From Desulfobacula sp. (GTDB lineage: Bacteria > Desulfobacterota > Desulfobacteria > Desulfobacterales > Desulfobacteraceae): DNA of 44,275 nucleotides. The position numbers and the translations under genes are program-made. Shown one piece after another: positions 1-44,275 of this stretch. Below the pieces are notes generated by a model. That model was not told the origin of the DNA and ran no database searches. It saw nothing but the letters and a program-made list of their open reading frames with translations. The stretch covers positions 1 through 44,275 of the forward strand of contig JABGOU010000034.1 in the NCBI GenBank assembly GCA_018645325.1, given 5' to 3'. Each line of letters begins with the position of its first letter. The stretch's first letter is position 1.

Positions 1-2
1 AT

Positions 3-251
3 GGTAGAGTCAGTTAATACTGAGATAACATCAATAATGGAAAAATACCATTCCTCCCTGTCCTCATCCCAATGCCTGCGAACCTGGCTCTGGTTAAAAA
101 GAATGATAGAGGTTGTTTTTTTGTTCATGATATAGAAGATTGCCCTTCTTATGTCGGAGCCTCCCGTATAATTGCAATCTCTAAAAAGACTGGGGAAATA
201 GTTTCTGATTGTATTGCACCGGGGAAAAAATATTCACTTTTTTATTCTTAG
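3..251 (+). pseudogene. C-terminal fragment of an unrecognised protein
   Basis: An open frame runs into a TAG at 249-251. The last 59 codons (from ATG at 72) read MPANLALVKKNDRGCFF and end GKKYSLFYS. The same frame is open a little further upstream (GKIPFLPVLIPM), which suggests that the ATG at 72 is internal and that the fragment is the tail of a longer protein. There is no convincing ribosome binding site before 72. I do not recognise the family. It could equally be a short real gene cut by the window edge or by a frameshift. Confidence 0.3.
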
Positions 252-530
252 CTGCTCTCCTTTGGATGTGATTTTTACAAGTTAATTTTTATAGAACTTA
301 ATTGCTATTTAGGATTTTTGGGAATTAGTTTCTGGGGGTCTAAACAAAATTTGCTTTATCTCCAATTATGGGGGGGGTTGTTTTTTTGATTTTGATTTTT
401 CCCGTATAATTGAATTATTTATAAAAAAGTTATTTGTTTTGTGCCACAATATATTACTGTAATTTTTATCAATATTGACATAAATTTACATCTATTTTTT
501 AAATGTAATAACAGGCGAAGAGGGAGGATT
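252..530. other. Intergenic, no gene seen
   Basis: AT-rich spacer with a run of eight G (about 370-377) and a TATAAT-like hexamer at 405-410 that could be the -10 of the downstream oxidoreductase gene. No well spaced -35 was found. Confidence 0.4.
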
Positions 531-1733
531 ATGTCCGTTTTATTTGAAAAAACTATGATTAAAGGGATGGAATTAAATAACAGACTGGTGCGCTCCGCAA
601 CGCATGAAGCGATGGCCGACGATAATGGTTTTCCGACCGATCGCCTTTTTAAATTGTATGAGCGTCTCGCAAAAGGTGGTATTGGGTTAATTATTACTGG
701 ATATACGTATGTGAGTCGTGATGGGAAATTTAAATCAATGCTTGGCATAGACACTGACGAACACATTTTAAAATACCAAAAATTAGTGAACCATGTCCAT
801 CAGAACGGTACTAAAATTGCCATTCAATTAAATCATTGCGGTAGACAAACAACAAAAGAAATGACAGGTAGTCAACCCATAGCCCCCTCAGCCGTGAAAG
901 ATAAATCTTTATTCGTTTTGCCACGAGAAATGACAGAAGCCGATATTGAGAGAATAATTGAAGCATTTGTTCAAGCAGCTCGAAGGGCAAAAGAAAGCGG
1001 TTTCGATGCAATACAGCTCCATGGAGCTCATGGATATTTAATTAATCAATTCCTTTGTCCTCACACAAACCGAAGACAAGACAAATGGGGTGGTTCAATA
1101 AAGAATCGGATGCGCTTTGTCACCGAGATATACGAACGGGTGCGCAAAAGCGTAGGAGAAGATTATCCCATTCTCATTAAAATAAGTGCTTATGATTATA
1201 TGAAAAAAGGCTTAAAACCCGAAGAAAGTATTGTAATGGCAAAAGAAATGGCTGAAATGGGATTTGATGGCATTGAGGTAAGCTGTGGAATTGGGGAAGA
1301 TGGAGGGTCAACTTTAAGGGGAGAAATCCCTTTTGATGTGATTCTGGATGAATGGGATATGTATAAAAACAAAAACTTTTTATTTCGTTTTATTATGAAA
1401 AAGTATGGGAATAAGTTAATGAAACCAATACCATTCGATCAAGGATACAATAGAGAAAGTGCTAAGAATATAAAAAATCAAGTTAGCGTACCAATCTTTG
1501 CCGTTGGAGGAATGATTGATCCAAAATTTATGGAAGAAACAATCCAAAGTGGAGAGGCAGATTATATCTCCCTTTGTAGAGCGCTTATAGCAGATCCAAA
1601 TTTTCCTAAAAAAATCAGAGAGGGAAGTCGTGAGTCTTCAAAATGTATCCATTGTAACTTATGTCTTTTTTATTTGACTACCAAATCTGTACGATGTTAC
1701 CAAGGGAAAAGAGTAAAAACTTCTCAATTTTAA
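531..1733 (+). CDS. Old yellow enzyme family NADH:flavin oxidoreductase
   Basis: A 400-residue FMN-binding TIM-barrel oxidoreductase of the old yellow enzyme family, which reduces activated C=C bonds with NAD(P)H. The start at 531 is chosen because GAGGGAGGATT precedes it; the frame is open further upstream to 441 without a binding site. Family hallmarks are visible: NRLVRSATHEAMAD near the N-terminus, IQLNHCGR, then HGAHGYLINQFLCPHTNRR with DKWGGS at about residues 162-190, and a GGM phosphate-binding turn near 325. At about 372-389 there is a cysteine cluster (C-x2-C-x2-C-x10-C) like the 4Fe-4S loop of 2,4-dienoyl-CoA reductase-type members. The protein ends soon after, so the usual second FAD/NAD(P) domain of those enzymes is absent. 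Substrate unknown. Confidence 0.9.
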   Translation: MSVLFEKTMIKGMELNNRLVRSATHEAMADDNGFPTDRLFKLYERLAKGGIGLIITGYTYVSRDGKFKSMLGIDTDEHILKYQKLVNHVHQNGTKIAIQLNHCGRQTTKEMTGSQPIAPSAVKDKSLFVLPREMTEADIERIIEAFVQAARRAKESGFDAIQLHGAHGYLINQFLCPHTNRRQDKWGGSIKNRMRFVTEIYERVRKSVGEDYPILIKISAYDYMKKGLKPEESIVMAKEMAEMGFDGIEVSCGIGEDGGSTLRGEIPFDVILDEWDMYKNKNFLFRFIMKKYGNKLMKPIPFDQGYNRESAKNIKNQVSVPIFAVGGMIDPKFMEETIQSGEADYISLCRALIADPNFPKKIREGSRESSKCIHCNLCLFYLTTKSVRCYQGKRVKTSQF

Positions 1734-2093
1734 AAAATCAGTTAATAATGTCAGATTTTGTAATGCCTCCAACAAATCTGTATCATTTGAACAAATTTTG
1801 GGAAGCGTCACTTGTGGTATGACTGAGTGTTCTCTCAATTTAGAATTTTTAATTCAATTATATAACCCTTCACCTATGTCACAAGCCATTCTTCCACATT
1901 ATTTTTTATAATATAAAAAGAACTTATCCAATCGACTTCACCCGATCATTTTTATATAAAAATCAGTATAAGACATTCTTTCAAATTAAATTTTTTAAAT
2001 ATATAAAAACACGGCCACCGTCCATATCTGTTCCCCCAGAGCGGATACTTCAAGGGCAATACTTTGTTAAAATAATTCTACGCACGGTCCGGA
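1734..2093. other. Intergenic, no gene seen
   Basis: About 360 bp of AT-rich sequence. I see no coding frame, clear terminator or promoter. Confidence 0.4.
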
Positions 2094-2342
2094 GTGTTTA
2101 AAGGTGAAAAAAACAACCTTGTTCTTTTCTACCAGGCTTACCATAAAAAAGAGAAACAACTTGGCTATAAAATTTGTCGTATAAAAAATCAATGCTCCTT
2201 ATCCATAGGGTTCAGTACCAGAAAAGGTTGGACTTTATTTTGCCCGCAGGAACAGGTACGTAATGGCCTTAATTTTGAAATCATAGCCAAGGATTGTATC
2301 GTCTGGCAAAAAAAATATAAAATTAATTTTATTATTTCATAA
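2094..2342 (+). CDS. Hypothetical protein, 82 aa
   Basis: An 82-codon frame starting at GTG 2094, with only a weak GGA just before it. The product is basic (FKGEKNNLVLF, KEKQLGYKICRIKNQ) with no motif I recognise. It sits between the oxidoreductase and the PilZ gene, on the same strand. It may be a small real gene, but its weak start signal and AT-rich surroundings leave it doubtful. Confidence 0.3.
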   Translation: MFKGEKNNLVLFYQAYHKKEKQLGYKICRIKNQCSLSIGFSTRKGWTLFCPQEQVRNGLNFEIIAKDCIVWQKKYKINFIIS

Positions 2343-2635
2343 TTATTTTAAGCCATGCCCTCCATTCTGAATAGCCTTGGGCAAGACTCTTTCATCAATA
2401 ATTCTATGTAATGTGGCAAGTCTTTTTTTTATAAAAATACGTAGTTTTGCGTATTGACGAATCAATTTTGATTTACTAAAGGGTCTTAAACTATTTACTA
2501 TCCGGGACAGATCTGAATCTATTGAGCATAAGTTCCTCTGCGAGCCGAGGATTATCATTTTCATATTCCGCAGCAATTGGACAAAAGGGGGCGTTATTCA
2601 AAAATATCTTAAAATAGTAATAAAAGGGGACGACA

Positions 2636-3034
2636 ATGACGGATAAGAAAAAAGCCTTTGAAAGGAGAAAAAATAAGCGGTATAAGGCGGCCAATGGCTC
2701 GTATGCAGCAGTTGATCCGCCGTCGAATGAAATTGGGCAGATTACCAACATAAGCATGGGCGGGCTTGCATTTGAATATACGGATTCAGACAGTTTTGAG
2801 TCTGAAATGGAATATCTCCAGGAAAAAACAATCTCTTTGAGCAGTAATGGATGCTATGTGTCCAAAATTCCTTTTAAAACCGTATCTGAAAATGAAGTGG
2901 CAACCGTCCCCTCATTTTCTGAGGGTTCCATGAAAATTAAAATAAAACAGATCCGGTTTGTGGGCCTGGATTTTAATAACGTGGTTGACCTGGATCATTA
3001 TCTTAGAAACAATGCCACAGAGTCCGAGGAATGA
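2636..3034 (+). CDS. PilZ-domain protein (copy 1)
   Basis: A 132-residue single-domain PilZ protein, expected to bind cyclic di-GMP in the cytoplasm. The two binding signatures are present: an arginine-rich N-terminal stretch ERRKNKRYK (RxxxR, about residues 9-17) and NISMGGLAF (NxSxxG, about 41-49). The rest matches the PilZ beta-barrel (KTISLSS, IPFKTVSENEVATVPSF, KIKIKQIRFVGLDF). AAAAGGGGACGACA precedes the ATG. It is a clear paralogue of the PilZ gene at 22542-22988, sharing ERRKNKRYKA, SMGGLAF and FKTVSE. The stop codon overlaps an ATG (ATGA) of a methyltransferase gene that is cut short here, the same arrangement as the intact pair at 22.5-24.4 kb. Confidence 0.85.
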   Translation: MTDKKKAFERRKNKRYKAANGSYAAVDPPSNEIGQITNISMGGLAFEYTDSDSFESEMEYLQEKTISLSSNGCYVSKIPFKTVSENEVATVPSFSEGSMKIKIKQIRFVGLDFNNVVDLDHYLRNNATESEE

Positions 3035-3147
3035 AACCCATAAAAATCAAAGACCAGGCCTGGAACCCGGTCATTTATGCTGGGCTGTTCAACTGTTGCT
3101 ACACGGCTCTTTTTTGCGATGGGTCTTGGATATTACCGATATTGTAA
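3031..3147 (+). pseudogene. Stub of a ParB/DNA-methyltransferase gene
   Basis: The ATG overlaps the PilZ stop. The frame reads MKPIKIKDQAWNPVIYAG and then loses similarity, stopping at 3145-3147 after 38 codons. The first ~17 residues match the N-terminus of the methyltransferase at 22985 (MIKIKDLTWDPAIYPRA). The remainder of that ~487-residue gene is missing, so this is a 5' remnant of the second gene of a duplicated PilZ-methyltransferase pair. Confidence 0.7.
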
Positions 3148-3250
3148 GCAAAGATGCATAATTATGGGAAGTACAAGCCTGCTCTGGTAATAGTTTCTGT
3201 CTATACCATTTAAATGAATTTTAATCCGGTAAATACATTGTGGGAAAGAA

Positions 3251-3535
3251 ATGAACAAATTAAAATTGATCGAAGTAGTTAAAAACAGATGCTCTCTGAC
3301 CCAAAAGGAATCAATTGACCTCGTCAATATATTTTTTTCAGAAATTGCAACAACTCTTGCAAAGGGAGATAGAGTCGAAATTAGAGGGTTGTGGGCATTT
3401 AACCTAAAAAAATATCAATCCTATACCGGCAGAAATCCAAAAACTGGAAAGTTTGTCAAGGTTTCTTCTAAAAAACTTCCATTTTTTAAATGCGGCAAAA
3501 ACTTAAAAGAAAGGACTGATTATCCCACCAGTTAA
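3251..3535 (+). CDS. HU/IHF-family DNA-binding protein
   Basis: A 94-residue histone-like protein of the HU/IHF superfamily, which binds and bends DNA as a dimer. Family features: N-terminal helices (MNKLKLIEVVKNR...LTQKESIDLVNIFF), then the conserved GDRVEIRGLWAF strand and the arm region around GRNPKTGKFVKVSSKK. The GRNPKTG motif is diagnostic. GGGAAAGAA lies just before the ATG. It follows the PilZ/methyltransferase remnant on the same strand with a 100-bp gap and is probably transcribed alone. Whether it is HU-like or an IHF subunit cannot be decided here. Confidence 0.9.
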   Translation: MNKLKLIEVVKNRCSLTQKESIDLVNIFFSEIATTLAKGDRVEIRGLWAFNLKKYQSYTGRNPKTGKFVKVSSKKLPFFKCGKNLKERTDYPTS

Positions 3536-3702
3536 TTTCTATCCTCATTGTTATTTTCTACTTTATATAGAAGAATAAGAAGAGCTTGTTATAGATGGTC
3601 TCCAATTATGTTGCGTCTTTTTTTTGTAGCGTGATTTTCTTCTAAAGATTTTTTAAAGGATGTATTTTCTTTGAATTTAATTGTTTCTGTAAAAGGTTTA
3701 AA

Positions 3703-3935
3703 CCCCCGCCTTTAAGGCGGGTAGCATTTTGATAGCAGTTGGATTATAATCTCTGTTATGAAATACCGTCAAGGAAGCCATACAAGGTTTAATATAGAGT
3801 ATCATTTTGTTTGGGTGACGTGGCCTACAGGTTTTGCCATTTCATAAGTGGGCACTCTCCCGTGCATTCGCCATGAAATTGCGTATGCCTTAAAACGTGT
3901 GGGGTCACATTCTCCAGTCCTGCTTGAATACACAC
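3703..3935 (+). mobile_element. IS200/IS605-like relic
   Basis: A perfect 7-bp hairpin (CCCGCCT-TTA-AGGCGGG, 3705-3721) is followed at 3758 by a frame reading MKYRQGSHTRFNIEYHFVWV, the typical N-terminus of IS200/IS605 Y1 transposases (TnpA). The frame is lost after 3820; the HUH motif and catalytic tyrosine are missing. The hairpin upstream of tnpA fits the ends of this single-strand transposon family. Only a decayed copy remains, between the HU gene and the kinase operon. Confidence 0.65.
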
Positions 3936-3945
3936 AGTGAAATAA

Positions 3946-5892
3946 TTAAACATTTACAGGTACGATTAATATAACTTTAGTCCCCTTGCCTGATGATGAA
4001 TTTATTATTAGTTCGCCGCCCATATTCTTAATCCGTTCAGAAAGACTATATAATCCAAAACCGCAATAATTCTTTTTTTGATGAGTATTTAATTCAAATC
4101 CTGTACCTTTATCTTCAACTCTTATTTGGATATTATTATTAATTTTAGATAATTCAATCTCAGCAACTAATGAACCTGAATGCTTTAAAATGTTATTAAG
4201 CAATTCATTAATGGCTCTATAAATTGTGAATTTCGTTGTCTCAATCAGGTTGATAGGTTCAGTCAAATTGTTGATATAATTAATACTTAATTGTTTTTTT
4301 TCTTTAACGGTTTCGATCAGGTAGTCCAGAACCATATCAATGCTGAAATCTTCCAATATTTGTGGGTGAAGTTGATGGATAAGAATACGTACCTCTTTAA
4401 TCGCATTTTCTATATTTTTTTGAACATTTGATAGTGTTTCAATTCCATATCCGGAATCTACTTCCTTTATAGTTTTAATTTTCGAAATAGCCATTGCAAG
4501 ACTCTGAGCCACACTATCATGAAGCTCAGAAGCCACATTTTTCCGTTCTCTATCTTCTGAAAGAATAAGATGGTCGTTTAATCGTTTTAATTCATTTGTT
4601 CTTTTTTTAACTTCTTCTTCCGCCTGCTTGCGGTCAATGGCGATGGCCATCTGATCAGAGATCCCCGAAAGAACTTGCAGATCTTGTTCATTGTAAAGAT
4701 TGGAATCCAAGTAGCTCTGGACAGCTACTACCCCGATAATCTCATCTTTGACAATTAAAGGAGCTCCCATCCAAATAAGTGGTACAGGGCCCCAAACACC
4801 TTTTTGTGCGGATATTTTTTCAAGATCATTTTTTTTCAATAAAATAGGTCTGCGTTGAGAAACAACTAAACCGGTTAAAGAATTCTTTGTGTCAAAATCT
4901 GTGATTGGGAAAAAATCATCATCCTTTGTATCCACATGATATGGAAAATAAAGGGTGCTTTTTTTGATATCCACCATGGCAATAAAAAAATTGGTGACAT
5001 CAATAATACTGCTTAACGCACTATGGGTAATTTCAAAAAGGTCTTTCAAATTTCGGGTGATATTCACCGCATTTGAAATAGTAAACAAAACTTTTTTAAT
5101 CTCTTCAGCCTTTTTGTGCTCAGTAACATCCTGGGCTAATGAGAATACTGCGATTGTTTTCCCCGTTTTATCAATGATTGGGGTGTTGAACCATTCGCAA
5201 AATATATTATCCCCATTCTTGGTAATGTTTTCGTTTGTGCTTCGTTTCCCCCCTTTTTGTTCTAAAAGACCTGCCCAAATCATATCGATCTGGTTTTGAT
5301 ACTTTTCTGGAACAATTATTGAAGAATGTTTTCCCAATATTTCATTTTCAGCATATCCAAATATTTTTTCTGCAGCAGGATTCCAGGATCGTACGTTGAA
5401 TTCTAAATCCCATTCTATTACAGCAAGTGGTGTTTGTAAAAAATGCAAATCAAGTTTTTGTTTTGATAATAATAAATTTTTCTCGGTCTGTTTGCGCTCG
5501 GTAATATCCGTTACCACAACATGCACCAGTGCCTCTCCTGTCTCAGGATGTTCAACCTGGTACGCATCATGGATAACCCACCGGTCCTCTCCTTTCAACG
5601 TTTTAAAATGGTAGTCATCGCCATAGAAGTGACCGGTTTTCTTTATGCGACTTCTTACAGTGCCGGTGCTGCTGGTATAACCAATCAGGTCCCCGATTTT
5701 CCTCCCAACAGCCATTTCTGAGTCTGGGTAAGTGGCTGAAAGATCTAATATTTTTATGATTACTTTATCGATATATGTGATCGTTCCGTCAAATTTGTAC
5801 TCATACACTCCAAGCCCATGCTGCTCCATACTCATTTTTTGCATTTGTCCAAGTTCGGATTCGGTCAATGACCTTGGTAATCGCTTTTTCAC
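3946..5892 (-). CDS. PAS-PAS-GAF sensor histidine kinase (NarL-partner type)
   Basis: A 648-residue cytoplasmic histidine kinase with no transmembrane segment. Order: PAS with PAC at ~15-130, second PAS/PAC at ~148-262 (AVIEWDLEFNVRSWNPAAEKIFGY), GAF at ~275-425, then a HisKA_3-type phosphoacceptor helix with ERKNVASELHDSVAQSLA (the His in ELHD), and a HATPase domain with N box NELLNNILKHS, G1 box VEDKGTGF and G2 GFGLYSLSERI. This kinase class phosphorylates NarL/FixJ regulators. The start is GTG 5892, overlapping by one base the TAG of the upstream sugar kinase gene, with GGGGAGAG as binding site, so the two genes are translationally coupled. The only NarL-type regulator in the window is the one broken by an IS at 19.2-21.6 kb; a partnership is conjecture. 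Confidence 0.9.
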   Translation of the reverse strand: MKKRLPRSLTESELGQMQKMSMEQHGLGVYEYKFDGTITYIDKVIIKILDLSATYPDSEMAVGRKIGDLIGYTSSTGTVRSRIKKTGHFYGDDYHFKTLKGEDRWVIHDAYQVEHPETGEALVHVVVTDITERKQTEKNLLLSKQKLDLHFLQTPLAVIEWDLEFNVRSWNPAAEKIFGYAENEILGKHSSIIVPEKYQNQIDMIWAGLLEQKGGKRSTNENITKNGDNIFCEWFNTPIIDKTGKTIAVFSLAQDVTEHKKAEEIKKVLFTISNAVNITRNLKDLFEITHSALSSIIDVTNFFIAMVDIKKSTLYFPYHVDTKDDDFFPITDFDTKNSLTGLVVSQRRPILLKKNDLEKISAQKGVWGPVPLIWMGAPLIVKDEIIGVVAVQSYLDSNLYNEQDLQVLSGISDQMAIAIDRKQAEEEVKKRTNELKRLNDHLILSEDRERKNVASELHDSVAQSLAMAISKIKTIKEVDSGYGIETLSNVQKNIENAIKEVRILIHQLHPQILEDFSIDMVLDYLIETVKEKKQLSINYINNLTEPINLIETTKFTIYRAINELLNNILKHSGSLVAEIELSKINNNIQIRVEDKGTGFELNTHQKKNYCGFGLYSLSERIKNMGGELIINSSSGKGTKVILIVPVNV

Positions 5893-7376
5893 TATTCTCT
5901 CCCCTCAAACGGTGGAACATCTCTAATTAACCTCACACACTTCAAGTAACGCCTGTACACTGATTCAAATGCCAAAGTGCTGTTTGGCACTATCCTTGCC
6001 TCTATCTGAGCAGCCATTTTTACCATCGCCTTTGTGATATTAGAATAAACACCAAGCCCGGTCCACAAAAGAGCTGCAAGCCCCAGAATGGTCGTTTCCC
6101 CGGTATTAAGTATTAGCAGCTCTTGACCGGTTATATCAGCCAGAGTTTGAATTGTTTGATGCTGCCTGGATCTGCCTCCTACAATCTTTATAATGTTTCC
6201 TGTTCTGCAGGGAGCGACTGAGTCAAGAATACGGCGCATTTCCAAAGCAACTCCTTCCAGCACTGCATTAGCAATCTCGGCCCTGCAGTGGTTCATAGAC
6301 AAACCAACAAATGCCCCTCGTGCCGAAGCGTCAAAATCAGGCGAGCCGATTCCGGCAAGAAAGGGCAAAAACAAAAGACCACTACTTCCTGCTGAAGCTG
6401 ATTTTCCAATTTCTGACAGGCTATCCCTGTCTTTGAGACCCAATATATCGGCGGCCCAGTCACCTGAAGTTCCAAAAGAGTTATGTATTGATTCCATTAC
6501 CCACAACCCACCCAGGGCGTGGGCTGTACAAAAAACACCTTGTGTTGAGCCGGTTACCGGTTTGGATACCGGACAGTTTAGAATTCCTGCCGCACCCAGA
6601 CATAGAATGTCATCTCCCGGACTGATTCCTCCACCGCCGAGAGTGGCGCATTGCTGATCCCCCGCCCCAACGAAAAGAGGTGTCCCGGCAGGCAGACAAC
6701 TCTTTTTTGAAGCATCGGAACTTATCATGCCGATAGAGGTTCCGGCTGAGGCAATAACCGGCAATTGATCTTCATGCAGTTCCAAAGCTTCAAGGATTTC
6801 TCCTGACCAGCATCCTTTCTGAATATCGTATAATCCTGTTACAGATGCATTTGAATGATCAGTATAGAGCCCAGGGGCTCCGAATTTTAGAAGCAGGTAG
6901 TCATGCAATAACGCAAAATAATAAGAATCACGATTCCAGTTATAGCAGCCACTTTTCCAGCCTGCTATCTTGCTTATAGTCCAGAGAGTTCCTTCAGGCA
7001 ACCCAGTACATGTGATAAACTGATCATCATTGAGCGAGGCATAAAAAGACCTGGATGCACGCTCGCATGTTACATCCTGCCAGGTAACTCCTGAACCACT
7101 GGGAGCCATATTGCCATCCAAGGGCACAATTGTGGCACGCTGTCCTGTAATGGACAAACCTTTGATACATTCTTCAGGGAATGGAGAAGACTTAATGGCT
7201 TTTTCAATGGCGCAGCACACTGCATCGAAAACAGCTTCCGGGTTAAACTGACAACGGTTGTCTGAATGATAGGGCATCATCTCAGAGGCTATGGAAACCT
7301 GTTGCCCGTCTTTTTGTACCAGCGCAACTTTTATACTGGTGGTTCCAGCATCAATACAACAGATCAGATTATTTAT
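5892..7376 (-). CDS. FGGY-family carbohydrate kinase with apparent AUA start
   Basis: An ATP-dependent sugar kinase of the FGGY family (glycerol, xylulo-, ribulokinase relatives); substrate not predictable. The N-terminal phosphate motif CCIDAGTTSIKVALV lies upstream of the first ATG (7280), so the gene must begin further up. In that frame the only candidate near the ribosome binding site AAGGAGG (5-nt spacer) is ATA at 7374-7376, or CTG at 7365-7367; no ATG, GTG or TTG exists before an upstream stop. With the AUA start the protein has 494 residues, normal for the family. Other motifs: SITGQRATIVPLD, WQDVTCERA, GAGDQQCATLGGG, and IKIVGGRSRQHQTIQTLADITGQEL near the C-terminus. The stop overlaps the kinase start. 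It may be active with a rare start or newly silenced by a start mutation. Confidence 0.8.
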   Translation of the reverse strand: MNNLICCIDAGTTSIKVALVQKDGQQVSIASEMMPYHSDNRCQFNPEAVFDAVCCAIEKAIKSSPFPEECIKGLSITGQRATIVPLDGNMAPSGSGVTWQDVTCERASRSFYASLNDDQFITCTGLPEGTLWTISKIAGWKSGCYNWNRDSYYFALLHDYLLLKFGAPGLYTDHSNASVTGLYDIQKGCWSGEILEALELHEDQLPVIASAGTSIGMISSDASKKSCLPAGTPLFVGAGDQQCATLGGGGISPGDDILCLGAAGILNCPVSKPVTGSTQGVFCTAHALGGLWVMESIHNSFGTSGDWAADILGLKDRDSLSEIGKSASAGSSGLLFLPFLAGIGSPDFDASARGAFVGLSMNHCRAEIANAVLEGVALEMRRILDSVAPCRTGNIIKIVGGRSRQHQTIQTLADITGQELLILNTGETTILGLAALLWTGLGVYSNITKAMVKMAAQIEARIVPNSTLAFESVYRRYLKCVRLIRDVPPFEGRE

Positions 7377-7672
7377 AGAAACCTCCTTGTCAGTATTTCA
7401 GCCTTTGGCTTCACCACACAAATCTTTTGGTGGTTAATTCCTCATCAAGCTATACTTTAATTCTTTTCACTTTCGCCTCGTATGACTGATATGAGCATAT
7501 TTTCAATTTCTTACAGCTCATTAGTAAATTTGACCGAATCAGTCAATAGGTATAAACCCCTATCTGGATATCTCGGCAATGTAACCTGCATATTCTTCCA
7601 CTAAACCAGCTGCAAATGCTATTAGTTTTCTTTATTTATCATTCATATACAATATTAATCACAGGAGAGTTT
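7377..7672. other. Intergenic, divergent promoter region
   Basis: About 300 bp between the sugar kinase gene (minus) and the antitoxin relic (plus). No further gene is seen. ACAGGAGAG before 7673 is a binding site for the relic. Confidence 0.4.
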
Positions 7673-7823
7673 ATGAACACTATAAAAACAGTCGGAAAGC
7701 AGCGGGCAGATCTCCCTCGGCAAAAAATTCGCAGGCCAAACCGTAATGATGGATGAAATCGACACAAGGGTTTGGATTGTAAAGCCGGGTCGCTTCATTC
7801 CCGATAATGAAAGGCGGATTTAA
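7673..7823 (+). pseudogene. Frameshifted antitoxin relic
   Basis: ATG 7673 follows AGGAGAG and opens MNTIKTV. After a frameshift near 7705 the reading continues as LGKKFAGQTVMMDEIDTRVW and PGRFIPDNERRI, ending at TAA 7821-7823. This layout (a short N-terminus, then QTVMMDEI...W..KPG.FIPDNE) resembles small antitoxins found next to PIN toxins. A GGGGTCAGGCT repeat tip follows at once. No toxin gene remains beside it. Confidence 0.5.
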
Positions 7824-7939
7824 TAAACCGGGGTCAGGCTGACTTCCTTCCCTAAGATCCACCCCTCCTTAGTACCGAAGATGACTATCAAATTAAAATA
7901 AATGGAGAATCGATTTTTCATAAAATACCCTGATCAGAC

Positions 7940-8260
7940 CTTGGAAGTTGCTCATTTGCGGCTGCTCTTTTTTCAAGTTCTTTAGGGAAAGAATCAACCT
8001 GCTCCTGCAAATGTTCCATTTTTTGTTCTCGTTCTGCTACACGTTTTTCTCGGATTGCTAACAGGTCATTTCCCTGAGTGTCAAATCTTTTTTACCAGGT
8101 TCATCCTCATATAATAACACAACCTTAATCTTTGAATTCTTCATAACATTCAGTTCTTGTAAAATTTCTTTTGAAGGAGGCCTACTTCTATTTGGGTTGT
8201 TTTTAAATAGTTGAGCAGTTGGACGTCCTAATTTATTTCCATATCATTCATGTTTATTTG
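7940..8260 (-). pseudogene. Chimeric antitoxin/coiled-coil fragment
   Basis: On the minus strand, a frame with LGRPTAQLFKNNPNRSRPPS joins in frame to KEILQELNVMKNSKIKVVLL...KKDLT. The latter is encoded by a 90-bp segment (8078-8167) identical to 36175-36264 in the intact antitoxin gene at 36114. It then runs into LREMTC and stops. Downstream, in another frame, is a charged coiled-coil tail (REKRVAEREQKMEHLQEQVD...ELEKRAAANEQL). These are pieces of at least two genes joined by rearrangement. Confidence 0.55.
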
Positions 8261-8304
8261 TAAAATTCGAAATAGCAAACCCCTGACCCTCCACACCCAG
8301 AAAG

Positions 8305-8408
8305 CTTAAACATCCCTTTTTACCATCAAAAAGCTCACGCTAAGAACTTTTTGCCCTATATTTTGTGCAATATTATTTGTAAAAATAAATACTTGGCAGG
8401 GTCAGACC
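8305..8408 (+). repeat. R1 repeat, form B
   Basis: Copy of the dispersed ~105-bp spacer repeat. It starts GCTTAAAC, has CAAAAAGCTCACGCTAAGAA, then TTATTTGTAAAAA, and ends GGCAGGGTCAGACC. Confidence 0.85.
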
Positions 8409-8429
8409 GGCATCCACCGGACATTAATC

Positions 8430-8546
8430 GAATAGTTCGGAATGGGTTTCCAATCTGGCAGGTCTGAGTTCAAAATCAGCAATCGTATAGATTAAAAACC
8501 AGTCCTGATCAATATGACATTCTCTAAAATCCTGCTCCGGCACTAC
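8430..8546 (-). pseudogene. YafQ/RelE-type toxin C-terminal remnant
   Basis: The minus strand reads EQDFRECHIDQDWFLIYTIA followed by RPARLETHSELFD and a stop. This matches the C-terminal half of YafQ-family mRNA interferases (RECHI..DWLLIY......RTGSHSDLF). The N-terminal half is missing: the frame meets the ATPase fragment at 8549, so the two relics were joined by a rearrangement. Confidence 0.6.
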
Positions 8547-8548
8547 GT

Positions 8549-8791
8549 TCCTATGTGGATGATTATTTGCGGGAAGAAATTATGGAAGAAGGTCTGACGC
8601 GCCGTCTTCCAATATTTTCCGACTTTCTAAGAGTAGCAGCCATCGGGGACACGGAAATGCTGAACATGTCCAATATTGCACGAGAAACAGGCATCTCAGT
8701 TTCTACAGTCCGTGACCATTACGGCATCCTGGTCGATACCTTGATGGGTGCCTTTTCTGCATTGCTCTGGGATGGAAACTGGATTAAATAA
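8549..8791 (+). pseudogene. Central fragment of a DUF4143-type AAA ATPase
   Basis: The open frame reads SYVDDYLREEIMEEGLTRRL, IFSDFLRVAAIGDTEMLNMS, NIARETGISVSTVRDHYGIL. This is the conserved middle of AAA_14/DUF4143 ATPases (YVERDL.E......F..FL...A...G..LN...IA...GIS..TV..Y). The Walker region and the C-terminal nuclease-like part are gone. It ends at a degenerate R2 sequence (8787-8810). Confidence 0.65.
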
Positions 8792-8810
8792 CCACAGTAA
8801 GGAAAGGACC
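8787..8810 (+). repeat. R2 trailing repeat, degenerate
   Basis: AATAACCACAGTAAGGAAAG followed by GACCC: a variant of the R2 cassette-end repeat, starting inside the stop region of the ATPase fragment. Confidence 0.6.
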
Positions 8811-8812
8811 CG

Positions 8813-8919
8813 CTATACCGCAGTTGCCAATAATTCAAAATCACAGATCTGTCGATTATTCAAAATAACATCCGGCATGGGGGAGCATAAGTTTTTCAGG
8901 AGAAAATGCAGCGAATCAA
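8813..8919 (-). pseudogene. Fragment of an ATP sulfurylase gene 5' end
   Basis: The minus strand encodes FDSLHFLLKNLCSPMPDVIL then NNRQICDFELLATAV and a stop. It is clearly homologous to residues ~17-48 of the sat-cysC fusion at 31749 (HSLLKNLSASLPDVILNDRQ, ICDFELLTTGV) but divergent, so it derives from a second, related gene. It lies between R2 copies inside the TA/ATPase array, as a captured or stranded scrap. Confidence 0.7.
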
Positions 8920-8924
8920 AAACC

Positions 8925-8954
8925 CAATAACCACAATAAGCGAAGCCTGACCCC
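8925..8954 (+). repeat. R2 trailing repeat
   Basis: Typical R2: CAATAACC, ACAATAAGCGAAGCC, TGACCCC. The stop codon of the PIN toxin on the minus strand begins 4 bases later, at 8958-8960. Confidence 0.85.
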
Positions 8955-8957
8955 AAT

Positions 8958-9359
8958 TTACCATATCACTGTCAGCGGCTCTAATCTTTTCAGCTTTTTG
9001 TCAGCAGTGATTAAAGGGGCATTATGATGAATTGCAGTAGCTGCAATAAGTTTGTCGGCAGGATCTTTATGATGAAAAAAGTCTCCTTGTGACAATGATG
9101 CTATTTCTGGAGTAATCGGCAAAACAGTTAAGGATAAAGCCAGACAGAGGTCAGTCATGTACTGTACAGGTGAGACGTCATCTCGCAATCGACCGGAATG
9201 GATAAGCATGGCAATTTCCCAAAATGAAATATCAGAACAGGCAAGAGTTTTGTCATACAATGCAGTTTCAATGGCAGCTTGAGCATTATTGCTCAGGCGC
9301 TTTGGGTCATCCTGCCAGAAGATCAAAATATGGGTATCACAAATTATCTGCGTCTGCAT
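8958..9359 (-). CDS. vapC: PIN-domain toxin (VapC family)
   Basis: A 133-residue PIN-domain ribonuclease, the toxin of a type II TA pair. The acidic active-site residues are visible: Asp in IICDTHILIFW (~8), Glu in SFWEIAML, Asp in HKDPADKLIAATA and Asp in LITADKKL. The start ATG overlaps the end of the upstream antitoxin gene by 23 bp, the usual coupled order antitoxin then toxin. Its stop codon sits directly against the R2 repeat. It probably cleaves tRNA or rRNA when freed from the antitoxin; the target is unknown. Confidence 0.9.
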   Translation of the reverse strand: MQTQIICDTHILIFWQDDPKRLSNNAQAAIETALYDKTLACSDISFWEIAMLIHSGRLRDDVSPVQYMTDLCLALSLTVLPITPEIASLSQGDFFHHKDPADKLIAATAIHHNAPLITADKKLKRLEPLTVIW

Positions 9360-9576
9360 TCCATTCTGCCCCGGTAGGTTCTAAAATGTCTCCTTTGATC
9401 ATTGTTCCCCTTAATTTCATAAGCCTGTTGTGTGCCTCTTTTGCAGCACTGACTTCAGGTACAAGGCGGGCAATCTTTTTCCCATGGCTTGTTACCAGAA
9501 ATTCAACCCCTTTTTGTACCTGTTTCATATAATGCGGAAGACGGTTGCGAAGCTCAGTTATATTAACTTGCTGCAT
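9337..9576 (-). CDS. Phd/YefM-type antitoxin of the PIN toxin
   Basis: A 79-residue antitoxin with a Phd/YefM DNA-binding N-terminus (MQQVNITELRNRLPHYMKQV, then GVEFLVTSHGKKIARLVP) and a divergent tail that would bind the PIN toxin. ACAGGAGGTAGCT precedes the ATG. It should neutralise the toxin encoded downstream and repress its own promoter (9601-9650). Confidence 0.88.
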   Translation of the reverse strand: MQQVNITELRNRLPHYMKQVQKGVEFLVTSHGKKIARLVPEVSAAKEAHNRLMKLRGTMIKGDILEPTGAEWNADADNL

Positions 9577-9602
9577 AGCTACCTCCTGTTAGAATTCTAT
9601 TT

Positions 9603-9650
9603 CTGTACACCTATTTTGTACATAATAATTTATTGATTATTTTTTGTCAA
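9603..9650 (-). promoter_or_regulatory. Promoter/operator of the PIN TA operon
   Basis: On the minus strand TTGACA (9645-9650), a 17-bp spacer and TATTAT (9622-9627). TGTACA occurs twice (9604-9609 and 9617-9622 region), as TGTACACC...TTTTGTACA, overlapping or following the -10. This is a likely operator for the Phd-type antitoxin. Confidence 0.65.
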
Positions 9651-10915
9651 TTTCTATTTTTGACGGGCCAGACCCGGCTTCCCCATAGTGTAGAAATGGG
9701 GACGGCCCAACATTTATCCCCTAAAGGCAGCGTTTCCGTGCCGTCATAAAGAATGACACCTTGCTTAAATTGTTTCCCCGCAACACTCGCCAGTCGCTTT
9801 AAGCCACGAAGGTCACTTTTTTTCACTGTTGCGGCTGCTTTTACTTCTACTCCGACCAACTGACCTGTAGAATCTTCAATGACAAAATCTACCTCAAACT
9901 GATCATGATCACGATAGTAAAGCAATTGGTAATACCCTTCAGAAATTGTTGTGTTCTTGAGCAACTCCCCGAAAACAAATGTTTCCAGAACATTACCAAA
10001 TCGAGAACGATCTTGCCTCACAAGTACTGGTGTAACACCTGCCAAGGTGGATAATAATCCTGAATCAACAAACTGCATCTTGGGTTTTTTAACCAGACGT
10101 TTAAGGCGATTCCCAGCCCAAACCTCAACACGCTTGAGCAGGTACATCTGCTCAAAAACCCCAATATACCTGGCAGCGGTCTTGTGATCTAAGCCAACCT
10201 GTCCACCCAGTTGGCTGTAGTTACACATTTGCCCGGAAACATGAGCCAAAGCACGCAAAAACCGAGGCAACTGATCAAGCTTATCAATACCCGCGACATC
10301 ACGGACATCACGCTGAATGATAGCATCGAGATACTGTCAACTCCATGCAGTTCTACGCCTGACAGTAGGACGAGATACCGCTTCGGGATAACCGCCTGCC
10401 AAAACGACTTCGATCAGTTCTTCCCCGATGACAGGGGTCGACACCTGGGGGAACTCACCTGTAAAAACGCTATCAAGCCAATTAACCGTACTATGGCGCA
10501 TCTCACATTGCGACAACGGCAATAGCGTTAACGTCTCCATCCGCCCAGCCAGAGAGTCTGCCACTGTCGGCAAAATCATCAGGTTAGCTGACCCCGTCAG
10601 CAAAAATCGCCCGGGACGTCGATCTTCATCCACTGTCTTCTTAATGGCAAGCAGCAATTCGGGGGCACGCTGAATTTCATCAATGACCGCACGATCCAGG
10701 CTGCGAATCATCCCAACAGGATCCTCCTTAGCGGCGAGCAATGTAAGTTCATCATCAAGGGTAAGATAACGTATCCCCGGCTCTGCCATCCTCAGAACCA
10801 AAGTAGTTTTACCGGCCTGACGTGGACCAGCGACAAACACAACAGGTGTATCTGCCATTGCTTCAATAACACGTGGCTCAAGCAGTCTGGGATAGAGGGA
10901 TATTGTATTGTTCAT
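9647..10915 (-). pseudogene. AAA ATPase (AAA_14/DUF4143) with in-frame TGA
   Basis: One frame of 422 codons interrupted only by TGA at 10337-10339 (TAWS*QYLDAIIQRDVRDVA). The N-terminal part has Walker A GPRQAGKTT (~31-39), Walker B AVIDEIQ and the sensor LTGSANL...SLAGR. The C-terminal part has the DUF4143 winged-helix segment and a PD-(D/E)XK-like signature (QFEVDFVIE...GVEVKAAA). Expected family length is restored by reading through. The simplest view is a point nonsense mutation (for example CGA or TGG to TGA). The last codons run through a repeat tip (GGGTCTGGCCCGTCA on the minus strand), so the C-terminus SRVWPVKNRN is partly repeat-encoded. Confidence 0.85.
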
Positions 10916-10929
10916 GACGAATACTGTAT

Positions 10930-10964
10930 CGTGTAATTGGGATCATGTCAACGTGTAACTGGGA
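10930..10964 (-). promoter_or_regulatory. Promoter and direct-repeat operator of the ATPase gene
   Basis: The minus strand has TTGACA (10946-10951), a 17-bp spacer and TACAGT. On the plus strand CGTGTAATTGGGA (10930-10942) and CGTGTAACTGGGA (10952-10964) form a 13-bp direct repeat with one mismatch bracketing the -35, a plausible repressor site. Confidence 0.5.
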
Positions 10965-11034
10965 ATAGAACTACCCATAATCAGGAAAATACCGGACGGC
11001 CCCATCACCCTGACCCCGTTAGTTTCAATTTTTT

Positions 11035-11071
11035 GGACAAATTGAATTTTTAAGTTTCAATTTGTCCAAAA
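11035..11071. repeat. 17-bp inverted repeat upstream of the ATPase; also left copy of a flanking direct repeat
   Basis: TTTTTGGACAAATTGAA and TTCAATTTGTCCAAAAA form a perfect 17-bp inverted repeat around a short spacer. The same ~37-bp segment recurs in direct orientation, about 80% identical, at 12259-12295 across the end of the ATPase gene (shared TTTTTAAGTTTCAATTT). Confidence 0.7.
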
Positions 11072-11113
11072 ATAATATATGTTCATATAGTTTATTAAGC
11101 AGGGGAAACAAAT

Positions 11114-12277
11114 ATGTCATACATCAAAAGAGATCTGGAAAAACACCTTTTATACATGGCAACAAAATATCCAGTTGTAACGTTAACTGGCCCCCGGCAA
11201 TCCGGGAAATCAACCCTGGTTCAGCATGCATTTCTTGAAAAGCCTTATATTTCATGTGAAGATCCGGATATCAGGTTGTTTGCCGATCAGGATCCCAGGG
11301 GGTTTTTACAAACATACCCAAATGCGGTGATTGATGAAGCTCAAAAAGTGCCCCAGATTTTTTCCTATATTCAAACCATGGTTGATAAAACAGGTGAACC
11401 AGGCCAGTTTGTTCTCACAGGGTCCAGTGATTTCCTTTTATTTGAAAAAATTACCCAGTCCCTTGCCGGCAGAACCGCTGTTTTAAGATTGCTTCCGTTT
11501 TCACTGAATGAAATCCATGACCTTAAGGGGTTTGAACATTATGAAGAGTACCTTTTTAATGGATTTTATCCAAGACTGTATAAAATGAACATCCAGCCCG
11601 TTGATTTTTACCCCGGTTATATGCAAACCTATATTGAACGGGATGTGAGAACCATAAAAAACATATCAAATCTTGGGCAGTTTCAACTATTTTTAAAAAT
11701 GTGTGCCGGCCGAACAGGTCAGCTTCTGAACCTGTCATCCCTTGCCAATGAATGCGGGATTTCCCATACCACTGCAAAATCATGGATTTCTGTTTTAGAA
11801 GCCAGTTATATCGTTTTCCGCTTACCCCCCTATCATGAGAACTTCAGTAAAAGACTTGTTAAAATGCCAAAGCTCTATTTTTATGACCCCGGTCTTGCCG
11901 CATACCTTTTGGGTATTGAGTCGCTTGCTCAACTTCAAACCCATTATTGCAAAGGGGCATTGTTTGAATCCATGATCATTTGTGAAATGATAAAACAAAG
12001 ATTTAACCAGGGGCAATCCAGCAATTGTTATTTCTGGAGAGACAAAACCGGGCATGAAATTGATTGCCTGGTGGACAATGGTGAATTTTTATCTCCCATG
12101 GGAATCAAATCAGGGCAAACCATTACGTCAAATTATTTTAAAGGTCTTGATTATTTCTTAAAAGCTGCCGGCAGCAGGGCATCAAAACCATATCTTATTT
12201 ACGGGGGAGCAGAAAACCAGCATCGCTCCAACGCTGAGGTTCTCTCCTGGAGTCGATTGGACAAATTACCTTTTTAA
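11114..12277 (+). CDS. AAA ATPase of the AAA_14/DUF4143 family
   Basis: A 387-residue stand-alone ATPase. Walker A GPRQSGKST (~26-34), Walker B AVIDEAQ (~76-82), sensor LTGSSDF and an arginine-containing SLAGR segment, then the DUF4143 half with a winged-helix-like stretch (LSSLANECGISHTTAKSWIS). The C-terminal nuclease-like signature is degenerate: EIDCLVD is present but the usual ExK reads GIK, so nuclease activity is doubtful. GGGGAAAC precedes the ATG. It stands alone as a cassette, preceded by a 17-bp inverted repeat and followed by R2. The family is common in TA-rich islands, but its biological function is not established. Confidence 0.88.
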   Translation: MSYIKRDLEKHLLYMATKYPVVTLTGPRQSGKSTLVQHAFLEKPYISCEDPDIRLFADQDPRGFLQTYPNAVIDEAQKVPQIFSYIQTMVDKTGEPGQFVLTGSSDFLLFEKITQSLAGRTAVLRLLPFSLNEIHDLKGFEHYEEYLFNGFYPRLYKMNIQPVDFYPGYMQTYIERDVRTIKNISNLGQFQLFLKMCAGRTGQLLNLSSLANECGISHTTAKSWISVLEASYIVFRLPPYHENFSKRLVKMPKLYFYDPGLAAYLLGIESLAQLQTHYCKGALFESMIICEMIKQRFNQGQSSNCYFWRDKTGHEIDCLVDNGEFLSPMGIKSGQTITSNYFKGLDYFLKAAGSRASKPYLIYGGAENQHRSNAEVLSWSRLDKLPF

Positions 12278-12295
12278 GTTTCAATTTATCTCCAA
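12259..12295 (+). repeat. Right copy of the direct repeat flanking the ATPase
   Basis: GGACAAATTACC then TTTTTAAGTTTCAATTT and ATCTCCAA, matching 11035-11071. It contains the last codons and TAA of the ATPase gene, so the 3' end of the gene is made of repeat sequence. Confidence 0.6.
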
Positions 12296-12322
12296 TAACC
12301 ACAATAAGCGAAGCCTGACCCC
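12293..12322 (+). repeat. R2 trailing repeat
   Basis: CAATAACC, ACAATAAGCGAAGCC, TGACCCC, followed by GTTAT as in several other copies. Confidence 0.85.
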
Positions 12323-12355
12323 GTTATGACCCCTGCAATTCTGCAATTTTTTTGC

Positions 12356-12409
12356 TTGACATAATATAAAAACAACATCTATAATTGTTTAAAAGTTTAA
12401 TTGTTTAAA
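12356..12409 (+). promoter_or_regulatory. Promoter and operator of the AbrB/RelE TA pair
   Basis: TTGACA (12356-12361), an 18-bp spacer and TATAAT (12380-12385). AATTGTTTAAAA occurs twice as a direct repeat (12382-12393 and 12398-12409) separated by GTTT, over the -10 and the start of transcription. This is a likely autorepression site. Confidence 0.75.
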
Positions 12410-12421
12410 AAGGAGATCTTT

Positions 12422-12700
12422 ATGTCTGCTATAATGAAAATCAGCCCACAGGGCCAGATCCGAATACCGAATAAAATCATGGAATTGCTTGGCATTGAAA
12501 AAGGCGACTATATTGAGGTAGATGTAAAAGACAATGACATCATCTTAAAACCCAGAAAGCTCATTGATCCTTCGCAGGGATGGCACTGGACAAAAGAATG
12601 GCAGAAAATGGAAACCACCGTTGATGACGAGATTGAAAAAGGGCTTGTTTCACCAACATTCAAGACGGCGGAAGAAGGATTAAAATGGTTGAAAAAGTAA
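12422..12700 (+). CDS. AbrB/SpoVT-type antitoxin
   Basis: A 92-residue protein with an AbrB-like swapped-hairpin DNA-binding domain at the N-terminus (MKISPQGQIRIPNKIMELLG, IEKGDYIEVDVKDNDIILKP) and a variable acidic tail. The ATG at 12422 is chosen because AAGGAGATC lies 5-10 bases before it. The tail of the gene overlaps the downstream toxin start by 16 bp. It should neutralise that toxin and repress the operon at the repeated AATTGTTTAAAA sites. Confidence 0.85.
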   Translation: MSAIMKISPQGQIRIPNKIMELLGIEKGDYIEVDVKDNDIILKPRKLIDPSQGWHWTKEWQKMETTVDDEIEKGLVSPTFKTAEEGLKWLKK

Positions 12701-12951
12701 CAGCCTATCAGTTCAGCAGGCGATTTAAAAAAGAATATAGTAAGTTACCAAAAAAAATTCAAAAAGCCTTCGACGAAAAACTATCTCTATTTTTGAAACA
12801 AACGTCTCACCCCTCGCTCAGAGTTAAACGAATACAGGGAACAAAAAATCGGTGGGAGGGATCAATTACCATGAAATATCGCTTCACCTTTGAGTTTCTT
12901 GAAAGTGGAGTCCTATTTCGAGCCATCGGCACTCATGACATATTGAAATGA
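12685..12951 (+). CDS. RelE/ParE-superfamily toxin
   Basis: An 88-residue small basic toxin. The N-terminus (AYQFSRRFKKEYSKLPKKIQ) and the C-terminal strands (RWEGSITMKYRFTFEFLESG, LFRAIGTHDILK) match the RelE/ParE fold, where the central strand lies in a pattern W..S...YR. It follows and overlaps the AbrB-type antitoxin gene. RelE-like members cleave mRNA at the ribosome and ParE-like ones hit gyrase; which applies here is not clear. Confidence 0.85.
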   Translation: MVEKVTAYQFSRRFKKEYSKLPKKIQKAFDEKLSLFLKQTSHPSLRVKRIQGTKNRWEGSITMKYRFTFEFLESGVLFRAIGTHDILK

Positions 12952-13010
12952 TGAAACTAACCACAACAACCCATTATATTTAAACATCCCTGATTAATTT
13001 CACAGTGAAG

Positions 13011-13115
13011 CTTAAACACTCCTTTTTAGCATCAAAAAGTTCACCCTAAGACCTTTTCTGCCCATATTTCAAGTAACATTAGCTGTAAAAACAAAACCTT
13101 ACCAGGGTCAGACCC
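13011..13115 (+). repeat. R1 repeat, form B
   Basis: CTTAAACACTCCTTTTTAGC, CAAAAAGTTCACCCTAAGA, ending ACCAGGGTCAGACCC. Confidence 0.85.
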
Positions 13116-13280
13116 GCTAAACCCTTTGTTCACCATCAAACAAAAACCACCCCCATCAACTGTCTAATCAAACACTTCACCCAGAGGGCATACAGATACA
13201 TAAAAAAAGGGGCAGGCTTAAAAAAAACCTGACCCCCTGATTAAATCCTGAAAATCAGCGCAAATCTGCGTCCCATTCTT

Positions 13281-13310
13281 CAATAACCACAATAAACGAA
13301 GCCTGACCCC
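13281..13310 (+). repeat. R2 trailing repeat
   Basis: CAATAACCACAATAAACGAA then GCCTGACCCC; followed by GTTATG. Confidence 0.85.
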
Positions 13311-13354
13311 GTTATGATTTATATAATTGCAACTATTTTTCAACACCTTATCCC

Positions 13355-13384
13355 CAGTAACCACAATAAGGAAAGCCTGACCCC
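13355..13384 (+). repeat. R2 trailing repeat
   Basis: AGTAACCACAATAAGGAAAG then CCTGACCCC, the GGAAAG variant of R2. Confidence 0.85.
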
Positions 13385-13540
13385 ATCATTTTAATTAATT
13401 ACCCTTACAAATTTACAATAAAGAGATAAATTTACCTTTACAAAAATATGTACAACATATATCTTATCATCCAGAGAACTAACAAATAATACTAAAACCA
13501 CTTAATCGATCCTGGATTCAGGTTTATTCGAAAGGTTGGG

Positions 13541-14917
13541 GTGTTGATGAAAAGAGCCGGTCTGGATTATCTAAAAAACTGGAAAGACAAAAAAACGCGA
13601 AAACCGCTAATTATCCGGGGAGCCAGACAGGTCGGCAAATCCTATCTTGTCCGCTTGTTTGCCAGAGAACATGGGTTAGACCTTCTTGAAGTAAACTTTG
13701 AATTTAATGACGATTACATCCCATGCTTTAGGCCAAAAGATCCAAAGCAGATCATCACCCTGCTTGAGCTGAAATCCGCACAAAAAGTAGTGCCCGGCAA
13801 AACCCTTCTTTTCCTGGATGAAATACAGTCAGCCCCGGAGGTATTGGCCAGACTGCGTTATTTTTATGAAATATTACCCCGACTTCATGTTATTGCCGCG
13901 GGATCTTTATTGGAGTTTGTTCTTGAAGAACACTCATTTTCAATGCCCGTTGGCAGGATTGAATATATGCACTTGGGGCCAATGAGCTTCAAAGAATTTC
14001 TAAACGGCATTGGCAGAAACCAACTAACTGAATTCATAGAACAATACCAATATCCCGATGAATTCCCCATTGTTGTCCATGATGAGTTAATGAAGATATT
14101 TAAACTTTACCTTGCCATAGGCGGCATGCCTGAAGCGATTCAAGTATATAGCGATACAAATTCACTACTGGAAGTTGACACTGTAAAACAGTCCATCTTA
14201 CTAACCTTTCGGGATGATTTCAGCAAATATAAACAAAGGGTTAATCACATCAGGCTACAGACTGTTTTTCAAAAACTTCCTTTGCAGATCGGCCGGAAAA
14301 TAAAATATGTAAATCTCGATCGAAATGAAAAAAGTTCTGATTTAAAAAAAGCCTTACATCTTCTATCGTTAGCCGGAGTTTACTATCCTGTTTACCATAC
14401 AGCGGCAAACGGAATTCCGCTGAGAGCACAAAGCAATGAAAAAAACCAGAAACCTTTGTTTTTAGATGTCGGGTTGCTCACCAGAGCTTGCGGGGTCAGC
14501 TATGCTGATATTGAAATGGCTGATAAAGTGGCATTAATCAATTCAGGACCTATCTGCGAGCAATTTATCGGTCAACACCTTCTTTATGCCAGGCCCTGCT
14601 ATGAGGAGCCAGAACTTTTTTATTGGTGCAGAGAAAAAAGACAGGCATCTTCAGAAATTGATTATATCCTGTCCCATGGCCCCCGGATAATACCAGTGGA
14701 AGTGAAAGCAGGCAAGACCGGAACCCTCAGGTCATTACATGTTTTTATTAAGGAAAAAAAATTGAATTATGGCATTCGTTTTAATGCGGATATCCCATCC
14801 TGCAGTGACATCGCAACTTCGCTGCCCGAAAAACCGGTTATGTTCAGGCTGCTTTCTCTTCCCCTTTACATGGTAGAAGAATTACAAAGAATTGTGACCC
14901 TTACCTGTCAGCAATAA
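13541..14917 (+). CDS. AAA ATPase with nuclease-like C-terminus (AAA_14/DUF4143)
   Basis: A ~458-residue ATPase. Walker A GARQVGKSY (~26-34), Walker B LLFLDEIQ (~91-98), sensor IAAGSLLEF, then the DUF4143 half ending with a PD-(D/E)XK-type signature SSEIDYILSHG...IIPVEVKAGKTG. GTTGGGGT precedes a GTG-TTG-ATG cluster; ATG 13547 is the likelier start. It is about half identical by eye to the ATPase at 29284 (shared SFSMPVGRIEY, LHLGPM, IGGMPEA, FVGQHLLY-like segments), which lies in the other repeat block. It forms a single-gene cassette between R2 copies. Confidence 0.9.
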   Translation: MLMKRAGLDYLKNWKDKKTRKPLIIRGARQVGKSYLVRLFAREHGLDLLEVNFEFNDDYIPCFRPKDPKQIITLLELKSAQKVVPGKTLLFLDEIQSAPEVLARLRYFYEILPRLHVIAAGSLLEFVLEEHSFSMPVGRIEYMHLGPMSFKEFLNGIGRNQLTEFIEQYQYPDEFPIVVHDELMKIFKLYLAIGGMPEAIQVYSDTNSLLEVDTVKQSILLTFRDDFSKYKQRVNHIRLQTVFQKLPLQIGRKIKYVNLDRNEKSSDLKKALHLLSLAGVYYPVYHTAANGIPLRAQSNEKNQKPLFLDVGLLTRACGVSYADIEMADKVALINSGPICEQFIGQHLLYARPCYEEPELFYWCREKRQASSEIDYILSHGPRIIPVEVKAGKTGTLRSLHVFIKEKKLNYGIRFNADIPSCSDIATSLPEKPVMFRLLSLPLYMVEELQRIVTLTCQQ

Positions 14918-14965
14918 TAATTAACAAATCCTTCCTATCTGTCCAAATCTGGGTCATCTGCGTCT

Positions 14966-14995
14966 CAATAACCACAATAAGGAAAGCCTGACCCC
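14966..14995 (+). repeat. R2 trailing repeat (first of tandem pair)
   Basis: CAATAACCACAATAAGGAAA then GCCTGACCCC. Confidence 0.85.
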
Positions 14996-14998
14996 TTA

Positions 14999-15027
14999 AA
15001 TAACCACAATAAGCGAAGCCTGACCCC
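14999..15027 (+). repeat. R2 trailing repeat (second of tandem pair)
   Basis: ATAACCACAATAAGCGAAG then CCTGACCCC. The sel1 fragment begins directly after it. Confidence 0.85.
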
Positions 15028-15028
15028 G

Positions 15029-15466
15029 TTATATGTTGGTTCTGTCTGGAGTGGTGAATTTGAAGATACCAAGAAATTAGCTGAACAAGGAAATTCTAAA
15101 TCACAACATAATCTTGGAAATATCTATTTTAAAGGAAAAGGAGTAACCCAAAATTACAAACAGTCTGTATATTGGTATACTAAATCAGCTGAACAGGGAA
15201 ATTATAGTTCACAATATAATCTTGGGATTTCATATTATAAAGGAGAAGGAGTACCCCAGAATTATAAACTTGCTTATATTTGGGCAAGTTTGGCAGCATC
15301 TCAAGGATATAAAGATGCTATTTATAATAGAGATATAATGGTTAAGAAATTAGCACCTCAACAATTAAATGAAGCCCGGAATATTGCATCTAAAATTCAA
15401 TATAAAATAGACAATCCAACCAAATCACAAAAACAACAATCATCAAGAACAGATTTTAAAGAATAA
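15029..15466 (+). pseudogene. 5'-truncated Sel1-repeat protein
   Basis: The frame encodes three Sel1-like repeats (AEQGNSKSQHNLGNIYFKGK then GVTQNYKQSVYWYTKSAEQG, YNLGISYYKGEGVPQNYKL, AYIWASLAASQGYKDA) and a polar tail ending SSRTDFKE. No start codon exists: the coding frame runs back without interruption into the R2 repeat, which therefore marks the point where the 5' part was cut off. Sel1 proteins are solenoid adaptors. This one has lost its signal peptide and should be inactive. Confidence 0.75.
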
Positions 15467-15576
15467 ATCCAATCCTTTAGGAGCCGAGACACGCATTGAT
15501 ATATTCAATTAGTTTTATCTGAAATATTATTTTAGTCGTGCACAGGTGATTTGATCAGCGTTAGCTATAATACCCG

Positions 15577-15609
15577 CCTGCAAAAACAAAACTTACCAGG
15601 GTCAGACCC
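15577..15609 (+). repeat. R1 right half, form B
   Basis: TGCAAAAACAAAACTTACCA then GGGTCAGACCC; the left two thirds of R1 are missing. Confidence 0.75.
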
Positions 15610-15641
15610 GGACTTTACCGGACTTATTTACCCATCCATAT

Positions 15642-16781
15642 TCAAGGGAGTTGAAGCTCTTTGCAAAAAGCTTCAACGGGCAGTACCCTCACACCGTTTT
15701 TTATATAATCTTTTGTTCCCTGATGCACCTGGTAAAAATCAGGTATCTGTGTCCTTTCCTTGAAATAGAAAATAGCAGGGTTTATACTCTTTTCTCCTGT
15801 TTTGCACTCCACTGCAAACTTGGGAACACCTTCTTTCAATACAACAAAATCAATTTCACGTTTGTCAGTATCCCTTAAAAATCGTAGTTCCATGGAGAAC
15901 CCTTCTGTGTCTTCGATAAAATTGCAATACTTTAAAAGGTGGGCGGCAATAAAATTTTCAAACTTTGGACCATGATCAGGCACTATGGACCAGTCCCATA
16001 AGTACAGTTTCTGTTCTTTTTTAACAGCACGTACTTTTGGGGGCCCATATGGGGGAATTCTAAAGCAATAATACATCCTTTCAAATATCATCAGCCACCT
16101 TTCGGCTGTTTCATGGGCAACCTGGAGCATTTCTTTAATATTTTTTACAGACAGAGGTGAACCGACACGATTGGGAAGTTCCTGGGCAAGTAATTCAAGC
16201 AGACTGATTTCTTTTATATTTTCAAGATCCCTTATATCTTCATAAATAACCCGCTGGAGTCTTTCCCTTTGCCATCTTCTCCAAAATTTTTCTTCTGTTT
16301 TTAATAATGGTTCAGGAAAACCACCAAATTTCAACAGGGTTTCAAAATCTTTTTTATCCGGGTCAGGATTCAACTCAGTAAGGGAAAACGGGTGCAAACG
16401 GTAGTAATGGTATCTTCCCTGCAGAGAATCTCCGCCTTTTCTGTAATGATCAAGCTTTGCCGAGCCTGTAATAATAAATGATATCTCAGATTTATTTGTA
16501 TCATAAAAACCCTTTATAAGGTTACGCCATCGGGCAAATTTATGTATTTCATCTATAATTATGCATTTTTCATTTGGCGGTAATTCTCCTTTTAGCAGCG
16601 AAGGTCTTATTGAAATATCATCCCAGTTCAGGTATGCAGGATGGCTTTCGATGGGCTTGGGTAAAAACGTCAGCGCAAAAGTAGTTTTTCCTACCTGCCT
16701 TGGACCGCCTATAAAAACCATTCTGGTTTCAAGATCACCTGCCACATTATTTTTAATATATCTTTGTTTGATTTTTGTCAT
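15642..16781 (-). CDS. AAA ATPase of the AAA_14/DUF4143 family
   Basis: A 379-residue ATPase. Walker A GPRQVGKTT (~27-35), Walker B CIIIDEIH (~75-82), sensor IITGSAKLD with SLQGR, then the DUF4143 half with a helix-turn-helix-like stretch (VKNIKEMLQVAHETAERWLM) and a C-terminal PD-(D/E)XK-like motif REIDFVVLKEG...FAVECKTGEKS. It is divergent from the other ATPases in the window, so it is a separate lineage and not a local duplication. On the minus strand, opposite to the sel1 relic, in its own cassette between R1 right-half sequences at 15577 and 16841-16909. Confidence 0.88.
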   Translation of the reverse strand: MTKIKQRYIKNNVAGDLETRMVFIGGPRQVGKTTFALTFLPKPIESHPAYLNWDDISIRPSLLKGELPPNEKCIIIDEIHKFARWRNLIKGFYDTNKSEISFIITGSAKLDHYRKGGDSLQGRYHYYRLHPFSLTELNPDPDKKDFETLLKFGGFPEPLLKTEEKFWRRWQRERLQRVIYEDIRDLENIKEISLLELLAQELPNRVGSPLSVKNIKEMLQVAHETAERWLMIFERMYYCFRIPPYGPPKVRAVKKEQKLYLWDWSIVPDHGPKFENFIAAHLLKYCNFIEDTEGFSMELRFLRDTDKREIDFVVLKEGVPKFAVECKTGEKSINPAIFYFKERTQIPDFYQVHQGTKDYIKNGVRVLPVEAFCKELQLP

Positions 16782-16840
16782 AGTATAATCGATATAACAT
16801 GATTTTTTTCATGAGTAAAGTAGAGTTTGATCGATTTAAC

Positions 16841-16909
16841 TGCTGGCAGGGTCAGATCCGGGCTTGATGCTTGAATTTGTAAAAACAAAGACTTGGCAGG
16901 GTCAAACCC
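16841..16909 (+). repeat. Two stacked R1 right ends, form B
   Basis: GGCAGGGTCAGATCC (about 16845-16859), then TTTGTAAAAACAAAGACTTG and GCAGGGTCAAACCC ending at 16909. Truncated R1 copies in tandem. Confidence 0.65.
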
Positions 16910-16957
16910 GCTAAACCACCGGAGAAATCGATCAGGAAATCATCAGACCCGGCCATA

Positions 16958-16977
16958 CCGCAGGCAAGCCTGACCCC
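16958..16977 (+). repeat. R2 trailing repeat, degenerate
   Basis: CCGCAGGCAAGCCTGACCCC; only the AAGCCTGACCCC tip is conserved. Confidence 0.6.
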
Positions 16978-16978
16978 G

Positions 16979-17680
16979 TCATTTTAATCTGGAAAGTACA
17001 TCTTCAGGGCTGATTATCCAGTATTCTTCATTTTTGATTTTATTGATTTTATTATTTTTGCACCACACTGCCATGATTATTTTTTTATCAGTCTGTTTGG
17101 GGAAATTGACAATAGATTTTTTTAATTTGCTTATTGTCGATTTAATATTTGTTTTCTCCTCCCATTTGACCTCACCGAACAATAAAAACGCATTGTTTAA
17201 TGACTCTGCTATAATATCAATTTCCATATTCTTTCCATCACGACCATTCCCCCACCAGCGCTGGCCCGGTTTCCAGCGAATATTTGCTATATTAAGATGC
17301 GCTGTGGATTTTCGCGCCATCTCCTCCCATATTTCAGCAGTCTGAGCCTTGAAATTATTTTGCGATTCAGCATAAACTGCATCAATAAGGTCTTGCTCAA
17401 GAAGTGAATGATTGGGCAGGACAACCCGGTACCAAAACAATAAAAATGGATCTTTGAGTCTGTAAATGGTTTTTTTAGTTGACCTTGGACTTTCTCCAAA
17501 AGGATGGTCACGTTTAATATAACCCAGTTCAATTAAATTGGCCAGAGGACGAGTCAGGCTGGTTGCCGGTTTGCCTAAACGACCGGCGATTTCTGACAAT
17601 CTGTTTGAGCCGTTGGCAATTAAAGAAAGAAGAGAATGCGGCTGGCTTGCTCCGCGCATATCATCAAGCAAAAGACGCAT
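16979..17680 (-). pseudogene. C-terminal half of a DUF234-type ATPase
   Basis: A 233-residue frame corresponding to the C-terminal half of archaeal-type P-loop ATPases with a DUF234 domain: a winged-helix region (LSEIAGRLGKPATSLTRPLA, NLIELGYIKRDHPFGE), then LKDPFLLFWYRVVLPN and a PD-(D/E)XK-like NMEIDIIAES...LLFGEVKWEEKT. The ATPase half with Walker motifs, expected upstream, is absent. Its 3' end lies at an R2 tip. It may be expressed as a fragment, but it is more likely a cassette that lost its 5' part. Confidence 0.75.
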
Positions 17681-17890
17681 GGGCTCGCTGTGAAGAATGC
17701 CATCTCATGTTATCCTCAGTCCGATAAAATTAATGTGGCTTTGCAAAACGTGACATCCTTAAAAGTCTCTATATATGTATGTCACACATTATGTTTAACA
17801 AACATAATGTTTAACGTCAAATCATTAGATGAATATCGGGATCAGGCAGTCCGAATCTCTTAAAAAAATAGGCCAAACCTTCCCTGTTGT

Positions 17891-17923
17891 CCAAACAGCC
17901 ACAATAAGGAAAGCCTGAACCCC
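17891..17923 (+). repeat. R2 trailing repeat
   Basis: AACAGCCACAATAAGGAAAG then CCTGAACCCC, a slightly diverged copy. Confidence 0.75.
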
Positions 17924-18039
17924 TTGTTTAATTTTTTCCATATCATAATATACAATCTTGTTTAATTTTACACATCATAGCACGAGATAAACAAATTCAA
18001 ACTATGACACCCCTAATTTATTTTGCCCCCTTCTGAAAG

Positions 18040-18154
18040 CTTAAACACCCCTTTTCACCCCCAAAAAGCTCACGCTAAGAACCTTTTTTAACTTATATTT
18101 CATACAACATTATTTGTAAAATCAAAGACTTACAAGGGTTTGCCGGGGAGACCC
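18040..18154 (+). repeat. R1 repeat, form B (diverged)
   Basis: CTTAAACACCCCTTTTCACC, CAAAAAGCTCACGCTAAGAA, ACTTACAAGGG and a diverged end GGGGAGACCC. Confidence 0.8.
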
Positions 18155-18182
18155 GGGTTTGGCTTGTGTTTTTTTGTATTAT

Positions 18183-18575
18183 CTAAGGCTTTTCTTGAAT
18201 AGTGCTTCTTGCTTCCTCAATCACTTTAAGTATTGAAGTTTCGGAAACATCAGTGACTTCATCCGGGAGATGCTTGTGATTTGGGAAATTTGTAAAACCA
18301 GGGAAATGAGGCGCATTGTCATATCTAAAAATAAGGTTATTTTTATCATCCTGAAAATGATACCGATAGTATAACCGTTTAAGTGTGGCTGTTTCTGCAA
18401 TAATGGCCTCATTTAATTCCAGCAAATAACCTGTCTTGAAACGAATTCTGATACGCAAATTAATACGATTATTCACTATAATTTCTTCTTCATAACGCTC
18501 TACATATACATTCTCCAGCTTTAAAATTCTGGCTTCAATTTTATTAAGATATTCTGATAACAAATCAAGCAACAT
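18183..18575 (-). CDS. tumE: TumE-like toxin (DUF6516)
   Basis: A 130-residue protein of the DUF6516/TumE family, toxin of a two-gene TA system. Features: KLENVYVERYEEEIIVNNRI followed by strands (LRIRIRFKTGYLLELNEA), then KRLYYRYHFQDDKNNLIFRY, DNAPHFPGFTNFPNHKHLPD with the conserved PH..G/NFPNHKH segment. The ATG overlaps the upstream antitoxin gene by 11 bp. The biochemical activity is not well known; the name rests on the family pattern and the pair arrangement. Confidence 0.75.
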   Translation of the reverse strand: MLLDLLSEYLNKIEARILKLENVYVERYEEEIIVNNRINLRIRIRFKTGYLLELNEAIIAETATLKRLYYRYHFQDDKNNLIFRYDNAPHFPGFTNFPNHKHLPDEVTDVSETSILKVIEEARSTIQEKP

Positions 18576-18795
18576 TATGTAATTGATCCTCTAAATCATG
18601 CCTGATCATAATATAATGTTTGTAATCATTTGCCCATTCAATATAATCCTCTGAATCGTCCAATTGTCCTTTACTAAAACTATTATAAAACTCCTCTGAC
18701 GTTAATTTATACCTTGATTCATAACTGCTGAGATGCTTTGCTATTGCAACAAGCGCATCTACTGATGAATCGTATTCAATCCTGTGTTTCTTCAT
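18565..18795 (-). CDS. TumA-like antitoxin
   Basis: A 76-residue acidic partner of the TumE-like toxin (MKKHRIEYDSSVDALVAIAK, HLSSYESRYKLTSEEFYNSF, QLDDSEDYIEWANDYKHYIM). GAGGAGGC precedes the ATG. It is first in the operon and overlaps the toxin start, which is normal for type II TA operons. The assignment depends largely on the neighbouring toxin. Confidence 0.7.
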   Translation of the reverse strand: MKKHRIEYDSSVDALVAIAKHLSSYESRYKLTSEEFYNSFSKGQLDDSEDYIEWANDYKHYIMIRHDLEDQLHNVA

Positions 18796-18921
18796 GCCTC
18801 CTCCTCAATCTGCTTTTTTCCTCTTAAAATTTCAACACATTGACATCATTACTTTTAGTGTAACCATAAACTTAAATTTCTGCAAATTCTTTTTTGGGAA
18901 AATAACGGGATCAGGCTTTCC

Positions 18922-19060
18922 TTAACCAGAAGTACCGCCCGCTTCAATTTCTTGACAAACCTCAAAAGAAACAAGAACCCGTTTATAAAGCCGCTCCAGC
19001 AATGACAAATCGCCAACACCGACTATTAAAGCAAGTATAGTTAACACTGCTACTTTATTC
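18922..19060 (-). pseudogene. PIN-domain (DUF3368-like) toxin fragment
   Basis: The minus strand reads AVLTILALIVGVGDLSLLER, LYKRVLVSFEVCQEIEAGG and stops. This resembles the N-terminal region of DUF3368 PIN proteins (IALS.IG.L.LL..LY..V.IP..V..E). The first residues with the active-site Asp and the rest of the domain are missing. Confidence 0.45.
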
Positions 19061-19100
19061 TGAACGTCAAACTGATGCAGCAATAGAATTATACCAATTT

Positions 19101-19215
19101 CTTAAACACCCCTTTTTGGCCCCAAAAAGCACACGCTAAGACCTTTTTAACCTCTTTTTTTTACAAAATTATTTGTAAAAACAGAGACTTACCAGGGTTT
19201 AGCAGGGTCAGACCC
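19101..19215 (+). repeat. R1 repeat, form B
   Basis: CTTAAACACCCCTTTTTGGC, CCAAAAAGCACACGCTAAGA, ending AGCAGGGTCAGACCC, with an extra ACCAGGGTTT just before the end. Confidence 0.85.
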
Positions 19216-19220
19216 GCTAA

Positions 19221-19249
19221 AATAACCACAATAAGCGAAGCCTGACCCC
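19221..19249 (+). repeat. R2 trailing repeat abutting R1
   Basis: AATAACCACAATAAGCGAAG then CCTGACCCC. Only five bases separate it from the R1 end at 19215, so here R1 and R2 meet with no cassette between them (an empty site). Confidence 0.85.
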
Positions 19250-19254
19250 AGGTT

Positions 19255-19582
19255 TTAAAGGTTGGGTGAAGTTATGCCTTCGGATACGGCTAATTTAGTC
19301 AACTGTGCAACATTGTCAATTTTCAGCTTATTTTTCAAATGTGCCCTGTGAACATCGACTGTTCTGATACTGATACCTAATCTTTCTGCAATATATTTGT
19401 TGTTATTGCCTTCTGCTACCATTTGCAGCACCTGTCTTTCTCTGCTTGATAATAACGAGAAAATTGAAACTCTGTTATTTTTAAAAGGCCTTGTTTCCGT
19501 TTCTGTGATCAGGTGTTGTACACTATGATAAAATTTTTCATCCCCTGATACAACGCTCCTGACAGCATCTACTAACAGCCAT
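19255..19582 (-). pseudogene. C-terminal half of a NarL/FixJ response regulator (split by IS)
   Basis: This is the LuxR-type DNA-binding half of a response regulator. From the IS junction at ~19582 it reads WLLVDAVRSVVSGDEKFYHS, a linker, then LLSSRERQVLQMVAEGNNNK and YIAERLGISIRTVDVHRAHL, the classic GerE/LuxR helix-turn-helix, and stops at 19255. The receiver half lies at ~21280-21632 in the same orientation. The two halves join at the expected place (after GYILKSDS, before LLVDAVRSV). Confidence 0.85.
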
Positions 19583-19683
19583 GCCCTGTCGGGCACAACA
19601 AAAAATGAAACACTTGCAAAATTGAAGGAATGGTCATAACTATCAAATTTTTTTATCACCATAATAAAATGAAGAGGATAGCT

Positions 19684-20940
19684 ATGACCAAGAAGTTAGA
19701 TACCACATTTATTCAGATTGTTCACCCTGTTTGTTGCGGATTAGATGTACATAAGAAGAAAATATCCGCTTGTCTTATTATCATTGATGAACACGGCAAA
19801 GAACAGTACGAGGTAAAAGAGTTTGGAACATTCACTAATGATCTGTTAGAGATGAAAAAATGGTTAACAGATAATAGCTGCCCTGTATTAGCAATGGAGA
19901 GTACCGGGGTTTATTGGCGCCCTGTTCATAATGTTATTGAAGGGTTCATGGAAGTCATTCTTGTAAATGCCCGGCATATCAAAAATGTTCCGGGTCGAAA
20001 AACAGATATAAGTGATTGCAAATGGCTTGCAGGGCTTCTGAGACATGGGCTATTAAAAGGCAGTTTTATCCCTCCCAAAGAGATACGTCAATGGAGGGAA
20101 CTGACACGGCTCAGAAGAACGTATACAGAATCCCGGGCTGATTATAAAAGGCGGGTTCACAAACTTTTTGAAACTGCCAACATTAAGATTGATTCTGTCG
20201 TATCTGACCTATTTGGAGTTACCGGGCGCAACCTGATTTTCTTGTTATGCAATGAATCTGAATTGAGTTTAGACGCTATCAAGGAGAATGCTAAAAGAGG
20301 ACTGAAGGCAAAATCCAAAGAACTGCACAGTAGCATTCATGGTTTTTTTGAAGATCACCATCGATTTCAATTGATCGGTATGATGGAGATGATCGCAACC
20401 TTTGAAAAGCGAATCACTGAAATAACCCAACGGATGGACACTCTTACAGAAAAACATCAGGATTTGCTAAATCGCCTGGATGAAATTCCGGGTATCGATA
20501 AAAAATCCGCCCAATCAATCGTGAGTGAACTTGGGATTACGTTAGATGAATTTACCTGTATGGCGGCGCTTGCTTCCTGGGCTGGGTTATGTCCTGGTAA
20601 TAATGAAAGCGCCGGTAAAAGAAAAAGTGGTAGAACGTCTGTGAGAAGCCATCCATTCAAAACAATACTGGTTGAAGTTGCATGGGCAGCAGTCAAGAAA
20701 AAGGGTTCATATTACAGAGCCAAATATTATAAATTAAAGGCCAGGCGTGGAGCTAAAAAAGCAATTGTTGCAATAGCCCATCGGATCTCAAAAGCAATTT
20801 TTAATATCATTAAGCAAGGGGATACATTTATGGATCTTGGAGAGGATTATTTGACAGTCCAAACCAGACAAAGGGTCATTAACAACATTAAAAAACAGGC
20901 TGAACAGCTTGGTTATAAACTTGTCCCTTGTGAAAATTAA
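19684..20940 (+). CDS. IS110-family transposase (DEDD recombinase)
   Basis: A 418-residue transposase. The N-terminal RuvC-like DEDD domain shows CCGLDVHKKKISACL (first Asp), LAMESTGVYWRPV (Glu) and NVPGRKTDISDCKWLAGLLR (Asp pair). The C-terminal Tnp_20 domain shows RLDEIPGIDKKSAQSIVSEL, SWAGLCPGNNESAGKRKSGR and KARRGAKKAIVAIAHRI, with the conserved serine region. The start ATG 19684 is chosen for GAGGATAG just upstream. Length and all motifs are intact, so the enzyme may be active. Family members are guided by a structured RNA from the element's noncoding end. Confidence 0.93.
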   Translation: MTKKLDTTFIQIVHPVCCGLDVHKKKISACLIIIDEHGKEQYEVKEFGTFTNDLLEMKKWLTDNSCPVLAMESTGVYWRPVHNVIEGFMEVILVNARHIKNVPGRKTDISDCKWLAGLLRHGLLKGSFIPPKEIRQWRELTRLRRTYTESRADYKRRVHKLFETANIKIDSVVSDLFGVTGRNLIFLLCNESELSLDAIKENAKRGLKAKSKELHSSIHGFFEDHHRFQLIGMMEMIATFEKRITEITQRMDTLTEKHQDLLNRLDEIPGIDKKSAQSIVSELGITLDEFTCMAALASWAGLCPGNNESAGKRKSGRTSVRSHPFKTILVEVAWAAVKKKGSYYRAKYYKLKARRGAKKAIVAIAHRISKAIFNIIKQGDTFMDLGEDYLTVQTRQRVINNIKKQAEQLGYKLVPCEN

Positions 20941-21254
20941 TAGAAGGTATTTATAAAAAAAACCACTTTAACAGCAGGAAAAAAAGTCGATGAAGAACTG
21001 AAGCCATAGAGCGCGAAACTAACATGACTGATCAGCCTTTAGCACAACGAACTGTCAGTCCTTCCTTGAAGGAACTACGCATATAAAACTGTATTAAATC
21101 AGGCTGATCAATTCTGCTTTATAAAAGTGATAATTATTTGGGGTTTACAAACAGACCAAGGAGCATTTTTTAAAAAACAACGAAATTTCAATTTTGGAGA
21201 AAGGTATTACAAAAAAGGTAATGCCAATGATGCACTATGTCCATTTGGGCTGTG
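20941..21254 (+). ncRNA. Candidate bridge/seek RNA region of the IS110-type element
   Basis: The noncoding right end of the IS. TGATCAGCCT (21029-21038) pairs perfectly with AGGCTGATCA (21101-21110) and encloses a small hairpin CCTTC-CTT-GAAGG. Structured RNA at the transposase 3' side is what IS1111-group members use for target choice. The position and hairpins fit, but the RNA boundaries and guide loops are not determined here. Confidence 0.35.
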
Positions 21255-21279
21255 GTGTTTCATATAAAATAATGACATG

Positions 21280-21632
21280 GAATCAGATTTTAAAATATAT
21301 CCGGAAGCACCTGCATTCAACATCCCCATCACATATATTTTTTCAACGTGCATGGAAAGTGCAATCACTTTAATATTGGGATTATTGGTAATTATTTCTT
21401 TCGTAGCTTCAATGCCGTTGAAATCAGGCATGGAAATATCCATGATTATAACATCGGGGCGATGCAATAATGCAAGGTCTATGGCTTCTTTGCCACATCC
21501 GATGTCGGCAACTATTTCAAAGTTGGGTTCAGTAATCAGTGCCTGACAAATTCCATGCCTTACAATTGCATGGTCATCAACAATAATTATTTTTATTTTT
21601 TTCAATTCTGCCTCTTTTGATCCAGACTTCAT
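21280..21632 (-). pseudogene. Receiver half of a NarL/FixJ response regulator (split by IS)
   Basis: N-terminal receiver domain: KIKIIIVDDHAIVRHGICQA (acidic pair), RPDVIIMDISMPDFNG (phosphoacceptor Asp), VIALSMH, and GASGYILKSDS (conserved Lys). The frame then continues only into IS sequence. The missing DNA-binding half is at 19255-19582. Reconstructed, the two give a normal regulator of about 215 residues. An orphan receiver ending MSLFYMKHH and further IS-encoded residues could still be made. The PAS-GAF kinase at 3946 is the only candidate partner visible. Confidence 0.88.
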
Positions 21633-22541
21633 TTGGTATGTTTTTGAGCACTGATATCATTAGTTTCAAAGTTATTTAAATTAATCAAGGATTTTATATT
21701 TTTATTTTTTTGGGTTTGGCCTGGTGAAAAAAGTATTTATTTTATGTAAAAAAATCAATTATTTGTAAATTTTTTTCACAATTAATGCTGTTTATTGAGA
21801 GAAGCGATAAATTCTGCGAAATTCGCAAATCACCACATCGTGGTATTTTTTTAAAAATTTAGGAAAATATTTTCATGATTTATTGGTTTTTATATAAGTA
21901 ATATTACCTATTGAGTAAGTGGTTTTACCTATAAAAAAATAAAAATTGAAAATATTTTAAGTGCGGTATATTTTTTGCTTAAAAACAAATAAAAAACAAT
22001 TTTAAAAAGCTTAATTTGATTGAAAAGCACGTATTACTGGCTCTTAATAAGTTAAACGCTAGGTGTTTTTACCTATTGATTTTAATAAACTAATCCTATA
22101 TTGAGCATAAAGATTTATTATTTCTTTGCGTAATCCTAATGTAAGTGAAAGGGCGGAGCTGTTTTTTTTATTTGAAAAGAATGATTTTAATATATGAAAA
22201 AAACTACCCAATAAAAAATCAGGATTTTCATCGCCTCAATTATTTTTGATACTTAATGACGATATTTATTAAATGCGAAATACGGCCATTCAAATTATAA
22301 ATTTAGAGACCTCGTATAAAATGTTATTTGTAATTGTTCAGCCCGTTAAAAGAGGTTATCTAAAAAGCACTGTCTGATGGATATTTGCAGGAGGTTAAGC
22401 GAATAGCATCGAAACAAAATATCCATCAGACAGGGCGCAGTCAAGCATAAGAACTGAATAGTTACTCTTATTTTTTTACCTTCCGGGGAAACTGGGCAAA
22501 AGAGTACCCTATTCACAGATCTCTATAAGTCAGGGGGAATT
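21633..22541. other. Long AT-rich intergenic region
   Basis: About 900 bp without a convincing gene, between the divergently oriented regulator remnant and the PilZ gene. It contains TTACCTATTGA at two places and a third TTTTACCTAT (about 21902-22080), a short ACCAC-ATC-GTGGT hairpin followed by T residues near 21833, and the 17-bp inverted repeat at 22370-22433. Confidence 0.5.
22370..22433. repeat. Perfect 17-bp inverted repeat
   Basis: CTGTCTGATGGATATTT (22370-22386) and AAATATCCATCAGACAG (22417-22433) are exact reverse complements, separated by 30 bases containing GCAGGAGGTTAAG. It lies ~110 bp upstream of the PilZ gene. It could be a small element, a leader hairpin or an operator; function unknown. 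Confidence 0.85.
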
Positions 22542-22988
22542 ATGATTATGAACAGGAAAAAAGGAATTGAAAGAAGAAAAAACAAGAGATACAAAGCAGT
22601 AAAAGGTTCTTATGCATCTATAAATCCCACTTCGCGCATAATTGGTCCTATAACCGATATCAGCATGGGAGGACTTGCATTCAAATATACAGATACTGGC
22701 GGTGATAATTCCATTGAAGAACCCCTTGAGGAGAAAACAATCTGTTTGAGCAATCTGGGATACTTTGTGGGTAATATTTCCTTTAAAACCGTTTCAGAAA
22801 AGGAAATCACAACTGTTCCCTCATTTTTAAGCGGTTCAATGAAGGTTAAACTAAAACAGGTACAATTTGTAGCCCTGGATTTTCAACAGATGATTGACCT
22901 GGATAATTACCTTAGAAATAATGTTTATGAGCCTTTGGAAAACTTTCCCCCTGATAACGACAATAAAGAAAACCTGACTCCTGAATGA
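22542..22988 (+). CDS. PilZ-domain protein (copy 2)
   Basis: A 148-residue PilZ protein, a predicted cyclic di-GMP receptor. It shows the arginine motif ERRKNKRYK and DISMGGLAFKY (DxSxxG), then KTICLSNLGYFVGNISFKTV and LKQVQFVALDF. AGGGGGAATT precedes ATG 22542; a second ATG at 22548 is possible. Compared with copy 1 (2636-3034) it has an extended acidic C-terminus (FPPDNDNKENLTPE). The stop overlaps the ATG of the methyltransferase gene (ATGA), so the two are translationally coupled. This suggests that the PilZ protein may control the downstream enzyme. Confidence 0.88.
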   Translation: MIMNRKKGIERRKNKRYKAVKGSYASINPTSRIIGPITDISMGGLAFKYTDTGGDNSIEEPLEEKTICLSNLGYFVGNISFKTVSEKEITTVPSFLSGSMKVKLKQVQFVALDFQQMIDLDNYLRNNVYEPLENFPPDNDNKENLTPE

Positions 22989-24448
22989 ATTTTTCCATGA
23001 TAAAAATCAAAGATTTGACCTGGGACCCAGCCATTTACCCCAGAGCCGCCAAAAGCCGGCAAACCATCAGTGCATACGCTGAATCCCTTTCCATCAACGT
23101 CCAGTTTCCCCCGATCAAGATACAAAGGGTCTTCAACTACCCGGATGCCAATGGCAATAAATCAACTAAAGCCTTTATAATCCTGGACGGCAACCACCGC
23201 TGTGAAGCATTTATAGAAAAAGGATTCAAAGAGATCCCATTCATTGAATGGAAAGACCACCCCCTTGATTACAAGAAAAACAAAATACCTCTTCTCCTTG
23301 AATCAGCCCGATGCAACACAGTCCATGGCGATCGATTAACGGCAAACGATAAAAAGCAGGTTGCCCGGGACATTGCAGCAAAAGATCCTGAATGCAAATA
23401 TACTGAAGATGCACTATCAGAAAAATTAGGTGTTACCCGGCAAACCATCAACATCTGGATTTCAGATATCCGTGCCCGGCAGAAAACAAACAGAAACAGC
23501 ATTATCATTCGCTTAAGCCTTCTTGGATGGACCCAGGGAAAAATTTCAGAAAGGGTGGGAATAAATCAACAGAGAATTTCTCAAATTACCAATAATGCAA
23601 ATTTTGGCAATATTGGTAATTTGCTCTCCAGAGGCCATAACATGGAATATATAGCCTCCCATTTCCAAATGGACCTTGCCCTTGCCTGGGCCATAAGATT
23701 GCAGAAGAAAACGGATCAGGAAAAATTCAAAGAACTTGGATGGGGCCTTCGCACCTGGGATCAGTGGAATTTTAACGAATGTGATGAACGCTTTGGAGAT
23801 GACTGGCCAGGCCGTATCCCTGCCCAGCTGATCGCCCACACTTTGTACTATTATACAAAACCCGGCGATCTTATCCTTGACCCCATGGCCGGCGGCGGCG
23901 TAGTCCCGGACACCTGCCTTCTCTTTGAACGAAAATGTCAGGCCTTTGATCTGGCATCCCGGGAAGATCGACCTGAGATAGAGCACCATCACTGGGACCC
24001 TAAAAAAGAAACATGGCCCGTGACAAAAAAACCAGACCTGATCTTTTTTGATCCACCCTATTACACAAAGAAAAAAAAGGAATACGAACAAAAAGCAGAT
24101 AAGGACATCCCCTCCATATCCTCATACACAAGAAAAGACTACATGCAATTTTTTAAAGACTATTTCACCCTGGCCCATAAAAATACAAAACCAACAACAA
24201 TCCTGGCCTTTCTCAACGCTGACTGGCGCAATTTTGAATCCACTCCGGCTGTAGAGGAAAAACCAGATAAATCCATAACAATATTCGATTACCACAGGCT
24301 TTTATCCCAAACGGGATGGAAAACAATTCTTCGCATAGAATGCCCCCTGTCTTCCGAACGTCTGACGGGGAACCAGGTACAAAAGATGCAGGACAAACGA
24401 ATCATAGGGACCATCGGCAGAACGCTTTTGGTCGCAAAAAAAACATGA
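22985..24448 (+). CDS. ParB-like domain fused to DNA methyltransferase
   Basis: A 487-residue fusion. N-terminal ParB/sulfiredoxin-type domain (~1-110, with ILDGNHRCEAFIEKG, the GNHR motif), helix-turn-helix segments at ~145-165 (LSEKLGVTRQTINIWISDIR) and ~185-205 (KISERVGINQQRISQITNN), then an amino-methyltransferase domain with the SAM motif ILDPMAGGGVVPDT (~297) before the catalytic motif FFDPPYYTKKKK (~355). The order motif I then IV and DPPY indicate an N6-adenine or N4-cytosine enzyme. Such ParB-methyltransferases are frequent in phage and mobile elements. No restriction gene is adjacent, so it is probably an orphan methylase coupled to PilZ. Target sequence unknown. Confidence 0.88.
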   Translation: MNFSMIKIKDLTWDPAIYPRAAKSRQTISAYAESLSINVQFPPIKIQRVFNYPDANGNKSTKAFIILDGNHRCEAFIEKGFKEIPFIEWKDHPLDYKKNKIPLLLESARCNTVHGDRLTANDKKQVARDIAAKDPECKYTEDALSEKLGVTRQTINIWISDIRARQKTNRNSIIIRLSLLGWTQGKISERVGINQQRISQITNNANFGNIGNLLSRGHNMEYIASHFQMDLALAWAIRLQKKTDQEKFKELGWGLRTWDQWNFNECDERFGDDWPGRIPAQLIAHTLYYYTKPGDLILDPMAGGGVVPDTCLLFERKCQAFDLASREDRPEIEHHHWDPKKETWPVTKKPDLIFFDPPYYTKKKKEYEQKADKDIPSISSYTRKDYMQFFKDYFTLAHKNTKPTTILAFLNADWRNFESTPAVEEKPDKSITIFDYHRLLSQTGWKTILRIECPLSSERLTGNQVQKMQDKRIIGTIGRTLLVAKKT

Positions 24449-24502
24449 TTTTATTCCAGGACAAAAGCTTAACTGGGACAGACCCCAATAATAGGGAATT
24501 AT

Positions 24503-25080
24503 ATGCTTAATAGCGATACAAAGGTAGCTGTAATAGGTCTGGGATATGTTGGGCTGCCCCTGGCAGTTCATTTTGCAAAAAAACATCATACAATCGGATT
24601 TGATTTAAAAGAAAAAATTATTTCCAACTGCATGGCAATGAATGATCCGACAGGTGAAGTCTCCTATGATGATTTTAGAGATGCAGTCCGTTTTTTCCCC
24701 ACAAAAGATGCCTCAATGATTTCAAAGGCTGATTTTATTATTGTTGCAGTTCCAACGCCCATAGATGATGCAAAAAAGTCTGATCTGAGAGCTGTTGAAA
24801 GTGCCTGTGAAACCATTGGACAAAACATGAAAAAAAATACCATTGTTATTTTTGAATCAAGTGTATACCCGGAAGTTACACAAGAAGTCTGTGTGCCGAT
24901 TTTAGAAAAAGCCTCGGGTTTAAAATGGAAAGAGGACTTTCATGTGGGATATTCGCCGGAACGTATAAATCCAGGTGATAAAGAACACACCCTGAGTAAA
25001 ATTATAAAACCAGTTTCAGGCGATGATAAAGAAACCCTTGAAAAAGTTGCCAGTCTTTATGAATCAATATTGGATAAACA
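24503..25080 (+). pseudogene. Nucleotide-sugar dehydrogenase, 3'-truncated
   Basis: The frame starts MLNSDTKVAVIGLGYVGLPL (Rossmann GxGxxG) and continues through FIIVAVPTPIDDAKKSDLR, VIFESSVYPEVTQEVCVPIL and FHVGYSPERINPGDKEHTL, all typical of the UDP-GlcNAc/UDP-ManNAc dehydrogenase family. Similarity ends near residue 190 (YESILDKQ). The frame then runs into repeat-edge sequence and stops at 25117, just past the R1 left edge at 25100. About 240 residues with the catalytic cysteine domain are missing. The gene was cut by the repeat/cassette array. A complete homologue lies at 41017. Confidence 0.88.
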
Positions 25081-25099
25081 AAAAATTGGACAAAAATTT

Positions 25100-25203
25100 T
25101 TAAAACCCGCTTTTTGACCCCAAAAAGCGGCAGCTAAGAGGAAAAAACACCCCAAATTGTAACAATTTTTCTTTAATAACAAACACTTATCAGGGTCAGA
25201 CCC
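25100..25203 (+). repeat. R1 repeat, form A
   Basis: Left edge TTAAAACCCGC; CCGCTTTTT-GACCCC-AAAAAGCGG forms a perfect 9-bp hairpin; ends CAGGGTCAGACCC. It abuts the truncated dehydrogenase. Confidence 0.92.
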
Positions 25204-25209
25204 TGCATA

Positions 25210-25246
25210 TTGACAATGTGTTTTTGAGTGTGTATAATAAAACACA
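25210..25246 (+). promoter_or_regulatory. Promoter and operator of the MazEF-like pair
   Basis: TTGACA (25210-25215), 17-bp spacer, TATAAT (25233-25238), seven bases after the R1 end. TGTGTTTT (25217-25224) and AAAACACA (25239-25246) form an inverted repeat spanning the promoter. Confidence 0.8.
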
Positions 25247-25271
25247 TCAATTAATACAAGGGGGTTAGACA

Positions 25272-25520
25272 ATGAGTACTGAAATGATAAGATTGAACAT
25301 TACACTGCCTTCTTCCATTAATGAGGAACTCAATCAATTTTCCGCACCCAGAAAAAGAAGCCAGTTTATTGCAGAAGCTATTAAATTAAGAATCATGCAA
25401 TTAAAAGAAAAGAAAATGGAAGCGCTTCTTAAAGAGGGGTATGAGGCAACTTCCAAAGAAGGCCTTCAAATAACAAAAGAGTTTGAATCCATTGATATTG
25501 AGAACTGGGATGGATATTAA
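25272..25520 (+). CDS. Ribbon-helix-helix antitoxin of the MazF-like toxin
   Basis: An 82-residue protein with an RHH-type N-terminus (MIRLNITLPSSINEELNQFS, RKRSQFIAEAIKLRIMQLKE) and an acidic C-terminal tail that would occupy the MazF interface. AAGGGGGTTAG precedes the ATG. It overlaps the toxin start by 11 bp. Confidence 0.85.
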   Translation: MSTEMIRLNITLPSSINEELNQFSAPRKRSQFIAEAIKLRIMQLKEKKMEALLKEGYEATSKEGLQITKEFESIDIENWDGY

Positions 25521-25857
25521 ACGCGGAGAAATTTTCCTGGCAGCGCTTGATCCTGTAGTAGGCCATGAAATTGCAAAAACAAGGCCTGTTGTTGTTGTCT
25601 CCAATGATATCGGCAATAAATATTCTGGAACTATTACCATAATTCCCCTTACTTCAAAAAATTTGATTAAAATTTATCCCTTTGAGGTTTATCTGCCTAA
25701 AAAAATTACGGGCCTGGAAAAGGATTCAAAAGCAAAGACTGACCAGATTCGCACCTTGGATAAAGCAAGATTGATAAAATCCATCGGCTGTTTGAACCAT
25801 GAGCTGATAAATAATATGAATAATGCGATTAAAATTCATTTAAATTTGAATTCCTGA
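25510..25857 (+). CDS. mazF: MazF/PemK-type mRNA interferase toxin
   Basis: A 115-residue endoribonuclease toxin. MDIKRGEIFLAALDPVVGHE (conserved R-G-x-[IV]), then KTRPVVVVSNDIGN (the KxRPxxVVS motif), TITIIPLTSKN and KTDQIRTLDKARL (D-Q-[IV]-R-[TA]) are all diagnostic. ATG 25510 lies inside the antitoxin gene, coupling translation. MazF enzymes cut mRNA at short motifs; the specificity here is unknown. Confidence 0.92.
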   Translation: MDIKRGEIFLAALDPVVGHEIAKTRPVVVVSNDIGNKYSGTITIIPLTSKNLIKIYPFEVYLPKKITGLEKDSKAKTDQIRTLDKARLIKSIGCLNHELINNMNNAIKIHLNLNS

Positions 25858-25883
25858 TCCTATACCATAAGCACACTTGTTCT

Positions 25884-25919
25884 ATAACCAAAAATCATTA
25901 ACAATGAAAGCCTGACCCC
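25884..25919 (+). repeat. R2 trailing repeat, degenerate
   Basis: ATAACCA, then ATTAACAATGAAAGCCTGA and CCCC: one of few R2-like sequences in the form-A block, directly after the MazEF-like pair. Confidence 0.6.
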
Positions 25920-25940
25920 GGATCATTGTTCCACAGTCAC

Positions 25941-26045
25941 CTTAAACTCAACTTTTTGACCCCGAAAAGCGGCGGCTAAGAGCAAAAAACACCCCAAATT
26001 TTAACAATTTTTCTTTAATAACAAACATTTAACAGGGTCAGACCC
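25941..26045 (+). repeat. R1 repeat, form A
   Basis: CTTAAACTCAACTTTTTGAC, CGAAAAGCGGCGGCTAAGAG, ending AACAGGGTCAGACCC. Confidence 0.92.
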
Positions 26046-26153
26046 CACTTTAACACTATACTGATAGCGTTTTTTATGGTATAGATATCAAAGAGAATGA
26101 CAAAAAATAGCACATAATTAATGATGATAATGACGAAATTTTGGAGATAAACC

Positions 26154-27461
26154 CTGAAACGAAAAATTTATAATAAATTATTGCTATGGAAAAAAAATCA
26201 AACCCGTAAGCCATTACTGCTTCAGGGTGCGCGTCAAGTCGGCAAGACCTATCTTGTGGAGGTATTTGGAAATAAAGAATATGCTAATTTCTTCAAATTC
26301 AATTTTGAACAGGATTCAGGTTTAGGGGAGTTATTTAAAAAGAAGTTAAACCCTGAAAATATTATTGAAAATTTAAGCCTGTATTCAGGGAAAAAAATAT
26401 TAAGTCAGGACACCTTGATTTTTTTTGATGAAATCCAGGCAGTTCCGGAAGTTTTAACAAGCTTAAAGTATTTCCACGAACAGGCGCCTGAGTATCATAT
26501 CATAGCAGCCGGTTCATTATTAGGGGTCAGCGTTGCTAAAGATAACAGCTTTCCTGTTGGCAAAGTGAACTTTATGATGCTCTATCCCATGTCTTTTAAT
26601 GAATATTTGATCGCTTTTGGTGAAGAACTTCTGGCGGATAAATTACAATCAAAAAAAGATAATGAACCTTTGCTTGACATCATACATGAAAATTTATTGT
26701 CACATCTTAAAATATATCTCTATCTTGGTGGAATGCCCGAAGTCCTTAAAGAATACAGAAGAAGCCGTGACATTGTTTTGGCGCGGAAAATTCAAAATGA
26801 AATATTAGAGGCCTATTCCAGGGATTTTTCAAAGTATTCAGACAGGTCACAAGCAATCAAAACATCTGAATTCTGGCATTCCATACCCCGTCAGCTGGCA
26901 AAGGAAAATAAGAAATTCAAGTACAGCCTGGCGCGTAAAAATGCCAGAGCATCCGCATTTGAGCAAACGATCGTCTGGCTCAAAAAGGCCGGTTTGATTA
27001 ATACCGTTTATCATATCGGTACACCTAAATTACCGCTGTCCGGTTATGCGGATTATACAAAATTTAAAGTATACCTTCTTGATTCAGGATTATTGGGCGC
27101 TATGCTCAATATCACATCTGACATCATTGTTAAATCCAGCAAACTTTTTTCAGAATATAATGGTGCATTTATAGAAAATTATGTGGCTTCCGAGCTTGTA
27201 GCCTGCGGTGTCAGAGATCTTCATTATTGGACCTCAAAAAGCGACGCAGAGGTTGATTTTATCCTGCAGCACCATAATGCTATTTTCCCTCTGGAAGTTA
27301 AAAGCGGCTTAAATAGAAATATTAAAAGCTTAAGAAGCTACGCCGGCAAATACCATCCCAAAAGAATATATCGCACCTCGCCGAGAAATTTTACCCGGGA
27401 TGATGATTTTGTCAATATCCCGCTTTATGCCTGTTGTTTAATGGCGGGGTCAGAAAAATAA
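26154..27461 (+). CDS. AAA ATPase with nuclease-like C-terminus (AAA_14/DUF4143), CTG or TTG start
   Basis: An ATPase of ~435 residues. Walker A GARQVGKTY, Walker B LIFFDEIQ, sensor IAAGSLLGV, DUF4143 half, and a C-terminal PD-(D/E)XK-like signature DAEVDFILQHH...FPLEVKSGLNR. The usual N-terminal segment (KRKIYNKLLLWKKNQTRKPL) is encoded, but in this frame there is no ATG before it. CTG 26154, seven bases after GGAG and after an in-frame TAA, is the best start; TTG 26181 is an alternative with no good binding site. Single-gene cassette between two R1 copies. Confidence 0.85.
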   Translation: MKRKIYNKLLLWKKNQTRKPLLLQGARQVGKTYLVEVFGNKEYANFFKFNFEQDSGLGELFKKKLNPENIIENLSLYSGKKILSQDTLIFFDEIQAVPEVLTSLKYFHEQAPEYHIIAAGSLLGVSVAKDNSFPVGKVNFMMLYPMSFNEYLIAFGEELLADKLQSKKDNEPLLDIIHENLLSHLKIYLYLGGMPEVLKEYRRSRDIVLARKIQNEILEAYSRDFSKYSDRSQAIKTSEFWHSIPRQLAKENKKFKYSLARKNARASAFEQTIVWLKKAGLINTVYHIGTPKLPLSGYADYTKFKVYLLDSGLLGAMLNITSDIIVKSSKLFSEYNGAFIENYVASELVACGVRDLHYWTSKSDAEVDFILQHHNAIFPLEVKSGLNRNIKSLRSYAGKYHPKRIYRTSPRNFTRDDDFVNIPLYACCLMAGSEK

Positions 27462-27516
27462 AATATCCATCCTTTGCCCCGAATAAGGACAATATGGAAT
27501 TGATTCCAGAGCTATC

Positions 27517-27620
27517 TTAAAACCTTGTTTTTGACCCCGAAAAGCGGCGGCTAAGAGGAAAAAACACCCCAAAATGTAACGATTATCCTTCGAAAACAAA
27601 CTCTTATCAGGGTCAGACCC
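27517..27620 (+). repeat. R1 repeat, form A
   Basis: TTAAAACCTTGTTTTTGACC, CGAAAAGCGGCGGCTAAGAG, CGATTATCCTTCGAAAACAA sub-variant, ending CAGGGTCAGACCC. It shares the variant middle with the copy at 35924. Confidence 0.92.
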
Positions 27621-27634
27621 CGTCATTAAGATAC

Positions 27635-27669
27635 TTGACAAAAATAAGATTTTGCACTACATTTGTCAA
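27635..27669 (+). promoter_or_regulatory. Promoter and operator of the RHH/RelE pair
   Basis: TTGACA (27635-27640), 17-bp spacer, TACATT (27658-27663), 14 bp after R1. TTGACAAA (27635-27642) and TTTGTCAA (27662-27669) are a perfect inverted repeat bracketing the promoter. Confidence 0.75.
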
Positions 27670-27701
27670 CACAGCACAAGAAAACTTTAAAAGGGAAGCA
27701 A

Positions 27702-27932
27702 ATGAAACCTGCAATTAATATAAGACTCGAAAAAGAGATGCTGAATTCTCTGGACAACTATGCCAGGGAACTGGAAAAGACAAGGACAAATCTAATTGAA
27801 AAAGCAATAGACGCTTATTTTGATGAACTGGATGAAATGGTGGCTGACAAAAGAATTGATGCCTTGAAAAAAGGTGAGACCGAAGTTATCCCCCTTGAAG
27901 TAGTCTTTGCCAGAGCAGGCATTGATGTATAA
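27702..27932 (+). CDS. CopG/RHH-type antitoxin
   Basis: A 76-residue antitoxin: MKPAINIRLEKEMLNSLDNY, ARELEKTRTNLIEKAIDAYF is a ribbon-helix-helix DNA-binding domain, followed by an acidic toxin-binding tail. The start at 27702 follows AAAGGGAAGCA. It overlaps the toxin start by 8 bp. Confidence 0.88.
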   Translation: MKPAINIRLEKEMLNSLDNYARELEKTRTNLIEKAIDAYFDELDEMVADKRIDALKKGETEVIPLEVVFARAGIDV

Positions 27933-28179
27933 AATTGGATTTGAACCTGAAGCAGAAAAAGAATTTTTGGCTTTGCCGGATAAAGATAGAGCCTTGGTTG
28001 CAAAAAAAATAATCACGCTGCAAAAAGGCCAGTTTCAAAAGGATAAACCGCTAAAAGGCAGGCACAAAGGTAAATTTCGCAAAAGAGCAGGAAACTTTCG
28101 GATTATCTATCTGAAAGAAGGAAATTTGTTATTAATAACCATTATCCGGATTGCCCACAGAAAAAAAGTATATTCTTAG
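27925..28179 (+). CDS. RelE/ParE-family toxin
   Basis: An 84-residue toxin with MYKIGFEPEAEKEFLALPDK (N-terminal strand and helix of the RelE fold), PLKGRHKGKFRKRAGNFRII (core G.W/FR.R.G.YR.IY) and the closing strand ITIIRIAHRKKVYS (I..IGHR..VY). These are close to RelE mRNA interferase signatures. ATG 27925 lies within the antitoxin gene. Confidence 0.9.
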   Translation: MYKIGFEPEAEKEFLALPDKDRALVAKKIITLQKGQFQKDKPLKGRHKGKFRKRAGNFRIIYLKEGNLLLITIIRIAHRKKVYS

Positions 28180-28182
28180 AGA

Positions 28183-28406
28183 TTTTTATATCAAAAATAA
28201 AAAAAAGCAGTACTGCTAATTGGTTTATTCATCAGATTCAAAGAAATGCCATTGTATCAGCTAAGGATATTGCAGGACACTGGAAGGTGTCAGAAAGAAC
28301 AGCTAAACGGGATATCACAGATTTAAAGCAAAAAAAAGTGATCGCTTTTTCAGGCGCTGCAAAAAATGGTTCTTATCACTTGTTGATTGCAGAGAGCGAC
28401 ACTTAA
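28183..28406 (+). pseudogene. Winged-helix C-terminal fragment
   Basis: After the toxin stop, a frame without a start reads SSTANWFIHQIQRNAIVSAK, DIAGHWKVSERTAKRDITDL, KQKKVIAFSGAAKNGSYHLL and stops. This is a DeoR/Fic-type winged helix (S.RTA.RD...L...G.I...G....Y.L), typical of the tail of ATP-binding transcriptional regulators or Fic-like proteins. The body of the gene is gone. Confidence 0.55.
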
Positions 28407-28474
28407 TTGATTCTGGATCGATCGGTATCGAACAGAACCTGGATAAATCTGGAAAGCGATATAAGATAAAAATG

Positions 28475-28497
28475 CTTACAATGCTGTTTTTGACCCC
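28475..28497 (+). repeat. R1 left tip only
   Basis: CTTACAATGCTGTTTTTGAC then CCC; the rest of R1 is missing and the next cassette begins at once. Confidence 0.75.
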
Positions 28498-28514
28498 ACC
28501 TTAAACAGTATCGT

Positions 28515-28543
28515 TTGACTTTATGGTGTAGGATTATTACAAT
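28515..28543 (+). promoter_or_regulatory. Promoter of the Phd-like/RelE-like pair
   Basis: TTGACT (28515-28520), 17-bp spacer, TACAAT (28538-28543). Confidence 0.6.
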
Positions 28544-28607
28544 ACGCACATGATAAAAATTAAGAAGTTTTACATCTACATGAGGACAAAGGGTGTGAGT
28601 GATTAAA

Positions 28608-28811
28608 ATGGAACTGATCAATAAACAATATATTGTTGATGAGAATAATCGGAAAGTAGCAGTTCAGATTCCCATTGATGTTTTTGAAAAAATGGAACTA
28701 TTACTTGAAGACCACGCACTGTTTCACTTAATGAAAGAGAACACAGACTCTGATTTGTTAGAATTAACCGATGCCCAGGCATATTATAGGCAACTGGTTA
28801 AAGAAGCGTGA
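28608..28811 (+). CDS. Small antitoxin of a RelE-type pair
   Basis: A 67-residue acidic protein (MELINKQYIVDENNRKVAVQ, IPIDVFEKMELLLEDHALFH...DAQAYYRQLVKEA). The pattern 'VDE.....AV.IPI..FEKM..LLED' is typical of antitoxins coupled to RelE-like toxins. The ATG at 28608 is internal to an earlier TTG/ATT frame; the binding site is weak (GTGAG). Its stop overlaps the toxin GTG. Confidence 0.8.
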   Translation: MELINKQYIVDENNRKVAVQIPIDVFEKMELLLEDHALFHLMKENTDSDLLELTDAQAYYRQLVKEA

Positions 28812-29074
28812 AAGTAAAATACAGAAAGAAATTTTTAAAAGAACTTTCTCAAATTCCTTCTCCACACAGAGTCAAAATGGAACGTTTCGTATTTAAGGAA
28901 CTTCCCCAGGCCGGGTCAATACATCAATTGGGTGCCATAGAACAGATGAAAGGTTACCCCTTGTGTTTTAAGGTTCGATTCGGATCTTACAGGATAGGTC
29001 TAAAAATTGAAGGTGATGCTATTATTCTGGAAAAAGCGTTGCACCGTAAAGATATTTATCGCCATTTCCCATAA
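28808..29074 (+). CDS. RelE/ParE-family toxin (GTG start)
   Basis: An 88-residue toxin: VKVKYRKKFLKELSQIPSPH, the core GYPLCFKVRFGSYRIGLKIE (K.RVG.YRIG) and ILEKALHRKDIYRHFP (HR.DIY..FP), all RelE-like. GTG 28808 overlaps the antitoxin TGA by 4 bp. Confidence 0.9.
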   Translation: MKVKYRKKFLKELSQIPSPHRVKMERFVFKELPQAGSIHQLGAIEQMKGYPLCFKVRFGSYRIGLKIEGDAIILEKALHRKDIYRHFP

Positions 29075-29097
29075 AAAAACCAGAGTCCAACAAAATT

Positions 29098-29202
29098 CTT
29101 ACAATGCTGTTTTTGACCCCAAAAAGCGGCGGCTAAGAGCAAAAAACACCCCAAATTTTAACAATTTTTCTTTAATAACAAACACTTATCAGGGTCAGAC
29201 CC
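29098..29202 (+). repeat. R1 repeat, form A (consensus copy)
   Basis: CTTACAATGCTGTTTTTGAC, CAAAAAGCGGCGGCTAAGAG, TAACAATTTTTCTTTAATAA, ACACTTATCAGGGTCAGACC then C. Confidence 0.93.
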
Positions 29203-29283
29203 TCAAAATAATACCTTGGAAAAAAACACACAGCCTGACAAAACAACCTTGTAAAAAATCAATAAAATAATTATAACAATTAA

Positions 29284-30648
29284 ATGATGCATAGATCAGC
29301 AATAGATTACCTTGTGGAATGGAAAACAAGGCCAAGAAGAAAACCGCTTGTAATAAGAGGTGCAAGACAGGTAGGAAAGTCATATCTTGTATCTATGTTT
29401 GCTGAACAAAATTTTTCAGATTATATTGAAATTAATTTTGAAAGTGACCATGAGATAAAATCTTTGTTTTCCGGATCACCGGAGCAAATTATTAAACTAT
29501 TAGAACTTAGATTTAATAAAATAATTGATATTGAAAATACCCTTCTTTTTTTAGACGAAATACAGGCTGCACCGGAAGTATTTGCAAAACTGAGATATTT
29601 TTATGAAGATTTGCCTGACATGCATATAATTGCAGCCGGTTCCCTGCTCGAATTTATTCTGGAAGATCATACGTTCTCTATGCCGGTTGGGAGAATTGAG
29701 TATCTGCATCTTGGCCCCATGACATTTGAAGAATTTTTAACAGCAAGCGGCAAAACAATGCTGGTTGAGTATATAGAAAATTATTCTATATCAGAAGACT
29801 TTCCTGATCCTGTTCATTCTCAGCTTGTGGCTCTTTTTAAAACATATTTAATCATTGGAGGTATGCCGGAGGCAGTTCAGGCATATTTAGAAAAAGGATC
29901 TTTTCACGAATCCGAAATCGTAAAAGCATCCATTCTGGAAACATATGCAGACGATTTTAATAAATATGCATCAAGAGTTAATCATTTGCGTATCCTTAAT
30001 CTGTTTAAGAAAGTTCCTCTTATTGTAGGGGAAAAGTTTAAATATGTGAATATTGACAGGCATGATAGAGCTCAAAGCATCGCCAAATCCCTGCATCTGC
30101 TTGAACTGGCTAAAATTACATATTGTGTTAAGCATAGTGCATGTAATGGTGTGCCTTTAGGCTCCCAGGTAAATGAAAAAAAATTTAAACTCATTTTTCT
30201 TGATGTTGGACTAATGGCGACTGCCTGTGGAATGAGTATGATTGATATTGAACATGTTGATGATTTAATGATGGCTAATTCCGGGAGTCTGTGTGAGCAG
30301 TTTGTAGGTCAGCACCTCCTTTATTTGGATGAGTTCTATAAAAAGCCTGAACTATTCTACTGGGTTAGAGAAGCAAAAAATTCCTCAGCCGAAGTTGACT
30401 ATGTTATTTCTTTAGGAGTTCAAATCATACCGGTTGAAGTTAAAGCAGGTAAGACAGGACGTTTAAAATCACTGCATCAATTCATAAAAGATAAAAAAGT
30501 TAGGCTGGCTGTCCGGATTAATCTTGCAAAACCAAATATTTTAAAGGATTCACACAAATTACCCGGAGGTGAATCCGTTGAATACAAGCTTTTTTCAATT
30601 CCTTTCTACCTGGCTGGACAAATTAGAAGACTTTTAAGAGAAATTTAA
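29284..30648 (+). CDS. AAA ATPase with nuclease-like C-terminus (AAA_14/DUF4143)
   Basis: A 454-residue ATPase. Walker A GARQVGKSY (~25-33), Walker B LLFLDEIQ, sensor IAAGSLLEF, conserved FSMPVGRIEYLHLGPM and IGGMPEAVQ, then EVDYVISLGVQIIPVEVKAG, a PD-(D/E)XK-like signature. It is the closest relative in the window of the ATPase at 13541 although the two lie in different repeat blocks. The binding site before ATG 29284/29287 is weak. The downstream gene fragment starts 6 bp after its stop. Confidence 0.9.
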   Translation: MMHRSAIDYLVEWKTRPRRKPLVIRGARQVGKSYLVSMFAEQNFSDYIEINFESDHEIKSLFSGSPEQIIKLLELRFNKIIDIENTLLFLDEIQAAPEVFAKLRYFYEDLPDMHIIAAGSLLEFILEDHTFSMPVGRIEYLHLGPMTFEEFLTASGKTMLVEYIENYSISEDFPDPVHSQLVALFKTYLIIGGMPEAVQAYLEKGSFHESEIVKASILETYADDFNKYASRVNHLRILNLFKKVPLIVGEKFKYVNIDRHDRAQSIAKSLHLLELAKITYCVKHSACNGVPLGSQVNEKKFKLIFLDVGLMATACGMSMIDIEHVDDLMMANSGSLCEQFVGQHLLYLDEFYKKPELFYWVREAKNSSAEVDYVISLGVQIIPVEVKAGKTGRLKSLHQFIKDKKVRLAVRINLAKPNILKDSHKLPGGESVEYKLFSIPFYLAGQIRRLLREI

Positions 30649-30654
30649 GAAAAA

Positions 30655-30835
30655 ATGTTAAAAATTGATGATATGAAACTTGCTGTAATTGGCCTGGGTT
30701 ATGTCGGACTGCCACTGGCTGTTGTTAATTCTAACAAGACGCAGATGAACTCATCGAATTTTGCAGCGAATTAAAAGAAGATGTTTTGACTTGGCTACAT
30801 GAAAATCATCCTGAATTAATCAGATGATAATGATG
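30655..30835 (+). pseudogene. Chimera of a nucleotide-sugar dehydrogenase 5' end and an unknown 3' end
   Basis: ATG 30655 begins MLKIDDMKLAVIGLGYVGLP LAV-like sequence, the first ~24 residues of a nucleotide-sugar dehydrogenase (Rossmann motif), and similarity then stops. In another frame the following DNA encodes QDADELIEFCSELKEDVLTW, LHENHPELIR and a stop, the tail of an unrelated protein. Two gene scraps are fused just before an R1 copy. Confidence 0.65.
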
Positions 30836-30873
30836 ATTCTGGGCCGATTCCAAAACAAAATCTCATTTTTTCC

Positions 30874-30978
30874 CTTAAAACCCGCTTTTTGACCCCAAAA
30901 ACCGGCGGCTAAGAGCAAAAAACACCCCAAATTTTAATAATTTTACTTTAATAACAAACACTTATCAGGGTCAGACCC
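30874..30978 (+). repeat. R1 repeat, form A
   Basis: CTTAAAACCCGCTTTTTGAC, CAAAAACCGGCGGCTAAGAG, ending ATCAGGGTCAGACCC. Confidence 0.92.
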
Positions 30979-31022
30979 TGAAAAACGAAAAACAGAAATT
31001 TTGTTGCAATTTTGTGTAATAT

Positions 31023-31295
31023 ATGTATAATTCAGACATAACATTTGAATGGGATAATGAGAAAAGCCGCAGTAACCAAACCAAACACGGCATTGATTTT
31101 GATACAGCCAGGGCCTTGTGGGACGATTGCAACCGTGTCGAAATCCAGAGTTCCTATCCACTTTAAAACAGGAGTATTTTGATAGCTAAGCTTGATAAAA
31201 AACTATGGACGGCAATTTTTACGTGGCGCGGGAGTGCCCTGCGAATTATATCAGTTAGACGCGCCAGAAAGCAGGAGGCAAATCTTTATGGTTAA
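31023..31295 (+). pseudogene. brnT: BrnT-type toxin with nonsense codon
   Basis: The frame encodes ITFEWDNEKSRSNQTKHGID, FDTARALWDDCNRVEIQSSY PL, then TAA at 31164-31166, and continues in the same frame NRSILIAKLDKKLWTAIFTW, RGSALRIISVRRARKQEANL YG. The whole (~90 codons) is a normal BrnT ribonuclease toxin (FEWD..K...N..KHGI.F..A; RIISAR.A...E). One substitution (for example GAA to TAA) separates it from an intact gene. The antitoxin gene overlaps its end. Loss of the toxin while the antitoxin survives is the expected harmless direction of decay. Confidence 0.85.
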
Positions 31296-31554
31296 AAAGA
31301 AAATAGCAAAAAGCACGGAAGAATTTGACCGGCGATTCAATGATGGTGAGGATATTCATGATTTGATTGACATCTCCAAAGCCAAAATTGTTCGGCACGG
31401 TAAAAAGGTACGTATCACAATCGATATGGCGGAAGAGCTGGTTAGTGAAATCGATGGCATCCGAGCTACCATAGGTGTGGACCGAGGGGCCTTGATCAAG
31501 GTCTGGCTATACGAAAGGGTAAAACAAGAAAAGGCATTGACTGCGAGAAGCTGA
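31288..31554 (+). CDS. brnA: BrnA-type antitoxin
   Basis: An 88-residue antitoxin (MVKKKIAKSTEEFDRRFNDG, EDIHDLIDISKAKIVRHGKK, VRITIDMAEELVSEIDGIRA, IGVDRGALIKVWLYERVKQE). The C-terminal half is the ribbon-helix-helix DNA-binding domain typical of BrnA. GCAGGAGGCAA precedes ATG 31288. It overlaps the broken brnT by 8 bp, so the order toxin then antitoxin is normal for brnTA. Confidence 0.85.
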   Translation: MVKKKIAKSTEEFDRRFNDGEDIHDLIDISKAKIVRHGKKVRITIDMAEELVSEIDGIRATIGVDRGALIKVWLYERVKQEKALTARS

Positions 31555-31605
31555 AGGCTTATTCCTCAACGATAATAATGCAAGCCTGATTCCTAAAACA
31601 AAATT

Positions 31606-31725
31606 CTTAAAATGCTGTTTTTGACCCCGAAAAGTAGGTTCTAAGAAGTGAAAACGCAGTCATTTGGAACGATTTTCCCATAAAAACAAACTCTTATCGG
31701 GGTCACACTTATCAGGGTCAGACCC
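31606..31725 (+). repeat. R1 repeat, form A, diverged, with doubled right end
   Basis: CTTAAAATGCTGTTTTTGAC, then a diverged middle (AAAAGTAGGTTCTAAGAAGT), CTCTTATCGGGGTCA followed immediately by a second CACTTATCAGGGTCAGACCC. Confidence 0.85.
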
Positions 31726-31748
31726 TGACTAAACTGATTAAGGAAACC

Positions 31749-33446
31749 ATGCCAGACAAAGATAACACACTCGTTGATCTCCTTGTAGACGAAGAGCAGC
31801 ATAGTCTGCTGAAAAATTTAAGCGCCTCCTTGCCGGATGTCATTTTAAATGACCGGCAGATCTGTGACTTTGAGTTGCTGACAACGGGCGTTTTCTCTCC
31901 TTTAAAAGGATTCATGAAACAAATTGATTATGAATCTGTCCTGGACCGCATGCGCCTTGAATCCGGAGAACTCTGGCCTGTTCCCATCTGCCTGGATATC
32001 TCTCAAAGTCTGGCCTCCACCCTTGAAACAGGACAGTCCGTCACCTTAAGAGATCCGGAAGGTTTTCTTTTAGGGATCATGAATATTGAAGATATCTGGA
32101 CTTTGGACATGGAAAAAGAAGCCCTGGCAATTTATGGTACCCAGGACAAAACCCACCCCGGTGTTGACTACCTTTACAGCAAATCAGGCAAATGCTACAT
32201 TGGCGGTGACGTTCAAGCCTTAAGTCTTCCCATTCATCCTGATTTCAAACAGATCAGAAACACTCCGCTTGAAGTCCGGAAAACGTTCTCCAAACTGGGA
32301 TGGAAACGCATTGTAGGGTTCCAGACCCGGCAGCCCATCCACAGGCCCCAGTTTGAAATGACCATCCAGGCCATGCAGAAAGCTCACGCCAACCTTCTTC
32401 TTTTGCCCATAGCAGGCGTTACAAAACCAGGCGACTTTGATCATTTCACCCGCATGCGCTGTTACCAGAAAGTATCAGCTCACTATCCCCCTGACTCATA
32501 TGTGTTAAACCTGCTGCCCCTGGCCATGAGAATGGCTGGCCCAAGGGAAGCTATCCTCCACATGATCATCGGTAAAAATTTTGGCTGCACCCATTTTGTC
32601 ATTGGCCACGATCATGCCTCCCCGGGCAATGGCAGCAGCAATAAACCCTTTTATAAATATGATGAAGCCATAAAACTTGCCGCCAATGCCCACAAAGAAA
32701 TCGGGGTAGATATCGTCACATTTGAAGAAATGGTCTATCTTCCCTTTGAAGATGAATACAAAATTGCAAGCAAGGTTCCAGAAGATACAGACACGATTTC
32801 TTTTACAGGAACAGATATCCAGAAAAGAATCCGGACCGGCAAACGAGTGCCGGACTGGGCTACATTTCCGGAAGTCATCCATGAACTGCAAAAATCCTAT
32901 CCCCCGCCTTTAAAACAGGGGCTTACTATATTCTGCACAGGACTGTCCGGAGCCGGCAAGTCCACCATTGCCAATATCCTTTATTCAAAATTTCTTGAAA
33001 TCGGGACAAGACCCGTCACCCTTCTTGACGGGGATATTGTCAGGAGAAACCTTTCTTCAGAACTCAATTTTTCAAAGGAACACCGGGATATCAATGTAAA
33101 AAGAATCGGTTTTGTCGCAGCAGAAATAACAAAAAACCGAGGCATAGCCATCTGCGCCCCCATCGCACCCTATGAAAAAACACGAACCCGGATCAGAGAA
33201 TCCATTGAAGCCCATGGAGGATTTTTTGAAATCCATGTTTCCACACCCATAACAGAATGTGAAAAAAGGGATAGGAAAGGCATGTATGCCAAAGCAAGGG
33301 CCGGTCTTTTAAAAGGCTTTACAGGCGTGGATGACCCTTATGAAGATCCGTCCAACCCGGAACTCAACATCGACACCACAAGCCTGACACCGGATGAGGC
33401 TGCCCAGCAGGTGATGCTCTACATCAGTCGGCAGGGATTTATTTAA
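31749..33446 (+). CDS. ATP sulfurylase / APS kinase fusion
   Basis: A 565-residue bifunctional enzyme in the order sulfate adenylyltransferase (~1-385) then adenylylsulfate kinase (~390-565). It would convert sulfate and ATP to APS and then to PAPS. The kinase half is complete: P-loop GLSGAGKST (~398-406), LLDGDIVRRNL, and ICAPIAPYEKTRTRIRE. The sulfurylase half has the expected fold markers (LTTGVFSPLKGFM, GFQTRQPIHRPQ, IGHDHASPG), but the HxxH nucleotide motif, normally HRAH, reads HRPQ and the usual GRDHAGPG reads GHDHASPG. Catalytic competence of this half is therefore uncertain. PAPS would suit sulfation of the polysaccharide made by neighbouring genes. It sits between two R1 copies, with no promoter recognised. 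Confidence 0.92.
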   Translation: MPDKDNTLVDLLVDEEQHSLLKNLSASLPDVILNDRQICDFELLTTGVFSPLKGFMKQIDYESVLDRMRLESGELWPVPICLDISQSLASTLETGQSVTLRDPEGFLLGIMNIEDIWTLDMEKEALAIYGTQDKTHPGVDYLYSKSGKCYIGGDVQALSLPIHPDFKQIRNTPLEVRKTFSKLGWKRIVGFQTRQPIHRPQFEMTIQAMQKAHANLLLLPIAGVTKPGDFDHFTRMRCYQKVSAHYPPDSYVLNLLPLAMRMAGPREAILHMIIGKNFGCTHFVIGHDHASPGNGSSNKPFYKYDEAIKLAANAHKEIGVDIVTFEEMVYLPFEDEYKIASKVPEDTDTISFTGTDIQKRIRTGKRVPDWATFPEVIHELQKSYPPPLKQGLTIFCTGLSGAGKSTIANILYSKFLEIGTRPVTLLDGDIVRRNLSSELNFSKEHRDINVKRIGFVAAEITKNRGIAICAPIAPYEKTRTRIRESIEAHGGFFEIHVSTPITECEKRDRKGMYAKARAGLLKGFTGVDDPYEDPSNPELNIDTTSLTPDEAAQQVMLYISRQGFI

Positions 33447-33448
33447 TT

Positions 33449-33553
33449 CTTACAATGCTGTTTTTGACCCCAAAAAGCGGCGGCTAAGAGCAAAAAACAC
33501 CCCAAATTTTAACAATTTTCCCATAAAAACAAACACTTATCAGGGTCAGACCC
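33449..33553 (+). repeat. R1 repeat, form A
   Basis: Begins 3 bp after the sat-cysC stop: CTTACAATGCTGTTTTTGAC, CAAAAAGCGGCGGCTAAGAG, ending ATCAGGGTCAGACCC. Confidence 0.92.
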
Positions 33554-33582
33554 GGCCAAATGCGCAGGCCATGACAAAAAAG

Positions 33583-33611
33583 TTGTCCTTATTAAATTTA
33601 TAACTTATAAT
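33583..33611 (+). promoter_or_regulatory. Promoter of the MITE-interrupted VapBC-like pair
   Basis: TTGTCC (33583-33588), 17-bp spacer, TATAAT (33606-33611), 29 bp after R1. Confidence 0.6.
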
Positions 33612-33647
33612 AAAGATCAATTAAGTATTATTTTAAGGAGTCGCATC

Positions 33648-33860
33648 ATGGAAGCCATTGAATTTAAGGCGAAAATCAAAAACGGATTTATTCGTATTCC
33701 TGAAAAATTTAAACAAAGAACCAACGGCAATGTAAAAGTTATTATTATAAGTGAACAAAAGGCCAAGCAGACCGATATAATCAATAAGTTGTTGTTAAAT
33801 CCTATAAGATCAAAGGGTTTCTCACCTTTTTTGAGAAAAGAAATCTATGAGCGCTTTTAA
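33648..33860 (+). CDS. VapB-like antitoxin
   Basis: A 70-residue protein (MEAIEFKAKIKNGFIRIPEK, NGNVKVIIISEQKAKQTDI, RSKGFSPFLRKEIYERF). The N-terminal strand pattern 'K.G.I.IPEK......G.VKVII' is that of AbrB-like antitoxins, and it resembles the antitoxin at 36114 (MKAVEYTTNISKNGVLLLPK). TAAGGAGTCGC precedes the ATG. It overlaps the start of the disrupted vapC by 14 bp. Confidence 0.8.
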   Translation: MEAIEFKAKIKNGFIRIPEKFKQRTNGNVKVIIISEQKAKQTDIINKLLLNPIRSKGFSPFLRKEIYERF

Positions 33861-34428
33861 TATACAGCCTGAAGCAACATACTTCATAGATAGTGCCTGA
33901 ACGGAAACCCGTGTTTGGGCGAAAAATTGCCCATATACAAGGCGCAAGAAAGTTTGAAACCGGAGTGTACTCCTGTACATGAGGATTTCAAACTTTTGCA
34001 GCAACGCAGTAGATGGGTGAGTTTTCGTTCAAACACTAGATACAAATATATGGCTTTATGCATTTATCCAGAGTCAAAATGCAAAAAAAAATGAAATAGC
34101 AAGAGTTATTATCAAAGAATGTGAAATTGTTATCAGCACCCAGATAATCAATGAGATGTGTGTGAATCTGATAAAAAAAGTGGGTTTTTCAGAAATTGAA
34201 ATCCAAAATTTGGTAGCATCTCTCTACCGGAAATATACAGTTTTTGAGTTATCACAAGACATACTTGTAAAAGCTTCAAAAATACGCACTAATAACAGCT
34301 TCTCTTTTTGGGATAGCATCGTGGCAGCCAGCGCTTTGGATTGTGATGCGGAGTATTTAATATCTGAAGACATGCAGGATGGGTTTCTTCTTGAAAACAG
34401 TCTTAAAATAATAAATCCATTTGCATAA
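33847..34428 (+). pseudogene. vapC: VapC-like PIN toxin disrupted by a MITE
   Basis: ATG 33847 reads MSAFNIQPEATYFID; after the inserted 33893-34036 element and one duplicated TAGATA the frame resumes TNIWLYAFIQSQNAKKNEIA. Removing the insert restores YFIDTNIWLYAF, the PIN N-terminus with the first catalytic Asp. The rest is intact: IINEMCVNLI (Glu), SFWDSIVAASALD (Asp), LISEDMQDG (Asp), ending at 34428. The insertion adds 150 bp, a multiple of three, but brings a TGA at 33898-33900, so no full toxin is made. Confidence 0.9.
33893..34036. mobile_element. 144-bp MITE with 6-bp target duplication
   Basis: TAGATA is present on both sides (33887-33892 and 34037-34042), and excision of one copy plus 144 bp restores the vapC reading frame exactly. 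The ends are imperfect inverted repeats: GTGCCTGAACGGAAACCC at the left, and GTGTTTGAACGAAAACTC as the reverse complement of the right end (14 of 18 match). An internal inverted repeat (AGTTTGAAA...TTTCAAACT around GTGTACTCCTGTACAT) gives a strong hairpin. It encodes nothing and needs a transposase in trans. Confidence 0.92.
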
Positions 34429-34487
34429 AATAAATACTGTACCCATCAACAATTACAATAAGAAAGCCGCTGCCCCCAGGCAAAAAT

Positions 34488-34593
34488 CTTTAAAACCTAC
34501 TTTTTGACCCCAAAAAGCGGCGGCTAAGAGCAAAAAACACCCAAAATTTTAACAAGTTTTCTTTAATAACAAACACTTAGTAGGGTCAGACCC
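34488..34593 (+). repeat. R1 repeat, form A
   Basis: CTTTAAAACCTACTTTTTGA, CAAAAAGCGGCGGCTAAGAG, ending AGTAGGGTCAGACCC. A short second tip (AGTAGTCCAGACCC) follows at ~34605-34620. Confidence 0.9.
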
Positions 34594-34833
34594 TGAAAAA
34601 CAGTTAGTAGTCCAGACCCGGTGTTTGACTATTATGAGCAAATAAATTAAAATAGTTAATTAAAGATTAACTGGAACTGTAGGAAATACACAGAAACGAG
34701 TTAAAGCCTATACAGGAAGATGGAATGCATATAATATTTAAAAAAAATATCGATAAAATAAAAACCTTATGTATGAATCATAACATTAAATCCGACTTAT
34801 CAGGTCAGACCCGTTATTAAGGAGGTAACCAAT
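34594..34833. other. Gap with stray repeat tips
   Basis: About 240 bp, AT-rich, no gene. It ends with another R1-like tip, CTTATCAGGTCAGACCCGTT (34796-34815), directly before the AAGGAGG of the next ORF. Confidence 0.5.
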
Positions 34834-35064
34834 ATGGAAGCTGCAACACCAATGTCCCCTGAATCATTAACAACAGTTGAGATTTTGGAAAGTATAAGTG
34901 TAACACATCGAAATCAAGCTTTAGAAATGTTAAGAACTTTTGCATATGAACTTCGCAGTGAACAGAAATGGGAGGAATTGTATTCAAAGCATCCTGGGCC
35001 GATGAAAAAAATGGCAAAACAGGCGCTTAAAGAATACAAAGAAGGAAAGAGCCGGGAATTGTAA
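34834..35064 (+). CDS. Orphan antitoxin-like ORF whose 3' end is repeat sequence
   Basis: A 76-residue helical, acidic/basic protein (MEAATPMSPESLTTVEILES, VTHRNQALEMLRTFAYELRS, KHPGPMKKMAKQALKEYKEG). AAGGAGGTAACCAAT gives a very good binding site. No toxin gene follows: the last codons (GAA TTG TAA) already belong to the middle of an R1 repeat. The gene has thus been joined to a half R1, losing its tail and probably its partner. Family uncertain; RelB/Phd-like antitoxin is a guess from size and context. Confidence 0.55.
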   Translation: MEAATPMSPESLTTVEILESISVTHRNQALEMLRTFAYELRSEQKWEELYSKHPGPMKKMAKQALKEYKEGKSREL

Positions 35065-35105
35065 CAAATTTTCTTTAATAACAAACACTTATTAGGGTCA
35101 GACCC
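35058..35105 (+). repeat. R1 right half, form A
   Basis: AATTGTAACAAATTTTCTTT, AATAACAAACACTTATTAGG, GTCAGACCC; the left half with the hairpin is missing. Confidence 0.88.
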
Positions 35106-35119
35106 CGTTATAAAACATC

Positions 35120-35148
35120 TTGATTATGGCTATAAAGATGGCTATAAT
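35120..35148 (+). promoter_or_regulatory. Promoter of the Phd/VapC pair
   Basis: TTGATT (35120-35125), 17-bp spacer, TATAAT (35143-35148). ATGGCTATAA occurs twice in tandem (35126 and 35139 onward), a possible operator. Confidence 0.65.
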
Positions 35149-35183
35149 GGATAAAAACATAAAGTATCAAGGAGGTGATAATA

Positions 35184-35465
35184 ATGCAAAAGCAATTTTC
35201 CATAGCTGAAGCAAAAAACAGACTTCCCGCCATTATTCATTATGTCGAAAAGGGGCCATATATCGAGTTGACCAGACGAGGAAAACCAGTTGCAGTATTG
35301 CTGTCGATTCAAGAATATGAACGGCTCAGCCGCAAATATTCGGGTTTTTGGAATACCATTTTGGAATTTCGGCGAAAGACTGAGGATGAAGGGGTTGAGA
35401 TTTCTGACAGGGATTTCAACGGGCTTCGAGACCTGTCTTCTGGAAGAGAAGTCCAGTTAAGATGA
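35184..35465 (+). CDS. Phd/YefM-type antitoxin
   Basis: A 93-residue antitoxin with the Phd/YefM DNA-binding fold: QFSIAEAKNRLPAIIHYVEK, GPYIELTRRGKPVAVLLSIQ, EYERLSRKYSGFW. AAGGAGGTGATAATA precedes ATG 35184; the GTG at 35175 lies inside the binding site and is not the start. The C-terminal tail overlaps the vapC start by 4 bp. Confidence 0.9.
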   Translation: MQKQFSIAEAKNRLPAIIHYVEKGPYIELTRRGKPVAVLLSIQEYERLSRKYSGFWNTILEFRRKTEDEGVEISDRDFNGLRDLSSGREVQLR

Positions 35466-35890
35466 TGAAATATCTCATCGATACAAACGTACTTTCAGAG
35501 GCAGTGAAAACAATCCCTGATAAATTGGTCATGAATATGCTTGAAAAATGTCAGCACGAAATAGTCACTGCTGCGCCGGTTTGGCATGAACTCCAATTTG
35601 GTTGTCAGCGCCTTGCCCGATCCCGTAAACGTGAAATTATTGCTTCATTTCTTAACGACGTTGTCAAGCGCACGATGCTTATACTTCCTTATGATGACAG
35701 GGCAGCAGAGTGGCATGCAGGGGAACGTGCCAGATTATCATCAAAAGGCTTAACCCCCTCATTTGTTGATGGACAGATTGCGGCAATATCAGTGGTGAAT
35801 GGTTTGATACTGGTAACACGGAACATTGATGATTTTAAACAGTTTTTAAGGCTGAAGATTGAAAACTGGCACTTCCCGAAATCTGAATGA
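35462..35890 (+). CDS. vapC: VapC-family PIN toxin
   Basis: A 142-residue PIN ribonuclease: MMKYLIDTNVLSEAV (Asp 7), TAAPVWHELQFGCQRL (Glu), LTPSFVDGQIAAISVVNG (Asp) and LVTRNIDDFKQF (Asp). The start overlaps the Phd-type antitoxin gene. All catalytic acids are present, so it should be functional. Confidence 0.92.
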   Translation: MMKYLIDTNVLSEAVKTIPDKLVMNMLEKCQHEIVTAAPVWHELQFGCQRLARSRKREIIASFLNDVVKRTMLILPYDDRAAEWHAGERARLSSKGLTPSFVDGQIAAISVVNGLILVTRNIDDFKQFLRLKIENWHFPKSE

Positions 35891-35923
35891 TAAAGATTTT
35901 AAGCCCATTGAGAAAATCTGCGG

Positions 35924-36028
35924 CTTAAAATGCTGTTTTTGACCCCGAAAAGCGGCGGCTAAGAGGAAAAAACACCCTAAAATGTAACGATTATCCTTCG
36001 AAAACAAACACTTATCAGGGTCAGACCC
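35924..36028 (+). repeat. R1 repeat, form A
   Basis: CTTAAAATGCTGTTTTTGAC, CGAAAAGCGGCGGCTAAGAG, variant middle CGATTATCCTTCGAAAACAA shared with 27517-27620, ending ATCAGGGTCAGACCC. Confidence 0.92.
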
Positions 36029-36113
36029 TGCCTGATAATAGAAAAAGGATTTGCAGAAATTTAAGTTTATGGTTACACTGTTACAGATATAATCAAACAG
36101 GGAGTAATAACGT

Positions 36114-36371
36114 ATGAAAGCAGTCGAATATACAACTAATATATCAAAAAATGGAGTGCTTTTACTCCCAAAAAAAATTTTACAAGAACTGAATGTTATG
36201 AAGAATTCAAAGATTAAGGTTGTGTTATTATATGAGGATGAACCTGGTAAAAAAGATTTGACACGATTTTGCGGGAAGTGGCAGGATAAAAGAGATGCGG
36301 ATACAATCATAAAGGAAATTTATGCCGATCGGGATAAAAATATTCGATCAGAATCAGTAACTAAACCATGA
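36114..36371 (+). CDS. VapB-like antitoxin (AbrB-type N-terminus)
   Basis: An 85-residue antitoxin (MKAVEYTTNISKNGVLLLPK, KILQELNVMKNSKIKVVLLY, EDEPGKKDLTRFCGKWQDKR). CAGGGAGTAATAACGT precedes the ATG and TATAAT (36088-36093) is a fair -10. It overlaps the toxin start by 4 bp. Ninety bases of it (36175-36264) are found identically, inverted, at 8078-8167 within a chimeric relic. Confidence 0.87.
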   Translation: MKAVEYTTNISKNGVLLLPKKILQELNVMKNSKIKVVLLYEDEPGKKDLTRFCGKWQDKRDADTIIKEIYADRDKNIRSESVTKP

Positions 36372-36766
36372 GTTATCTGCTTGATACAGACATCATTATA
36401 TATTGGCTGAACGATGCTATTCCGAATATACGGAATAAAATAAACAGCATAGCTAATGATGAAATTTATATATCTTCTATTACAGTCGCCGAACTCTATT
36501 TTGGCGCTTATTATTCGTCACAAGTGATTAAAAACATAGAACTTCTAAATGAATTCACTTCTGAGCTTAACATACTTTATTTAGATACTGAATGTGGTAA
36601 AATTTTTGGTAAGATTAAGGCTGATTTAAAAAAAGAAGGAAAAATTATCAACGACTCAGATTTATTTATTGCATCGATTGCAATAAATAATAAAATGCGG
36701 CTGGTGACCAACAATGACAAACACTTCAAGAGAATAGAAGATTTGCAGGTAGAAAACTGGATATGA
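36368..36766 (+). CDS. vapC: VapC-family PIN toxin
   Basis: A 132-residue PIN toxin: MSYLLDTDIIIYWLN (Asp 6), ITVAELYFGAYYS (Glu), IINDSDLFIASIAINN (Asp) and LVTNNDKHFKRI (Asp). ATGA overlap with the antitoxin. The C-terminus RIEDLQVENWI is the normal ending of this VapC type. Confidence 0.93.
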   Translation: MSYLLDTDIIIYWLNDAIPNIRNKINSIANDEIYISSITVAELYFGAYYSSQVIKNIELLNEFTSELNILYLDTECGKIFGKIKADLKKEGKIINDSDLFIASIAINNKMRLVTNNDKHFKRIEDLQVENWI

Positions 36767-36811
36767 TCGGCAGGATTTAAACAATCTGCCCTGATCTGAG
36801 AAAATCTGTGG

Positions 36812-36916
36812 CTTAAAATGCTGTTTTTGACCCCAAAAAGCGGCGGCTAAGAGCAAAAAACACCCCAAATTTTAACAATTTTTCTTTAATAACAAACACT
36901 TATCTGGGTCAGACCC
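36812..36916 (+). repeat. R1 repeat, form A
   Basis: CTTAAAATGCTGTTTTTGAC, CAAAAAGCGGCGGCTAAGAG, ending ATCTGGGTCAGACCC. Confidence 0.92.
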
Positions 36917-36943
36917 TGCTAATCCGCTAACAGGGATATCCAC

Positions 36944-36971
36944 TTGACATATCCCAAGTTAGCTTTATAAT
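36944..36971 (+). promoter_or_regulatory. Promoter of the VapBC pair at 37.0 kb
   Basis: TTGACA (36944-36949), 16-bp spacer, TATAAT (36966-36971), 28 bp after R1. Confidence 0.75.
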
Positions 36972-37009
36972 GTTAAGAAACAGACAAACTTTTTTCTGGA
37001 GATATCATA

Positions 37010-37246
37010 ATGAAAAGTGTGCAAACAAAAATTTTCAAAAGCAACCGAAGTCAAGCTGTTCGACTACCTAAAGATGTTGCTTTTCCAGAATCAGTAAAGG
37101 ATGTTGATATTATTGCCATTGGAAACAAGCGCATTATTGCACCAGTTGATCAATCCTGGGATGAATGGTTTGATGCGCCAGGAGTTTCCAGCGATTTTAT
37201 GACAACGCGCAGGCAGCCGGAGGATCAGCTTCGGGAAACATTATAA
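37010..37246 (+). CDS. vapB: VapB antitoxin (SpoVT/AbrB type)
   Basis: A 78-residue VapB: MKSVQTKIFKSNRSQAVRLP, KDVAFPESVKDVDIIAIGNK is the classic 'K.F.NGRSQAVRLPK' AbrB-type domain, followed by DQSWDEWFDAPGVSSDFM, a toxin-binding tail. TCTGGAGATATC precedes the ATG. One-base overlap with vapC. Confidence 0.93.
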   Translation: MKSVQTKIFKSNRSQAVRLPKDVAFPESVKDVDIIAIGNKRIIAPVDQSWDEWFDAPGVSSDFMTTRRQPEDQLRETL

Positions 37247-37650
37247 TGCTGAAGTATCTGCTGGATACAAATATTGTAATCTACACTATGAAAAATCGCC
37301 CACAGCAAGTGAAAAGGCGTTTTAAACAGCACAGAGGTCAGATGTGCATTTCCAGCGTGACTTTGGGAGAACTGATTTTTGGTGCGGAACATTCAAAGCA
37401 GGTGGAACAGAATTTATCAGATATTGAAGCAATGGTTGCTCGACTTGAAGTATTGCCCTTTGACAACAAACCAGCATATCATTTCGGACAGATTCGGGCT
37501 TCATTATATAGTATAGGCAAACCCATTGGACCGTATGATATGATGATTGCCGGGCATGCAAGAGCATCCGGGTTGACGCTGGTAACAAATAATATCAAGG
37601 AGTTTGAACGTGTGCCGGGATTGATATTGGAGAATTGGGTCAGACCCTGA
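37246..37650 (+). CDS. vapC: VapC PIN toxin ending inside the repeat tip
   Basis: A 134-residue PIN toxin: MLKYLLDTNIVIYTM (Asp 7), SVTLGELIFGAEHS (Glu), GPYDMMIAGHARASG (Asp) and TLVTNNIKEFERV. The last codons TGG GTC AGA CCC TGA are the R1 tip GGGTCAGACCC plus TGA, so the natural ending (usually ...LENW plus one to few residues) is taken from the repeat. No R1 body follows. Confidence 0.92.
   Translation: MLKYLLDTNIVIYTMKNRPQQVKRRFKQHRGQMCISSVTLGELIFGAEHSKQVEQNLSDIEAMVARLEVLPFDNKPAYHFGQIRASLYSIGKPIGPYDMMIAGHARASGLTLVTNNIKEFERVPGLILENWVRP
37637..37647 (+). repeat. R1 right tip inside vapC 3' end
   Basis: GGGTCAGACCC, read in frame as part of VapC codons. The rest of R1 is absent. Confidence 0.85.
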
Positions 37651-37654
37651 AAAT

Positions 37655-37896
37655 GATAAGATATTGAGAGACAGAATGACAATTTATCAATTATAGATGT
37701 TGAAGAAGCTATGCTAACAGGCAGAGTTTTGGAGAATATAAAGACATAGGAAGGGGTGAAAGTTGTTTGATAGTTGGATTTACCAACAGCGGGAAACCGG
37801 TTCATGTAGTATGTGGTTTAAATGAAAATAGCTTAGTCATTATCACAGTGTATATACCGGGTCCTCCTAAATTTAAAAATCCATATGAAAGAGGTT
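37655..37896 (+). pseudogene. Frameshifted DUF4258-type protein
   Basis: Pieces in two frames read DNLSIIDVEEAMLTGRVLEN (37678 on) and LIVGFTNSGKPVHVVCGLNE, NSLVIITVYIPGPPKFKNPY. Together they match DUF4258 proteins (RelE-like fold; 'DV..AL..G.ILE...C...G.T..G.P.HVV......IIT.Y.P'). The N-terminus is missing and a frameshift lies near 37750. The gene directly upstream of the zinc-finger ORF fits the usual DUF4258-YgiT pair. Confidence 0.7.
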
Positions 37897-37900
37897 AAAA

Positions 37901-38062
37901 ATGAAAATTTGCAGCTTTTGCGGTAATAGAAATTTTAATAAAATTGTAACACAATATACATATAAACGAGATGGCAAATTTTATAATTCCGAGATACATA
38001 AGTCTACCCCATCAAGTAGCATGGCAAAAAGACATACATTCCTACGCAGCATACATAAGTAA
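37901..38062 (+). pseudogene. Truncated YgiT-type zinc-finger antitoxin
   Basis: MKICSFCGNRNFNKIVTQYT then YKRDGKFYNSEIHKSTPS. The first CxxC knuckle and the following strand match YgiT/MqsA-type zinc fingers, but the second CxxC (expected near residue 40) is lost and the tail is unrelated. Partner of the DUF4258 relic 4 bp upstream. Confidence 0.65.
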
Positions 38063-38079
38063 AACACCCCTACAAAATT

Positions 38080-38114
38080 CTTACAATGCTGTTTTTGACC
38101 CCAAATGCAGACCC
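38080..38114 (+). repeat. R1 with internal deletion (left tip joined to right tip)
   Basis: CTTACAATGCTGTTTTTGAC, CCC, AAATG, then CAGACCC. The ~70-bp middle is missing. Confidence 0.75.
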
Positions 38115-38151
38115 GAAATTAGGTGGTATTAGGTGGTTTGTAAGAAAAACC

Positions 38152-38180
38152 TTGACATTTTGTAGCTTTAAAGCTACTTT
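38152..38180 (+). promoter_or_regulatory. Promoter with palindromic operator of the HigBA-like pair
   Basis: TTGACA (38152-38157), 17-bp spacer, TACTTT (38175-38180). GTAGCTTTAAAGCTAC (38162-38177) is a perfect 16-bp palindrome lying between -35 and -10, an obvious site for the HTH antitoxin. Confidence 0.75.
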
Positions 38181-38188
38181 TCAATCAA

Positions 38189-38521
38189 ATGGAAACGACA
38201 GAGCGAATTATTTACGAATATGTCACTCATGACGGCAGAAACCATTTTAGAGAATGGTTTGATTCCTTAAGCGATGTCCAGGCCCAGATTAAAACTGATG
38301 TAAGAATCGCTAGAATCAGACTCGGTAACTTTGGGGATGCCAAAAGTGTTGGAAAGGGCGTATATGAATTAAGGATTGATTTCGGCCCAGGATACAGAAT
38401 CTATTATGGGTTAGAAGGAATCAACATAGTTTTTTTGCTCTGTGCCGGTGATAAAAGCAGCCAGAAAAAAGATATTAAAAAAGCACATACCTTTTGGCAG
38501 AATCATACAGGAGGAGAATGA
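38189..38521 (+). CDS. HigB/RelE-like toxin (phage Gp49-like addiction killer)
   Basis: A 110-residue toxin (IIYEYVTHDGRNHFREWFDS, IARIRLGNFGDAKSVGKGVY, ELRIDFGPGYRIYYGLEGIN, FLLCAGDKSSQKKDIKKAHT). The pattern 'F..W...L.D......I..R..R...GN.GD.K.VG.GV.ELRI.FGPGYR.YY......LL.GGDK.SQ..DI..A' is characteristic of the family. It is first in the operon; the antitoxin follows with a one-base overlap. Confidence 0.93.
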   Translation: METTERIIYEYVTHDGRNHFREWFDSLSDVQAQIKTDVRIARIRLGNFGDAKSVGKGVYELRIDFGPGYRIYYGLEGINIVFLLCAGDKSSQKKDIKKAHTFWQNHTGGE

Positions 38522-38817
38522 TGGCTATTGCAAATTATCAGGAAGGACTTCTGGAGAGATTGAAGGACTCAGGATATGCCACAGAATATTTAAATGAAGC
38601 CCTTAAGGAGGAGTCCCAGGAAGTATTTATGCTTGCTCTGAGGGACGTGGCAAAAGCAAGGGGGATCTCGCTTGTTGCCAAAGAAACAGATCTTAATAGG
38701 GAAACGCTGTATAGAATGTTATCGGAAAAAGGCAACCCAAATCTTTCAAGCCTGAACAAACTGTTAAATTCCCTTGGACTCATTTTGACAATTCGATCAA
38801 AAGAAAATGCTGCCTGA
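38521..38817 (+). CDS. HTH antitoxin of the HigB-like toxin
   Basis: A 98-residue antitoxin: YATEYLNEALKEESQEVFML, ALRDVAKARGISLVAKETDL, NRETLYRMLSEKGNPNLSSL, LNSLGLILTI. This is the 'addiction module antidote' type with a helix-turn-helix (LA.ETGL.RE.LY..LS..GNP...TL). AGGAGGAGA precedes ATG 38521. Confidence 0.93.
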   Translation: MAIANYQEGLLERLKDSGYATEYLNEALKEESQEVFMLALRDVAKARGISLVAKETDLNRETLYRMLSEKGNPNLSSLNKLLNSLGLILTIRSKENAA

Positions 38818-38916
38818 TAATGGCAAAAATAACCTATCGGACACCCTGAAGGTCACATGTGGGATCTTTGAACAGCAAAAACCGGTGAGGAATTAATACC
38901 AGGGCTTTATAAAATT

Positions 38917-39021
38917 CTTAAAATGCTGTTTTTGACCCCAAAAAGCGGCGGCTAAGAGCAAAAAACACCCCAGATTGTAACCATTATCCATTGAAAACAA
39001 CCACTTATCAGGGTCAGACCC
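38917..39021 (+). repeat. R1 repeat, form A
   Basis: CTTAAAATGCTGTTTTTGAC, CAAAAAGCGGCGGCTAAGAG, variant middle CATTATCCATTGAAAACAAC, ending ATCAGGGTCAGACCC. Confidence 0.92.
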
Positions 39022-39035
39022 CCAAATTTTCCAAA

Positions 39036-39064
39036 TTGATTTTTGTACCAGCTAAGTGTATGAT
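39036..39064 (+). promoter_or_regulatory. Promoter of hicBA
   Basis: TTGATT (39036-39041), 17-bp spacer, TATGAT (39059-39064), 15 bp after R1. Confidence 0.65.
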
Positions 39065-39099
39065 AGTCGTATGAATTATTTAGAGGCTTGGAGGATAAG

Positions 39100-39369
39100 A
39101 TGAAAATTCGGATAACAGAAGAAATATGGAAAGAGGGTAATATGTATGTTTCGTATTGTCCTGAATTAGATATTGCCTCTTGCGGTGAGGATGTTTCTCA
39201 GGCAAAGAAAAATCTCATGGAGGCTATACTCATCAACATCGAAGAGACAAAAAAGGTGGGAACATTTGAGCAGTTTATTGAAGATTGCGGGTTAGAGGAA
39301 ATAAATGCTGACATATTGAGTGTGCGCAAAGAGTTGGTTGGATTTACTCCTATTGAAGTGCCTGTATAG
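39100..39369 (+). CDS. hicB: HicB-like antitoxin
   Basis: An 89-residue protein: MKIRITEEIWKEGNMYVSYC, PELDIASCGEDVSQAKKNLM, EAILINIEETKKVGTFEQFI. 'YVSYCPELDI.S.G....EA..NL.EA' is the HicB partial RNase H-like fold. GGAGGATAAG precedes ATG 39100. No C-terminal DNA-binding domain is obvious. It overlaps the HicA GTG by one base. Confidence 0.88.
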   Translation: MKIRITEEIWKEGNMYVSYCPELDIASCGEDVSQAKKNLMEAILINIEETKKVGTFEQFIEDCGLEEINADILSVRKELVGFTPIEVPV

Positions 39370-39596
39370 TGAAAATTAAACCGACTCATTATCAAGTGCA
39401 GATCAAAATTTTTGAAATGGCTGGATGTGTGTATGTTCGAACAAAAGGAGATCATCTTATTTACCGATACCCTGGGGCTGTCAGACCTGTGATAATACCC
39501 AAATATAAAGAAGTACCAATATTCGTTATCAAAAATAATATGCGTGTGATTGAAATGAGCAGAGAGAAATATCTTAAATTCCTGGAAAGGGCTTGA
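39369..39596 (+). CDS. hicA: HicA-like mRNA interferase toxin (GTG start)
   Basis: A 75-residue toxin with the double-stranded-RNA-binding-like fold: KIFEMAGCVYVRTKGDHLIY (the G[SD]H motif carries the catalytic His), RYPGAVRPVIIPKYKEVPIF, then a helix (MSREKYLKFLERA). The order antitoxin-toxin (hicB then hicA) is the less common but known arrangement. Confidence 0.88.
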   Translation: MKIKPTHYQVQIKIFEMAGCVYVRTKGDHLIYRYPGAVRPVIIPKYKEVPIFVIKNNMRVIEMSREKYLKFLERA

Positions 39597-39712
39597 ATTT
39601 TCTTAAGCTTTTAAGAGAATTCCAGATCTGACGATCATCAACTGGACAAAATGAAGAAAACCCTCAAAGCAAACCATCTGAGACCATCAGAAAAAATCTG
39701 CGGAACAAAATT

Positions 39713-39817
39713 CTTAAAATGCTGTTTTTGACCCCAAAAAGCGGCGGCTAAGAGCAAAAAACACCCCAAATTTTAACAAATTTTCTTTAATAACAAACAT
39801 TTATTAGGGTCTGACCC
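39713..39817 (+). repeat. R1 repeat, form A
   Basis: CTTAAAATGCTGTTTTTGAC, CAAAAAGCGGCGGCTAAGAG, ending ATTAGGGTCTGACCC. It is the last R1 before the wecB operon. Confidence 0.92.
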
Positions 39818-39863
39818 TGATAAATATCTGACCCTGATAAATATAAATACCCTGATAAATAAT
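39812..39863 (+). repeat. Short tandem repeat upstream of wecB
   Basis: CCCTGATAAAT is repeated three times (about 39815, 39832 and 39851) with spacers TCTGA and ATAAATA, as if the R1 tip had been partly copied. A degenerate R2 (ATAATGATAAGGAAAGCCT) follows. Confidence 0.6.
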
Positions 39864-39887
39864 GATAAGGAAAGCCTCTAAACTTTT

Positions 39888-40973
39888 ATGAAAATTTTTC
39901 TAATAGCAGGTGCAAGACCCAATTTCATGAAAATCGCCCCCATTGCCAGGGCATTTGATAATCAAAGCCGGATCAACTATAAAGTTGTCCACACAGGCCA
40001 GCACTACGATAAAAACATGAGCGATATATTTTTTGAAGAACTTGGCATACGACAACCTGATTATCACCTGGGTGCAGGTGGCGGAACTCATGCCCAACAG
40101 ACCGCAAAAATCATGACCGGGTTTGAAGAGATCTGTGAAAAAGACAGACCAGATCTTGTCATAGTAGTGGGAGATGTAAACTCAACCCTTGCCTGCTCAA
40201 TCGTAGCTAAAAAAATGCACATAAAAGTGGCCCATGTAGAAGCAGGCCTCCGAAGCTTTGACCTTTCAATGCCCGAAGAGATAAACCGCATGGTAACAGA
40301 TTCCATCTCTGACATGTTCTTTGTAACAGAAGAGCAGGGCATGACAAATCTTCTAAAAGAAGGAAAATCAAAGGAAAGCTTACATTTTGTAGGCCATGTC
40401 ATGATTGATAATCTTTTTTATCAATTGGAAAAGCTTAAAAAAATGGACACCACCTGTTTTCCGACAAGTCAATTTAAACAATCACACACTCAATACGGCG
40501 TGGTTACACTTCATCGTCCTTCAAACGTAGACGATAAAGAAAACCTTGAAACCATTTTTGAAACCTTGACCACTATTTCTGAAACCTTACCCCTGATTTT
40601 CCCCATTCATCCCAGAACCCGAAAAAACATGGAAGCCTTTGGCATAAAGCCGGGAGCCAATATAAAACTGACTGAACCCCTTTCTTACATGGAGTTTTTA
40701 AACCTCTGGAAAGATGCACGAGTAGCGTTAACAGATTCCGGTGGCCTCCAGGAAGAAACAACCGCCTTGAGTATCCCGTGCCTTACCATCAGAAACAATA
40801 CAGAACGCCCGATTACGGTTACACAAGGCACAAATGAACTCATGGGGACATCAAAAGAAAAAATCCTTGAGTCATTCAAAAAAATAATGGGTAATGCTTG
40901 GAAAACAGGGCAGCGACCAAAGTTTTGGGATGGAAATGCCTCAGAACGTATTATTAAAGTTATTGGAAATTAA
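39888..40973 (+). CDS. wecB: UDP-N-acetylglucosamine 2-epimerase (non-hydrolysing)
   Basis: A 361-residue cytoplasmic GT-B-fold enzyme that interconverts UDP-GlcNAc and UDP-ManNAc. Diagnostic segments: IAGARPNFMKIAPIARAF, VVHTGQHYDKNMSDIFFEEL, VVVGDVNSTLACSIVAKK, KVAHVEAGLRSFD, MPEEINRMVTDSISD, TLHRPSNVDDKENL, IHPRTRKN, and LTDSGGLQEETTAL with the substrate-binding SGG.QEE. Full length. It is followed 43 bp later by a UDP-sugar dehydrogenase; together they could make UDP-ManNAcA or a related uronic acid for a surface polysaccharide. Confidence 0.95.
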   Translation: MKIFLIAGARPNFMKIAPIARAFDNQSRINYKVVHTGQHYDKNMSDIFFEELGIRQPDYHLGAGGGTHAQQTAKIMTGFEEICEKDRPDLVIVVGDVNSTLACSIVAKKMHIKVAHVEAGLRSFDLSMPEEINRMVTDSISDMFFVTEEQGMTNLLKEGKSKESLHFVGHVMIDNLFYQLEKLKKMDTTCFPTSQFKQSHTQYGVVTLHRPSNVDDKENLETIFETLTTISETLPLIFPIHPRTRKNMEAFGIKPGANIKLTEPLSYMEFLNLWKDARVALTDSGGLQEETTALSIPCLTIRNNTERPITVTQGTNELMGTSKEKILESFKKIMGNAWKTGQRPKFWDGNASERIIKVIGN

Positions 40974-41016
40974 TATATTAAAAATTGAGATACTCTTGCG
41001 ATAAAGGATCGGTAGA

Positions 41017-42345
41017 ATGTTAGTCGAAAAAAACCTGATTAAACAGGATTTAATCAGTAAGCTGGAAAATCATTCAGCAATCATAGGAATCATAGGGCTT
41101 GGCTATGTGGGACTACCTCTTTCAAAAGCGTACATCTCGCAAAGATATAAAGTTATTGGATTTGATATTGATAATTCAAAAATTGAATATATCTCAAGGG
41201 GTGAATCCTATATTGAGCATGTGGATATAGCCGATTTGAAAGCCGCTTTTGACAAAGGAGACTTTATTCCTACCACTGATTTTGTAAGAATTTCTGAAGT
41301 GGATGCTATTATTTTATGCGTTCCAACCCCCTTGAACAGTCATAGAGAGCCAGATCTTACATTTGTACTCAGTTCTCTTGAGTCTGTGTTGCCCTGGTTG
41401 AAAAAAGGTCAGGTGCTATCCCTTGAAAGTACAACTTATCCCGGGACAACAGAAGAAGAGTTGAGGCCTCGAATCGAACAACAAGGGCTAACAATCGGCA
41501 AAGACTTTTTTCTTATTTATTCTCCTGAAAGGGAAGATCCGAACAATCCTAAATATACGACCCAATCCATCCCCAAGGTATGTGGAGGTACAACTCACTC
41601 ATGCTTTGAAGTAGGCAAGGCTTTATACGGAAAGGTAATTGAAGAAATAATTGAAGTAAGTTCCACCCAGGCAGCAGAAATGAGCAAAATTCTTGAAAAT
41701 ACTTTTCGCGCAGTTAATATTGCACTGGTTAACGAACTCAAACTTGTTGCTGAAAAAATGGGAGTTGATATTTTTGAGGTGATCAGGGCGGCATCTACCA
41801 AACCGTTTGGATTTATGCCGTTTTATCCAGGCCCGGGCCTTGGCGGGCATTGTATTCCCATTGATCCGTTTTATTTAACATGGAAAGCGCGTGAATATGG
41901 CATATCCACAAAGTTCATAGAACTTGCCGGTGAAGTCAACGTGTCAATGCCCAAATATGTGATCACAAAAGTAATGGAAGCATTAAATGTAAAAGGTAAG
42001 GCAATTAGCGGATCCAAGATTTTGGTTTTAGGAATAGCATATAAAAAGAATGTAGATGATATGAGGGAGTCGCCAAGCGCCGAACTATTGAAAATCCTTC
42101 AAGGCATGGGGGCTGAAATTGCGTATTCTGATCCACACGTACCTGCCTTTAAAAAAATGCGAAAATATAAATTTGATTTAACAAGTATAAATTTGTCAGA
42201 AGATTCTTTAAAAAGGTTTGATTGTGCTATTATTGCCACTGATCATGATAAGTTTGACTGGTCGTTGATTAAAGAGCATTCATCTTTGATAATTGATACG
42301 CGTGGTGTGTATGATATGGATAACGTTAAGATTTTTAGGGGATGA
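41017..42345 (+). CDS. UDP-N-acetyl-hexosamine 6-dehydrogenase (WbpA/WecC type)
   Basis: A 442-residue NAD-dependent nucleotide-sugar dehydrogenase oxidising C6 of a UDP-HexNAc to a uronic acid. IIGLGYVGLPLSKA (Rossmann GxGxxG, ~27-40), ILCVPTPLNSHREPD, SLESTTYPGTTEEEL, LIYSPEREDPNN, then GPGLGGHCIPIDPFYLTWKA with the catalytic Cys at ~277, and ILVLGIAYKKNVDDMRESPS in the C-terminal domain. It most resembles UDP-GlcNAc dehydrogenases, so whether it acts on UDP-GlcNAc or on the UDP-ManNAc made by WecB is open. It is intact, unlike the truncated homologues at 24503 and 30655. Confidence 0.93.
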   Translation: MLVEKNLIKQDLISKLENHSAIIGIIGLGYVGLPLSKAYISQRYKVIGFDIDNSKIEYISRGESYIEHVDIADLKAAFDKGDFIPTTDFVRISEVDAIILCVPTPLNSHREPDLTFVLSSLESVLPWLKKGQVLSLESTTYPGTTEEELRPRIEQQGLTIGKDFFLIYSPEREDPNNPKYTTQSIPKVCGGTTHSCFEVGKALYGKVIEEIIEVSSTQAAEMSKILENTFRAVNIALVNELKLVAEKMGVDIFEVIRAASTKPFGFMPFYPGPGLGGHCIPIDPFYLTWKAREYGISTKFIELAGEVNVSMPKYVITKVMEALNVKGKAISGSKILVLGIAYKKNVDDMRESPSAELLKILQGMGAEIAYSDPHVPAFKKMRKYKFDLTSINLSEDSLKRFDCAIIATDHDKFDWSLIKEHSSLIIDTRGVYDMDNVKIFRG

Positions 42346-42367
42346 AGAAAGAAATTGCTTCAATAGA

Positions 42368-42463
42368 AAACTTACAGCGCCTCTTTCTTACATGGAGTTC
42401 TTACCTTTGGAAAGATGCAAAGCTTTCAGGCGGCCTCCAGGAAGAAACAACAGCTCTTGAAGA
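42368..42463 (+). pseudogene. Remnant of a second wecB copy
   Basis: TTACAGCGCCTCTTTCTTAC then ATGGAGTTCTTACC, and GGCGGCCTCCAGGAAGAAAC, match wecB 40670-40770 (SYMEFLNLWKDA ... GGLQEETTAL) with ~11 bases deleted in the middle. The reading frame is broken. Confidence 0.75.
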
Positions 42464-42469
42464 CCTTTG

Positions 42470-42545
42470 ATTAACTCAGCCGGCAAGGCAATCAATTATT
42501 ACAAAAATGAAATTGTTCATCGAAAAAAAGATGTTGTTTTTTAAT
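42470..42545 (+). pseudogene. Short C-terminal gene scrap
   Basis: A frame with no start reads NSAGKAINYYKNEIVHRKKD VVF and stops. Origin not recognised. Confidence 0.3.
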
Positions 42546-42626
42546 ATAACTAATTAAAATCATTGAATATATGCTTCATTTGTGTTATAAAAAGACAATC
42601 AAAAAGCATAAATCAAGGGGTGCTAA

Positions 42627-42780
42627 ATGGGATTTAAATCACGACAAAAAAATTTAACGTTTTCCGACCTTGAAAAAACATCCACCGATAAGAAGAATCG
42701 GAGCAAGGAGAATCTGAAGAATATGGAAAGGGTGGTAGCCTGGGACAATTCGAGTCTACACTTTTCAGGGATTACCCTGT
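42627..42780 (+). pseudogene. N-terminal fragment of an IS5-like transposase
   Basis: ATG 42627 (after AGGGGTGCTAA) reads MGFKSRQKNLTFSDLEKTST, DKKNRSKENLKNMERVVAWD then loses similarity and stops. 'LTFSDLE......KN....L..M..VV.W' is the N-terminus of IS5/IS1182-type transposases. The DDE domain is absent. Confidence 0.5.
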
Positions 42781-43052
42781 AGGGGTCAAGAAGGAAGGGA
42801 ACAAAGCCTATGGGGGTACCTTCCATAGTTTCAGATATACAAAGGTTGAATAAGTTTTTGTTAAATGATGGCATAAACTGTCTTGTTACAAAATTAAACG
42901 ATTCTTGTGAAATCACAAAACAATTACAAAAATTGATAAATTATGAAGATCTAAGAAAAAGGTTAGGAGATACAGCCCAAAAAAATATTGTCTCTAACTT
43001 TAACGCTAAAACCTATGTTGCAGAAATAAAGCGTTTAGCAAGAGAATTTTGA
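42781..43052 (+). pseudogene. C-terminal fragment of a family 4-type glycosyltransferase
   Basis: The frame from 42810 reads MGVPSIVSDIQRLNKFLLND, GINCLVTKLNDSCEITKQLQ, KLINYEDLRKRLGDTAQKNI and ends LAREF. This is the last ~80 residues of a GT-B glycosyltransferase ('AMGVP.I.SD......L..G.NG.LV......E....I..L......R..LG..A...I...F'). The preceding bases encode KKEG-like residues in another frame, so the E-x7-E region is frameshifted and the N-terminal domain is gone. Confidence 0.65.
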
Positions 43053-43125
43053 ATGTTGAAGAATTTGAATGAAAAGCGTAATTGAGAAAATTAAATCGGA
43101 AATATTGTAGTTTGAAGCACACCGT

Positions 43126-44275
43126 ATGAAAAAATGCCAATTAATATTTACTTTTTTTATTGTAATTAATTTAATATCCCCGGTTTTTCTTCAGCGAGCT
43201 GATGGATTTTTGACTGGAGTGACTTTCATTTCAGATCTTTCAAGCCCTCAAGTTATAGGTTCTGCGATTAATTTTACGTCTGTAGGTGTCGGAGGAACTG
43301 GCGATTACGAGTATGAATTTAGAGTTAAATCAGGAGACACATGGTCAGTCGTACAGGATTATTCATCAACCTCTACCTGGCAATGGGATACAGTGGAAGC
43401 TGCAGCAGGCACATATTATGTTGGCGTATATGCGAGAAATGAAGGGTCCACAGCCAGATATGAAGCTGTAGGGAATATGAAGTTTGGTTTTGTTGAACCT
43501 CTGACTGGAGTGACTTTTATTTCAGATCTTTCAAGTCCTCAAGTTATAGGTTCTGCAATTAATTTTACGGCTGTAGGTGTCGGAGGAACTGGCGATTACG
43601 AGTATGAATTTAGAGTTAAGTCAGGAGACACATGGTCAGTCGTACAGGATTATTCATCAACCTCTACCTGGCAATGGGATACAGCGGAAGCTGCAGCAGG
43701 CACATATTATGTTGGCGTATATGCGAGAAATGAAGGGTCCACAGCCAGATATGAAGCTGTAGGGAATATGAAGTTTGGTTTTGTTGAACCTCTGACTGGA
43801 GTGACTTTTATTTCAGATCTTTCAAGTCCTCAAGTTATAGGTTCTGCGATTAATTTTACGGCTGTAGGTGTCGGAGGAACTGGCGATTACGAGTATGAAT
43901 TTAGAGTTAAGTCAGGAGACACATGGTCAGTCGTACAGGATTATTCATCAACCTCTACCTGGCAATGGGATACAGCGGAAGCTGCAACAGGTACATATTA
44001 TGTTGGCGTATATACGAGAAAGGCAGGGTCCACAGCCAGATATGAAGCTGCGGGGAATATGCAGTTTGGTTTGGTTGAACCTCTGACTGGAGTGACTTTT
44101 ATTTCAGATCTTTCAAGCCCTCAAGTTATAGGTTCTGCGATTAATTTTACGGCTGTAGGTGTCGGAGGAACTGGCGGTTACGAGTATGAATTTAGACGTA
44201 AGTCAGGAGACACATGGTCAGTCGTACAGGATTATTCATCAACCTCTACCTGGCAATGGGATACAGCGGAAGCTG
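43126..44275 (+). CDS. Secreted protein of tandem 97-residue repeats (3' end outside window)
   Basis: ATG 43126 gives a signal peptide (MKKCQLIFTFFIVINLISPV, FLQRADG) and then repeats of exactly 97 codons (291 bp) starting LTGVTFISDLSSPQVIGSAI, with GGTGDYEYEFRVKSGDTWSV, VQDYSSTSTWQWDTAEAAAG and TYYVGVYARNEGSTARYEAV. Units begin at about 43216, 43507, 43798 and 44089; the fourth is cut by the window edge. DNA units differ at only a few positions, so the array is recent or homogenised. The pattern is like bacterial Ig/fibronectin-type beta-sandwich repeats in Geobacter-type secreted proteins. Short frames inside each repeat in another phase are artefacts. Role unknown; surface or extracellular structure is likely. 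Confidence 0.85.
   Translation, partial: MKKCQLIFTFFIVINLISPVFLQRADGFLTGVTFISDLSSPQVIGSAINFTSVGVGGTGDYEYEFRVKSGDTWSVVQDYSSTSTWQWDTVEAAAGTYYVGVYARNEGSTARYEAVGNMKFGFVEPLTGVTFISDLSSPQVIGSAINFTAVGVGGTGDYEYEFRVKSGDTWSVVQDYSSTSTWQWDTAEAAAGTYYVGVYARNEGSTARYEAVGNMKFGFVEPLTGVTFISDLSSPQVIGSAINFTAVGVGGTGDYEYEFRVKSGDTWSVVQDYSSTSTWQWDTAEAATGTYYVGVYTRKAGSTARYEAAGNMQFGLVEPLTGVTFISDLSSPQVIGSAINFTAVGVGGTGGYEYEFRRKSGDTWSVVQDYSSTSTWQWDTAEA
43216..44275 (+). repeat. 291-bp direct tandem repeat (3.6 units)
   Basis: Units start near 43216, 43507, 43798 and 44089, each opening TGACTGGAGTGACTTT. Differences are single-base changes, such as ACGTCT/ACGGCT and GATTAC/GGTTAC. Confidence 0.95.

Follow-up and report, generated by a model that had tools for sequence, protein, structure and literature searches.

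Repeats found at the ends of Y1 (HUH) transposase genes bound a cassette-like array of toxin–antitoxin and ATPase units in Desulfobacula

Cassette arrays are regarded as a hallmark of integrons. In integrons and CALIN, small units that include toxin–antitoxin (TA) modules form one-way arrays, are shuffled, and each end in a conserved site. IS91 and ISCR elements use Y2 HUH enzymes and rolling circle, and one end is enough to pick up neighbouring genes. TIRYT genes have TIRs with a GGGGWSAS motif on both sides, some overlapping the gene and some forming repeat families, as set out in the available part of their description (Di Nocera et al. 2013, PMC3733652); TIRYT/TIRtron corresponds to subclass 2.1 in PMC6006769. 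Literature searches returned no description of TIRYT TIR families that bound shuffled TA cassettes.

We analysed a 44,275-nucleotide stretch of Desulfobacula sp. DNA (contig JABGOU010000034.1, assembly GCA_018645325.1; hereafter the window), in which a repeat, R1, bounds an array at 24.5–39.9 kb containing TA operons, AAA/DUF4143 ATPases and one sulfurylase. An earlier sequence-only reading had described a ~105-bp repeat in 16 whole or partial copies, with one unit between successive copies. The repeat is real: 12 near-full copies of ~108 bp, all on the + strand, lie between 25,100 and 39,820, accompanied by truncated copies near 24449, 28474, 31705, 35050, 37637 (tip only) and 38080, and a profile built from R1 copies gave 173 matches in the fetched loci, antisense and partial ones included, vs 1 in reversed sequences (E ≤ 0.01). 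One unit per interval also holds, provided that truncated copies are counted as boundaries; three intervals between full copies contain two units, each split by a truncated R1 (28474, 35050 and 38080). Further R1 relatives, unnoticed in the first reading, occur leftward in the window, at 8.3, 13.0, 18.0 and 19.1 kb, amid more ATPase and TA genes. A scan of the window with Rfam found no family reaching its gathering score. The repeats and units are as follows.

8302..8408, +, R1 relative, left array
13008..13116, +, R1 relative, left array
18037..18139, +, R1 relative, left array
19098..19216, +, R1 relative, left array
25100..25205, +, R1 copy 1; the end of a fragment of UDP-glucose dehydrogenase (24503-25117) falls inside it
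25272..25857, +, TA unit, unknown small protein and PemK/MazF toxin; relative in G019 at 75%
25940..26047, +, R1 copy 2
26181..27461, +, AAA_14/DUF4143 ATPase unit, common to G014 and G019
27514..27623, +, R1 copy 3
27663..28179, +, TA unit, CopG-type RHH and ParE; also in G249, 94%
28474..28496, +, truncated R1, cut directly 3' of the internal GACCCC
28599..29074, +, TA unit, RelB-like antitoxin and ParE-like toxin; also in G014, 93.6%
29095..29203, +, R1 copy 4, the reference copy
29284..30648, +, AAA_14/DUF4143 ATPase unit
30872..30980, +, R1 copy 5
31192..31554, +, BrnA-family antitoxin unit; 30996-31589 common to G014, 96.6%
31603..31725, +, R1 copy 6, end doubled
31749..33446, +, ATP sulfurylase/APS kinase, a lone metabolic gene; relative ~3.5 kb from the G007 array
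33446..33555, +, R1 copy 7
33576..34484, +, unit of unknown small ORFs, partly common to G005 and G249
34490..34595, +, R1 copy 8
35050..35107, +, R1 without its 5' half
35175..35890, +, TA unit, Phd/YefM and PIN; also in G249, 91%
35922..36030, +, R1 copy 9
36114..36766, +, TA unit, RelN-like antitoxin (weak, under cut-off) and PIN
36809..36919, +, R1 copy 10
37010..37650, +, TA unit, MazE-type antitoxin and PIN; GGGTCAGACCC tip at 37637
38080..38101, +, truncated R1, cut 3' of the internal GACCCC; three extra A may be chance or R1
38189..38817, +, TA unit, Gp49 toxin and HI1420-type antitoxin; also in G014, 90%
38914..39023, +, R1 copy 11
39088..39596, +, TA unit, unknown partner and HicA; also in G249, 92%
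39710..39820, +, R1 copy 12

By Pfam and NCBIfam, the toxins are PemK/MazF, two ParE-type proteins (the second, at 28808, matching under the Pfam cut-off), three PIN proteins with differing partners, Gp49 and HicA. The non-toxin contents are the BrnA antitoxin, for which these databases detected no toxin partner, two AAA_14-DUF4143 ATPases and the ATP sulfurylase/APS kinase. This amounts to BrnA and five toxin families, fewer than the at least seven TA types first proposed, although several small ORFs (33648, 34156, 34834 and 39088) matched nothing in Pfam. On the + strand, as R1, are 21 of the 25 non-overlapping ORFs in the array; the other four are short, and none of ten minus-strand ORFs scanned, three of these four among them, matched Pfam. 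Such co-orientation does not hold in general: on G000 contig 24 all 15 ORFs between R1 copies are oriented opposite to R1.

R1 forms the terminal repeat of a RAYT/TIRYT-type Y1 (HUH) transposase. Among 36 R1-type Y1 transposase genes, 34 have an R1 relative at or near the 3' end in the same orientation, 30 have an inverted copy upstream, and 28 loci have both ends as an inverted pair, these counts accepting R1 matches to E = 1, some of just 10–20 bits. R1 matches at the 36 loci number 131 vs 2 in reversed sequences at E ≤ 1, and 89 vs 0 at E ≤ 1e-3. The 3' match starts inside the profile match to the transposase in 29 of the 34 genes and behind it in five; R1 mostly overlaps the gene end. The loci comprise 29 new ones from one search, five of nine new ones from another, L115 and L118; L154–L157 were excluded as partial or weak, other matches had no loci, and the search profile was built on five of the 36 genes. 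The R1-type transposase matches PF01797 (1.2e-9) and the NCBIfam model REP_Tyr_transpos (NF047646), the latter with 69–70 bits, under its cut-off of 80. PF01797 is above cut-off in L060 and L118 (R1-type) and in L084, which belongs to the R3 type described below; a Bac_DnaA_C/C-terminal HTH domain, a mark of TIRYT subclass 2.1, is present in L084, and none was found in L060 and L118. In G007 and Desulfocicer, R1 reads as the transposase C-terminus. R1 as a coding sequence was rejected, only 5 of 87 copies being open in that frame.

The sequence-only reading had suggested looking for a recombinase or transposase consistently beside R1. None emerged: of 137 ORFs lying between copies of R1, three are Y1_Tnp genes, and the 25 families most frequent in these ORFs include no further transposase or integrase family. 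Seven genomes gave 23 Y1 matches, and 4 of 14 fetched loci lie within 2 kb of R1. The assumption that any Y1_Tnp near an array is the cognate enzyme was dropped, as the array-adjacent genes (G014 contig 187, G001 contig 34 and G011 contig 138) are just 24–29% like that of G007; R1 was seen at the end of none of them. Among genus genomes whose arrays were read, no R1-type transposase was matched at E ≤ 1e-20 in G000, G001, G005, G014 and G018; the matches in G011 and G249 are weak (1e-25 and 1e-22, respectively), and G007 has a full one. No R1-cognate transposase was found in the window's own genome, which is 90% complete.

A second motif, R3 (AATAACCACAATAAG..AAGCCTGACCCC), which had escaped the first reading, also occurs in the arrays.

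12311..12320, +, R3 core AAGCCTGACC
8943, 13299, 13373, 14984, 15016, 16966, 19238 and 25908, other R3 cores in the window

R3 is the terminal repeat of another Y1 transposase. In G005 a Y1 transposase gene encoding a Bac_DnaA_C domain lies between inverted R3 copies, and R3 covers the last codons of this gene; for the Y1 transposase of G014 (L064), R3 was found only upstream. The orientation of R3 is that of R1 in 44 of 47 cases, adjacent R1 pairs are on the same strand in 54 of 55 (genus loci), and R3 is missing in 5 of 15 array loci. Some units lack R1 at an end, for example unit 30996-31589 in G014. R1 had been taken for the only thing that the units share; it is instead the end of a Y1 element, and a second transposase-end motif is used alongside it.

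Read inward from the outer tip, R3 fits GGGGWSAS (GGGGTCAG) and R1 (GGGGTCTG) is one letter off; the outward reading of R1 is GGGGTCAG, which fits. In the wider family the R1 tip is GGCCCGACCCC and its self-complementarity is not kept. A guide–target reading, GGGGTC-A-GACCCC, fits the genus R1 and fails on the GGCCCGACCCC variants. In the putative R1 hairpin stem CTTA/TAAG is invariant and TTTT/AAAA nearly so. Covariation nevertheless gave a conserved hairpin no support (RNAalifold, 0 pairs), and shuffles reached the values seen; the mechanism proposed below therefore does not rest on it.

The cassette reading of the array is supported by comparison between species. Other species carry its units, at 75–97% identity, in another arrangement, and across 153 break points the 6-mer with the strongest enrichment is GACCCC, the tip that R1 and R3 share (38 seen vs 7.9 expected). 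At the 124 break points away from R1, TGACCC came first (26 vs 6.6 expected) and GACCCC next (25 vs 6.4), with p-values that are nominal because break-point positions are not independent. The two genomes both carry the motif no more than 20 bp away at only 8 of 83 HSP ends (random mean 0.2, maximum 2), so that many break points have other causes. Junctions lie 3' of the tip GACCCC, mid-R1 or at the R1 end. Among 19 3'-truncated R1 matches, six end within 6 nt past the internal GACCCC (two in the window, two on G000 contig 80, one each in G014 and G019) and 13 elsewhere, several of them antisense. A seventh R1 cut at GACCCC precedes the Phd/PIN unit in G249, a genome in which one R1 is cut at a different place, CTCTAA. 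No clean empty site was present among 194 R1 copies tested; the lone candidate, in G034 and present in two loci, has 45 and 26 bp of flank unaligned. What was observed is reordering between species, and no excision or movement of units.

R1-like repeats are present in at least 183 of 291 genomes of the host's order, single copies also occurring, and these counts are lower bounds because scoring was limited to 12 candidates in each genome. They were found in 64 of 66 genomes with an R1-type transposase vs 119 of 225 without (E ≤ 1e-40; 291 genomes), an association that is partly built in because the transposase gene bears R1 at its ends. In G032 they form divergent doublets. TA and ATPase families are commoner in inter-R1 ORFs than in control ORFs; each set held 137 ORFs (median 114 aa in arrays vs 208 aa in controls), spurious small ORFs included, and the controls, of which two long ones were dropped and 135 scanned, came from fetched loci, not whole genomes.

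In our preferred explanation, to which as a whole we give an even chance, the locus is an array of small gene cassettes (TA operons, single ATPases and now and then another gene), each bounded by the right-hand terminal repeat of a TIRYT/RAYT-type Y1/HUH element. The nature of R1 and R3, their near-uniform orientation, the reordering of shared units and the GACCCC enrichment are results; that a transposase moves the units is inferred. A Y1 transposase would act on one of the two strands while it is single-stranded, perhaps on the lagging-strand template, and nick 3' of GACCCC at two successive tips; the unit with its tip would be freed as a single-strand circle, then joined 3' of a further GACCCC. 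With donor end and target identical in sequence, each insertion would create the next target and the array would grow one-way, and TA units may predominate because their loss is punished. A broader version strikes us as rather unlikely: gene capture that parallels the integron yet is independent of it, in which two TIRYT families of Y1 HUH transposases would move single-strand cassettes between GACCCC tips, each insertion supplying a new target, and TA, ATPase and other genes would be stockpiled in one-way arrays order-wide.

Alternatively, transposase ends may have been scattered earlier in a TA-rich island whose units are now shuffled by homologous recombination between the repeats; RecA, slippage and uptake of related DNA would delete, duplicate and import units, and no transposase would act on them. 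This account is tenable, though we doubt it. The repeats are long enough to recombine, G000 has no R1-type transposase at E ≤ 1e-20, G034 has a duplicated R1-containing stretch of 928 bp (97%) and G008 one of 223 bp (100%), and some shared HSPs extend through R1 to its end. It sits less well with a 6-mer enriched also at break points away from R1 (25/124 vs 6.4), with R1 copies cut just 3' of the internal GACCCC and fused to non-R1 sequence, and with two distinct repeat families that are co-oriented (44/47).

The occurrence of R1-like repeats across the order, single copies included (183/291 genomes), and the divergent doublets of G032 would suit a mere intergenic, insertion-tolerant MITE/REP-like repeat in a TA graveyard, with ordinary rearrangement and no cassettes. 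That explanation, already disfavoured, appears improbable, given that unit edges meet tips above chance, that the same units stand behind different tips in different species, and that inter-R1 ORFs are richer in TA/ATPase genes than controls. The array logic and one-way orientation also recall an integron cassette array with unusual attC and integrases elsewhere in the genome, and G000 contig 66 encodes an integrase above the TIGR02249 cut-off. However, the attC core pair RYYYAAC ... GTTRRRY occurs in 0 of 82 R1 copies in either direction (shuffles, 2 of 1640), R1 is absent from the five fetched of nine integron-integrase loci over that cut-off, and no phage-type integrase is among the scanned window ORFs. 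The initial judgement that R1 is not attC agrees with these results, and an integron origin, extremely improbable in our estimation, is effectively refuted because R1 lies at the ends of Y1 transposase genes.

If HUH transposase ends serve as the conserved sites of integrons do, TA and defence-like islands without an integrase would be explained, and the role of TIR/REP families and domesticated transposases would gain a testable answer in GACCCC cleavage and single-strand cassette circles. TIRYT TIR families are already known; their role as array boundaries possibly points to a second way of collecting cassettes. The array resembles integrons/CALIN as a one-way, shuffled series of small units, TA modules included, with a conserved end site, and differs in that it lacks the attC core, that no IntI was found in its vicinity and that its boundary comes from an HUH transposase element. 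With IS91/ISCR it has an HUH enzyme in common, whereas those systems use Y2 and rolling circle, compared with Y1 and short units here. In the available parts of PMC3116915 and PMC8266576, REP/REPIN-RAYT systems likewise pair a Y1 transposase with dispersed non-autonomous repeats, which the divergent doublets of G032 recall; REPs of the RAYT type have a GTAG or GTGG foot next to a palindrome of 20–50 nt. R1 is ~108 bp, GTAG occurs in 0 of 53 aligned copies (GTGG is in the tip of nine, which come from other families within the order), and in the genus arrays R1 occurs as single copies on the same strand. TIRYT/TIRtron elements (PMC3733652) share the Y1 gene within long inverted repeats, some gene-overlapping, the genomic families and a GGGG-type tip; the available part of that paper describes no gene cassettes, whereas here the repeats stand alone, nearly all in one orientation, between TA units.

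In the window, which covers bases 1-44,275 of the 44,668-base contig 86 (genome 4.39 Mb, 157 contigs), the series of R1 repeats described by the sequence-only reading was confirmed, as were the units between its copies: TA operons, two AAA_14/DUF4143 ATPases and ATP sulfurylase/APS kinase, together with small unknown ORFs. The claim that every unit shares the orientation of R1 held for most genes, 21 of the 25 non-overlapping ORFs in the array region lying on the + strand and four short ORFs on the - strand. A Pfam scan of 10 minus-strand ORFs in the array, three of these four included, gave no matches. The features are:

8.3, 13.0, 18.0 and 19.1 kb: R1 relatives in the left part of the window
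9647-10915: AAA_14/DUF4143 ATPase, broken into two ORFs
19630-20940: IS110-family transposase, adjoining the R1 relative at 19098-19216
24503-25117: UDP-glucose dehydrogenase, reduced to its N-terminal domain at the start of R1
25,100-39,820, + strand: 12 near-full R1 copies, with truncated copies besides
41017-42345: complete UDP-glucose dehydrogenase paralogue
43211-44275: head-to-tail repeat (period 291 bp, 96-97% identity between copies), with open frames in every copy, extending to the window end

Further ATPases, a PIN toxin, a MazE-type antitoxin and TumAE neighbour the left-part R1 relatives. A bridge RNA is known for IS110-family elements.

In the rest of this genome, contigs 24 and 111 carry clusters of R1 relatives, contig 76 has a single relative, and contig 80 has fragments. 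A first search (E <= 0.01) recovered relatives in 18 of 38 genomes, that of the window counted. Within the genus R1 forms same-strand runs, 54 of 55 neighbouring full copies agreeing in strand (82 copies; neighbours within 5 kb). The orientation of ORFs relative to R1 varies between loci, being mostly the same in G014 (loci L061-L063), G005, G011, G018 and G249, mixed on G014 contig 187 and at the G007 locus, and opposite in 15 of 15 cases on contig 24 of the window's genome. In G032, from another family, R1 relatives occur chiefly in divergent doublets; one locus of this complete genome (3806001-3825000) holds twenty R1-like copies around a transposase gene, mostly so arranged. Integron integrases over the TIGR02249 cut-off were seen on contig 66 of the window's genome (L158) and in G005 (three), G001 (two), G007 (two) and G008 (one).

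Gene content was assessed for 137 ORFs between R1 copies at 19 loci, the window left out, and for 135 control ORFs distant from R1 copies, taken from the fetched loci and not from whole genomes. The commonest families between R1 copies, among the first 25 of 92, were DUF4143, AAA_14, nucleotidyltransferases, PIN and HTH_3 (7 each), followed by HepT (5), ParE (4), BrnT and HicA (3 each), and HipA_C, TacA1, TumE and HicB (2 each). The first 25 of 213 control families included PIN (2), Phd/YefM, HTH_3 and AAA_21 (3 each), and none of the remaining TA families counted in the arrays.

In G007, a Y1_Tnp gene within the array terminates in R1, which encodes its last residues. Searching 194 genomes of the order with this tail peptide yielded matches in 14, own genome counted, and seven ORFs read from the matches (261-296 aa) are the same kind of transposase. 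Inverted R1 relatives lie upstream of the transposase ORF at L102, L104, L107, L115, L116 and L118, and weakly at L112. Searched with a profile of five such proteins, 66 of the 291 genomes from the order have the transposase (E <= 1e-40); in the genus, 8 of 26 genomes gave matches (E <= 1e-20), two of these being weak. At 36 transposase loci picked by score, five of whose genes had built the profile, R1 stands in the same orientation at the 3' end in 34 (starting within the profile match in 29 and behind it in 5), inverted upstream in 30, and at both ends in 28; several loci without an R1 end are at contig ends. R1 hits at these loci were taken up to E = 1, giving 131 vs 2 in reversed sequence (89 vs 0 at E <= 1e-3).

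One relative carrying the R1-type transposase is Desulfocicer vacuolatum DSM 3385, where further R1 copies lie amid HipA-type, BrnA-type and Gp49-type TA genes and polysaccharide genes; polysaccharide genes adjoin the arrays both here and in the window. Judging by this relative, the order is probably Desulfobacterales. A candidate empty site was seen on comparing L103 1526-1631 with L104: G049 carries an R1 doublet, and in G034 the flanks are adjacent without the second R1, 45 + 26 bp of flank failing to align.

A second boundary motif, R3 (AATAACCACAATAAG..AAGCCTGACCCC), is found at many unit ends. In G005 (L084), an inverted R3 pair surrounds another Y1 transposase, which has a Bac_DnaA_C domain and whose last codons are overlapped by the downstream copy; in G014 (L064), R3 was detected solely upstream of its Y1 transposase. 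The R3 core, of which the window has 9 occurrences, was detected in 10 of the 15 array loci with the window counted (missing from L062, L068, L072, L074 and L075), and it does not occur in 12 loci without arrays. R3 shares the orientation of R1 in 44 of 47 cases. Two more Y1 transposases (L073 5672 and L079 3640-4440; G001 and G014) have other GGGG-type ends (GGGGTCAGAGG; GGGGACACC).

The cassette-like reading, under which unit order should differ among relatives, was supported by comparison with G014 and G249. Window segments 28497-29202 (93.6%) and 30996-31589 (96.6%) are also present in G014 with their order swapped, 26068-27620 and 38262-39022 lie on other G014 contigs, and six aligned stretches (HSPs) shared with G249 (219-753 bp, 86-94%) follow a different order. 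The left flank, with LuxR-type and response regulators, PilZ and DNA methylase genes, is collinear between the window and G014 except that the window carries an IS110 element, and the units after this flank differ. When ten unit starts were compared by eye, a GACCC tip was no more than ~20 bp away in both species at five (28.5, 31.0, 33.6, 35.1 and 28.0 kb), and in one species or farther away at the other five.

Break points were analyzed as 83 ends from 46 cross-genome HSPs against shifted positions. The tip lies within 20 bp in both genomes at 8 of the 83 ends and in at least one genome at 29; the corresponding figures for shifted positions are a mean of 0.2 (max 2) and a mean of 8.6 (max 17). 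A ranking of every 6-mer lying no more than 22 bp from the 153 break-point positions, which are not independent, made with no motif preselected, placed GACCCC first (38 vs 7.9 expected) and TGACCC second (38 vs 8.2); with positions at R1 excluded, TGACCC (26 of 124, expected 6.6) and GACCCC (25 of 124, expected 6.4) still led. Six of 19 3'-truncated R1 hits stop within 6 nt past an internal GACCCC (four in the window's genome, one each in G014 and G019), most being weak matches because they are short. In G249, one more R1 is cut after an internal GACCCC and another is cut elsewhere.

The array boundaries are transposase ends with a shared tip and near-single orientation, and units have been exchanged between genomes at break points enriched for this tip. 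The main rival to a transposase as the agent is homologous recombination between old repeat copies. Counting against the transposase model, no R1-cognate gene was found in the window's genome or in most array-bearing genus members read; the three Y1_Tnp places in the window's genome are one IS200-type, one 228-aa RAYT-like protein and one fragment, none of R1 type. Action of a Y1 transposase on one strand of the units is inferred from the biochemistry of the family: TnpA-REP of E. coli cuts and rejoins single-stranded REP near its structure, and not the complement (PMC8266576).

Within a literature search on RAYT/REP transposases, TA cassettes, integron-like repeats and the tip, which covered few subscription papers and sources in part, no such arrays were described. 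The arrangement of R1 and its transposase matches the layout published for TIRYTs, Y1 transposases bounded on both sides by long terminal inverted repeats, which can overlap the gene and can make up families of repeats (PMC3733652, PMC6006769). The terminal inverted repeat families of TIRYTs are already known, and their service as cassette boundaries appears to be new.
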